From NCBI GenBank assembly GCA_021292105.1, contig CM037874.1, positions 59,932,539 through 59,996,538 on the forward strand: DNA of 64,000 nt. Direction: 5' to 3'. This DNA comes from Anadara kagoshimensis (lineage: Eukaryota > Mollusca > Bivalvia > Arcoida > Arcidae). The translations under genes and the position numbers were made by a program. Positions 1 through 64,000 of this stretch are shown here, one piece after another. The notes under the pieces are model-generated. The model did no database searches and was not told the DNA's origin. It saw only the letters and a program-made list of their open reading frames with translations. Position 1 is the first letter of the stretch; each line of letters begins with the position of its first letter.

Positions 1-720
1 CTATAACCGTTTTATCTCGATAAGATTCCAATCAATGCGATAACAAAGGGAATGTATAAAACCATGTCTTTATGTCTTCCTGTTAATTCAAGGCCGTTTT
101 TGTCTATTTATAGCATATTTACTTTTAAGTTGCTGTTATTAACGATATTACAACATTTATTTTTGAAAGCAATAATGAATTTATTTCTTCTAAAAAGAAC
201 AAAGTTTAGCTGTCTATGCAAAGTTTATGCAAGAAATGAAAGTGATTGGGAATTTCCGTTCAACTTCATACCATGGGCATAAGGGTCGACACTGTATAAA
301 CAATTTCACATGTAACAGCAATTGGTGACTATACAATACTGAAAATTGTTTGCATGCCACTTACGTCAAACTATTTTGAATGTTTATATTTTATTCCGAA
401 AAGACCGTCTGTTGCCGAAAAGTAAAACAGGTTTAGTACTAATTACAACCACTGGGCATGTATCTCACAGTGGCGAAGCAAACGAAAAATCAATGTGTTG
501 TGTTTTTTCCCAAATATGATGGGAAGAAATCTCCGAATCACTAGGAGATCCGGGGGGGGGGCATGCTCTTATACATTTTTATGTCGGATCTTTCATCTCA
601 AAAACTGATACTATTTAATGGGAATGGGACCAGAGAAATCACTACAAACCACTATATCGATTCTGGTATATGAAGTATTTAAACTTTAGAATTTACTCTA
701 GATTATACGCTTTGTTTTTC
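1..720. other. Non-coding stretch, nothing clear
   Basis: No convincing exon. A run of nine G lies at 553-561. At about 388-440 there is weak similarity (ATTCCGAAAAGACCGTCTG) to the dispersed repeat at 35310-35400 and 50215-50310. Confidence 0.4.
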
Positions 721-723
721 ATG

Positions 724-1099
724 ATAAAAACAAACATACTAATCCATGTCCGAATCACAATCCAGAAGCAAAGTTAAAACTTTAGAACTGACAAGTTAGG
801 TTAGACACATGAACTTCCACCATGGAAGTGAGGTCGAGTGCTCCGGAAGGGTAAACACCTCCTATTTAGCTAGCTACACTCGCAACGTGTGTAATCAACG
901 TTGAGCGAAAGAACATGGAACTATGGGACGTCAAATATATCCAGGATAACCCTGAACACAGAGACATAAAACTTATCAACAATACTGTGATGACGGCCAT
1001 GAAACTTTTTGAGGGTCTTGATAAGCCTAGGCAGGCAATGTTCCTCAGTCAACAATTTATTTGCAAGCAGCCTGCTTCGTTGTACAAAGTCCCTGTAGT
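724..1099 (-). pseudogene. 3' fragment of reverse transcriptase retroelement
   Basis: Read on the minus strand, this matches the last part of the RT ORF at 10898-12019 and its 3' tail. It encodes the C-terminal motifs (FVQRSRLLANKLL, FHGRHHSIVDKF, ILDIFDV) and ends in the shared terminus reading toward AAACATACTAATCC. It is 5'-truncated relative to the element. Confidence 0.75.
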
Positions 1100-1138
1100 A
1101 ATTACTAGTATATAGCATATGTGAATAAAAACTAACAA

Positions 1139-4100
1139 CCCTGCTCAAACGCAATGTCTAATAGAACCAAACCTGTCCATACTGAACTACAAATGACAAT
1201 ATAACCAAACCTGTCCATACTGAACTACAATGACAATAGAACTAAACCTGTCTATACTGAACTACAATGACAATACAACCAAACCTGTCTATACTGAACT
1301 ACAATGACAATAGAACCAAACCTGTCTATACTGAACTACAATGACAATAGAACCAAACCTGTCTATACTGAACTACAATGACAATACAACCAAACCTGTC
1401 TATACTGAACTACAATGACAATACAACCAAACCTGTCCATACTGAACTACAATGACAATACAACCAAACCTGTCCATACTGAACTACAATGACAATAGAA
1501 CTAAACCTGTCTATACTGAACTACAATGACAATAGAACCAAACCTGTCCATACTGAACTACAATGACAACAGAACCAAACCTGTCTATACTGAACAACAA
1601 TGACAATAGAACTAAACCTGTCTATACTGAACTACAATGACAATACAACCAAACCTGTCCATACTGAACTACAATGACAATGACAATATAACCAAACCTG
1701 TCCATACTGAACTACAATGACAATAGAACTAAACCTGTCTATACTGAACTAAAATGACTATAGAACCAAACCTGTCCATACTGAACTACAATGACAATAC
1801 AACCAAACCTGTCCATACTGAACTACAATGACAATGACAATATAACCAAACCTGTCCATACTGAACTACAATGACAATAGAACTAAACCTGTCTATACTG
1901 AACTAAAATGACTATAGAACCAAACCTGTCCATACTGAACTACAGTGACAATAGAACCAAACCTGTCTATACTGAACTACAATGACAATACAACCAAACC
2001 TGTCCATACTGAACTACAATGACAATAGAACTAAACCTGTCTATACTGAACTAAAATAACTATAGAACCAAACCTGTCCATACTGAACTATAATGACAAT
2101 AGAACCAAACCTGTCTATACTGAACTACAATGACAATACAACCAAACCTGTCCATACTGAACTACAATGACAATGACAATATAACCAAACCTGTCCAGAC
2201 TGAACTACAATGACAATAGAACTAAACCCGTCTATACTGAACTACAATGACAATAGAACCAAACCTGTCTATACTGAACTACAATGACAATACAACCAAA
2301 CCTGTCCATACTGAACTACAATGACAATGACAATACAACCAAACCTGTCCATACTGAACTACAATGACAATGACAATATAACCAAACCTGTCCATACTGA
2401 ACTACAATGACAATAAAACTAAACCCGTCTATACTGAACTACAATGACAATAGAACCAAACCTGTCCATACTGAACTACAATGACAATAGAACTAAACCT
2501 GTCTATACTGAACTACAATGACAATAGAACCAAACCTGTCTATACTGAACTACAATGACAATAGAACTAAACCTGTCTATACTGAAATACAATGACAATA
2601 GAACTAAACCTGTCTATACTGAACTACAATGACAATACAACCAAACCTGTCCATACTGACCTACAATGACAATGACAATAGAACCAAACCTGTTCATACT
2701 GAACTACAATGACAATAGAACTAAACCTGTCTATACTGAACTACAATGCCAATACAACCAAACCTGTCCATACTGAACTACAATGACAATGACAATATAA
2801 CCAAACCTGTCCATACTGAACTACAATGACAATAGAACCAAACCTATCCATACTGAACTACAATGACAATAGAACCAAACCTGTCTATACTGAACTACAA
2901 TGACAATAGAACTAAACCTGTCTATACTGAACTACAATGACAATAGAACTAAACCTGTCCATACTGAACTACAATGACAATAGAACCAAACCTGTCTATA
3001 CTGAACTACAATGACAATAGAACTAAACCTGTCTATACTGAACTACAATGACAATAGAACTAAACCTGTCCTTACGGAACTACAATGACAATAGCACTAA
3101 ACCTGTCCATACTGAACTACAATGACAATAGAACCAAACCTGTCTATACTGAACTACAATGTCAATAGAACCAAACCTGTCCATACTGAACTAAAATGAC
3201 AATAGAACTAAACCTGTCCATACTGAACTACAATGACAATGACAATAGAACCAAACCTGTCTATACTAAACTACAATGACAATAGAACCAAACCTGTCCA
3301 TAATGAACTACAATGACAATAGAACCAAACCTGTCCATACTGAACTACAATGACAATAGAACCAAACCTGTCCATACCGAAATACAATGACAATGGAAAC
3401 AAACATGTCCGTACTGAACTACAATGACAATGGAACTAAACATGTCTATACTGAACTACAATGACAATAGAACTAAACCTGTCCATACTGAACTACAATG
3501 ACAATAGAACCAAACCTGTCCATACTGAACTACAATGACAATATAACCAAACCTGTCCATACTGAACTACAATGACAATAGAACTCAACCTGTCCATACT
3601 GAACTACAATGACAATACAACCAATCCTGTCCATACTGAACTACAATGACAATAGAACCAAACCTGTCCATACTAAACTACAATGATAATAGAACTAAAC
3701 CTGTCCATACTAAAGTACAATGACAATACAACCAAACCTGTCCAGACTGAACTACAATGACAATACAACCAAACCTGTCCAGACTGAACTACAATGACAA
3801 TAGAACCAAACCTGTCCATACCGAACTACAATGACAATAGAACCAAACTTGTCCATATTGAAATACAATTACAATAGAACTAAACCTGTCCATACTAAAC
3901 TACAATAAGACAGAACTAAACCTGTCCATACTGAACTACAATGACAATAGAACCAAACCTGTCCATACTGAACTACAATGACAATAGAACCAAACCTGTC
4001 TATACTGAACTACAATGACAATACAACCAAACCTGTTCATACTGAACTACAATGGCAATAGAACCAAACCTGACCATACTGAACTAAAATGACAATAGAA

Positions 4101-4772
4101 CCAAACCTGTCCATACTGAACTACAATGACAATACAACCAAACCTGTCCATACTGAAATAGAATGACAATAGAACCAAACCTGACCATACTAAACTACAA
4201 TGACAATAGAACTAAACCTGTCTATACTGAAATACAATGACAATAGAACCAAACCTGTCTATACTGAAATACAATGACAATAGAACTAAACCTGTCTATA
4301 CTGAAATACAATGCCAATAGAACCAAACCTGTCCATACTGAACTACAATGACAATAGAACCAAACCTGTCCATACTGAAATACAATTACAATAGAACCAA
4401 ACCTGTCCATACTAAACTACAATGACAATGTAAAGAAACATGTCCGTTCTGAACTACAATGACAATAGAACCAAACCTGTCCATACTGAACTACAATGAC
4501 AATAGAACCAAACCTGTCCATACTGAACTACAATGACAATAGAACCAAACCTGTCCATACTGAACTACAATGACAATAGAACCAAACCTGTCTATACTGA
4601 ACTACAATGACAATAGAACCAAACCTGTCCATACTGAACTACAATGCCAATAGAACCAAACCTGTCCATACTGAACTACAATGACAATAGAACCAAACCT
4701 GTCCATACTAACCAAACCTGTCCATACTAAACTACAATGACAATATAACCAAACCTGTCCATACTGAAATAT
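1139..4772. repeat. 37-bp minisatellite, block 1 (about 98 copies)
   Basis: This is a tandem array whose unit contains AACCTGTCCATACTGAAC followed by TACAATGACAATAGAAC. Units alternate CCATACTG/CTATACTG and AGAACC/ACAACC/AGAACT. Some are lengthened to 43 bp by an extra ACAATG. The unit is not a multiple of 3, so no long frame survives on either strand. Copies are more diverged toward the right end. Confidence 0.95.
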
Positions 4773-5430
4773 TTACAATCGCAATACTTTTCCTTATATG
4801 AAACAGGTCTTCCTGATTATCTCCATGGAGAGAGTCGCGCACGCTACCGAATTCTAACTGGCGTATGAGTACATAACTCCCAATTCACATTACAATACAC
4901 ATAGCTCACAAATTATAAATCCGCAGTTGGGTTTTTCGTTGTCTTCCATTCAGCCACCAATGCTTACAAATTCAACATTTAATAGTTGTTCGTTTAATTT
5001 TAATATGAAAACGTGACTCTTACCATTGATTATCTTTTAAGTGAAATAAAACATTTACGATAAGCTGAGGGATTATGTTAACTTTATTTTTCCGTCACCT
5101 GGAGACGGGTACGGGCGGAGCTTCACGTCAATCACGTCAAGTTACGTCAGAGTGGGCGGAGTTACGGTTCTGTCAGATCCAATTGCTGTTCTATCAAATG
5201 ATGTGCATCCAGCCACGGAGAGTTGGTAAACAAGTAAATTTAAGTGCCATCCAGAACAACACTCGTGTTTTTTGTATATTTTTGAAAGATTGTAAATATA
5301 AGAAATGTAAATTTACTTTTTTCTACCATGAGGTCATGGAGAGAACGAGAATGACGCAAAATTAACATGGTATAAATTTAACATTAACATGACCTCATGG
5401 TAGAAAAAAAAGTAAAATTCCATTTCTTAA
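4773..5430. other. Unique spacer splitting the 37-bp minisatellite
   Basis: This is about 650 bp of non-repeat DNA, locally richer in GC around 5095-5215 (CACCTGGAGACGGGTACGGG). It ends in the hairpin at 5300-5428. A 96-codon frame covers part of it but looks like chance. Confidence 0.5.
5300..5428. repeat. Inverted repeat, arms about 40 bp, loop about 49 bp
   Basis: The left arm is 5300-5338 (ends CTACCATGAGGTCATG). The right arm is 5388-5428 (starts CATGACCTCATGGTAG). The arms are nearly perfect, with small differences in the A/T runs. It sits directly beside the restart of the minisatellite. Confidence 0.85.
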
Positions 5431-6072
5431 ATACAATGACAATAGAACGAAACCTGTCCATACTAAAATACAATGACAATAGAACGAAACCTGTCCATAC
5501 TAAACTACAATGACAATAGAACGAAACCTGTCTATACTGAACTACAATGACAATAGAACGAAACCTGTCTATACTGAACTACAATGACAATAGAACTAAA
5601 CATGTCCATACTAAACTACAATGACAATAGAACGAAACCTGTCTATACTGAACTACAATGACAATAGAACTAAACATGTCCATACTAAACTACAATGACA
5701 ATAGAACTAAACCTGTCCATACTGAGCTACAATGCCAATAGAACCAAACCTGTCTATACTGAAATACAATGACAATAGAACTAAACCTGTCTATACTGAA
5801 ATACAATGACAATAGAACCAAACCTGTCTATACTGAAATACAATGACAATAGAACTAAACCTGTCTATACTGAAATACAATGCCAATAGAACCAAACCTG
5901 TCCATACTGAACTACAATGACAATAGAACTAAACCTGTCCATACTGAGCTACAATGCCAATAGAACCAAACCTGTCCATACTGAACTACAATGACAATAG
6001 AACTAAACCTGTCCATACTGAACTACAATGACAATAGAATCCCGAGTGAACTGACAATCTGTCCATACTGAA
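5431..6072. repeat. 37-bp minisatellite, block 2 (about 17 copies)
   Basis: Same unit as 1139-4772. The first copies carry the variants AGAACGAAACC and ACTAAA, which are rarer in block 1. The last units decay after 6035. Confidence 0.9.
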
Positions 6073-6117
6073 CAACAATCAAAATGCAATCTTAAGTAAA
6101 TTGAAAGTATCATTTAT

Positions 6118-6237
6118 TCAAATTTGACCTAAATTCATTTTCGGAAAATAAATTTGATTCGTGGAATTTATATCAGTTTAAAGTCCACAATACCTATTCA
6201 ATTTATATTTATCTCAAGGTTAAAATATGACTCATGT
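6118..6237 (+). repeat. Isolated copy of the empty-site segment
   Basis: It is similar to 10801-10897 joined to 12020-12040, and to 13870-13980 and 15290-15390 (CTCAAGGTTAAAATATGACT). It lacks the reverse transcriptase insertion. Confidence 0.7.
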
Positions 6238-6529
6238 TTTTGTGTTGCATAATTTTTCTAACTTAAATGTTATTGAATTATTTGCTGACTCAGAACAAAT
6301 GTTAATCGGATTGCTTAATTTCAACTATCTATCTACCTTAACTTTGGGGTAAATTCAACATTTTCAAAAAATAAGTATAGTTCGAGGAACTCATATTATA
6401 TCAGACCAAAGTATAGAATAACAACTATGACGAGGTGAATCGTGACTGAATTATCTTTTGTTGTCGACACAAAACAAGCCAATACAAACGCAGTTTTAAA
6501 TGTGCGGTTTAAAGCCTTAAGTCTGGCAT

Positions 6530-7625
6530 CATAGAGAGATCATAACGTAGAAGTTTGATAAATTAACATTCCAAAAGTCGTGTCTTTATTTTCATTTCAT
6601 ACATTATCCCAGTATCTCGTCTTTTTAAAATGCCGGTTTTGATCCCCTAACTAATATTGCCAGGACCGAATTATAGACACATTATAGAGGAGGGGCCTTA
6701 ACCCTATCTATATGCAAATTTCCTAAGAGATCATTAAGTAGAATTTCGATAAATTCATATTCAAAAAGCCATATCTTTATTTTCATTTTATACTTTTCTA
6801 TTTTGAGTGCCTGGTTCGATTCCCTAACAATTATTGCAAGGACTGGACTACATATACTTTATAGATGGACTTTAACGCTGTATATATGCAAATGCTAAGT
6901 CAAGGTACTGAGATAATGTATGAAATTCAAAATAATGATACGGCTTTATGGATGTGAATTTCTCGAAATTCTATTTTATAATCTCTTATCATACTGTATA
7001 TTTGTGTAGAGAGCGTAAAAGGCTTCTTTATCAGGTGAATATAGTACTTGCAATGATTGTAAGGGAATAAAAATCGGCACTCAAAAGAGGCACGATACTG
7101 TAGGATAATGTAGGAAATGAAAATAAAGATACGGCTTTTTGAAAGTGTAATTTCGTAAAATTCTACTTTATTATTTTAAATAGGGTAAAAGACTCTTTTA
7201 AGATGTACATAGTACGGCCCTGGCAATAATTGTTTGGGGATCAAAACATCATTTCATGTATAATTTCTATTTCTGACAACTAAAAGTGACGGGTTCGATC
7301 TCCGAAACAATTATTGCCAGGATTAAACTATATACACTAGTTCCCTGAACACTGTTTTACGCAGATTTGCTAAAAGATCATAACATTAAAAAACTTTATC
7401 TTTATCTTTATTTCACACATTATCTCAGTACCGTGACTATTTGGAGTGTCTTGTTCGATCCCCAACAATCAATGCCAGGGCCGGAATATATGCATCTTAT
7501 AGAGGACTCGTTGCACTGCCTATACACAATTATGCTAAGAGATCATAACGTAGAATTTCGAGAAATTCACATCAAAAGCAGTACCTTCGTTCTTTATTTC
7601 AAACATTTTCTCAGTACTTTGATTT
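6530..7625. repeat. Degenerate ~185-bp repeats in mixed orientation
   Basis: Related segments share GGTTCGATCCCC-like and ATTGCCAGGAC motifs and an AGAGATCATAACGTAGAA block. Two copies read + (about 6530-6900), two read - (about 6930-7255), and two read + again (about 7270-7620). The GGTTCGAT motif recalls a tRNA-type B box, so a SINE origin is possible, but no intact A box was found. Confidence 0.55.
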
Positions 7626-7775
7626 AGTCAGGCAACTTGCCAAAATATTTAATATGCTATCTATGGATTGTTAATTAAAGTTAGGGTTTTCTTATTAATT
7701 GATTTCGATCTTTCAGTGAAACAAATCAGAGATTACCATATTTGGTAATTTATTTTCAAGGGCACACGTCAAAGA

Positions 7776-7959
7776 TATATAAATAGCATACAGTGTATTT
7801 ATATAGTCTCATATCTTCAGAAAAACATCGCATAGAAAGGCAAGTTGTTTCCAACTCGATTAAAACGTAAGTAATACTGTTTATTTTAAATACTATATAA
7901 ATTGACATTTAAGATTTTTCCATAAACCAGAATTAATATTTTGTGGAATGTATTTTCAG
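7776..7959 (+). promoter_or_regulatory. Candidate TATA box, short exon and 93-bp intron in segment A
   Basis: TATATAAATAG (7776-7786) is followed about 80 bp later by a donor, GTAAGTAATA (7867). An acceptor, TGTATTTTCAG, ends at 7959. The same TATA, donor and acceptor occur in A' (TATA 18777, donor 18856, acceptor 18919). The downstream sequence carries no long ORF. It may be the first exon of a lost or non-coding gene; this is an inference from signals only. Confidence 0.3.
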
Positions 7960-9186
7960 TAACGCAACGTCATCAATCTCGAGTTGATAAGGTTAATTCT
8001 TGTCAACCGCTGTCATTGCAGATTTCTATTTTTTCAATATTTGGAAGGATAACTGATAGATATTTCAGGATTCTTAACACTAGTGTTTAATCATACATGT
8101 GAACATCATATTGGCTAAGGAGCAGACAAGGATGGGGCCAGTCATATTAGAGACATTTGACAATGGACAATAATTTTTTAACAATTTTAAGTGGAACATA
8201 ATTACAAAAAAAGAAAGATATGCAGATTATTTATTCCTTTGAACAACTAACCCTAACCCATTCATTTAACTAATTCATTTTCAGAAGTTTAATTAAACAT
8301 AAACAGAAATATGTTATCCATCCAGGCGTAAAACATAATAAATATCTTGTGCTGTAAAATAAACACAGTATAGTAATCACTAAATACAAATGAATAGAAA
8401 AGACAGATAATGATTCAAATGGTGTAAAATTAAATTAATTATTTATTAGATTTATTTCAAAGAAACAAAAACGTTTATTCTTCTAAATAATTAGAAAGAA
8501 CTTTCATAGAAAGACAAGTATATTTTAACATAAAGAAAAAAAACATATTTTAAAAATCTTTACTAGCAATATTTCACTGTCCATATTAAAGAGGTTAAGT
8601 TAAAGGATCTTGTCCAGCGTCCGACATAGAGAATGTCTTTTTATAGAGTTTCGGTTCAGAAGGAAATACAATAGGAATAATTTGGGCCGAAAAAACTGCC
8701 CAATATAAAGAGGTGTCCGTTTTAGAGATGTTTCACTGTATGTTGTTTAAGAGTGGCACTAAAAATCAAATAAGTAAACGGAATGGTCAGTATTCAAAAC
8801 AAACAGATCTGAACATTCCACACGTCGACACAATACAGTATCGAGTCCGGAAAAACACAATATGACGTCTGAAAACAACCGACTTTACTTCCCTTGTCAA
8901 TCACACAAACATGTTGTTTAATTATATACATGTATATACTTTTAATACATCACATGATAAATAGTAGGAAATTGACTGGATTTGACATGTACTCTATTGT
9001 ATGTTATGAGAATTTTTTTAAACAGCTATCTCGTTCACTGCAAATTTAAAACAGGTTAAGTAATAATTGAGACAATCAGTACCACTTAAAATCTAGCAAT
9101 TTGGCATTAAATTATGGCTGTTGGTTCCAGCAAGCATTCTACTTTTCCGAGGATGATTCTCGTGTTTATCTTAGTTTGATAGTTTT

Positions 9187-9253
9187 CAGTTTTTAATTTG
9201 CTTTGCTATTGTGATTTGGACATGAATTGATATGTTTGTATATTATGGTTAAT
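9187..9253 (+). pseudogene. Terminal remnant of retroelement tail
   Basis: TTTGCTATTGTGATTTGGACATG and the bases after it match the last 65 bp of the RT element. It is shared with A' (20965-21024), so it predates the duplication. Confidence 0.6.
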
Positions 9254-9344
9254 GTTATGAATTATTAACACTAAAGATACCTTTTTATTTTTTAATCACA
9301 TATAATATATTAATAAGTTGTTAAGAATACTAGTATTGCAAGCC

Positions 9345-9668
9345 TAAAAAGCCCCCAAGAAGTTTCATGGCCGCCATTACAGTATGTCGACATGGGTTAG
9401 TATGTTTGTTTTGATTGATTTGATGTCCAGGATTGCCCTGGATATGTTTGACGTCCAATAGTTCCATGTTCCTTTCACATAATTTTAGTTCCACACGTGG
9501 CGGTTGTAGCTAGCTAAACAGGAGGTGCTAACCCTTTCGGTCCACCCGGCCTCACCTCTCTGGTGGAAGCTCACGTATCTAACCGAACTTTTCAGTTCCA
9601 TGTTTTTACTTTGCTTCTTGATTGTGATTCGGACATGGATTAGTATGTTTGCTTTTTATTGTTAACAA
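9345..9668 (+). pseudogene. 3' fragment of the RT retroelement
   Basis: It begins in the KKFYGRHH-encoding part (AAGTTTCATGGCCGCCATTA), continues through the stop region and ends in the shared tail (GATTCGGACATGGATTAGTA). A short piece of the 3' terminus (GGGTTAGTATGTTTGTTTTG) is nested at about 9394-9413. Confidence 0.7.
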
Positions 9669-9782
9669 ACTAGATTGTATAAAATTAACAAATACTCTGA
9701 CGATACCTGGATAATAAACACTTTTCTGCCATGTGGCCCGGTGTTTGAATATTTTGTGATAAAATATATATCCCCTACGAAT

Positions 9783-10615
9783 CAACTGTAAATATTGAAT
9801 GAATCAACTAGACTTTAAGAAAATCTTTTTAGAAAATTCTGACAAGACTTTTTGGGCATTCTTATTCAGTTTCTTGTTATTTGCTCGATTATTAATCGCC
9901 GCAAAATCAACTCGAAAGCAGTGCGAGATTGTTAGATTTATATAATGGCGTAGTGTTATCCATTTAGGTCTGTTTTATGAGCACTTATATAAAGCGAGTA
10001 AGTCTGTATTTGTAATTTCTGGAGAATCATCAGGTAAGGTATGTAGTAAAACCAACCAAGTAACCTAAATGGATGGATCGACTCTCAGTGGTATGAAACA
10101 GAAGAAAGGGTAGATCGCTGATATTCCTTATCTAAAAGATATGAGAAAGCGTCAATATGGATACTATGTCGATAGAACGAGTCGGAATCCAAAAAACGTA
10201 TTGACTATTTAAAAAAATGAAAAGTGGTAAATAGATGAATCTTTTGGTGAGTGGTATGAGCAGAGAATCCTAGGAAAATTTTAGATAACCAAGGAAATTA
10301 TCCAAATGCATCGCTTTATGAAAAATTCAACTGTGAATGATATGATCAAAAAAAAGAAACATGTATATCAGACATTTTTACACAGCGAATTCTATTTCAG
10401 AATTATTCTTATTTAAAACAAGTTCTGTTATGTTTCAAATAATTAAAGAAAAAGGGGTCTCATGAATGCTTTATAAACCGCACTCACATTTAATTATGTT
10501 AACCGCGTAGGTCATCTTTGAATGGATTTTTGTCTATTCGGTAACTATCGGTTACTCAGTGTATTGCATACCAAGCTACGAAACGCTTGGTTATAAATTG
10601 TTAAATTTTTGTATA
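9783..10615 (+). repeat. Paralogous segment B (copy of B' at 17626-18570)
   Basis: It shares a series of blocks with 17626-18570. These include a TATA-like ATATAAAGCGAGT (9990-10002) and, about 30 bp later, GGAGAATCATCAGGTAAGG, which looks like an exon end and donor. In B' these are ATATATAGCGAGT and GAGAATCATCATGTAACG, so the donor is damaged there. The right part (10457-10615) also recurs in the units at 13531 and 14977. Confidence 0.65.
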
Positions 10616-10892
10616 AAAACATTTCGACCCAAGTTCTTCTCTGTGTTTTTCATCTCGCAATTTACGTGTAAAACATTCTCTCAATATGACAATGGTATAA
10701 TTCTTCGTCTGCATTTTCTAGTTATTTATTTAATTATTTTTCGCAGTTGCATGCTTTTTTTTGAAAAAAAAATCATCTATTTAAGCAAACACAAAGTCGT
10801 TTGACCTAAATTTAACATTTTCAGAAAATAAGTTTAATTCGTGGAATTCTATAAGTTTGAAGTAAACTACAACTATCCGATTCAAATCAAGG

Positions 10893-10897
10893 TTAAA
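10893..10897 (+). other. Left target-site duplication TTAAA
   Basis: TTAAA at 10893-10897 recurs at 12020-12024. The empty sites at 13961 and 15369 hold one copy (GGTTAAAATATGACTCATGA). Confidence 0.75.
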
Positions 10898-12019
10898 CTT
10901 GAACATCTTGCTTCTAATACTTTATCTCATGTAAAAAGTATAAAAACATTTGATTTTTCTACACTATACACCACAATCCCTCATTCTAAATTGAAAGAAC
11001 GTCTTAAAGAAATTATTCACTTGTCTTTCTTCTACAAAAACGGTAAGCCAAGATACAAATATCTGGTGCTGAAGAGGGATTCTGGTTATTTTGTCAAGCA
11101 TCATACGGATTCCAAACAAAAATATACTGAAGATACCATCAACAAAATGTTGGAGTTTTTGATAGATAACATATTTGTTGTGTTTGGTAATATAGTATTT
11201 CAGCAAACAATCGGTATACCAATGGGTACAAACTGTGCACCATTGCTTGCTGATTTGTTTCTTTATTCTTACGAAGCAGAATTTATGCAGAACCTTGTTA
11301 AATCTGGAGAGAAAACTGTTGCCAAATCATTCAACTCAACATACAGATACATAGATGACGTTCTGTCTCTTAACAATCCTAAATTTGGGGACTATGTAAA
11401 TGTCATCTATCCTAGTGAGCTTGAAATAAAAGACACGACTGATTCCTCAAGTTCTGCTTCATATTTAGACTTATACCTGAATTATGACGCACAAGAAAGG
11501 CTACATTTGAAACTTTATGACAAACGTGATGACTTCAATTTTTCTATTGTCAATTTTTCTTTTTTATGCAGCAATATGCCTGCTTCTCCTGCTTATGGTG
11601 TATTTGTTTCCCAATTAATACGCTATGGTAGAGCTTGTTCCCACTACGGGGACTTTGTACAACGAAGTAGGCTGCTTGCAAATAAATTGTTGACTCAGGG
11701 ATATTCCAAGCCTAGGCTTATCAAGGCCCTCAAAAAGTTTTATGGCCGTCATCACAGTATTGTTGATAAGTTTGATGTCTCTGTGTCCAGGATTGCCTTG
11801 GATATATTTGACGTCTCATAGTTCCATGTTCCTTTCACACAATTTTGATTACACACGTGACGGGTGTAGCTAGCTAAACAGGAGGTGCTTACCCTTCCGG
11901 AGCACCCGGCCACACTTCCCTGGTGGAAGTTCACGTGTCTAACCTAACTTGTCAGTTCCAAAGTTTTTACTTTGCTTCTGGATTGTGATTCGGAAATGGA
12001 TAAGTATGTTTGTTTTTGA
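10898..12019 (+). pseudogene. 5'-truncated reverse transcriptase retroelement insertion
   Basis: An open frame (326 codons if counted from 10841, stop 11819-11821) carries RT motifs: FDFSTLYTTIPH with the catalytic Asp (motif A), IPMGTNCAPLLADLFLYSYE (motif B region) and YIDD (motif C, both Asp present). The C-terminus ends KKFYGRHHSIVDKF...ALDIFDVS. A ~200-bp tail follows and ends in GGATAAGTATGTTTGTTTTT. Only codons from Leu20 (10898) belong to the element. The first 19 codons are flanking DNA that is also present, uninterrupted, at 13870-13965 and 15290-15373. The N-terminal RT part is missing and no GIY-YIG nuclease was seen. The class resembles Penelope-like elements in its motifs, but I do not assert it. 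Confidence 0.88.
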
Positions 12020-12368
12020 TTAAAATATGACTCATGAATAGAAATAATTCTTTCAGTGACATAAATATGTTTTTAATTTAAATATGTTTTAAGAGGCCAC
12101 TAAAAGGAATGATGAAAAGTTAACGTTTAAGATACGTGGCATTTAAAACAAACAAGGACGCGTTCCAGAATACATATATAAAGAAAATTATTTAGTTGTG
12201 TACATAATTATCAATTTATGTAAAATTACTAATAAATAAGTATGTGGTTGTTTTCTGTTTTTGGATTGTGAAATTGATTACGTTGCTTTGCGATTGTACC
12301 CTCGGTACAATCATATTGAATGTTTTTGTTGTTGTATAACTAAGAAGTTCATTCCACTTCGTTAATAT

Positions 12369-12880
12369 TAAATACTGATTCCTCAAGTCCTGCTTCATAT
12401 TTAGCCTTATACCTGAATTATGACGCCCACGAAAGGCTACATTTGAAACTTTATGACAAACGTGATGACTTTATAGTGTATTTATTTCCCAATTAATACG
12501 CTATGGTAGAGCTTGTTCCCACCACAGGGACTTTGTACAACGAAGTAGGCTGCTTGCAAATAAATGGTTGACTCAGGGATATTGCAAGCCTAGGCTTATA
12601 AAGGCCCTGAAAAAGTTTTATGGCCGTCATCACAGTATTGTTGATGTCTCTTTATCCAGGAAGACCCTGGATATATTTGACGTCCCATAGTCACACAATT
12701 TTGATTACACACATGACGGGTGTAGCTAGCCAAACAGGGGGTACTTACCGTTCCAGAGCATCCGGCCTCACTTCCTTGGTGAAAGTTCACGTGTCTAACC
12801 TGACTTGTCAGTTCCAAATTTTTTACGTTGCTTCTGGATTGTGATTCGGAAATGGATTAGTATGTTTGGTTTTGATATGT
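12369..12880 (+). pseudogene. Second RT fragment in tandem unit 1, internally deleted
   Basis: It encodes DSSSPASY, RLHLKLYDKRDD and then, after a deletion that drops the NFSIVNF...PASPAYG part, the LIRYGRACSHH...KKFYGRHHS region and the tail. Frames are broken, and the tail ends at TTAGTATGTTTGGTTTTGAT. Confidence 0.75.
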
Positions 12881-13257
12881 CACATTGGTAGCAAAAATTA
12901 ATTACTCCAATAACGATGTCATGAATTGATGTTTACTAATTAATTGTTTCACCTGTTTTAGTTATTAAATGTTTAATGAAAATCTCTGTTACTGCTGGTA
13001 TATCATTGATGTCGGGTAGACATATATAGATAAACAATCTGTGCTATAAACCGGAAGTAAATGTAGAACACAGAATGTTCTTTTTTCGTGAAATTTTGAA
13101 ATTTCAAATTCCTAAAAAAGTTTCCTGATATAAATTTGGTTAAAAATGTTTGTGTCCTTTGGGTATTTTTCCATCATTTAAAAAAAATGGTTTTACAATT
13201 TTAGTTCTAGTACTATTGATGAGGAAATGTATACGATCGTCTAGTGCTTTAAAATTT

Positions 13258-13463
13258 ATAACTTTGAAAGTCATGGTTCTTTTGAATGGGAATTTAAAAA
13301 AAACAAGGTCCCATTTCACGATAGACGTGACACGCTAAAAAACCCTACTATATAATGCCATCCGCAACACACAGGTAAAATTTCTGCACCTTTGCCTATA
13401 GCTGCCGATGTCTCGATATGAGTGAAGTATTCTTGACTGAGACGTTAAACACCATATCTCAAT
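13258..13463 (+). repeat. SINE body fragment in unit 1
   Basis: It matches the reverse complement of the SINE at 33686-34025 from GAAAGTCATGGTTCTTTTGA through GACGTTAAACACCAT. The tRNA-like head is missing. A B-box-like GAGTTCGAGTCCCG follows at about 13472. Confidence 0.65.
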
Positions 13464-14333
13464 TCAACTGTGAGTTCGAGTCCCGCTCGGACCACATGTG
13501 GGAAAGTGAAAATCATTAAAAAAAATTACTACGAATGCTTTATAAACTGCACTCACATTTAATTATGTTAACCGCGTAGCTCATCTTTGGATGGATTTTT
13601 GTCTAGTCGGTAACTATCGGTTACTCAGTGTATTGCATACCAAGCTACGAAACGCTTGGTTATAAATCATTAAATTTTGTATAAAACATTTGGACCCAAG
13701 TTTTTCTCTGTGTTTTTCTCCTCGCATTTTACTCGAAAAACCTCCTCTCAATATGACAATGGTATAATTCTTAGTGTGCATTTTCTAGTTGTTTATCTAA
13801 TTATTTTTTGCAGTTGCATGCTTTTTTTTGTTGAAAAATATTATCTATTTAAGCAAACACAAAGTCGTTTGACATAAATTTAACATTTTCAGAAAACAAG
13901 TTTAATTCGTAGAATTATATCAGTTTGAAGTAAACTACAACTATCCGATTCAAATCAAGGTTAAAATATGACTCATGAATAGAGTTAATTCTTTCAGTGA
14001 CATAAATATGTTTTAAATTAAAACATGCTTTAAGAGGCCACTAAAGGGAATGAAGAAAAGTTAACGTTTAAGATAGGCGGCATTTAAAACCAGGTCGTGT
14101 TCCAGAATACATATTTAAAGAAAATTATTTAATTGTTTATATATATAATGTTGTCAACATAATTATCAATTTATGTAAAATTACTAATAAATAAGTATGT
14201 GGTTGTTTTCTGTTTTTTTTGGATTGTGAAATTGTTTACGTTGCTTTGCGATTGTACCCTCGGTACAATTACATGAAACGTTTTTGTTGTTGTATCACCA
14301 AGAAGTTCATTCCACTTTGTTAATGTTAAATAC

Positions 14334-14561
14334 GGATTCCTCAAGTTCTGTTTCATATTTAGCCTTATACCTGAATTATGACGACCACGAAAGGCTACAT
14401 TTGAAACTTTATGACAAACGTGATGACTTCAATTTTTCTATTGTCAACTTCCCTTTTCTATGCAGCAATATACCTGCTTCTCAGGCTTATGGTGTATTTG
14501 TTCCCAATTAATACGCTATGGTAGAGCTTGTTCCCACCACAGGGACTTTGTACAATAAATA
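14334..14561 (+). pseudogene. Internal RT fragment in unit 2
   Basis: It encodes DSSSSVSYLALYLNYD, RLHLKLYDKRDDFNFSIVNF and ASQAYGVFV. A frameshift at the LIRYG region breaks it, and the 3' tail is deleted. Confidence 0.75.
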
Positions 14562-14699
14562 AGTTTCCTGATATAAATTTGGTTAAAAATGTTTTTGTCC
14601 TTTGGGTATTTTTCCATCATTTAAAGAAAAAATTGGTTTTACAATTTTAGTTCTAGTACTATTGATGAGGAAATGTATACGATCGGCTAGCGCTTTTAA

Positions 14700-14905
14700 A
14701 TTTATAACTTTGAAAGTCATGGTTCTTTTGAATGGGAATTTAAAATAAACAAGGTCCCGTTTCACGATAGACGTGGCACCATAAAGAACCCTACTATATA
14801 ATGCCATCCGCAACACACAGGTAAAATTTCTGCACCTTTGCCTATAGCTGCCGATGTCTCGATATGAGTGAAGTATTCTTGACTGAGACGTTAAACACCA
14901 TATCT
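14700..14905 (+). repeat. SINE body fragment in unit 2
   Basis: Same content as 13258-13463. The variants GTCCCGTTTCACG and GTGGCACCATAAAGAACCC are closer to the SINE at 33686-34025. Confidence 0.65.
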
Positions 14906-15526
14906 CAATTCAACTGTGAGTTCGAGTCCCGCTCGGACCACATGTGGGAAAGTAAAAATCAATAAAGAAAAATTACTACGAATGCTTTATAAACTGCACT
15001 CACATTTAATTATGTTAACCGCGTGGCTCATCTTTAGATGGATTTTTGTCTAGTCGGTAGCTTTCGGTTACTCAGTTTATTGCATACCCAGCTTCGAAAT
15101 GCTTGGTTATAAATCATTAAATTTTGTATAAAAACATTTGGACCCAAGTTTTTCTCTGTGTTTTTCTCCTCGCATTTTACGTGTAAAACCTCCTCTCAAT
15201 ATGACAATGGTATAATTCTTAGTCTTTTTTTTCTTTTTTTGAAAAATATTATCTATTTAAGCAAACACAAAGTCGTTTGACCTAGATTTAACATTTTCAG
15301 AAAACAAGTTTAATTCGTGGAATTATATCAGTTTGAAGTAAACTACAACTATCCGATTCAAATCAAGGTTAAAATATGACTCATGAATAGAATTAATTCT
15401 TTCAGTGACATAAATATGTTTTAAATTAAAACATGCTTTAAGAGGCCACTAAAGGGAATGAAGAAACGTTAACGTTTAAGATAGGCGGCATTTAAAACCA
15501 GGTCGTGTTCCTGAACAAACCTGAGG

Positions 15527-15838
15527 TTGACTTCAGGGATATTGCAAGCCTAGGCTTATAAAGGCCCTGAAAAAGTTTTATGGCCGTCATCACAGTATTG
15601 TTGATGTCTCTTTATCCAGGAAGACCCTGGATATATTTGACGTCCCATAGTCACACAATTTTGATTACACACATGACGGGTGTAGCTAGCCAAACAGGGG
15701 GTACTTACCGTTCCAGAGCATCCGGCCTCACTTCCTTGGTGAAAGTTCACGTGTCTAACCTAACTTGTCAGTTCCAAATTTTTTACGTTGCTTCTGGATT
15801 GTGATTCGGAAATGGATTAGTATGTTTGGTTTTGATAT
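15527..15838 (+). pseudogene. 3' RT fragment in unit 3
   Basis: It starts in the LTxGYxKPR-encoding part (GTTGACTTCAGGGATATTGC) and runs through the KKFYGRHHS codons to the shared tail. It is nearly identical to 12570-12882. Confidence 0.75.
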
Positions 15839-16219
15839 GTCACATTGGTAGCAAAAATTAATTACTCCAATAACGATGTCATGAATTGATGTTTACTAAT
15901 TAATTGTTTCACCTGTTTTAGTTATTAAATGTTTAATGAACATCTCTGTTACTGAAATAACAGCTGGTATATCATTGATGTCGGGTAGACATATATAGAT
16001 AAACAATCTGTGCTATAAACCGGAAGTAAATGTAGAACACAGAATGTTCTTTTTTCGTGAAATTTTGAAATTTCAAATTCCTAAAAAAGTTTCCTGACAT
16101 AAATTTGGTTAAAAATGTTTTTGTCCTTTGGGTATTTTTCCATCATTTAAAAAAATGATTTTACAATTTTAGTTCTAGTACTATTGATGAGGAAATGTAT
16201 ACGATCGTCTAGTGCTTTT

Positions 16220-16427
16220 AAATTTATAACTTTGAAAGTCATGGTTCTTTTGAATGGGAATTTAAAAAAAACAAGGTCCCATTTCACGATAGACGTGACA
16301 CGCTAAAAAACCCTACTATATAATGCCATCCGCAACACACAGGAAAAATTTCTGCACCTTTGCCTATAGCTGCCGATGTCTCGATATGAGTGAAGTATTC
16401 TTGACTGAGACGTTAAACACCATATCT
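16220..16427 (+). repeat. SINE body fragment in unit 3
   Basis: Third copy of the 13258-13463 sequence, ending in GACGTTAAACACCATATCTC. Confidence 0.65.
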
Positions 16428-16481
16428 CAATTCAACTGTGAGTTCGAGTCCCGCTCGGACCACATGTGGGAAAGTTAATTT

Positions 16482-16715
16482 TCCTTGCCGTTGGCCTTTA
16501 CTGATTCACCTGGTATCAGTTTAATGGACTGGGGGTGGTACGCTTGTCTGCGGCGTACTGACAAGGCAGACCATACAACACACTCGCACTTCTCATGCAC
16601 AACAAAATTGTTCATAGATTAATCCATAGAGATTAATTAAATAGTTCTCGTCGCGAATAGCTGAAAAATTGCTGATGCGACGTTAAGCAACATTCAACCA
16701 ACCAACCAATCAATT
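16482..16715 (+). repeat. Second SINE-like tail
   Basis: CGCGAATAGCTGAAAAATTG, then GATGCGACGTTAAGCAACAT and an (AACC)n-like tail CCAACCAACCAA. This is the usual look of a tRNA-derived SINE 3' end. It is fused directly to the end of unit 3. Confidence 0.55.
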
Positions 16716-16725
16716 CAACTGAACT

Positions 16726-16840
16726 AATGTGACGGTGGTCACATGACACCATCGACGTACAAAATGGCCGCAAAAACAACCAGGCTCTTCTATGCAGCCG
16801 GTCACGAAATCGGTGGCCGCTGACGGCTTATTTCAGGTAA
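16726..16840 (+). other. Short GC-richer patch, possible first exon
   Basis: The ATG in AAAATGGCCGC (about 16760) has a good start context. It opens a 19-codon frame that stops before a donor-like TTTCAGGTAAAA (16833-16844). No continuation was found, so it may be chance. Confidence 0.2.
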
Positions 16841-17049
16841 AATATATACATATGTAGTAAGATTCATGGGATGACTGTCAAATCCAAGTGACCTCTATGC
16901 CATTATAATTTCATCAAAAATCTAAAGATATAAGCAAAGATTTTACACTTGAAATATCAAATCCATTTTATATTCTAAATATTCTAAATGTTACTTGCAA
17001 TAGATTATAATATATACAGTAATATTAATATTTATTATATATACAATAT

Positions 17050-17235
17050 ATAAAACCTGTCTATAAAGGCCACCCAAGGGATCGAGTAAAAGTGGCCTTA
17101 ATGAACAGGTGGTTTTTATATACAGGTTCAAATAAAATGAATGAAGAACATTTGGGATACAATTCTACTGGCCTTTATAAGCGGGTGACCCTTATATAGA
17201 GATTGCCTTTCAGACAGGTTGGACTGTACAGATAA
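17050..17235. repeat. Remnant with inverted ACCTGTCTATA-like ends
   Basis: AACCTGTCTATAAAGGCCAC near 17055 is roughly mirrored by CCTTTCAGACAGGTTGGACTG near 17205-17225. The interior also carries GGCCACC/GGTGACC palindromic pieces. It looks like an old DNA-transposon end pair; the class is unknown. Confidence 0.4.
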
Positions 17236-17395
17236 ATCCTAAATTTGGAGACTGTGAATATCGCCAATCCTAGTAAGATTAAAATTAAATAAAACAAACG
17301 ACTGATTCATATGGATTTGCTTCATTTTTGGACTATAATAGTTATGAAAGCAATATATATTTCCCCTGCTTATGACGTTTTTTAATATTTAATGG
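17233..17395 (+). pseudogene. Highly decayed RT fragment
   Basis: CCTAAATTTGGAGACTGTGA, CAATCCTAGTAAGATT, CGACTGATTC and CCTGCTTATG match, in order, the RT region coding NPKFGDY...TDSSS...SPAYG, with large deletions. Confidence 0.5.
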
Positions 17396-17625
17396 TCGCA
17401 ATCACAATATTTTATATGTATGTCATTTGAATACAAGATTTTTAGGGTTAAGGTTAATAATTCGGTATTGTCTACTGCTTTAGTATATATAAATAGGGAT
17501 ATCAAATGCTGCATTAAGAGTTTTGTCAAATAATTCAACCCCACAAACATATATATAAATGATCTCTTGATTGAGAGATTATGTGAATTTCATCTCTCCT
17601 ATATTCTCAGATAAGTCAACTGTGA

Positions 17626-18570
17626 ATATTGCAAGGATGAACCAGAAATATTTTCAGAAAATTCTAACAAGACTAAAAGAGTTTCGGGCACTCTAATTCA
17701 TTTTCTTGTAATTTGCTCTATTGTTTTTCGCCCCAAAAATCAGCTTTCGATTATTAGATTTCTATAATAGCATTTTGTTATCCGTTTGGGACTCTTGTTG
17801 TGCATTGATATATAGCGAGTGTCTCTGTATGCACAACTTCTAGAGAATCATCATGTAACGTACGTACTAAAATCAACCAAATAATCTAAATAGACGGGAC
17901 TACTCTCAGTGGTATGAAACAGCAAGACCTATCGGAAAGTGTAGATCGTTGATTTTCCTTATCTGGAAGAAATCAGCAAACGTCAATATGGCGAGTCTCC
18001 TGAGTTATGCTGATATTTTTATTGAAAAAAGAAGTGACAGAGGAGATATAGGTAATTTTTCTGGTGGATGGTATGATCATGGGAACTGTTAGTAAATCGA
18101 CAAAAACGAAGAAAATTTTAACAAGTTCTTAATAATTATGAAAAAATGTAATTTCACTATTTTACAAATAACAATCTAGAAATTATCGTGCCAATCGTAC
18201 CAATCCAAGATACAAAAGCAGAGAATCCTAAGAAAATAGTATCAAGCCAAGAAAAGTATCCAAATGTATCGCTGTATGAAAAATTCAACTGTGAATGATA
18301 TGATCAAGAAACGAAACGTGTATATCAGATATTTTTTCGTACAGTGTTTGTTAATGTTTAAAACAGGTTCTGTTATGTTCATATGAATTAAGAAAAGAGG
18401 TTCTGATAAATGCTTTATAAATTGAACACACAATGAATTGTGTAAACCACTTAGCTTCTCGCTAGGTAGATTGCAAGTTTTTGTCTAGTCGGTTATTATA
18501 AAACCTCTATTGTAAATGTTATACTTAGCTACGAAACGCTTGACTACAAATCATTAAATTGTTCAGTATA
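17626..18570 (+). repeat. Paralogous segment B'
   Basis: Counterpart of 9783-10615, with conserved blocks such as CAACTGTGAATATTG, AGAATCATCATG, AGCAAACGTCAATATGG and CTACGAAACGCTTG. Here it lies directly left of A', whereas B lies right of A. Confidence 0.65.
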
Positions 18571-19048
18571 AAAGGAAATTACAAACTAAATAAATTGCAT
18601 AACCGATGAAATTTAAGTCAGGCAACTTGCCAATATATTTAATATGCTATCTATGGGTTAATGTATTGTTATCTAAAATAAGCTTTCTATTATTAAGAGA
18701 TTTCGATCTTTCTGTGAAACAAATTAGAGATTACCATATTTGGTCATTTTTAATTTTCAAGGGCACACGTCAAAGATATATATAAATAACAAGGTCTTTA
18801 TATTTTTGGAAAGACATCGCATAGAATGACAAGTTGTTTACAAGTCCATTAAAAAGTAAGTAATACTATTGAAGATTTTTTAAGTAACCAGAATTAATAT
18901 TTTTTGGATGTATTTTCAGTGACGCAACGTTAATTCTTGTCAACCGCTGTCATTGCAGATTTCTATTTTTTCAATATTTGGAAGGATAACTGATATAGAT
19001 ATCTCATGATTCTAAACACCGGTTTTTAATCATACATGTGCACATAAT

Positions 19049-19539
19049 AGGTCTCATTAAACACTTCGCCCTTTCCCATAGGGTCCCATGTTAAATTACC
19101 CAACTTTGTGACATCATTGTGAGTTCTGTACGTAATAGGTACATTCAATTATACACCATTTGAAAGAGAATTAAAAACACTTCAATAAACAGTTGTAAAA
19201 ATGGTACCATTACCGTTGATTTTTTTCGCTAGATGAGATTATATGCATACCACATGAAAAACACGTATTCACGGCTTGTGTTTATTGGAACCTTAGCCGA
19301 AAGCTGTCCACCTATTTACTTCGGATGATACAAGTGTATCTTACGCAATTTCTCAATTTTTAATAGCACAGTTATTTGGTGTATCTTCTACTTTCCAGTG
19401 ATATATTGTTTATCCAAATAACATTTGTGTACCCGATTTTATCAGCCATACCCCTTATTATTAATATTTTAATGTCTTAGAGGTACTATTTGGAACCAGG
19501 GCCAATTGACCTTTTGTGACCTGGAAGTGTTTAATGAGA
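19049..19539. mobile_element. Non-autonomous DNA transposon (MITE-like)
   Basis: The terminal inverted repeats are TCTCATTAAACACTTC (19052-19067) and GAAGTGTTTAATGAGA (19524-19539). ACATAAT flanks both sides (19042-19048, 19540-19546) as a 7- to 8-bp target duplication. The paralog A (near 8102-8116) has a single ACATCAT and no element, so it is an empty site. No transposase is encoded. A duplication of this length would fit hAT-type elements, but the family is not proven. Confidence 0.78.
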
Positions 19540-19796
19540 ACATAATGGCAAAGAAGCAGACAAGGGTGGGGCCATAGTCATATTAGAGACGATAGACAAA
19601 ATTTTTTTTAACATTTATAAGAGGAATATTATTACAAAAAAGAAAGATTTACAGATAAATTTGTTCCTTAGAACATTAACCCTTACCTATTCTTTTAACT
19701 AATTAATTTTTAGATGTCTTAACATAAACACAAATATATTATCCATCCAGCAGTAAAACAATAAATCCCTTGAAAAAATGGTTTTACAATTTTGAA

Positions 19797-20055
19797 GCGC
19801 TACTGATGAGTTCGATCCCTGGACCGGGCGATGTGTTGTGTCCTTGACCAAGACACTTAATTTCACGTTGTTCCAGTTCACTCAGCTGAAAAATAAATGA
19901 GTACCAGCAAAATGCTGGGGGTTCACCCTACGATGGACCGGCGTCCCATTCAGGAGAGAGACTTGTAATCTCAGTCGCTTAACGCCACCAAAACCGGGAT
20001 AAGCTCCGGCTTGATGGGCCTAATGGCTCGGGACAGACTTTAACTTTAACTAACT
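19797..20055 (+). mobile_element. SINE lacking its 5' head
   Basis: It has a B-box-like GAGTTCGATCCC (19807-19818), then the conserved-looking body TGTCCTTGACCAAGACACTT and TTCACTCAGCTG, a GGACCGGCGTCCCATTCAGG block and an AACTTTAACTAACTT tail. It interrupts a copy of the dispersed repeat whose halves (ACTGATGAG and GGAATTGTATTCCGAAACGG) are continuous at 50233-50262. Confidence 0.65.
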
Positions 20056-21021
20056 TATGGGGAATTGTATTCCGAAACGGCCGTCTGGTGATGTAAAATA
20101 AACACTGTATAGTAATCACTATATACAAAAAATAGAAAAGACAAATAATGAATTGAATGGTGTAACCGGGAAAAACTAGATTAACTGATAAAACAAATAA
20201 TTATTTATTAAATTTATTTAAAAAAAACAAAAAAGGTTTTTTCTACTAAATAAACAGAAAGAAGTTTGATAGAAAAATAAGTATATTTGACCATAAAAAA
20301 ATCATTTTTTAAATAAAAATCTGAACTTGCAATATATCACTGTCCGAATTAAAAAGGTAGAAATGAATGATCTTGTCTAATATAGAGAGTGTCTGTTTTA
20401 TAGAGGTTGGATTCAAAAGGAAAAATGGACAATTTGGGCCAAAAAACTGTCCGGTATAGAGAGGTGTCCGTTTAAGAGATGTTTCACTTCATGATCTTTA
20501 AGAGTGTCACTAATAGATCAAATTAGTAGACGGAATGGTCAGTATTCAAAACAAACAAATCTGAACATTCCACACTTCAACACAAAACAGTATCGAGTCT
20601 AGAAAAACACAATATAACGTCTGAAAACAACCGACTTCACTTCCCTTGTCAATCACACAAACATGTGATTTAAATATATATACTTATATATAGTAAATTG
20701 TATATATTTACACAACAAAGCTTTCTAAGGCACATTACTTATAAGAATCCAGGATAGAAAATGTTATGATAATTTTTCTAAACAACTATCTTGTATTGTA
20801 AATTTTAAACATGTTAAGTAATAATTGAGACAATCAGTATCACCTAACATCTACCAATTTGGCATTAAATTAATATTAAATTAAATTATTGGTTACAGCA
20901 AGGATTTCTACTTCCCTGAAGATGATTCACGTATATATCTTAGTTTGCCAGTTTTCAAGGTTTTTAATTTGCTTTGGTATTGTGATTCGGATATGGATTT
21001 GCATGTTTGTATATTATAGTT

Positions 21022-21275
21022 AATCAAAAACAAACATACTAATCCGTGTCCGAATCACAATCCAGAAGCAAAGTAAACACTTTGGAACTGGCAAGTAAGG
21101 TAAGACAGGTGAACTTCTACCAGGGAAGTGAGCCCGGGTGCTCCGGAACGGTAAGCACCTTCCGTTTAGCTAGCTACACCCACCACGTGTGTAATCAAAA
21201 TTGTGTGAAAGAAACATGGAACTATGGGACGTCAAATATATCCAGAACAATACTGGACATAGAGACATCAAGGAT
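21022..21275 (-). pseudogene. 3' fragment of the RT retroelement
   Basis: The minus strand ends in the shared tail (at 21022 on the + strand: CAAAAACAAACATACTAATC). It contains the stop region and the ILDIFDV-coding part, truncated 5' near 21275. Confidence 0.72.
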
Positions 21276-23838
21276 GATTTACCTGTAATTTTACCTATAA
21301 TTTACCTATAATGAAATTTATAATAAAAAAATTATTCTTTGAAAGAAATACAGAGCAATGTAAAGTCAAATATATGCTAAAAACAACTTTAGTTAATTCA
21401 GAATAAAGAGAAACAATAATAAAATAAGCAACTGTATTATTTTTAATTCAAAGAAGTTTATTTAAAAAATTCAAAATTTAAATTAGCGAAATTTAATATT
21501 CAACATTTTTTCTTCTTATTGAACAAATAAATAAATACACTCGACTATATCGGTTTCACTTATAATATACTTTATTGCAAACTAGTGCTGTTTGATAATT
21601 TGTGTCTTGTTTAAAATTGATTAAAATTTTATTACTATTATTATTATATTATGGAGTTTTTGGTTACTATTTATAAGTTTAGAATGAATTACAATTCTGT
21701 TTGATTATAAGAATTGGAAATTTTCTATTCTTTCATGTTATTTAAGTAAAAATGTTTACAGGTAACAAAGTTGCCTCAAGAAGGCCTCTTAATCCCTAAA
21801 CTAATTACTTATTTGTTTTAATCGAGTAGGCGTTCGGGGAATAAACCAGGCGTATGTTAACAAATATTTCTAATCGTTGTAAAAATATGAATTAAATAAT
21901 AACTATAAATCAAGAACTGTATAGATTTTTAGAGACATTAACTTAAAAAAGTTTCAGGAAAACTGATGGTGATATTAATACACACGTGGTTGGGAATGAC
22001 TAACTTCGTAGAGTCGAAGAAAATATTGTGTTAATAATCCGTGACATAGCATATTAAAAATCCTTTCACTCCTGTTTTTGGTATCGCCACAAAGGTTAGG
22101 AAAATGGCGCTAAAATAATTTACATAGCGATATCGAAGGCGATATTAAAATGTTTTAATATAAAGTCAAGAGAGTAGATTAGACACCGGTTACAACAGGC
22201 CATATTACGGCATGAACTTCTTTTCACGATGCAAAAAGCTATGTTTTTTATTCACACGCTAACCCCATGGAAAGGGACAAAAACCAAGAGACTAATTGGT
22301 TGTAAACAGAGTTTAATACGTCAGGTATAGCTATTACGTGGGAAGCTGCTTACAAACAAATTGTTAACACAGCAAAGATAAAGAATTTACCAAGACCGAA
22401 TTCAATATTACCCTTCTCAGCTCATATACTGACATGAGCTGTCTGCTTAATCATAAAGTTTTTCGCCAACATCGTTGCGAGCTTGACAATTTACCTCATC
22501 TTTAACCTTAAGACTGCAACGTAATAGCTGTCGAGTCCCATCAAACAGTTGACATATAAATTTGAACAATTAAATATATCTGAATGCATTAATCAGAAAT
22601 ACCATTGCATTATTTACATTGTTAATGTTGAATATATACTACGCTTAGGGTAACATCACTATACAAAGAAGTGTCGTTTCAGTTAGTCAGTCCTTAAAGT
22701 GTTCCTTTATTTTGGTGTTGTGATTTTGACATGGACTTGTGTAGGGTTTTTATTGGTATATTTCATTGTTTTGAAATAGGATATGTTTGTAAGGCTATTT
22801 TAAGAAACAATCAAGAAATATGTTTGGTATGTTTTGCCCATTTAGTGACATTTTATTTTGCAATTTAACTCTGACTTGTATATAAATTAACGATATACGG
22901 GGGAAGATCTTACCTATTACTTAAATCAGAAACATGGAAACATACGAACGTTTTCCCTCGGAAGTTAATTTTATATCTAGCTGCAAAATAGTTCATTGAT
23001 ATTATTCGGTTGTTGAGATAACCTCCATTGTAAAAAGGATTTTTTGAAGGCAAGTACTTCAAAGTCGCAGCCATTATTCGCGACACAAAGGTTATGAAGA
23101 GTACGTCACCTTTACCCGCTCTGCTTATCATTCAGTCAAGCATTGTATCAGGTTCATGTACATGTATGTATGTATTATTGTAAGAAAAATTGAAAATGAC
23201 TAATTTTTAGTTTCATATAAACATTTGTATTTTAGACAATAGGTTTGATTATTTATCCTCTTAAATTTTAATTTCTAATCATAAATAGACATACCAGCAG
23301 TCAATATTCAAATTTTATCAAGAAATGTTTAATAATTATGTCACCTACTGTATATAGATCACTGAAATGGACAACTCTTGTAGATATTTTAGTCCGATCG
23401 ATCTTAAATGTGAAATTTCAAAATCTTTTTGAGTTATATCATGTTTGTTAGTAAATAAAAACAAACCAAACTAATTTAAAGGGGAACAATGTAAACTTAG
23501 ACAATTGATATTTTGAAATTCCAACATAGTAACTTTATAGTTTCAGGGGTTGTTTTAACACAAACAACCTTATATATAATTACTAAGTACTTTGATATAA
23601 TCAGCTGATATTGAAAAATCTGAATGTTATATTAATTTCAAAGTTATACTTTTGCAATCTAAATATGCACCTGTCAGTGTTGACTAATGAATATTTGGCC
23701 AATCTATCCAAAGAGAGAAATTATGCATCTAGGCCTGTACTGAAAACAAAATCTTGTAACCATGTACAAGTACTTGTTGTATGGTGTAAACATGTTTTAA
23801 TTATCGTTGTCGCATAAATATGAAAAATTACTGTGGGA
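21276..23838. other. No gene seen; AT-rich unique DNA
   Basis: Only short, unconserved frames. A/T runs are frequent around 21300-21720. Two ~25-bp phrases (GCCACAAAGGTTAGGAAAATGG at 22087 and GACACAAAGGTTATGAAGAG at 23081) are loosely similar. Confidence 0.4.
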
Positions 23839-23975
23839 TAAAAAACAAACATACTAATCCATGTCCGAATCACTATCCAGAAACAAAGTAAAAACTTTGA
23901 AACTGACAAGTCAGGTTAGACACGTGAACTTCCACAAGAGAAGTGCGGTTGGGTACTCCGGAAAGGGTAAGCACT
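23839..23975 (-). pseudogene. Very short RT retroelement tail
   Basis: It has only the last ~135 bp of the shared 3' tail (AAACAAACATACTAATCCAT to AGGGTAAGCAC). It is a strongly 5'-truncated insertion. Confidence 0.65.
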
Positions 23976-24126
23976 TTTAAGATTTTAAGCAAATTAAGAT
24001 TTGTAAAAATTGACTATCGAAGCGGCATAGGACCAAATGTAATATGGACATTGAAAGTAGATCCTAAAATAAAATTCGGCACAAATCTTGGGAAATCTGA
24101 TGAAAAATATGTTAATTTTTACCATA

Positions 24127-24808
24127 ATCAAAAAACAAACATACTAATCCATGTCCGAATCACAATCCAGAAGCAAAGTAAAAACTTTGGAACTGACAAG
24201 TTAGGTTAGATACGTGAACTTCCACCAGGGAAGTGAGGCCGGGTGCTCCGGTGCTACACCCGCCACGTGTGTAATCAAAACTGTGTGAAAGGAACATGGA
24301 ACTATGGGACGTCAAATATATCCAGGGCAATCCTGGACACAGAGACATCAAACTTATCAACAATACTGTGATGACGGCCATAAGACTTCTTGAGGTCCTT
24401 GATAAGCCTAGGCTTGCAGTATCCCTGAGACAACAATTTATTAGCAAGCAGCCTACTTCGTTATACAAATTCCACGTAGTGGGAACAAGCTCTACCATAG
24501 CGTATTAATTGGGAAACAAATACACCATAAGAACGAGAAGCAGGTATATTGCTGCATAAAAAAGGAAAGTTGACAATAGAAAAATTGAAGTCATCACGTT
24601 TGTCATAAAGTTTCAAATGTAGCCTTTCGTGTGCGTCATAATTCAGGTATTAGTCTAAATATGAAGCAGAACTTGAGGAATCAGTCGTGTCTATTATTTC
24701 AAGCTTACTAGGATAGATGACATTTACATAGTCTCCAAATTTAGAATTGTTAAGAGACAGAACGTCATCTATATATCTGTATGTTGAGTTGAATGATTTG
24801 ACGATAGA
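24127..24808 (-). pseudogene. RT retroelement fragment, 5'-truncated at the YIDD region
   Basis: The minus strand encodes, from its upstream end, the STYRYIDDVLS codons, NPKFGDYV, DTTDSSSS, LKLYDKRDD, NFPFL, LIRYGRACSHY and KLLSQGY...RHHS, then the tail. Frameshifts separate the pieces. It is the second-longest copy in the window. Confidence 0.78.
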
Positions 24809-25075
24809 ATAAAGTATGTTCTAAGATGTCATGTCAATAAAGATATCTCTGGTAACGGAAAATTGTTATTATATGTAAATGAAAACTGGGATTCAAAGCA
24901 AACGTGGCTATTTCCATACATTTGACTGCATATTTATTGCGATTTCATAATGATGACAGGACTGCCCGTTAACAAAACCGATATTAAAATGTAAGTATTT
25001 AATTTAGTTTTCACTGACTTAAAGATTTTTCACGAGCATACCTGCCATCATGGTAAAAAATTGAAAAACGCTTAA
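24809..25075. repeat. Dispersed repeat X, copy 1
   Basis: It matches the reverse complement of 28547-28815 through landmarks AGATATCTCTGGTAACG, GACTGCCCGTTAACAAAACC and AAAAATTGAAAAACGC. It abuts the RT fragment at 24808. Confidence 0.7.
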
Positions 25076-26002
25076 AATTAAACCATTGTCCTTGTCCGTC
25101 ATTCATATATTATAGTGTATATAAAACATCCGTAAGCTTCGGTAACTATGATTCAAAATTTTATTCTTTTCATTTTTATCAGAATTTCATTATTATACAT
25201 GTACTATATAGACTTTATGATCAATGACAATGTCAGCTTGTGTGAAATTTTTTTTAAGTACAAAAATTAATCTATGTTTGATATCTAAATAATTTTTCCT
25301 ATTAAATACTTTTTAATACTAACAATCCTGATATTTTCAATCTAAATTATATTATTGATACCTACTACGTATTCAAATATAAGTTGTTTTAAATTATCTG
25401 ATTGTTTCAAATCAAATGCAATGAAACCTGCATTATTTGATTTTTAATTGCATGTTGCACATCTTGCTGATTAATTAGTCACTTATTCACGTAGTTTTAA
25501 AGCTTTGTTAAAGATTCAGTATCTATGTTTCAGATGCGAGCTACCTGTCACAGATAAAAATAATCTTCTGAGTATTGATTAAGAACCCATTATACTTGTA
25601 TACTGAATGTTATCTGAATCCATGTGTCAAGGGAGAGGTATGACTTCAATCCTCCGAATAGTAATCATCATGATTTCTTTTTATTATTCAATTAAAATCT
25701 TCTCGAAATGAATGATATTTACTATACATATTCATTTCTTAAATTACATTTTTCTGTAAAAATGCATAATCAGCATTTGTAGCCGCGACTATATAGTACT
25801 TGCATGGTTACAAAATATTTCTTTTTTCAAAACTGATTTCATTTTTGGCTCAATTACGGGGTTACAAAGGTAACTTGGATACATAGAGTTACATTGAGTT
25901 ACAGATAATTTTTTTAAATTTTCAAAAAGCTGCCAAGTTACATGGTTACAATGGTAATATACAAGAAAGTCGGAATTTTTCAATTTATCAAATCCGACTT
26001 CT

Positions 26003-26048
<46 letters not shown>

Positions 26049-27590
26049 ATTATTTATTTATTTATTTAATGTTTTGCTCGTTTACGGGGTTACATAAATA
26101 GTATCTGAGTATGTAACCGATTTAACCTTTGTAACCGGTCACAATATCAGAAACGTTTTAGAAACACTCTCTTGCATACATTTGATCTATATGTCCCCAG
26201 CCCGTATAATTTACCTAGTTATGATTATTATGATAAAAAAACGCCTTCAAACCGCTCTAACTGTCTTATTTGGTCGTCAATTTTGATGCGGTTTTCGATA
26301 TTGTGTTATTTAAATAGTATTTAACATATATATGATATAAACATTTTTCGTTACAGGTAGTCTTTAAAAATAGAATCTATAAACTTCCACAAGGATTAAA
26401 TAAGATAACGTTATTTTATTTCTAATACTCGATAAACCATTTAGTGGCGTTTATATATATATAAAGTCGTATCTATTTGTCTATGGTCCTAATATTAATT
26501 TAGTGAATATGAGAATTTTGTTTATGCGTCGATTGTCATTGACTGGATGATTTATTTTTACAAAAAAATCCTGTCGTGAGTAAATAGTTAATTGAAACGA
26601 TTTATTTCGTGATTTTAATTACTGTTTTGCTTGTTTAGCTGATATTCTTTATTAAGAGAATTCCCTCGTCACTGATTCCTTTGCAGATTCAAAGTGTATT
26701 CATCATCAGTATCGGTAGTGATTACGTGAGTTACCGATGTTCATTAATTATATCCATATTTATTTTACATTGCCCTCTATATGCATTATTTAGGGTGAAA
26801 TATATAAAACCATATTACAGTGAATAAAGTTATGATGAAGTAATAATAATACTACATGACTGATATAAAATAATACATTCAGACACAGGCAAGAATTCAT
26901 GTCAATCAGATTTGCATTCATGTCACTCAAGATTTACGCCAAACAGACTATTCTTGTATAGTATAACAATATAATTGTATTATTAATCGCTTAACATTTA
27001 AGGTAGTAAAATTGTTACATCTATATTGAATTTCACTCTAACAAATAATAGATGATACCGATATTCGATTGACAGGAAATTCATGTCATTCCAGTTACCT
27101 CCCCTTTGACCCGTCTGACGTGTTTTTAACTTCACAGTTCATTAATTCTGTTTTAAAATTTGTTAAAATGTCAAAATTGATTAGAAACACAATCGTTTTA
27201 CATCGATAATACTTAATTTAATGTGACAATATAGGAAATCGTATAAAACAATTCATGTATTTATGTTTCCATGTCAATCCATTCATGACATTAGGCAGTC
27301 CCAGGCTACTGTTATATAAAATAGTGTTTTCTGTCGCTTAATCGGTGATTATAGTTGGGTTTAAATCCGTAATAAAGAGAGGCTGTAACATGAATAAATA
27401 CTTGTAAAGATTTTAAATCGAAAATGAATTATTTTTGGCGATTTACCGATAGCCCGGCAGCATTTTCAATTCGTTTATACAGATTACAACCAAACCTACA
27501 ACCATGACACTCTTTTGTTACATATACCAGTATACCAGAGACGGTCGCTTTAATACGAGACTTTCATTTTGCTTTGTCTTGTTATATACA
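25076..27590. other. No gene seen; microsatellite and GTTAC-rich patch
   Basis: AT-rich. A (CT)n run at 26008-26046 is followed by (TTTA)n. On both sides, 25805-25960 and 26085-26150, GGTTAC/GTAAC phrases recur (TACGGGGTTACAAAGGTAAC and GTTTACGGGGTTACATAAAT). No coding signal was seen. Confidence 0.45.
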
Positions 27591-27598
27591 TGTACTAC

Positions 27599-28102
27599 TG
27601 TGCATAAAGGCTATTTTGAACATGGAATATTGTAAAAGAATCGCTTGGACAAATTAACAGTGCATATTTATTCATTATTCAGAGACCTAACTAAAAAATA
27701 TATTTTTGTACATGCTGCATGTTTTGGCTTAAGTCTGTATATAAAAAAACATCACATTTGTGACAGAAAATATGTATTCCAGCTATCTATTTGGGCCCCA
27801 AATTACAAATGAATGTACCTTTTTACCTGCGTAATTGAATAAAAACAATTCACACCTGGACGACCTATATATAACCAATGAGGTACCTAATAGGAGTATT
27901 TATACTTAACCATTTAGATTTTATTGAAAAAGTCGCAAAAGTTATGGTATCTACACACTCACATAGATTGATTTAAAAGAAAATATATTTTTTTCAATTA
28001 GGTCTCTATTTCTGTGTTGAAATATAATTAAAATGTTAACAAAAAAATAGAAATAAAAATTTATTCGCAATATATGCATGTTCAAAATAGCCTTTATGCA
28101 CA
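27599..28102. mobile_element. Palindromic MITE-like element
   Basis: The terminal arms 27599-27624 and 28077-28102 are perfect 26-bp inverted repeats (TGTGCATAAAGGCTATTTTG...). Complementarity continues inward in blocks (AGAGACCTAACT at 27681-27692 against AATTAGGTCTCT at 27998-28009). No coding potential. Confidence 0.7.
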
Positions 28103-28200
28103 ATAACAATAGTATATCAATGTCAATGCTTATACAACTTCCTAAGACATTAATATAACACTTTTGACGAAAAAAGGTATTATTACTTATTCATTTTACA

Positions 28201-28326
28201 ACGAAGCATCCGGCCTAACTTCCCTGGTGGAAGTTCACGTGTCTAACCTAACTTGTCAGTTCCAAAGTCTTTACTTTGCTTCTGGATTGTGATTCGGACA
28301 TGGATTAGTATGTTTGTTTTTGATTA
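28201..28326 (+). pseudogene. Short RT retroelement 3' tail
   Basis: CATCCGGCCTAACTTCCCTG through GATTCGGACATGGATTAGTA to GTTTGTTTTTGATTA. It is intact at the 3' end and truncated after about 125 bp. Confidence 0.7.
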
Positions 28327-28399
28327 AATATATTTTAGATAATATTTCTTAAAGATACAAAATTAAGGAAAAATCTAAAAACAAAATCCCGTGCAATGT

Positions 28400-28481
28400 T
28401 TGGCATTCGAACCCACACATAAAAAGAATAACATTTTGTGATAACTTCGCAGTCCAATGCGCTACTACTGAGCTACCGAAA
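28400..28481 (-). other. tRNA-like promoter remnant
   Basis: The minus strand reads CGGTAGCTCAGTAGTAGCGC (A-box-like) and, about 45 bases later, GGGTTCGAATGCC (B-box-like). The gap between anticodon-like and T-arm parts is too long for a normal tRNA. It is more likely a SINE head or pseudo-tRNA. Confidence 0.4.
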
Positions 28482-28546
28482 CTTACGAGCGTTGTGTATA
28501 CGCTAGAATATGCGAGTGACTGACAAATTACTGGTTCAATTTTTCA

Positions 28547-28815
28547 GCGTTTTTCAATTTTTTACCATAATATCGGCATGCCCGTGAATAATCTTTAAGT
28601 CAGTGAAAACTAAATTAAATACTTACATTTCAATATCGGTTTTGTTAACGGGCAGTCCTGTCATCATTATGAAATCGCAATAAATATGCAGTCAAATGTA
28701 TAGAAATAGCCATTTCATTTTTGCTTTGAATCGCAGTTTTTATGTACATATAGTCATACTTTTTCGTTACCAGAGATATCTTTATCGACATAACACTTTA
28801 GAACATACTTTTTAT
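28547..28815. repeat. Dispersed repeat X, copy 2 (inverted)
   Basis: Reverse complement of 24809-25075, with clear similarity along its whole length. Confidence 0.7.
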
Positions 28816-28924
28816 ATAGATAAAAAGTAATTTTAACCAATATTTTATTAATGTGAATTTTGACATGCATGAAATTTTCCTATGGTTCATTTTCTTATAT
28901 TTTCTGTGGACATCCTTTGTGAAA

Positions 28925-29270
28925 ATTATTGTTTATCATTCAATGCGGTGATAAAATATATCCAAACTTTACAAAATATATTATTTTGACTTGAAATCAA
29001 ACTTTAAAACCCTTCAAAATGCCACACTATAGGTCATGTGTCTTTCCTCTGCAGCTTAACACTATGTACGTCATCAATTAGGTCGCCTGAAAGTTAAATG
29101 CGGTGTTGGAAATTACCGAGTATTAGCAGTTCGTCCAGGTAGGGTTGTAGTGTTTTACAGGTAACTGTAAGGTATGGGAAACGGTCAGACACACCAATAT
29201 TGACAATTTTACCCATATGGATGTAAAATGCAAAATTGATAAATTTCGTGACTGGTGACCTTTAAATAAA
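28925..29270 (-). repeat. Dispersed repeat Y, minus copy
   Basis: It matches the reverse complement of 44625-45190. Landmarks are GCAGCTTAACACTATGTACG, AATTACCGAGTATTAGCA and the end GACTGGTGACCTTTAAA. Confidence 0.7.
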
Positions 29271-29714
29271 TTCTACATAATGAAAAAAAGATTTACCATT
29301 AAACCTCAATAATTTTGATTTTGAGACGAAAATAATTTTATCTTGACGTCACTGTAAACGTTTTCGAGCGCCGTTTTGTACAAAGATTTTAAAAAACGCA
29401 AAGTCATACGGTGAACGACTGAAGTTATCAATCAATTAACCAAGTTTTCTAAACAAAGTTCATTGTAGGCGACCAGTAAGCATTAAAACATTGAATTAAG
29501 TCTTTAGTCTTTAAGTTTTATAATCAATAGTTAATCAATATTTATTCTTGGATTTATGTTTAATAATTTACCGATAATGCAAAATTAAAACATGTTAGGT
29601 AATAATTGTATTGTATTGTATTGTGTTCTTGATTTGCATTGGCAAATTCCAATTTAGGTATTTCCGTATCTATGCATATTGGTATTTGGAATTGTTTTAT
29701 TTTTTGTGTTTCAG
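29271..29714. other. Upstream flank of the gene, no clear signal
   Basis: AT-rich. No TATA plus donor pair could be supported. It is probably intronic or promoter DNA upstream of the acceptor at 29714. Confidence 0.35.
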
Positions 29715-29751
29715 AGGTATTTCATTTGTCTACATATCTATCAGGACAGCG
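29715..29751 (+). promoter_or_regulatory. Probable 5' UTR after a splice acceptor; start context
   Basis: TTTTTTGTGTTTCAG ends at 29714 and looks like a 3' splice site. It implies an upstream non-coding first exon, which I could not locate. The first in-frame ATG afterwards, at 29752, has G at +4. Confidence 0.45.
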
Positions 29752-32233
29752 ATGGAATCAATGTCAGACAATTTTGTTCCAGAGGATGATAAATCTTCAT
29801 ATGCCCTTGAAGAGGATAATTGTTTCTCTTGTTCGTTTGATGACAAGAAATATCCAGCCACTACATATTGCCTACAGTGTGAAGAATTTTTATGTAAAAC
29901 ATGCACGGAAAAACACAAAATTCGCAAAGCTTTCAAAGATCATGAACCAATAGGAATAGAGAAATATAAAAAGACGGTGGATAGTAATGCCTACGTCTGT
30001 ACAGTGTGTGAAGATGAAGGTGTCAGTAAAATAGCTGAATCGACATGCAAAATATGTGAAGAAGACCTTTGTAAAACGTGCTCAGATGAACACAGAAGAA
30101 GAAAAGCCACAAAAACCCATACATTATTCCCAATTTCGGACAAAATAAAACGGGACTTAGAACTTAGTCAAATTATCTGTACAAACTGTAAGGAAGATGG
30201 TAGCGAAATCAAAGCTGAGTTTTACTGTGCAGAATGCGAAGAAAACCTTTGTGAATCTTGCAAGAAGAAACATGAAGTAAGGAAAGCAACAAAAAACCAT
30301 AGTATAACAAGTATAAGAGAATTGGCAAATGAAAAACTGAATATCCAGTTCACATGCGACTTATGTTACGAAGAACAAGAAGTGAGACCAGCAGAACATT
30401 TTTGTGATGAATGTGTGGAGTACATGTGCACAGATTGCAGCAAAAAACATCAGACTCGTAAGGCAACAAAATCCCATGAAATAAAAAAATGCTGTCCAAA
30501 TGAAAAATATGTGTGTGTTCAATGCCAAAACGCGGGAGCAAATATTTCAGCATTTTATTGCAGCCATTGTTTTTATCATTTTTGCCAAGCATGCGCTAGA
30601 ACACATAATTCAACGCGGGAAATAGAATCACACACAATGGTTATAACACAAACTTTCCTTGAGACGACAAAAGAAACAAAACAATGTACAATATGCAGAG
30701 CCGAAAACGAAGATCAAGCTGCTGTTTCATTTTGTAAGGACTGTTGTGGAAACTTTTGCGAGTTATGTGAAAAGAAACATGACTCAAAAGTAAAAGACCA
30801 TATAGTAGAAAGATTTGAACTGGATAAATATTATCCCTTGAAAGAACACACACAACAGATACTATGTGACACGTGCCAAAATCAAAATATAGCTGTAATA
30901 TGCTGTAAAGTATGCGAAGAAAATCTATGTAAACCATGCCAATATATACATCAAACACAAAAAGCAACACGCGGACATGAATTTGTTCATCTTGCAGAGA
31001 AACCTATCACACAAGATCTGAATCGCAAGTATTGCAGCCGTTGTTCTGGTAAAATTCCTGCTAGTGAGTATTGTAATACATGTAATCAGTACTTATGTCA
31101 ACATTGTACTAAAGATCACAGACGTAGTGGATCATTGAAATATCACAATCTACTCCAGATAGAATGTACCAAAGACACAGAGATTGAAAACATTGATCCT
31201 TTACAAAAAGAGATTGCATATGGAGATTTCCCAACGATGCTTGCCCCTACTGTACAGGACGCTACTACAAACACCATCACCATTTGCTGGAAAGAGCCAT
31301 CTGCTTCGCATTTACTTCTTGAATGTTTTGAAGTGCGATTCCGTAAAGCAATTATCCAGGGGCAATGGAATACAGAGATTTTGCAAACAATAGAAAACAA
31401 ATGTACAATAAACAATCTATCACCCGGCACTTCTTACGAGTTTCAAGTCCGTGCTAAATATGATATTGAAGGAGAGAAAGTGTATGGTCCTTACAGTGAT
31501 TCAAGCTCTCACATTCTTACAAAACAAATTGCATTAGGTAAACCAAAGGCTGTAGAATCATTGGGTGACAAAATAACAATTGAATGGGATATTCCTGCCG
31601 GTGATAAAACTGTATTAAACTATGAGATAAGGTATAGAAAAATCGGAGACACTAAATGGAAAGTTGATGTTACTGATGATCCAGTTCAAAAGGCAACAAT
31701 TGGCTGTTTACAAGGCAATACAAAATACGAATTCAAAGTTCGTGCTGTTTTTGAGACCGAAGAAGGTCCATATGGCCCCGTGAGTGACCAGATTACAACC
31801 AAAACATCTGATCCGGGAAAACCAAATTGTATAATTAAAGCAACAGACAGTATCACATTAAGTTGGAAAAGACCAGAAAGCGGTAAGCTTTCAATTAAAC
31901 ATTATGATATAAGGTATAGAATGGCTGGAGATGATAAGTGGACCGTGACATCAACAATGAATGACAACAACGAAACCTATAATGTGACTGGCTTAAAGGG
32001 AAGCAGTAAATATGAATTTCAAATAAGAGCAGTTTATGAAGATTTTGAGGGCCCATACGGAACAACCAGTGACCATATCGAAACAGAAACTACCCTGGCA
32101 AGAAAGATAAAGCACATTGCAACAATCAAACCTGGTACTTTAAATGATGGACAGCCTGAAATATACTCAGTACCAATTACTCTTGACCAAGACAGTGTAA
32201 ACCCGAAAGCCAAGTTCCGAAGATGCATATTTG
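29752..32233 (+). CDS. Exon 1 of multi-B-box / FN3 / GTPase-like protein
   Basis: This exon encodes residues 1-827 plus one base of codon 828. Eight B-box-like zinc fingers of about 40 residues follow one another at roughly 24-64, 83-123, 143-183, 202-242, 255-294, 312-350, 372-409 and 428-465. Each has the pattern CxxC...CxxC-x4-CxxC-x3-H...H. Three fibronectin type III domains follow at about 497-590, 598-685 and 691-778, each with a Trp strand (ICWKEP, IEWDIP, LSWKRP) and a YEF(Q/K)(V/I)RA strand. There is no RING and no obvious TRIM coiled coil. The ATG at 29752 (context GCGATGG) was chosen because the open frame upstream to 29611 crosses a good splice acceptor (GTGTTTCAG ending 29714). 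The real exon therefore probably starts at 29715 with a short 5' UTR. The donor is G|GTAATT after 32233 (phase 1). B-boxes and FN3 domains usually mediate protein contacts; an innate-immune or scaffold role is only an inference. Confidence 0.85.
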
Positions 32234-32660
32234 GTAATTATATTAGGATATAATTTCACACATTTTAAATATATCTGATTTATAAATTATACATGTGAAC
32301 CTCTACCAGGTAAGTGAAACCGGATGCTTCGAAAGGGTAAGCACGTGCTGTCTTGCATCCGCAATGAGTGAAATTAAAGTTGAGAAAGAAAAAAAAACAA
32401 GTTGGTGCTAGTTTGTTTAGAAGTAAAAGCAAAATGTGGAATACGGGTAGGGCTGAACGCTAATTCACTTCAAACATCTTAAGTCTAGCTTAAGTTGCAA
32501 AATAATTGGGATTATTTACATGAACCATGTGTTTCTTATGTTAGGACCCGAAGCCTAAATTTATAAAAAAAATTAAATCGATCTTCCCCTAATGATCCTA
32601 TATTCTAAACAAGCTACAATCTATCCACAATTTTACCATAATATTTTGTTTTATTTTCAG
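32234..32660 (+). other. Intron 1 with a decayed retroelement-tail fragment
   Basis: This is a 427-bp GT-AG intron. Reading past the donor meets a stop at 32251 (TAA). Positions about 32290-32400 resemble the minus-strand tail of the window's retroelement family (CTACCAGGTAAGTGA...GGATGCTTCG), but heavily diverged. Confidence 0.75.
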
Positions 32661-32842
32661 GTGAAGAATCCAGAAGTTGCGGAACCGAAAAAACAATTAT
32701 GGTAGTTGGAGCAACAGGATCGGGAAAAAGTACACTTATAGATGGAATGATAAATTATATTTTCGATGTGAGCTGGGAAGATGAATTTAGGTACAGTTTA
32801 ATAGACCTAACAAAAGAAGAAAAAGACAAATCCGGAAATCAG
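32661..32842 (+). CDS. Exon 2: P-loop (G1) half of the GTPase-like domain
   Basis: This 182-bp exon encodes residues 828-888 and is too short to stand out as an ORF. The acceptor is TTATTTTCAG ending 32660. The donor is CAG|GTAAGG after 32842, close to the metazoan consensus. Joined to exon 1 in phase 1, it reads through a Walker A / G1 motif, GATGSGKST (residues 844-852), which follows a hydrophobic strand (TIMVV), as in P-loop GTPases. It ends in phase 0 after the Gln of KSGNQ. The next part of the domain lies 24.9 kb downstream. Confidence is high because the splice sites, the phase and the motif all agree. Confidence 0.9.
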
Positions 32843-33014
32843 GTAAGGTACTTTTAAAGTTGAAATGAACGTTTGTAAATTTAAAAGCTATATACGACCA
32901 AACACTATAGTATTTTGACGGTCACAAACAACTGGTTTCCAAAAAACAACTTAAGTATATGTACATGTTATTTGAAGCTGTTTATGAAGTTTACTGTGAT
33001 AATTTCTTATTACG

Positions 33015-33585
33015 ACAAGGCAAGCTGCTTATAAATTGTTGACGCAGAAAATGGGATTTTTTTAAGGTTAGTCTAATCAAGGCCCTCATTTTTAATGGTC
33101 GTCATTACAATACTTTCATCAAATGAAACACAAACAAATTAGTCCATGTTCAAATCACAATTAAAAAGCAAAGTAAAACAACTAAAAACTGACAATTTAG
33201 TAAAACATCAAGAAAGTAAGTCCGGGTGGTCCGAATGGGTAAGTAACTAGCTAGCTACACCCGCTACGTGTAAAATCAAAATTGAAAATGATAGGAACAT
33301 GGAACTATGGGATGTCAAGATACTTCTCTCTATCAACAATATTGTAATTACTTCTAAAAGTTTTAATAAGCATAGGCTTGTATTAACCCCGAGTAACCAA
33401 TTTGTAAGCAGCTTGTTTCGCTGTTTAAAATGTCGCCTTTGAAAGTAAGTTGTATCCAAAGTTATCTTGGATGTATGTGTTCTATCCATTTTATATTTTA
33501 TATTTTGGTTCTACATTTGGCTGGTGGAGCTAACTAGACAGGAGGTACTCCCCCTTCCGAAGCACCCGGTCTTACTTCTCGTGTT
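33015..33585. pseudogene. Cluster of decayed RT fragments in both orientations
   Basis: 33015-33115 is + (AGCTGCTTATAAATTGTTGAC...GGTCGTCATTACAATAC). 33120-33440 is - (tail to AACATGGAACTATGGGATG and GCATAGGCTTGT). 33515-33585 is + (GGTGGAGCTAACTAGACAGG). The opposed pieces suggest nested insertions or inversion. Confidence 0.6.
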
Positions 33586-33685
33586 TTACTTCTTTTGTCA
33601 CCTTTGTGAAAATGCGATTTTAACATTGATCAGTATAGAAAACGGAAAACGGATTCCGCCTTACATCACCTATTTAGAAAATTAG

Positions 33686-34025
33686 GAGTTGAGAGTAATG
33701 GTGTTTAACGTCCCAGTCAAGAATATTTCACTTATATCGAGACGTCGCCAGCTATAGGCGAAGGTGCAGAAATTTTGCCTGTGCCTTGCACTGATGGCAT
33801 TATATAGCAGGGTTCTTTAGCGTGCCAAGCCCACCGTGACACGGGACCTCGTTTATTTTAAGTTCCCATCCGAAAGAACCGTGACTTTCATTTCGTAATG
33901 CCGAGTGCTTGGCTAAAGAACTGTCACTACCCACTTTCAAGTCTTGGGTCAGACTCGGCCGGGGTTCGAACCCACGACCTCCCACTTACGGGGCGAGCAC
34001 TCTACCAATTGAGCTACCGCAGTGG
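33686..34025 (-). mobile_element. tRNA-derived SINE with target-site duplications
   Basis: The minus strand starts with a tRNA-like head: GCGGTAGCTCAATTGGTAGA (A box) and, about 30 bases later, GGGTTCGAACCCC (B box). The body runs through GACAGTTCTTTAGCC and AATTTCTGCACCTTCGCC to the end GACGTTAAACACCATTACTC. The 11-bp direct repeat TAGAAAATTAG flanks it at 33675-33685 and 34026-34036. Both promoter boxes look intact. Three body-only copies lie in units 1-3. Transcription would be by RNA polymerase III and mobilisation by a LINE in trans (known for the class). Confidence 0.85.
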
Positions 34026-34332
34026 TAGAAAATTAGAAGGTTGTTACATTGATGAGTCGACATTTGCTTTATAACCCAGTCGATCTATAGTGGAATTACT
34101 AGTATCAGAAGTAACTAATTGAGATTGCATATATTCTTGAGCAGATCACAATTGACCGATAAAATGATCCCATTATATTACTTTTATAGGGTTAATTGTA
34201 TTTGATCAGGTCAAGTATGGAAAATTGATATTATCTTATATCAAAAGCTTAAGAAGTTTTATAACATAATTGTCTGAATACAATAATTAATTGATACTAT
34301 TATTACCAATATTTAATTGAGAAGAAATAAAA

Positions 34333-34845
34333 AAGAAACATACCAAGCCATGTCCAAATCACATTTCCTAAACAAAGTTAAAACTGTAGAGCTGGCAAAT
34401 TAAGTAAAACACATGATGCCAGATGCTCAGGGAGGGCAAGCATTCCCTGCTTGGCTAGCTACAGCCACATATGTAATCAACATTAAGAGCGATAAAACAT
34501 GGATCTATAGAGGGCAATTTGGGATACAAAGACATTATACTTGCCCTGATCAACCTAGGCTGGCATGCAATATCCTTGTGTCAATAATTTATTTGTAAGA
34601 TGGTTGCTTCGTTGTAAAAGGTTCCTACAGCAGGAACAAGCTCTGTCAGAGAGCATCAAATTCAGTCTTTCATGGGCGTCATAATTGATGTATAAGTCTA
34701 AATATGAAGCAGAGCTTAAAAAATCAGTCGAATATTTTTTTCAAGCTCACTAGAAATCATATAGTCTCCAAATTAAGAATTATAAATTGTTTAAACGTCA
34801 TCTGTAAAATGTATATGTGGAGTTGAATGATTTGGCGAATCTGGA
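34333..34845 (-). pseudogene. Decayed RT retroelement fragment
   Basis: From the tail (AAGAAACATACCAAGCCATG) through GGCTAGCTACAGCCAC, GATCAACCTAGGCTGGCATG and ATGAAGCAGAGCTTAAAAAATC to GTGGAGTTGAATGATTTGGC. The layout is as in 24127-24808 but much more diverged, so it is older. Confidence 0.65.
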
Positions 34846-34904
34846 ACAAAGACTATTTTAAAACTACTTAATATATTTAACTTTTAATTGTTTTGGTGAA
34901 CAAT

Positions 34905-35400
34905 TGGAAATATTTACGGACCAATTTCGACAAAATCGGCAGAAACACCAAGGTATACTCCCTCACGAAAAGTATTTCCTTAGCTTAACTTGGTTTAATA
35001 TAATTGGTCCTTTGGATTCCGAAACTGCCGTCTGGAGATATAAAATAAACACTGGTAAAACATATTATTCAAATCACTAAGCCGGTATCTCTGCTGATCC
35101 ATGTTTTCCCGAGGATATCACAAACTAAGTCAGCAATACTTTCGTAGTATCATAAAATATACTATTGATTAAATTTGCTGTTAATTAAAGTCTGAAAATC
35201 CTCAAAACCCGAGGTATGCTCCCTCAGGCAAAATATTCCCTTAGATACATTTGGTGAAATATATTTTGGTCTTTTGGATATTTTTTCAACCCCCTTGAAA
35301 ACATTTATGTTTCACAATTTGGATCCAAGCACTACTAATAAGGAATTGTGTTCCCAACTGGTCGTCTGGTGCTGTAAAATTAACATTGGTATAATATGTA
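34905..35400 (+). repeat. Dispersed repeat D, two diverged copies
   Basis: Two ~300-bp copies share AAGGTATACTCCCTCA, CTTTGGATTCCGAAACTGCCG, TCTCTGCTGATCC and GAGGATATCACAAACT with 49925-50645. The second ends GTATAATATGTAATCAAA just before the 30-bp array. Confidence 0.65.
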
Positions 35401-35497
35401 ATCAAAGTACTGAAAGTACTGAAATTCGAAAGCCACAATATGACAATACCGTTAACCAAATTGTAAAATATGCACATTATACACTATGTGACAAATA

Positions 35498-38400
35498 TGA
35501 CTATAGGATAGAACATGTGACACTAAATGACTATAGGATAGAACATGTAATACTAAATGACTAAAGGATAAAACATGTGACACTAAATGACTATAGGATA
35601 GAACATGTAATACTAAATGACTAAAGGATAAAACATGTGACACTAAATGACTATAGGAGAGAACATGTGACACTAAATGACTATAGGACAGAACATGTGA
35701 CACTAAATGACTATAAGACAGAACATGTGACACTAAATGACTATAAGACAGAACATGTGACACTAAATGACTATAGAGATAGAACATGTGATACTAAATG
35801 ACTATAGGACAGAACATGTGATACTAAATGACTATAAGATAGAACATATGACACTAAATGACTATAGGACAGAACATGTAACACTAAATGACTATATGAT
35901 AGAACATGCGATACTAAATGACTATAGGATAAAACATGTGATAATAAATGACTATAGCACAGAATATGTGACACTAAATGACTATACGACAGAACATGTG
36001 ACCCTAAATGACTATAGGACTAAACATGTGACACTAAATGGCTATAGGATAGAACATGTGATACTAAATGACTATAGGACAGAACATGTGACCCTAAATG
36101 ACCATAGGATAAAACATGTGATACTAAATGACTAAAGGACAGAACATGTGACCCTAAATGACTATAGGACTAAACATGTGACACTAAATGACTATAGCAT
36201 AGAACATGTGATAATAAATGACTATAGGACAGAATATGTGACACTAAATGACTATAACAAAGAACATATGATAATAAATGACTATAAGACAGAACATATG
36301 ACACTAAACGACTATAGGACAGAACATGTGGCACTAAATGACTATAGGACAGAACATGTGACACGAAATGACTATAAAACAGAACATGTGAAACTAAATG
36401 ACTATAAAATAGAACATGTGATACTAAATGACTATAAGACAGAACATGTGATAATAAATGACTATAGGACAGAACATGTGACACTAAATGACTATAGGAT
36501 AGAACATGTGATACTAAATGACTATAGGACAGAACATGTGATACTAAATGACTATAGGATAGAACATGTGACACTAAATGACTATAACAAAGAACATATG
36601 ATAATAAATGACTATAAGACAGAACATATGACACTAAACGACTATAGGACAGAACATGTGACACTAAATGACTATACGACAGAACATGTGATACTAAATG
36701 ACTATAGGACAGAATATGTGACACTAAATGACTATAACAAAGAACATATGATAATAAATGACTATAAGACAGAACATATGACACTAAACGACTATAGGAC
36801 AGAACATGTGGCACTAAATGACTATAGGACAGAACATGTGACACGAAATGACTATAAAACAGAACATGTGACACTAAATGACTATAAAATAGAACATGTG
36901 ATACAAAATGACTATAGAAAAGAACATGTGACACTAAATGACTATAAAATAGAACATGTGATACTAAATGACTATAAGACAGAACATGTGACACTAAATG
37001 ACTATAGGACAGAACATGTGACACTAAATTACTATAAGACAGAACATGTGACACTAAATGACTATACGACAGAACATGTGACACTAAATGACTATAGGAC
37101 AGAACATGTGACACAAAATGACTATAAAATAGAACATGTGAAACTAAATGATTATAGGATAGAACATGTGACACTAAATGACTATAAGACAGAACATGTG
37201 ACACAAAATGACTATAAAATAGAACATGTGACACTAAATGACTATAGGATAGAACATGTGATACTAAATAACTATAAGACAGAACATGTGACACAAAATG
37301 ACTATAGGATAGAACATGTGATACTAAATGACTATAGGACAGAACCTGTGACACTAAATGACTAAAAGATAGAACATGTGACACTAAATGACTATAAGAC
37401 AGAACATGTGACACTAAATGACTATAGGATAGAACATATCATAATAAATGACTATAAGATAGAAAATGTGACACTAAATGACTATAGGACAGAACATGTG
37501 ACACTAAATCACTATAAGACAGAACATGTGATACTAAATGACTATAGGACAGAACAGAACATGTGATACTAAATGACTATAGGATAGAACATGTGATACT
37601 AAATTACTATAGGATAAAACACGTGATACTAAATGACTATAGGATAAAACATGTGATAATAAATGACTATAGGACAGAATATGTGACACTAAATGACTAT
37701 AGGATAGAACATGTGACACTAAATAACTATTAGACAGAACATGTGACCCTAAATGACTATAGGACAGAATATGTGACACTAAATAACTATTAGACAGAAC
37801 ATGTGACCCTAAATGACTATAGGACTAAACATGTGACACTAAATGGCTATAGGATAGAACATGTGATACTAAATGAATATAGGACTAAACATGTGACACT
37901 AAATGGCTATAGGATAGAACATGTGACCCTAAATGACTATAGGACAGAACATGTGATACTAAATGACTATAGGACAGCACATGTGACCCTAAATGACTTT
38001 AGGACTAAACATGTGACATTAAATGGCTATAGCATAAAACATGTGATACTAAATGACTATAAGACAAAAGATGTGACACCAAATGACTATAGGATAAAAC
38101 ATGTGATACTAAATGACTAAAGGACAGAACATGTGACACTAAATGACTATAAGACAGAACATGTGACACTAAATGATTATAAGACAGAACATGTGACACT
38201 AAATGACTATAGGATAAAACATGTGATACTAAATGACTAAAGGACATAACATGTGACACTTAATGACTATAGGATAGAACATGTGATACTAAATGACTAT
38301 GGGACAGAACATGTGACACTAAATGACTTTAAGACAGAACATGTGATACTAATTGACTATAGGACAGAACATGTGACACTAAATGACTATACGACAGAAC

Positions 38401-41400
38401 ATGTGACACTAAATGACTATAAGACAGAACATGTAATACTAAATGACTATAGGATAGAACATGTGATACTAAATGACTATAAGACAGAACATGTGACACA
38501 AAATGACTATAAAATAGAACATGTGAAACTAAATGATTATAGGATAGAACATGTGACACTAAATGACTATAAGACAGAACATGTGACACAAAATGACTAT
38601 AAAATAGAACATGTGACACTAAATGACTATAGGATAGAACATGTGATACTAAATAACTATAAGACAGAACATGTGACACTAAATGACTATAGGATAGAAC
38701 ATGTGATACTAAATGACTATGGGACAGAACATGTGACACTAAATGACTTTAAGACAGAACATGTGATACTAATTGAATATAGGACAGAACATGTGACACT
38801 AAATGACTATAGGACAGAACATGTAAAACTAAATGACTATAGGATACAACATGTGACACTAAATGACTATAAGACAGAACATGTGATACTAAATGACTAT
38901 AGAATAGAACATGTGACACTAAACTACTATAAGACAGAACATGTGATAATAAATGACTTTAAGACAGAACATGTAGCACTAAATGACTATAGGACAGAAC
39001 ATGTGACACTAAATTACTATAGGACAGAACATGTGACACTAAATGACTATAAAACAGAACATGTGACACTAAATGACTATAAGACAGAACATGTGATACA
39101 AAATGACTATAAAATAGAACATGTGACACTAAATGATTATAGGATAGAACATGTGACACTAAATGACTATAAGACAGAACATGTGACACAAAATGACTAT
39201 AAAATAGAACATGTGCCACTAAATGACTATAGAATAGAACATATGATACTAAATGACTATAAGACAGAACATGTGACACTAAATGACTATAGGATAGAAC
39301 ATATGATACTAAATGACTATAAGACAGAACATGTGACACTAAATGACTATACGATAGAACATGTGACACAAAATGACTATAAAATAGAACATGTGATACT
39401 AAATGACTATAGGACAGAACATGTAGCACTAAATGACTATAGGACAGAACATGTGACACTAAATTACTATAGGACAGAACATGTAGCACTAAATGACTAT
39501 AGGACAGAATATGTGACACTAAATGACTATAAGACAGAACATGTGACACTAAATGACTATAAGACAGAACATGTGATACAAAATGACTATAAAATAGAAC
39601 ATGTGACACTAAATGATTATAGGATAGAACATGTGACACTAAATGACTATAAGACAGAACATGTGACACAAAATGACTATAAAATAGAACATGTGACACT
39701 AAATGACTATAGAATAGAACATATGATACTAAATGACTATAAGACAGAACATGTGACACTAAATGACTATAGGATAGAACATATGATACTAAATTACTAT
39801 AAGACAGAACATGTGACACTAAATGACTATAGGATAGAACATGTGACACAAAATGACTATAAAATAGAACATGTGATACTAAATGACTATAGGACAGAAC
39901 ATGTAGCACTAAATGACTATAGGACAGAACATGTGACACTAAATTACTATAGGACAGAACATGTAGCACTAAATGACTATAGGACAGAACATGTGACACT
40001 AAATTACTATAGGACAGAACATGTGATACTAAATGACTATAAGACAGAACATGTGACACTAAATGACTATAGGATAGAACATATGATACTAAATGACTAT
40101 AAGACAGAACATGTGACACTAAATGACTATAGGATAGAACATGTGACACAAAATGACTATAAAATAGAACATGTGATACTAAATGACTATAGGATAGAAC
40201 AAGTGACACTAAATGACTATAAGACAGAACATGTGACACTAAATGACTATGAGACAGAACATGTGATACTAATTGACTATAGGACAGAACATATGACACT
40301 AAATGACTATAGGACAGAACATGCGATACTAAATGACTTACAATAGAACATGTGATACTTAATGACTATAGGACAGAACCTGTGACACTAAATGACTAAA
40401 AGACAGAACATGTGACACTAAATGACTATAAGACAGAACATGTGACACTAAATGACTATAGGATAAAACATATCATAATAAATGACTAAAAGACAGAAAA
40501 TGTGACACTAAATGACTATAAGACAGAACATGTGATACTAAATGACTATAGGACAGAACAGAACATGTGATAATAAATGACTTTAAGACAGAACATGTGA
40601 CACTAAATCACTATAGGACAGAACATGTGACACTAAATCACTATAAGACAGAACATGTGATAATAAATGACTATAGGACAGAATATGTGACACTAAATAA
40701 CTATTAGACAGAACATGTGACCCTAAATGACTATAGGACTAAACATGTGACACTAAATGGCTATAGGATAGAACATGTGACACTAAATGACTATAGGACA
40801 GAACATGTGATACTAAATGACTCTAGGACAGCACATGTGACCCTAAATGACTTTAGGACTAAACATGTGATACTAAATGACTAAAGGACAGAACATGTGA
40901 CACTTAATGACTATAGGATAGAACATGTGATACTAAATGACTATAGGACAGAACAGAACACGTGATACTAAATGACTATAGGATAGAACATGTGATACTA
41001 AATGACTATAGGATAGAACATGTGATACTAAATGACTATAGGATAAAACACGTGATACTAAATGACTATAGGATAAAACATGTGATAATAAATGGCTATA
41101 GGATAAAACATGTGATACTAAATGACTATAAGACAAAAGATGTGACACCAAATGACTATAGGATAAAACATGTGATACTAAATGACTATGGGACAGAACA
41201 TGTGACACTAAATGACTTTAAGACAGAACATGTGATACTAATTGACTATAGGACAGAACATGTGACACTAAATGACTATAGGACAGAACATATGACACTA
41301 AATGACTATAAGACAGAACATGTGACACTAAATGACTATAAGACAGAACATGTGACACTAAATGACTATAGGATAAAACATGTGATACTAAATGACTAAA

Positions 41401-43210
41401 GGACAGAACATGTGACACTTAATGACTATAGGATAGAACATGTGATACTAAATGACTATGGGACAGAACATGTGACACTAAATGACTTTAAGACAGAACA
41501 TGTGATACTAATTGACTATAGGACAGAACATGTGACACTAAATGACTATAGGACAGAACATGTGATACTAAATGACTATAGGATAGAACATGTGACACTA
41601 AATGACTATAAGACAGAACATGTGATAATAAATGACTATAGGATAGAACATGTGATACTAAATGACTATAGGATAGAACATGTGATACTAAATGACTATA
41701 AGACAGAATATGTGACACTTAATGACTATAGGATAGAACATGTGACACTAAATGACTATAGTACAGAACATGTGACACTAAATCACTATAGGATAGAACA
41801 TGTGATACTAAATGACTATAGGATAGAACATGTGATACTAAATGACTATAGGACAGAACATGTGATACTAAATGACTATAGGATAGAACAAGTGACATTA
41901 AATGACTATAGGATAGAACATGTGACACTAAACTACTATGACTATAGGATAGAACATGTGACATTAAATGACTATAGGATAGAACATGTGACACTAAATG
42001 ACTATAGGACAGAACATGTGACACTAAATGACTATAGGACAGAACATGTGACACTAAATGACTATAGGACAGAACATGTGATACTAAATGACTATAGAAT
42101 AGAACATGTGACACTAAACTACTATAAGACAGAACATGTGATAATAAATGACTTTAAGACAGAACATGTAGCACTAAATGACTATAGGACAGAACATGTG
42201 ACACTAAATGACTATAAGACAGAACATGTGACACTAAATGACTATAGGATAGAACAAGTGACATTAATTGACTATAGGATAGAACATGTGACACTAAACT
42301 ACTATGACTATAGGATAGAACATGTGACATTAAATGACTATAGGATAGAACATGTGACACTAAACTACTATAAGACAGAACATGTGATAATAAATGACTT
42401 TAAGACAAAACATGTAGCACTAAATGACTATAGGACAGAACAAGTGACACTAAATGACTATAAGACAGAACATATGACACTAAATGACTATAGGATAGAA
42501 CATGTGACACTAAATGACCTTAGGACAGAACATGTGACACTAAATGACTAAAACAAAGAACCTGTGACACTAAATGACTATAAGACAGAACATGTGACAC
42601 AAAATCACTATAAAATAGAACATGTGACACTAAATGACTATAAAATAGAACATGTGACACTAATTGACTATAGGATAGAACATGTGATAATAAATGACTA
42701 TAAGACAGAACATGTGACACTAAATGACTATAGGACAGAACATGTGACACTAAATGACTATAGGACTAAACATGTGACACTAAATGGCTATAGGATAGAA
42801 CATGTGATACTAAATGACTATAAGACAGAACATGTGATACTAAATGACTATAGGATAGAACATGTGATACTAAATGACTATAGGATAAAACATGTGATAC
42901 TAAATGACTATAAGACAGAAGATGTGACACTAAATGACTAAAAGATAGAACATGTGACACTAAATGACTATAAGACAGAACATGTGACACTAAATGACTA
43001 TAAAATGGAACATGTGACACTAAATGACTATAGGATAGAACATGTGATACTAAATGACTATAAGACAGAATATGTGACACTAAATGACTATAGGATAGAA
43101 CATGTGACACTAAATGGCTATAGGACAGAACATTTGATTCTAAATGACTATAAGACAGAACATGTGACACTAAATGACTATAGTATAGACAATGTGACAC
43201 TAAATGACGA
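35498..43210. repeat. 30-bp minisatellite, about 257 units, open in both strands
   Basis: The unit includes ACACTAAATGACTATAGG followed by ACAGAACATGTG. Because 30 is a multiple of 3 and the consensus has no stop in one frame per strand, long frames appear. The + frame reads TLNDYRTEHV repeats (longest 38253-40346) and the - frame reads HLVSHVLSYS repeats. The frames are cut by TAT-to-TAA variants (for example near 35563, 36131, 37363) and by 1-bp indels. Common variants (ACA/ATA, AGG/AAG, ACA/ATA) change the residue (T/I, R/K), which is not the pattern of a constrained protein. Units lengthened by 6 bp (37551, 40556, 40951) or 9 bp (41936, 42300) occur. It lies inside intron 2, so it is probably not translated. 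Confidence 0.95.
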
Positions 43211-43410
43211 ACGACGGACAAAGACTGATCACTATAGCTCACTTGAGCACTTTATTATTGAGATATTTGATAACATCACAAAGGTAAAAAAAATCTAGGT
43301 CATGATCTTGATATCATTTCGATGTAATTAAAAGGAAATGTCAAAATTGAAAACCACATGTCATTATATATTGAAGCAGTAAACAAGAGGTCCAAAAGGG
43401 TCTGAAATGC
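43211..43410. other. Right flank of the 30-bp array
   Basis: The array decays into ACTATAGCTCACTTGAGCAC, then unique AT-rich DNA. Confidence 0.4.
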
Positions 43411-43414
43411 TAAA

Positions 43415-44095
43415 CTGGGAAAATTTGACCTAATTTGAATAATTTGCTAACATTGGTTCAATGAACATTTTTTCGGAAAAAAACCTGTTAGTTATTTAAT
43501 GGTCAAGTATATACTTTCTGTAATTCAAATTTGAAAAAAAATCGGTGGAAAAATTAATGCACAATGGCAATAATAGTGATTTTGCTATTTATAGTAATGG
43601 TGGCCATTTTGGATTTTATACAGGGCCTTTTACAAACTTTGAACTATTCCTCCTGGGGATCTCTCACACCAAATGTGGTTCCAATTTTCCCAATGGTTTT
43701 TTAAGAAAAGATTTGCAAAGAACTGACTAAAAAATTGACCTCATTTGCATAATTTGCTAAAATTGGGTCAATGAAAAATTTCTCGCAAAAAAACCTATTA
43801 CATATGTCAAATGGCTAGGTATCTACTTTCTATATTTCAAATTTTAAAAAAATCACTTGAAAATTGAATGTACAATTGCCATTTGAGTGATTTGCTATTT
43901 ATAGTAACAGTGACCATCTTAGATTTCCTATAGGATCACCTTGTACAAACTTTGTTATAAACCACCTAGGGACCTTCCACATCAAATTTGGTTCCAATTG
44001 ACCCAGTGGTTTCAGAGGGGAAGATCAACGTTTACACACACACTTTTCAACATGTCATAAGCTCAGCTGGCTATAGCCAGTAGAGCTCATTCTTA
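43415..44095 (+). repeat. Two tandem copies of a ~305-bp repeat plus tail
   Basis: Copies start near 43415 and 43725. They share TTTGACCTAATTTGAATAATTTGC/TTGACCTCATTTGCATAATT, AAATGTGGTTCCAATTTTCC and TTTGCTATTTATAGTAA. A GCTCAGCTGGCTATAGCCAG palindrome-like tail lies at about 44063-44082. 44130-44400 continues with related wording and CA-rich runs. It looks like the 3' part of an interspersed repeat. Confidence 0.6.
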
Positions 44096-44544
44096 CAATT
44101 TGAAGCTATTGAAAAGGATTTTTTCAAAATTAAACGCGAAAACGCGTGACCTATTTTTTTTCCAAAATTCAGAAAATGAACGAACGATGGGTTTAAGATC
44201 CTAGAGAAGCCATATATCACATCAATTTTTTCTCAGATCGTTAGTTTTGGAGATTTTTAAAGCTTTTTTGCATTTCTAGGTCAGCTTGTCCAGTTTTGGT
44301 TTCATTGAAACTGGTCCAATAGTTTCAGAGAAGTCGAAAATGGGTGTTAACGACGCACACATTCACACACACACACGCACATGACCTTCAGTCGGGTGAG
44401 CTTAAAAGTTAAACTTAAAGGGTCTGTGAGTATTAAACATTTTTCAGTACCGAGGACCTTAAGATTACGACAATCCACAGACATACACAATAAGTATGCT
44501 GATCCAGCTTCGACAAGATTTTTTTTACAATTTGTACATCTATG

Positions 44545-44622
44545 CTTGCTGATTTTCTGCAGAATCTTGTTAGATGATTTTCTACCTCTTAGTAATCCTA
44601 AATTTGGAAATTATATAAGAGT
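44545..44622 (+). pseudogene. Small decayed RT fragment
   Basis: It codes LLIFCRILL...DDFLPLSNPKFGNYI, which aligns with the DDVLSLNNPKFGDYV region of the longest copy. The sequence before it is loosely related to the LLADLF/MQNLV codons. It is fused to repeat Y at about 44625. Confidence 0.55.
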
Positions 44623-44624
44623 TT

Positions 44625-45260
44625 TAAAGGTCACTGGTCACCACATTTATCAATTTTGTAATTTGCATCCTTATGGATAGAGTTGTCGATATTGATGTAC
44701 CTGACGGATTCCCACACCTGCAGTTACCTGTAATACATGTACACTAAAAACCTACCTGAACAAATTGCTAATACTCGGTAATTTCTGACATCGCTCTTAA
44801 CTTTCCGGCGACCTAATTCATGACGTACATTGTGTTAAAGGTCACCGGTCACCAAATCTATGAATTTTGTAATTTGCATTCCTATGGGAAGAGTTGTCAA
44901 TATTGATGTGTCTGACGAGTTTTCACAAATTACAGTTACATTTAATATACTAAAAACTTACCTGAACGAAGTTCTAATATTCGGTAATTTCCGACACCGC
45001 TCGTAACTTTTCGGCGACCTAATTGATGACGTACATGGTGTTAAGCTGCTGAGGAAAGACACATTATCTATATATGTATCCATATGTAACATGTGGGTTT
45101 GTGTGCCATTTTGAGGGTTTTAAAGTTTAATTTTAAGTCAAAATTATATATTTTGTGAAATTTTGATATAATAATACCACAATGAACGATAATTTTTTTT
45201 TCACAAATTTAAGAACAAATTAAAGCCGGATTTACACAAGTCCCTTATGCAGCTTTCTAC
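44625..45260 (+). repeat. Dispersed repeat Y with an internal ~210-bp duplication
   Basis: It opens with TTTAAAGGTCACTGGTCACC. The block repeats at about 44836 (GTTAAAGGTCACCGGTCACC). Both include AGAGTTGTCGATATTGATG / AGAGTTGTCAATATTGATG and CGGCGACCTAATT. It ends AAATTAAAGCCGGATTTACACA. Confidence 0.7.
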
Positions 45261-45596
45261 TGTATTTCCACAAATTGAGTGCACATGGAAAACGCAAGAA
45301 TAAAGCCGTATTTTCCAACAAACTCGCAAAATATTGTCAAAACTTGATACAAAATATACTGACCTAATAGGAAAATTTTTTTTTTATTCATCCATAAGTG
45401 AATTTAATTCTGTACATAGAGCAATTTTTGAAGTTTTTAACAAAACAACTAATATAACCATGTCAAAATTATCCCTTCTGTACCTTCTTACTCGGAACAA
45501 CTATAACTATTATAATTATGTCATAATTGGAATATTCATGATGAAATATGAAAAATAACCTGAACAACAATGACCTACCTGACCCTAAATGGTTCA

Positions 45597-47117
45597 TTCC
45601 CACTTAGCCAACATTTTGAAATTTTGTACCTCTAGGTAAGATTTTAAATGTTGGCTAAGTGGGAATTGGTGTTCGTTGTAGAATTAGCAAAGACAATAGG
45701 TATTTATTACAGGTGAGGGTAAAGTCTGTTTCAGAAAATCAATAACAAAACTTCAAAATATGAATAAAAATATTCTTTTAAATTAGTGTTGGAATTATTT
45801 TACAGAATTACGAACTATATTAATTGTTAGAAATTCACACATATTAAGGGGTTTTTTGTTGTTGTTTTTTTTAATTCAAAGTTGATTTTGTGTATAAGGA
45901 GATGATATAAATTTACCATTTTTCCACCACAAAACCAAAAATTTCCCCAAAAAATGTAACAAAAGGAAAACTTTTTTTAATGTTGCATTGTATGATATTT
46001 CAAAAGTCCATTAGAGGATTTGATCATGTCTATGGAGTTTCATGTTTGATATCTATAAAAGTGTTCCAGAGTACATGTAAATCTGTTGCGATCCACTTCA
46101 TTATTTGCAATTTCCTGATAAATTTTTTGCAAATATTCAACTTTTTCTCTCTCTGCCTTTCATACTAGAGCAGAAAGTAGATTGAAACTGTTTCTCAAAT
46201 GTCCGTGAAATACAGACAATGTTTAAAATCTGTCGCTCAAATGTCTACTAAAGTCGTCGCTCAATTGTCCACTATGAAGTTTTAAATTTTCCCTCAAATG
46301 TCCTGCGTCCGCTTTAGGTGCATGAATTCAAGTTTTTAGAGAAAAATCTTCACAACAAAGCTTTTATGATATTGAAGAAATAATAAAAATAATAATATTT
46401 TATAATATCAATCGTTTTTTGAGAAAAAAACTCAGTTGTATTACTTTTTAATTGTTTAACTTATTGAAACAGGCAAATGTGCATATTTCAATTAATGGAA
46501 AAAAATGAATTTAAAATGTTTCTTTAAAACTTGCAATATTTAAACAGAAATGAATTAAAGGTTTCATATATACTTGTATAATGTTTTTGTTCATTGATAT
46601 CTTTATAAGTTTATTTCTCCTCGGTGTATTTTTTGTTCAGCGTTCAGTCAAGAAAAATTGTTAAAGACTTTTGAAAGAAAGCGGTAAAAATATTAGAATC
46701 TTAAAATATAATGAGATGTCTAAATTGACCAAACCTCTACAGACACATATATTTGATAAAAGTATTCACCATCAAAAACATTTATCTATTTATTTCAAAT
46801 ATATGTTTTTTATTTACTTCTAATATTTATTTTTTATTTACTTCAATATTTTTTTTATTATTTATTTCAAATAAATGAAATATTTTTTTCTTTTTTTATT
46901 CTTTTATTTATTTGCATTTTTAACATTAACTTTATAATAAAATATTTAATTTTGAACTAATTGTAGAATGATATTCTACTTAAAATATTCAGAACCACAA
47001 AACAATTTTGCTGAAAAAGACTATAGCAAAAAACTTTCTAGGTAAAATCTTAAATGTTTATTTAACAATGTTGGCTAAGTGGGAATAGGAAATTTCAAAA
47101 TGTTGGCTAAGTGGGAA
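45597..47117. mobile_element. 1.5-kb element with 28-bp terminal inverted repeats
   Basis: The left end 45597-45624 and right end 47090-47117 are perfect inverted repeats of 28 bp (TTCCCACTTAGCCAACATTT...). Extra inner copies of the end motif lie at 45646-45665 and 47066-47085. CCCTAAAT stands just outside on both sides (45583-45590, 47124-47131) but not directly against the ends. The interior is AT-rich without a transposase, so it is non-autonomous. The superfamily is not assigned. Confidence 0.72.
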
Positions 47118-47404
47118 GACACCCCCTAAATACTCTGATGTAACTTTGAATGAGGCCCAATTTGTGTATAAATTCGTCAAATTTTTCAAATTTTCCCAAA
47201 ATTTCTCTATGTACAAATGAACTGGATAACTTTTTTGTCATTTAAAAATATAATTTGGTTAGGTCAGAGCATTTAAAATACAATTTATTGATAGTTCAAT
47301 GGAAACATTTTCAATTGAAATAAATAAATAAATAACAAAAACCATGTGCAATCAATTTATGGAAATACAGTAATTACTTTGAATGTATTGGGGCTATTTT
47401 TCAT

Positions 47405-49190
47405 ATACGAGAAAAGTCAGGGAAATAAGAGTGGTATTATCATTTAAGACAATTTAAATCATTATGAATGGATTCAGTCAAATAAAAAAAATTCATAGAT
47501 TTTAATCAATTTTAATATTCAAAATTAATTAATTCCGTAAGTCAGTCAGTTCACCAGTTCACACGTTCACACAAATCGAGACTTGTATGTCTCTTATTCA
47601 AATCAACTAATCTAATTTAACATTTATTTTTCAAACACATCTTTTCAGAATCCATCAAAAACGACAAATAACATTTACCGGGTATATCATAAAGATTTAT
47701 ACACACGTGTCAATTAATGTTGCAAATTGTAAGATAAATCCTGTTGATTACAGGTGATAGATGTCTACTTCTAAACAGGATGTTTCCCAATGTAGCATAT
47801 TGATAATCTCTTAATTACTGGTATGTGATCATGAGGAGGCGTAAGTCACACTTTAACCGATATTAATTTATTTTGAAAAAAATTAAAGAAAGTTTCACCC
47901 GAGTTTTGATTAAGCCATTAGTTAGTATCACATTTTGATTAGAGTTCTTTTCAGCTCATTAAAGTTAGGCGTAATAAAATTATTATTAATAGTAAATGAA
48001 AATTTTAAATATCATTTTTTGAATTTCATCATGGAAACACTGAAATTAAATCAAACATGAAGATTTAACAAAATGGGGATTGGAAATTTTATCACGACTC
48101 TATCGAAAAAAAATTAAACAATATTTGATAAAAAAATATAATTATATTGTTTACAAAAGTTTTCATATTCAAGTAATACTGGGGTGAAATATTTGATTTC
48201 AGAGACAATAAGAAGTTATTTTTAGACCTGTATTTTGACATTTTCGCTGTACAAAAATTTTACTCGAAAACGTGTTCTTTTGATTAATTACATGGATAAA
48301 TAATTATAATTATAATAATAATAAAATAATAATATATTGATTTTAACCTAATAAAATTAAAAATGGGACAATTTCTGAAACAAATATGAATAAAAATCAA
48401 TTTGAGGTAAATTAATAATATACCTGTACTATAGAGAAGAAAAAAGCGACAGACTACAGAATCCGGTCAAAAATGCTCGAAAATTATGTATGTTTTTAAT
48501 AAACACATTAATATTGATATTTAATATTAATTCAGCGAAATAATAAATAAATAAATAAATTCAACAGAGAAGTTAAGACATTTAGAATGATATTAAATAT
48601 TAATGAAAATAAATAATAATATTATAAATAAAAAAACGAAAATGTGTATTTTTTTTATCAATTCGTTTTGATAAATAGATAAAATAAAAAGATGAATAAA
48701 TAAATAAATAAATTAATTAATAAATAAATAATGTAAAATATGTTTTGTAATAGTATAAGTAATAGTATATCATACTTAGAGCAAACAAAAATATAGTTCT
48801 TATTTATTTATTTATTTATTATGTTTATTATTTTTTTTATTTTATGCTGAAGGAAATTGAAATATCCATTACTAAAAATAAATAAATAAATAAATAAAAC
48901 ATGATAAGTTACTACTGATAAATCTGGGTAATAAATACAGATCACTCTACAGGCTTTAGTTACTAGATAACTTGGATAACACCTTCTGCGTCACTTCCGG
49001 TTTTGGACCCTTTTACTACCAAAGGGAGATAACACCGTTTTTCAACAGTTTAAGGACTTTATTTTACGCTGTAACAAAAGACAGAAATGATTAAAAAAAT
49101 GTTATATGCTGCTAAATCGACTTTTTATTATGTAATCTTTCGGAAAATAGTACTAAAAAAATTCGGTTTTTGGTGACCGGTGACCTTTAA
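47405..49190 (+). repeat. ~2-kb tandem duplication, copy 1
   Basis: It parallels 49435-51487 from AGGGAAATAAGAGTGGTATT to ACCTTCTGCGTCACTTCC and AAATCGACTTTTTATTATGT. Between the copies lies a repeat-Y fragment (49160-49402). Confidence 0.75.
48540..48900. repeat. AAAT/TTTA microsatellite patches
   Basis: (AAAT)n-like runs at about 48541-48560, 48689-48731 and 48872-48897, and (TTTA)n at about 48803-48821. The duplicated region at 51055-51205 has shorter versions. Confidence 0.8.
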
Positions 49191-49402
49191 GCTGCTGAGG
49201 AAAGAGACATTGCCTATATATGTAACTTGTTGGTTTTTGTGACATTTTAATGGGTTTTTAAGTTTGATTTAAAGTCAAATGATATATTTTGTGAAGTTTA
49301 GATATTATTATACTACAATGAACGATAAACAACAATTTTTTTCACAAATTTCAGATCAAATTAAAGCCAAATTTACACAAGTTCCTCATGCAGCTTTCTA
49401 AT
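49160..49402 (+). repeat. Dispersed repeat Y, 5'-truncated copy
   Basis: GGTGACCGGTGACCTTTAAG, then GCTGCTGAGGAAAGAGACAT to ATTAAAGCCAAATTTACACA. It matches 45045-45245. Confidence 0.65.
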
Positions 49403-49434
49403 TGCTTTAATACCTTCAAGTTATTTTTCATTTC

Positions 49435-51487
49435 ATATAAGTTAGGGAAATAAGAGTGGTATAATGATTTAAGATATTTCAAATTATTATGAACAAATTC
49501 AGTAAAATAAAAAAAACATAGATTTTAATCAATTTTAATCTTCAAAATTAATTTAATTCCGTAATTCAGTCAGTTCACTAATTCATACGTTCTAACAAAT
49601 ATCTTGTTCAAATCAAGTGTCAATTAATGTTGCAAATTTTAAGTTGGTTGGTTGGTTGATATTAATATATTGTGAAAAAATGAATAAGAGTTTCACTCGA
49701 GTTTTGATTAAGTCGTTAGTTAGTCAGGTTCAATCCCACTGGTATCACATTTTGATACGAGTTCTTGTTTTTTTTATACCATTAAAGTTAGGCGTAATAA
49801 GGTTATTATTATTATCATATGACAATTTTTAAAATATATATTTTTTAATTTTCATCATGGAGACACTGGAATTACCGAGAATAAAGAATAGGAAGCTATT
49901 GATTTTAATTAGAAATCGGAATTTGTCTAGTGCTGTAAAATAAAAACTGGTATAATATGTAATTTAAACCCCTGAGCCGATATCTCTGCTGGTGGCTGGT
50001 GCCCCGAGGATATCACCAACTCAGTAGGCAATAATTTCGTATTATTGTCAGAAATATGCTATAATTGTCTAAATTTCCTGCAAGTTAAAATTTGAAATTT
50101 CTCAAAAACTAAGGTATACTCCCTCATGCAAAGTATTTCCTAAGCTTAACTTGGTAAAATATATTTTGGTCCTTTGTATAGCTTTTCAACATCTTCAAAA
50201 TAATTTTGGTTTCATAATTATGGTCCAAGCACTACTGATGAGGAATTGTATTCCGAAACGGCCGTCTAGTGCTGTAAAATTAAAACTGGTATAATATGTA
50301 ATTTAAACCCCTGAGCCGATATCTCTGCTGGTGGCTGGTGCCCCGAGGATATCACCAACTCAGTAGCAATAATTTCGTATTATTGTCAGAAATATACTAT
50401 AATTGTCTAAATTTCCTGCAAGTTAAAATTTGAAATTTCTCAAAACTAAGGTATACTCCCTCATGCAAAGTATTTCCTTAGCTTAATTTGGTAAAATATA
50501 TTTGGTCCTTTGTATAGCTTTTCAACATCTTCAAAATAATTTTGGTTTCATAATTATGGTCCAAGCACTACTGGTGAGGAATTGTATTCCGAAACGGCCG
50601 TCTAGTGCTGTAAAATTAAAACTGGTATAATATGTAATTACAAACGTTTTCATATTCAAGTAATCCTGATTTGAGAGTCAATAAGAAGTTTTTTTATTCA
50701 AGCCTCTATTTTGATTTTTTGTTGTACAGAAACTACAGGTCTTGGACCCGGATTCTGCTCGAAAACGTGTTTTTTATTAATTACATGGATAAATAAAAAT
50801 AATAATATCTTAATAATAATAATAATAATAAATTATTGGATTTTTTCTAAAAAGAATTTAAAAATGGGACATTTTCTAAAACAAAATGCCGAAATAAATA
50901 ATCAAATAAATGAATAAATTATAAATTACTCCAAAAGAGATGTTAAGATATCTAAAATGATATCATATATTAATGAAAATTAATATGAATAATATTTTAA
51001 ATATTAATCGAAAATGTGTGCTCTTTTTATTAATTCCTTGTGATAAATAGATAAAAATAAATAAATAAATAAATTCCAAAGAAATGAAATATTATGCTTT
51101 GTAATCGGTTAATTATCATACTTATAGCAAACAAAAGTATATTTATTTATTTATTTTTCTGCTAAAGGAAACTGAAATATCCAATACTATAAATAAATAA
51201 ATGTAGGAAAACATGAGAAATTACTACTGATAAATCTGGGTAATAAATACAGTTCATTATACAAGCTTCAGTTACTAAATAGCTTGGATATCACCTTCTG
51301 CGTCACTTCCTGTTTTGTGCCCGTTTACTACCAAAGGGAGATAACACCGTGTTTCAACAATTTTAGGACTTTATCTTACGCTGTAAAAAAGAGAGAAATA
51401 ATTTAAAATATTTGTGTTGCTAAATCGACTTTTTATCATGTAATCTTTCGGAAAATAGAACTAAAAAATTCAGGTTTTGGTGACCTT
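49435..51487 (+). repeat. ~2-kb tandem duplication, copy 2
   Basis: Copy of 47405-49190. It differs mainly by the repeat-D block at 49925-50645, which copy 1 lacks. Confidence 0.75.
49925..50645 (+). repeat. Repeat D, tandem units of ~338 bp
   Basis: Two full units and a partial third have starts (TGCTGTAAAAT) at about 49931, 50270 and 50606. The units are nearly identical, so the tandem step is recent. Each contains CCGAGGATATCACCAACTCA and TATTCCGAAACGGCCGTCTA. Confidence 0.85.
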
Positions 51488-54224
51488 TAAACAGTGATAT
51501 AATCAACTCCTTTAGGTTTATTGACAGACATACTGTGATGACATCAGTAATGCATTTTATGTAAGCAAACATCAAACAAAGTCTTTTTGCTTAGGGTTAC
51601 AGAAATATTTTTGATTATTTATCATACAGGAATCATTCAGTGAATTGGGATCCACCAAATAATTTTAGTCGAAGGGCCATAACTTTCAGGAAATTGAACA
51701 AAACAATTTGGGTTAATGGAATGCTCATCTCCTATCAATGTTCATGCTTTGCTCCAAGTTTCATGAAATACTGCTTTATAGTTTTGGAGAATTAGCACAG
51801 ACAAAAATTTCAAATGAACAGGTTGAAACTCAAATTTATGGGGTTATGAAAATGAGCTTTGCAGAATGTACCTAAGAGATGATTTAAAGCTTTGATACAA
51901 ATATTATGAATTCAACAATAACAAAGTATCTATAAACTACACAGTTTTTAAACTTCAAATGTACATAGTCAAATCTGCCTTAAAGGCCACCTCAGTCCTT
52001 TACATCTAAATAAAGGTCACCTGCATTTAAAGGCTGGTAATTTTTTTTATTGCACTTTCTCTTTATTCATGTTATTTAAACATCTATATAAGGACCAAAA
52101 ATATATTTTAAACATCACAATTCTCATATGCATACCAGTAACAAATCCTTCAGGGGGCAGGTGCTTGTTTTTATTCTGTAACTTGACACACTGTTGAGTT
52201 GTTGGTATTTGACTGTACACAGTAAGTCACAGGTTAAAACTGTCTCATAGTCTCATGTCTAACATTCTTGACCTACAGATCATCTCTTTCATTTGACAAT
52301 CAATCTTTAACTCATTTTGATTTTAACTGTGTTTCTTCATTTCATGATCTCCAATCTAAAAAAAAAATTGGTGATGGTACATCTGGACATTCCAACTTTG
52401 GTGATAGTAAGTAACTCAGAATTGACAAACTTTACATTGTAAACAGGATCATAAACAACTAGTGTGATATTGGAAATGAAGTTGAATGACATCGGAGTAC
52501 AATTCTCTTTTTGTGTATTAACCAATGGTTCTAGTTTGATTTGCTTGGATGTCAATTCTCGGAAACATTTTTTTGTTTCAATTAGCCTTCAGAAGTCATC
52601 ACTAAATGTTTCCTAAGTCTAATGAATAACAACAACCATACCTGTTTGTATGGTGTACTTCATGTTTGAAATATAAAATTAAAACCAACCTTCCCATTTC
52701 ATTTGAAACAATTAACATCAACATAACAGTGAGAAGAAACTACACCAAAGGATTATTTTCTTGAACAAAAAACAGCACATAAATACACCCCCCTAAAAAC
52801 TGACATAAAATTCCAAATTTTGCTGCCGATTAAAAACCTTCATACTTCATAAATAACATGAAATCTCATTAATTAAATCATTTAAAAATTCTTTTTAAGC
52901 GTTTAATTTGACAGGTACATCCTTTCACCACCTACACTTCTTCAAGTAACAGGTAGGTACCACAAAACAAGTGATACCCCCCACAAAAAAACCAAGAACC
53001 GATTTAATCCTTAAATCGACCTATTGACCCGGTTATGGATGTACTTGAAGGGGAGATTTACTAAAATAAATGTCTCGCCCATTATTCCTTTACAATGGAC
53101 ATACTGTACTCATAGATACATAAGAAATATTTTTTAATTTAGGAAATTAAAAGAATCGTCCTTAAATCAGAAATAAACGCCTTTCAAGAATAATATAACC
53201 ATTCTATAGGAGAAAAATTTTTCGCCAGAGGTCAAGATATGGCTAGATTTAAAATATCAAATGATATTATTTATTTCACTTTTGTATACTTATTAATCAA
53301 TATTTAGGCAATTCAAGTTTTTCTGTTTTTAATCATTTTATATAAATAATTATTATAACTGTTAAAACAGAATGTTGTCTAGCAGTCACCCCTAATCTTC
53401 CTAATCACACAAACTCATCTGCAGCTTACAACAACTTACGTCAAGTTCTTTCTTGGCTGATGTGAGTGAAATCATAGTGCTGTACATATGGACCAGACAA
53501 GATTCTGTCACATAAATTGAGGTACACCGGGTAGTCAGTTTTAAGATTGAAGATGAAAATGCAGTTTGCGGATAATAACCATTAACTCACTACAGGACAT
53601 ATCTGGTAATGACCGACAATAAGTAATCACAGATTTATGAGGTCTGTTATTATGCAGGTCATTTTCTAGGGATATTAATGTCATCCTGAACTAATTTTTG
53701 TTTCTATATTTGAATTTTTCAGATATAGAACGGAAAAACAATATATATAGATTACAAGAATTCATTCATTAAAATGTTATCCAAAATCTTAAATAAACGT
53801 ACCATGACAAGTACACGGATACAATGAAAATTGACAAGTGTCCATTCCAGGCTAATCTGGCCCTCAGTATGCCATGTATTTAACACAACTTACTCTTCCG
53901 AAACATATCTTTTTAATAAAATTTGAATTTTGTTCCGGTTTTAAGTATCTTTAAGATTGTTTTCTTTTTTAGATAATTAAAACAAGAAATTTTTAAAAAG
54001 GTGAAAATGGTGTATTGTGTTTCTTTTGACAGATTTTTATGTATTTTTTTCTGCTTTTAAGAATCTTACAAAGATAATGTTCTATTTTGGATGAATAAAA
54101 ACAAATAAATGTTAAAAAAGTTAAAATGGTGTGTAAAACGGTCATACATATATTATATATGAATCATCTTCTATTTGATAGACTTGTCAATTGTTTGAAA
54201 TGGTGATTTATGCCCTAGTAATGA
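51488..54224. other. No gene seen inside intron 2
   Basis: A TIR-like phrase, CTGCCTTAAAGGCCACCTCA (about 51976), recalls 17055-17080. A 72-codon minus frame at 52337-52555 has no recognisable family. The region 52600-53100 has a mild GC rise but no splice-bounded frame I could defend. Confidence 0.35.
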
Positions 54225-54460
54225 TTTTCAGGGGCTCAAAATTATTTTTGTGAACTTTTATTTTGGAAGGTCCAGGACCTTTTGCATTTTTTGCAGGTCC
54301 CATATAAAATTTTTTAAAGGCCAATGTCAGTCAATATAGAAAGGTCCATATGCAATTATGTTATTATATAGAAAAAGTAGTATAATAAAAAACTGCAGGT
54401 CCATTGGACAGTTTAAATATCAAGCGTTCCAATGTAAAATCAAAAGGTCCTGAATGTATT
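54225..54460 (+). repeat. Dispersed repeat E, copy 1
   Basis: It shares GGGGCTCAAAATT, GCAGGTCCCA, TGCAATTATGTTAT and CAGTTTAAATATC with 56520-56790 in the same order. Confidence 0.6.
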
Positions 54461-56519
54461 TTTTCACTTACGTCATCTTAATCTGTCATTGCGTGATTAG
54501 TGAATGTACAAATAGAAGACAAACAAATTCAGAGTTCAGAGAGTGATTGAATGGTTCAAATGAAATGCCCCAAACAAGAATATTGTTTATTATATCAAGA
54601 TGTCACCAGCTAAAGGTGAAATGGAATATATATATATGACATTTCAGAAATATATTACACAAATTTAGTTTATTCAAGGTGCCTCAAAATCAGCAGACAA
54701 CCTCTACACTTGGTCGCCTGTCAGAAATTTCAGAAATTTAACTTCTGACAGACTTGACTGTATCAGTTTAAGATAATGTGTCATTTCAGTGAATAAACAG
54801 TTACATTAATTATGCAAATTACAACTCATACTTTTTTTCAAATAAAAAAATAAATTTAAGTTGTTATGTTATCCCTTCTTCCTTTTTATAAAATAAAATT
54901 ACCCTAATGTTCTGAAGGCCTAACTACAGTTATAGAGTTGTAGTTTAGAGTTAGAATGGAGTTCAAGTCAAAATTTTCACTTATATCAAGATGGGCAGTT
55001 CAGGGATGATTGAGGAAACTGAAGTGCCCAAAGAAAACCACTGACCTTTGGCAAGCAAACTAACATTTCATGTTGGAATCCACCTCAAGTGGAAATCAAA
55101 AACAGAAAATGAAAATTAATGGTTGTGGTCATTAAGGATGTTTTTAGACCACTGAAAACCTGAAAACTGTAAGAAACTGTTCAAAAATTTTTATTATGAT
55201 AATAAATTGATATTTTTTATCTTTAATATATTGTTACTTTGTCAATGGTAGATCCAGATCTCTTTTTTTAAAAAATTCTTGTTTTTAAATGGTAACTTGA
55301 TATTACATGTATATTTAACTATGTAAAATATTTCACAAGACATAACAACAAATAAGTTTTCTTTCATAACCGTGGCCATGATTATTCATGAAACAAAAAT
55401 TACAAGAAAACACCATACATCTCCTGATATAGAGTGGGTGCAGTGACATGACACATTGCCTCATTTAAAGTTAAATATCACCCTCACCTGACTTCAATGT
55501 GGCCTTAAAGAACCAATCACATGTTACAATGGTCTTAAATGAAAAATATCTACAATGCCAATGAAATTTTATCATCCATATAAATATGTGCCGAAAATCT
55601 CTCTTAGGCCAAACAACATAAATTGTTTCTTGTTTCAGGTTTTTAACAGTTGGTTTTTACATAAAATTTGTGACCAGAAAAAAGTAGTTACAGCCAACAT
55701 AACTCGAACATGACACAAAACAAACTGAATGATAAAACAGCCAAATAAAAAAATACAGATTGGAGTGGAATGGGAAAATTGTGTTTTATTCCCAAGCCAA
55801 GATACTTTCAATTAATATATTTTGAGGTGGTCAGGTTGGCATAATGATGCTTTACGCCAAAGTCAAAGTTCTTTTACATCTGAACAGAATAACCTCTTCA
55901 CATAAGATGCTGCTGAAGTGGAATCCTAACTGGCCTGTTACCATCCTTGGATGCAGTAGCCATTTCTCATGATCCTTTTTCAGAATCTAACCCTGCTTCC
56001 CAATTATTCATTACAACCAGTTTATTTATTTGGCCTTTGCCAATCCCCAATTTAATTTCACTGAATTTTTTAGTCAAGTTTTGAAAAGAATAAGATTGCA
56101 ACAGGTTTATATACATAAACATATATACTTAAACAATGATGATTGATAATTTATGGGAACACACGCTTATTGTATCAGTTACAGAAGATAACTGAGTGAA
56201 TATTATGTATCTTTTTACTTTAAGGTGACCTTTGTCACAGTATTATATCAACTATTGATTTTCTTTATGCAACTTTGTGGTCTTGTTTTCTTGAAAGTCA
56301 AAACTAACAGCAGTCAGTGAATAATCTAGGTTATAGCTAAGGAAATACTTTTTTGAAAAATGGAAATAATTATGAAAGAGCGAGAGAGAGAGAGTGTAAG
56401 AATGTAAGAATGTAACGGAGACAGAAGGAAGGGGAAATAATTAGAATAAACTTTTTGACATTATAAACTTTTAATTTTGATTATTTGAGTACACTAAACT
56501 AAAATTGTCTCTGAGGAAG
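54461..56519. other. No gene seen
   Basis: AT-rich intronic DNA. A short GA run at 56381-56395. No motif or open frame of note. Confidence 0.35.
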
Positions 56520-56790
56520 ACCATGAGGGGCTCAAAATTGTGTTTTATAATCATGAAAGTTTATGGACCTTCTGTCTTTACTTTTGGCAGGTCCCACATA
56601 TAGTTTTGAAAGTCCAATATTACCACTATTGAACATGTGCAATTATGTTATCATAAAGAAAATGAAGTATTATCCTGGTAAAATATGGCATGTCCATTTG
56701 ACTTTTCCAGTTTAAATATCCAGAGTCCCATCGATAAAATCGATAGGTCCCGGACCTTGGACCTTGGGAATTTTAAACCCCTGAAGACCG
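56520..56790 (+). repeat. Dispersed repeat E, copy 2
   Basis: Counterpart of 54225-54460. It ends with GGTCCCGGACCTTGGACCTT, a short internal repeat. Confidence 0.6.
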
Positions 56791-57524
56791 ATACATGCAT
56801 CCCCCATCCCACTTTGTTGGTAAGAGTAAACTCATTATAGGTGATGGGTTCTTTTGATGCTTAACATCTGTAAATAGTTTAGGAATAACTGGATCATACA
56901 AAAATGAATAAATATTTGAACAAATTTGGATTTACGGCCAAATTCCAAGTGTAAAAATTTCCGGAGAAGTCAAGATATGAAAATAACATTAATTTGGAGC
57001 TTGACTGGGATATAAAAATAAAAATCGACAAGAATTTGTCTTATCGCAGCAATATGATATTTGTGTATCATCAAGATTAATAATATCACAAAAATACAAA
57101 TAAATACCGGCGGATTTCTACATCTGATTAGTGAGACAAACCCATTATAAAACAAATTCATTTATCAATTGAAGAACTTACACATCACATTTCTAGGATT
57201 GAAGGAGTCTTATACATTTCTTAGGAGAAATCCAACCAATTGACGTATCGCCAGCTACGCCTTTTGTTCCGACACTTGTCGCCATCACAGTACAAAAGCA
57301 GCATCATGGCAACTAATGACAGACTAGTGTCAGTGATGTCATTAAATGGTAAATTCAGACCGAGTTTTTGTTCTTTTTGTGTGTAATTCAAAAATGTCTG
57401 GCCTTTGTCTGGAAAATGTGGATGTAGCCGGCGATCTGTCAATTATACCATTATCCTGATAGCACATTACATTCGGGAGTGCATATCAAAATAGAGGTAA
57501 AAAGTCCAAATATATTACAGTACT

Positions 57525-57602
57525 TTAAGAATCGGTCGTATCTTTTATTTCAGTTTACTTGGATATTTTTTATAATCTCCCAATTTAGGATTATGTATAA
57601 TA
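57525..57602 (-). pseudogene. Small decayed RT fragment upstream of exon 3
   Basis: It matches 24683-24760 (GAATCGGTCGTATCTTTTAT, AGTTTACTTGGATA, ATAATCTCCCAATTTAGGAT), the region coding NPKFGDYV...DTTDS. About 165 bp from the exon 3 acceptor. Confidence 0.5.
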
Positions 57603-57766
57603 TATATTATTTTGTTATTGAGGTGGGTTATGATTATTGGGCATTGGTAAGTGCAAACATTTCAGCTGCATATTTCCCTCGACATCTTTAATTAAGATCC
57701 TGCTCTTGACGAAACTTGTGCAGGTACCATTTTATTAAGTAATATAATCTATAATCTTACTTTAAG

Positions 57767-59128
57767 GCACTGTCTCAAACAGAGTGGATCACATCTTATA
57801 AAATAAACCACACTGAAGGATCTCAAATCTATTACACACTCAATATAATAGATACACCAGGTTTTGGGGACACCCGGGGAATAACACGAGATAGAATGAT
57901 AGTTGATCAAATGACAGAATTGTTTTCAACCAAAGGAAGTAACGGGATAGCAACTATTGATGCAGTTTGCTTTGTCGCTCAAGCACCTAATGGGAGATTG
58001 TCGCCTACACAGAAGTACATTTTTGAGAGCATTTTGTCCCTCTTTGGAAAAAATATAGCAGAAAACATCTTCATTCTCATTACCTTTGCAGACGGAAACA
58101 CCCCTCCGGTATTAAGTGCCTTAAAAGCAGCTAATGTTCCATTTGTAGAAAAATTTGTCTTCAACAATTCGGCATTATTCGCCTCAAGAGATGCAGATTT
58201 TGCAACGATGTTTTGGAATATGGGTAAGGAAAGCTTCAAAAAGTTCTTTGGGTACCTTAATACCGCAAAGACGAAAAGTTTAGTAATGACGGCAGATGTT
58301 TTGAAAGAAAGAAGCAATCTAGAAGGAACGGTTCAATGTTTGAGGCCTCAAATAAGTGAAGGCTTAAACAAACTGGAAACACTCAGACAGACAAGACAAG
58401 CCCTTTTACAACATAAAACAGATATTGAAGCAAATAAAAATTTTGAGTATGAAGTAGAAGAGACTCTTCAAAATAAAATAGACTTAGACGCTGGTGTATA
58501 CACTACCAATTGTTTGACATGCAACAGAACATGCCATTTTCCATGTGCTATCTCAAATGATGCGGACAAATCTGGGTGTGCAGCAATGTCTGGAGGTAAA
58601 TGCAAAGTTTGTCCAAACAAATGCAAGTGGGATGTACACAAGAACAATCCATATAAATTTGAATTATACAAAAAGAAGGTTAAGAAAACATATGACGAAT
58701 TAAAAACGAAGTATGAAACGGCAACAGGAGAAGCACAATCAAGTTTCCAGATATTCCAATCCATCAAAGAAGACTTTGTTGAGTTAAGGAAGAAAGTTGG
58801 AAAAATGGTGCAGGAAGTCAGACTGACATTGAATCGCTTATCAGTGATTGCACTGAAGCCAAACCCCTTGTCAGATTGTGAGTACATTGACCTGTTGATT
58901 CATACCGAAAAGCAAGAGGCAAAAGAGGGTTGGTTGGAAAGAGTTGCAATGTTATCAAACCTTAGAAAAGACGCAGAACAAATACAGCAAGTCTCAGATG
59001 ATGGATTTGAACCATGGAAAGACATCAATTTCGATGATCTAGAGGCTGATTTTGAGAACATAAGCAAAACAAACACTAAACAAACAAAAACTCAAAAAAT
59101 CTTGAACTTTTTGGGATTTAAATCTTAA
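57767..59128 (+). CDS. Exon 3: rest of the GTPase-like domain and Cys-rich C-terminus
   Basis: This is the terminal exon, encoding residues 889-1341 and a TAA stop. The acceptor is TACTTTAAG ending 57766, a weak polypyrimidine tract, and the phase is 0. The G3 motif DTPGFGDTRG is at about 917-926. The usual NKxD (G4) position appears to be ITFAD (about 993-997), so base recognition may be atypical. After the G domain there is a charged, probably helical stretch, then a Cys/His cluster at about 1137-1179 (NCLTCNRTCHFPC, then VCPNKCKWDVH). This could bind metal. A second Lys/Glu-rich helical region follows, and the protein ends in FLGFKS. The frame is open upstream of the first internal Met (57896) back to the acceptor, so 57896 is not a gene start. 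The G1 to G3 spacing is about 73 residues, longer than I would expect for a compact AIG1/GIMAP domain, so I leave the GTPase subfamily open. Confidence 0.87.
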   Translation, partial: ALSQTEWITSYKINHTEGSQIYYTLNIIDTPGFGDTRGITRDRMIVDQMTELFSTKGSNGIATIDAVCFVAQAPNGRLSPTQKYIFESILSLFGKNIAENIFILITFADGNTPPVLSALKAANVPFVEKFVFNNSALFASRDADFATMFWNMGKESFKKFFGYLNTAKTKSLVMTADVLKERSNLEGTVQCLRPQISEGLNKLETLRQTRQALLQHKTDIEANKNFEYEVEETLQNKIDLDAGVYTTNCLTCNRTCHFPCAISNDADKSGCAAMSGGKCKVCPNKCKWDVHKNNPYKFELYKKKVKKTYDELKTKYETATGEAQSSFQIFQSIKEDFVELRKKVGKMVQEVRLTLNRLSVIALKPNPLSDCEYIDLLIHTEKQEAKEGWLERVAMLSNLRKDAEQIQQVSDDGFEPWKDINFDDLEADFENISKTNTKQTKTQKILNFLGFKS

Positions 59129-59744
59129 AAGTTGCAATTACCAGTCATTCCCCGTTGTTTTGTTGTAAACGTTAATATGGCTAAATGAAACACTGTTAGG
59201 AGAACTTCTGTTCAATGTTTATTGAAATTTGGCAACAAGTTTCAACACTAGATTTTTCCATTTTTTATGAACACTTGTTACAAATGAATAACAACAGTAG
59301 AAAATATACATAGCTAGAGATGAGGCTTAACCTTGCAAAATACATATACTAACTTCCCTAGTGGACATTTTCATGTTTTGGTCGATTTAAAATTTTTTAT
59401 GCTTACATGTGTATGACCTTGACCTTCCAAAAGAGAAAATGCATATACTAGGAGGGACCATCCAATATATGTAGTGTTAGGATTCCCAGTTAATACATGT
59501 ACATTACATGAACTTACACCTGCAGTGTCCAACGTCCGGATAATATTTCTCTTACTGTCTTAAACCTTCGACATACGGATACGGATATGTTTGAAATGAG
59601 CGCTTCTCATTATCCAGATGTGCATTAGATCTGTTTGCTAGTGGAAATCAAGATACTGGTTTATGATAAATATTGAAATTAACAGTAAAACAGACAGATC
59701 AAGGATGTTTGTCTATAAATCTCCAAATGAAAAGTTGTTGAGTG

Positions 59745-59750
59745 AATAAA
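59745..59750 (+). terminator. Candidate poly(A) signal AATAAA
   Basis: The hexamer lies about 617 bp after the stop codon of exon 3. The DNA is AT-rich, so such hexamers also occur by chance. No other evidence sets the transcript end. Confidence 0.22.
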
Positions 59751-61761
59751 ACATATGTCAGAACTTGAGTAAGTGTTCTTTAAAAAACTTGTCTAAGATA
59801 AATATTGGTAGACGTGAATGGTAGAACTTTTATCTAATTTTTTGACAATAATTAAATCAATAAATTAAAGTAGAAGGTTAGTTCATTTTTATGAAAACTT
59901 TTTATGAGGGAATGATTCAATTGAACTTTTTTATAAAACATGATGCAATCAGTAAATGCAACACAACGTTGAGCCTTTGTTTCCGTTGTTCTCTGGAAAT
60001 TCATCTATTGTTTTTGACAAATTCATCTTTTAATTATATGTAATTCATGTTTGTTGTTATTTTATCAAATTTAATAAATTGTTAGTATACATTTGGACTG
60101 TTTTCTAGTTACCATTGCGCGTGGTCAGATGTCAAATGGCCAAATACTAGCTACAAGTAGGCAAGGTCATTTGTCAAATAGTATCGTTGACTGACAGGAA
60201 ACAATCCATGTTTTGAAAGGTTACCAACATTGCATTTCAAAAACATGTTAAAATTTACTTGGAAAATGTGAGATGGCGATGAAAATAATTTTAAAAATAT
60301 TGTAAATATAAGAAGATAATTCTCTATTGTTTTTATGATGGGCTGTCTCAATTTTTTCAAAAAAAGGCTTCCAAGTTTGCAGGTTTATAAAGACATTGGA
60401 AAATTACATAAATAAAAATCAATTCAATAATATAACATAGCATAGAACAGACACCATCATCATTCCATGTTTTAACTTGCAAACTAATGAAGTCTGAGTT
60501 ATATAGTGTTTTAATTGGTTTTATTTTTACAACATTGTAACAGAGGAGTCTGTTTATAAAATGTCATCGAATAATTGTTTAAGTTGAGTAAAAATACAAA
60601 TACCTGGTGATTGTTTTATTATTATTATTATTCAAGGACAGAATTGTTTGAACTGAACAATTTCGCACACCATAATTGTACAAACCATAAACATACAAAA
60701 AATTAAATTGGCGTAAATTACAATGAAATTTGAAATCTATGAAACAGGTACCAATATCATTTCTTGTTTTAACTTGCAAATGTAACTGAGTGAAGTCAGT
60801 TATATTATACCTGAGATTTATACATAGAGCTGTTCATTCTCTGGTAAATTGAAATATAAGACAATTATATTTATGTTTCATATAGAATTAAGTTTTTATT
60901 GATTTTAGGCTTTAAGCTATTTCGATACACATGAGTGATTTATCAATGCAGAGATTTGTTGTAGGTTTTACTTGTGTTATTATAACTTTTCTGTACATGT
61001 AATTTTATTATGCAAGTTAATAACGTTTAAATGTACCAGCTGTCCTTGAAAAATATAACTTTGTTTGACTTTAATTTTTAATTTTATCATTTTACTATAT
61101 AATGTATATAATGTATACGTAACACATGCTGTCAGTAAATACAACTTCAGACAAACGTCCTAAAGCCTCAAATTATTTCAGGACCTCAATTTATTTTGGA
61201 AATAAATCATTTTAATATTGTTTTGGAATTTGCAACTTACAAAAAACAAAGAAAATTACTTGTAATTCTCATAATTACAATATGTTTAAATTTAAATTCA
61301 TTTATTTATTCTCTATAAGTCGATTCAACCAGAAAAATTTCTGGAAGTGCCAATATATTTTGCTTCAGATTGTATCAATTGTATATCAATAAAATAATAC
61401 CCCTCTCCTAATTATGCTTCTACATAATGATCTGTATTTTTATTTTTGGAAGGTATTACATAATAATACATAGTTATATCTCCCCACTCACAATGTGTGG
61501 TGCGTGTGGTAAAAAAAATGGAGTGTCATGTCATCTAGTGCATGGTCTTTAAGATCGAAACTCCAAATCAACAGCTAACTACAATTACAAGCAGAAGATT
61601 ATTTCTTTTTATTTTACATCTTTATTATAGTTATAATTGATGTATTGCTAACTTAAATAATGATATTCAACATAGTTGGCAACATTTTTCAGATAGTCCC
61701 ATTGTCAGCACAGTAATGTCAGAGCATACTGTTTTCCCTTCGATTTTTAAATAAATAATTT

Positions 61762-61845
61762 TGGTCCAAGCACTACTGATAAGAAATTGTATTCCGAAAC
61801 GGCCGTCTACTGCTGTAAAATTAAAACTGGTATAATATGTAATTA
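61762..61845 (+). repeat. Dispersed repeat D fragment
   Basis: TTGTATTCCGAAACGGCCGTC and the following CTGTAAAATTAAAACTGGTA match 50245-50305 almost exactly. Confidence 0.75.
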
Positions 61846-62404
61846 AAATGTTTCAAATGTTGTTTATATTTACTTTTTAAATTGATGTCTTTAGGGTGGT
61901 ATTTTAAGATAGCATGTTATATTTTTTATTTGTATAATAATTTTTCACCCATTTCCCCTGCCCTACCAGTCTCTCATACAGAACAAATACATTGTTGTTA
62001 TCTCATTATCAACAAGTTTGACCATATATTAAGATTTTTCCATGAATGAATTTAAATTGGAAGCTAATATTAGACTGTAACTATGGATACATAATATAGA
62101 AAAGTTTACATAATATGTTTTCATGCACATATTATATTTATAGAAAAAAGTATATTAATGAGAAAATTTTATTTATTATTTTATGTTAGACACAAAGTAA
62201 ACTTGATTGCATGTATTTAAAACATACGTAATGGTGAATAAAGTTTATAAAGTCTGATTTAATTATACATATATATACATACATCACTCAGTGTAATAAC
62301 AATGAAATTTCATATCTTTATCTCTGACGTTTAATGCATGATGACAAAACTTTGATGTAAAGACCAGATTTGATTTATCAATGAGACACAAACTATTTTT
62401 TACA

Positions 62405-63022
62405 GTGAAAATGGTGAAACTATGTTACAGTATCATAGTGAAAAATATGGCATAGTGAACAATGGAAAATAGCGAATAATGTGATATAGTGAACAATGTG
62501 AAAATAGTGAACAATGTGACATAGTGAACAATGATAAATAGTGAACAATGGAAAATAGTGAACAATGTGACATAGTGAACTATGTGAAAATAGTGAACAA
62601 TGTGAAATAAAGTTAACAATGAAAAATAGAAACAATAGGAAATAAATTGTGAACAATAGAAATAGTGAACAATGTGACAAAGTGAACAATGAAATAGTGA
62701 ACAATGTGCCATAGTGAACAATATGCCATAGTGAACAGTGTGAAATAGTGAACAATGTGACAGTAAACGAAGTGAAATAGTGAACAATGTGACATAGTGA
62801 ACAATGATAAATAGTGAACAATGGAAAATAGTGAACAATGTGACAAAGTGAAAGTGAATAATGTGAAATAGTGAACAATGGAAAATAGTGAACAATGTGC
62901 CATAGTGAATAATGTGAAATAGTGAACAATGGAAAATCGTGAACAATGTGAAATAGTGAAAAATGTGAAATAGTGAAAAATGTGTCATAGTGAACAATGT
63001 GACATGGTGAACATTGTGAAAT
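62405..63022. repeat. Degenerate 16-17-bp minisatellite
   Basis: The unit ATAGTGAACAATGTGA varies with GTGACA, GTGAAA, GATAAA and GGAAA endings, about 37 copies. Long minus-strand frames rich in HIVHY/FHCSL arise from the repeat and are not a gene. Confidence 0.88.
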
Positions 63023-63225
63023 AGTGTGTGATAGAAAAGAGGTAGGAAGATAACATTTAAAGGTTGAAGAGAAACTGTACAGGGGAAATGGGAGAGAAAT
63101 ACCATATATATGTTGTATATTAATCAGAAAATATAGCCTGGTTTGTATTTTATATAACTGGAAAACTAATCTGAATTTATTTTTGTTATGGGCAGGAAGT
63201 AAAACTTTTGGGTATCAATTTGTCA

Positions 63226-63475
63226 TCAAGTGTAAAGTTTATTTAGTCTTTTATAGAATACATTCAAAATTTAAAAATAAGTTAAAATGTCTTCAAAAAC
63301 GTAACTGAATTTATTCATTGTAAAATATGTTTCACGTTGTATACAGTTGACCCTGCACTTGTACAAGGACCATACACAACGATGAAACATGTTTTACAAC
63401 AAATGAAATCATTTATGTTTTAGAAGACATTTTACCTTACTTTTTAGTTTTAAATATGGTATATAAACTTACCTC
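63226..63475. repeat. Long palindrome (arms about 110 bp)
   Basis: The left arm includes AAAATGTCTTC (63284-63294), TTGTAAAATATGTTTCA and CGTTGTATAC. The right arm includes ACAACGATGAAACATG, TTTTACAACAAATG and GAAGACATTTTAC. The centre is CACTTGTACAAGGACC. It is probably a MITE remnant, with no flanking duplication identified. Confidence 0.65.
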
Positions 63476-64000
63476 ACACAAAGGATAATCTTTAAGGACA
63501 AAATTGGAATTATATTATATCTTATATATATATAACAGGAAAGTTTTTTAAAGTTATGCTTAGGTATAAAACACAGATGACAGAAAAATCAGAAAATTTT
63601 TAAAGTTTCAAAAAAAAGTTGGTATTTAACTGTTTATGATGTCATGTCAAGGTTTAAAGAAGTATTGAAAGAATTGAAGGCTGGAAAACTTTGATTTATG
63701 TTAGAATAAGTATGATTATTGATACCCAGACTGAAAATCTTCCTGGTAAGATACCATAACTGATTCATTAACTCCCACAACACACAGATGATAACTGTCC
63801 TTACCAAAGCGGAAATAAATGTCAGATACTGGAAAATTGAAGAAAATGTTTTTATTTATGTAATATTTTAGACATTTATTTTAATACAATTTTCAACAAA
63901 TTTTCTCTTTGAATCACTAAGTATCAAACAAAAACTTTACATTGCCCAAGTAGATTAAAAAAAAAAGCATCCTCACTATACAAGGTTATATCTGAAAATT
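63476..64000. other. No feature seen
   Basis: AT-rich DNA without coding frames or recognised repeats. Confidence 0.35.

Follow-up and report, generated by a model that had tools for sequence, protein, structure and literature searches.

The window, a 64 kb stretch of DNA, contains a gene that encodes an array of eight B-box zinc fingers, followed by three FN3 domains and then by a GTPase domain of the P-loop type. The same module order is repeated in paralogs elsewhere in the genome, and the gene thus belongs to a family rather than being a lone fusion. The spliced frame of the three coding exons (Table 1) comprises 1341 amino acids plus the stop codon and has no internal stop. All splice sites are GT-AG, with donors GTAATT and GTAAGG, acceptors TTTTCAG and TTTAAG, and phases 1 and 0. 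The model is based on the frame, the splice sites and exon borders conserved in paralogs, and not on cDNA. Three exons with compatible phases and a 1341-residue frame had been anticipated in the original prediction, and coordinates, phases and length all were borne out. The frame and the domain profiles likewise support one gene with the proposed order of B-boxes, FN3 domains and GTPase, and the observation of a joined B-box/FN3/GTPase gene is confirmed as real.

Table 1. Positions in the window of the gene and its features
Feature	Position	Strand	Basis or content
Coding exon 1	29752..32233	+	B-box array, FN3 domains, linker; ends CIFG/GT, phase 1
Eight B-box zinc fingers	29821..31146	+	Cys/His pattern; Pfam PF22586 (7 stretches) and PF00643 on B-box segment
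B-box starts	29821, 29998, 30178, 30355, 30514, 30685, 30865, 31033	+	pattern matches
Three FN3 domains (limits approximate)	31243..32088	+	Pfam fn3, 3 stretches, 1.5e-33
Coding exon 2 (P-loop exon)	32661..32842	+	GATGSGKST from 32708; 12 further genomic copies
Intron 2	32843..57766	+	24.9 kb; contains 7.7 kb minisatellite
Coding exon 3	57767..59128	+	rest of G domain (switch Thr, DTPGFG, TFAD, FNN), then C-terminal region with Cys cluster
G3 box DTPGFG	57851..57868	+	motif; conserved in alignment
C-terminal Cys8-His2 cluster	58511..58639 (residues 1137-1179)	+	ten invariant Cys/His columns
Stop codon	59126-59128	+	end of exon 3

Complete Cys/His patterns of the B-box occur eight times at residues 24-465, as had been read from the repeated spacing. 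When the same 478 residues were shuffled 2000 times, 1998 shuffles had zero pattern matches and two had one. The profiles PF22586 (91.4 bits, cut-off 27) and PF00643 (59 bits, cut-off 24.1) both matched the protein, the former with six passing stretches in the whole protein and seven on the B-box segment alone; the eighth box is supported by the Cys/His pattern and by PF00643. The boxes have Cys at the second ligand and in this respect are B-box1-like. Pairwise identity among the eight boxes is 22-49%, so the array is not recent, and recent internal duplication was rejected. The Pfam fn3 profile (115.3 bits, cut-off 25) confirmed the three FN3 cores with three stretches behind the B-boxes. The prediction was to fall if profiles failed to score the B-box or GTPase segments; both segments scored, the latter with the Septin profile PF00735.

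The P-loop GTPase motifs G1 (GATGSGKST) and G3 (DTPGFG) both are present, as stated originally, in exons 2 and 3 of the window, respectively, and the switch Thr, DTPGFG, TFAD and FNN are invariant in five aligned family members. TxxD at G4 and FNN at G5 are taken here to resemble GIMAP motifs. Septin PF00735 matched the window protein with 33.9 bits (cut-off 26.2), but the best and only stretch spans profile positions 2-75 of 280 and thus falls short of a full septin G domain. AIG1 PF04548 reached 25.4 bits against a cut-off of 27. When PDB was searched with a profile of six family members, septins were the best matches (4e-6), followed by a Toc34-type protein (0.0038), and no GIMAP structure was among the matches up to E 0.1. 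For the GTPase, the NCBIfam and PADLOC collections gave only weak P-loop matches, those of NCBIfam lying far under their cut-offs. Judged by profile, the predicted G domain is near septins, AIG1 and Toc34, but does not qualify by these tests as either a septin or an AIG1 protein. The earlier proposal that the GTPase is of a type that switches or assembles is supported by these profile matches, the best of which are septins.

Behind the G domain, exon 3 encodes a cluster with the pattern C-x2-C-x3-C-H-x2-C-x10-C-x7-C-x2-C-x3-C-x4-H. Its ten Cys/His columns are invariant in five aligned sequences, including a bacterial one, and the cluster is likely to be a zinc site. No Pfam family matched above cut-off over the cluster, the sole match being PF05938 with 15.8 versus 24 bits. 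The cluster had not featured in the original account of the gene. A membrane-binding amphipathic helix at the C-terminus of the window protein was considered and rejected (moment 0.09, with 88% of shuffles as high). The bacterial protein had a moment of 0.61, which 0.9% of shuffles reached, and the nine further animal copies had moments of 0.28-0.45, which 5-33% of shuffles reached.

Outside the genome, the nearest relative identified is a Bacteroidetes MAG-78 protein encoded on contig JAHDHV010000146.1 (L002:3496-5139). The two proteins are 49% identical over 480 aligned positions and share the G boxes and the Cys cluster, whereas the bacterial protein is 547 amino acids long and has no B-box or fn3 match. 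It exceeds the cut-off of AIG1 PF04548 (30.7 bits, cut-off 27), and the neighbors of its gene encode another GTPase and a reverse transcriptase of the UG37 type. Bacterial relatives of the GTPase are close but rare and patchy in distribution. Searches for viral, phage and plasmid relatives found none; the sole profile-guided viral match (L049; 38%, query residues 57-136) was discarded because the frame in which it lies appears to encode another GTPase. Likewise rejected was the idea that the linker preceding the P-loop is homologous to two bacterial proteins. One of eight comparisons beat all 2000 shuffles, but in the other seven 164 to 1977 of the 2000 shuffles scored as high, and linker homology therefore is not relied on.

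The genome contains 13 P-loop exons of this GTPase, comprising that in the window and 12 paralogs. The copies form clusters on three contigs, where both tandem and inverted arrangements occur. An open partner exon accompanies the P-loop exon in ten of the 13 copies. The upstream exon was read in nine paralogs, six of which carry B-box arrays (7, 7, 7, 7 and 6 boxes, and one interrupted array, L043), whereas three have only FN3 within the stretch read. Intact arrays that were read thus contain 6-8 B-boxes, and the B-box copies scanned contain 1-3 FN3 domains. Correspondence between individual boxes is clear for the C9 copies at 69.12 and 74.99 Mb, in which boxes 1-6 match boxes 2-7 with 63-95%, but the boxes of the window gene could not be clearly paired with those of the paralogs examined. 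The P-loop exon ends CAG/GT in phase 0 in nine of 13 copies; one of the remaining four (L037) has CAA/GTAAGA in the same phase. Exon 3 is broken in three of the 13 copies, one of which is in two frames with a TGA; the other two are split, and one of the split copies also has a TAA.

The dN/dS ratio could be measured for all modules in two paralog pairs. Values for B-box, FN3 and GTPase regions were 0.65, 0.61 and 0.28 in the C11 pair, and 0.29, 0.26 and 0.11 for the C9 copies at 69.12 and 74.99 Mb. In the two pairs measured, the B-box/FN3 arm is the faster-evolving part and the GTPase is more conserved. The aligned rows of three C18 copies lack some residues around the junction of the P-loop exon and exon 3, and their dN/dS values and identities derive from the remaining columns. 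In no module of the paralog comparisons did dN/dS exceed 1, and the data thus give no sign of an arms race, although they are compatible with one.

The hydrophilic N-terminus and the zinc fingers suggest that the window protein is probably intracellular. We favor, with roughly even confidence, a soluble GTPase on the side of septins, AIG1 and Toc34 that serves as a scaffold switched by nucleotide, carries a B-box/FN3 arm that can be adjusted, and probably functions in innate defense. The G domain would switch and assemble through GTP-dependent contacts, like septins and AIG1-type proteins, and the Cys cluster may stabilize the region behind it. B-boxes are interaction and self-association modules, and on these grounds the arm, whose numbers of B-boxes and FN3 domains vary between copies, may capture or cluster partners. 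Innate defense, a setting in which expanded AIG-type GTPases with exchangeable domains have been reported in molluscs, would be the most likely one. One study describes expansion of AIG genes in bivalves and gastropods, with 91 complete AIG genes in 19 domain arrangements in one snail (PMC7053062). The term B-box has no occurrences in the text of that study, and its link to the present family thus is one of analogy. Bivalve TRADD-N expansions are described as having C-terminal regions that include AIG-GTPases and, among other domains, B-boxes (PMC8195603). Among the open-licence papers searched, none was recognized that describes a B-box array with FN3 domains and a GTPase.

A septin-like scaffold for the cytoskeleton or membrane remodeling, with a housekeeping or developmental role instead of an immune one, is rather unlikely: septins are the best profile matches and the GTPase is under purifying selection, but the variable B-box/FN3 numbers, the clustered paralogs, the three copies broken in exon 3 and the patchy bacterial relatives resemble a conflict-type family, albeit all indirectly. 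As a more far-reaching possibility, the GTPase might belong to a biological-conflict family of animals and a few bacteria, one member of which lies beside the UG37 defense-type reverse transcriptase; transfer between domains, followed by acquisition in animals of a B-box/FN3 arm of adjustable length, would make it a new class of defense scaffold. We regard this as speculative and on balance improbable. Lesions in exon 3 of three other copies and in the B-box exon of L043 might suggest that the family is churning and that the window gene, too, is decaying or can be dispensed with. This is very unlikely, as the window copy is open across 1341 codons and retains the full Cys/His pattern in eight B-boxes and the ten Cys/His residues of the cluster.

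The original prediction also had noted the absence of a RING. None was found by Pfam in the window protein or by pattern in any of the six frames of the window, read without splicing, where the single RING-pattern match overlaps two B-boxes; the TRIM arrangement of a RING N-terminal to the B-box is thus absent by these scans. The B-boxes, being related to RING folds, might themselves be catalytic in a TRIM-like ubiquitin or SUMO ligase, and five PDB matches include the B-box structures of TIF1-beta (TRIM28) and PML. However, besides the missing RING, an in-frame stop lies two codons upstream of the ATG of the B-box exon in the C11 paralogs and seven codons upstream in the C9 74.99/75.52 Mb pair, which makes an upstream RING exon unlikely, and ligase activity is highly improbable. 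In the window gene, unlike in these paralogs, the reading frame remains open upstream of the ATG. It is scarcely credible that the model is mis-joined or that two genes are present, in which a B-box/FN3 gene reads through from exon 1 to a stop ending at 32253 and the GTPase is encoded by a gene of its own. Intron 2 is long (24.9 kb) and repeat-rich, but in nine of nine paralogs read the upstream exon ends with a phase-1 FG/GT donor; the 179-1075 bases from this donor to the P-loop codon include an AG in matching phase, and only 0.4-3.5 kb separate the P-loop exon from the exon-3 match in 12 paralogs.

The family shows that a fusion between a GTPase of the septin/AIG1 side and a long array of B-boxes, which departs from the TRIM plan, is repeated and maintained. 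With 13 P-loop exons in one genome, a variable arm and a steadier engine, it provides a defined test-bed for B-box multivalency. The bacterial relative is a small, intron-free protein that allows the shared GTPase and Cys cluster to be solved and assayed.

Among known systems, Toc34, a chloroplast import GTPase, is similar in the G3 to G4 part covered by the PDB match and through NCBIfam TIGR00991 (18.7 bits, far under its cut-off), but has another architecture. Proteins of the TRIM/B-box group share the B-box by Pfam, whereas the present family has 6-8 B-boxes in intact arrays followed by FN3 domains and a GTPase, with no RING found in the scans described above. Proteins of fish and invertebrates that combine FN3 with a G domain (PANTHER 'G domain-containing') have the P-loop, the DTPGFGDTRG motif and the Cys cluster in common with the window family but are not known to carry a B-box array. 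Septins are the best PDB matches and their Pfam profile is above cut-off, but the matched part of that profile extends no further than position 75 of 280. AIG1/GIMAP proteins are similar by PF04548 in both the window protein and its bacterial relative, and PMC7053062 describes AIG as expanded and multi-architecture in molluscs; in contrast, the window protein is below the PF04548 cut-off and has its own Cys cluster and B-box/FN3 arm.

The original prediction, a three-exon gene on the forward strand encoding 1341 residues, proved exact at every exon border, with GT-AG junctions in phases 1 and 0. Pfam recovered the B-boxes, the three FN3 domains and, behind them, a septin-type G domain in the window protein. 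The predicted number of eight B-boxes was matched by the Cys/His pattern, with PF22586 passing on seven stretches when the B-box segment was scanned alone; at least one pattern match arose in just 2 of 2000 shuffles of the residues. Behind the G domain, exon 3 gave no Pfam match above any cut-off. Self-incomp_S1 reached 15.8 bits against a cut-off of 24 over a Cys cluster in this region in which ten Cys/His columns are invariant in all five aligned sequences, including the bacterial one. The cluster had not been part of the prediction.

The FN3-bearing exon closes with a phase-1 G|GT donor in all nine paralogs examined, each with a matching-phase AG within the 179-1075 bases that separate the donor from the P-loop codon. 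The P-loop exon ends with CAG|GT in phase 0 in 9 of 13 copies; the other four are the C18 copies at 34 Mb, among them L037 which has CAA|GTAAGA in the same phase. Such border conservation across paralogs is the best available substitute for cDNA in supporting the gene model. As a putative acceptor (TTTCAG) is located 37 bases upstream of the window ATG, an additional 5' exon is likely, and the reading frame is open from this acceptor to the ATG so that a coding upstream exon is formally possible there. Upstream of the ATG in paralogs, an in-frame TAA is positioned two codons away in the C11 copies, a TGA seven codons away in the C9 copies at 74.99 and 75.52 Mb, and a TAA nine codons away in the C9 copy at 69.12 Mb.

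The genome assembly searched comprises 1.115 Gb in 36 contigs, window included. B-boxes were plentiful: 1500 candidates appeared at first look and 150 of the 150 scored matched, which sets a lower bound. The GTPase was not plentiful. Exon 3 gave 19 matches among 24 candidates, some of these matches being pieces of one copy, and all 13 candidate P-loop exons matched, spread over three contigs. With exons paired by position, 10 of the 13 copies (window counted) have a stop-free exon-3 match and three are broken: C9:75.52 (two frames, TGA), C9:69.00 (split) and C18:33.94 (split, TAA). The upstream exon was examined in nine of 12 paralogs, leaving out C9:69.00, C18:33.94 and C18:34.35. Six possess B-boxes by the Cys/His pattern, and three have FN3 without B-boxes within the stretch read. 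Pfam detected one fn3 stretch behind the B-boxes in each of the four copies scanned (L035, L038, L044 and L046; the interrupted copy L043 and L047 were left out). The first exons of the C9 copies at 74.99 and 75.52 Mb are without any difference over 700 codons, and this pair may therefore represent either a single, recent duplication or a copy introduced by the assembly. Both this pair and the C11 copies at 11.39 and 12.00 Mb are inverted and 0.5-0.6 Mb apart, which would reflect recent inverted duplication or uncollapsed haplotypes.

Features of the window, of paralogs in the same assembly and of the bacterial contig
Feature	Location	Details
Exon 1, + strand	window 29752-32233	
Exon 2 (P-loop exon), + strand	window 32661-32842	
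Exon 3, + strand	window 57767-59128	
Cys8-His2 cluster	window 58511-58639	C-terminal
30-bp minisatellite	window 35486-43208	intron 2; 7.7 kb, ~257 copies
37-bp minisatellite	window 1152-4709	~95 copies
37-bp minisatellite	window 5432-6039	~16 copies
Reverse-transcriptase-like frame	window 10838-11821	RVT_1 25 bits, below cut-off of 29.6
Second short frame	window 14230-14511	stretch similar to the preceding frame
C11 paralogs	11.39 Mb and 12.00 Mb	seven B-boxes each (pattern)
C9 paralogs	74.99 Mb and 75.52 Mb	seven B-boxes each (pattern)
C9 paralog	69.12 Mb	six B-boxes (pattern)
C9 paralog	69.09 Mb	array interrupted, four B-boxes found (pattern)
Paralog	L036 + L051	FN3, no B-box found in 14 kb read
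Paralog	L037 + L050	FN3, no B-box found in 15 kb read
Paralog	L045	FN3, no B-box found in 6 kb read
~21-residue repeats ahead of B-boxes, C11 paralog	L035:3080-3430 (approximate)	five, near-identical: ITTTACEVDNSAISEHSDDIN
~21-residue repeat, sister copy of L035	L044	one
Two adjacent GTPase genes opposite UG37-type reverse transcriptase	L002:582-7192 (Bacteroidetes MAG contig JAHDHV010000146.1)	

The 30-bp unit of the intron 2 minisatellite is a multiple of three, which leaves artefactual frames open over long distances on either strand. In the intron behind the P-loop exon, C9 paralogs L029 and L030 carry a tandem array with a 69-bp unit unlike that of the window, C9 paralog L025 carries a similar repetitive frame, and in C11 paralog L023 the repeat finder gave nothing but short-period repeats. 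The units of the two 37-bp arrays are nearly alike. The reverse-transcriptase-like frame and its shorter counterpart are possible retroelement remains.

Nei-Gojobori estimates of dN/dS per module in the C11 pair were 0.65 for the B-boxes (small counts, 25 non-synonymous and 9 synonymous changes), 0.61 for FN3, 0.28 for the GTPase and 0.45 for the N-terminal tail; the C9 copies at 69.12 and 74.99 Mb gave 0.29, 0.26 and 0.11 for B-boxes, FN3 and GTPase, respectively. Relative to synonymous change, the B-box and FN3 arm evolves two- to threefold faster than the GTPase in each of the two pairs for which every module could be measured, a small sample whose B-box arrays contain linkers and are of unequal length. 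The non-ligand sites of the arm may simply be less constrained, and dN/dS exceeded 1 in no module or pair estimated. For the GTPase taken by itself, copies of the C9 cluster at 69 Mb gave 0.13 and 0.24, and copies of the C18 group gave 0.47 and 0.27. With zero changes in exon 1, the C9 74.99/75.52 Mb pair is uninformative on selection; synonymous sites are saturated or nearly so in window pairs and between C9 and C11.

The GTPase motif DTPGFGDTRG was sought as an exact degenerate DNA pattern, which other spellings escape, and occurred in two stretches among contigs of at least 3 kb from 84,980 bacterial and archaeal species and in none of the viral collection. A Bacteroidetes MAG contig contains an intact gene with 49% identity to the window GTPase over 480 positions (47% over the family alignment), and an Okeania MAG contains a broken copy. 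The Bacteroidetes contig looks bacterial in origin: a second GTPase gene follows the first after 25 bases, genes for a histidine kinase and for a DUF2867 protein lie downstream, and a reverse transcriptase is encoded divergently (419 bits with the UG37 model, listed under DRT in PADLOC). This single neighbourhood, which by itself is no proof that GTPase and reverse transcriptase are linked in function, is possibly an undescribed defence island. Among 395 genomes of the Bacteroidetes phylum and 386 of the Okeania phylum, with few candidates scored per genome, just the two seed genomes matched at 1e-20; thus, judged by sequence matches, the family is patchy among the bacteria sampled. Phage and plasmid records yielded no exon 3 match.

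A six-member profile compared with the PDB matched septins best (4e-6 and weaker) and Toc34-type proteins next (0.0038 and weaker), with no GIMAP structure up to 0.1. In Pfam, Septin scored above and AIG1 below the cut-off for the window protein, and both scored above it for the Bacteroidetes relative. Based on these matches, the GTPase appears to constitute its own family among P-loop GTPases, placed on the side of septins, AIG1 and Toc34. By analogy with septins and AIG1-type proteins, the G domain would undergo nucleotide-switched assembly. TRIM B-boxes are a model for multivalent capture or clustering, and the B-box arm may act similarly. Passages in two sources describe AIG gene expansions in molluscs (PMC7053062) and TRADD-N fusions in bivalves (PMC8195603), which point to innate defence as a setting that is about evenly balanced between right and wrong. 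The entire mechanism, nucleotide-switched GTPase assembly with a B-box arm for capture or clustering in innate defence, likewise has an even chance of being correct. Proteins that combine FN3 with a G domain bearing the same motifs probably occur in fish and other eukaryotes.
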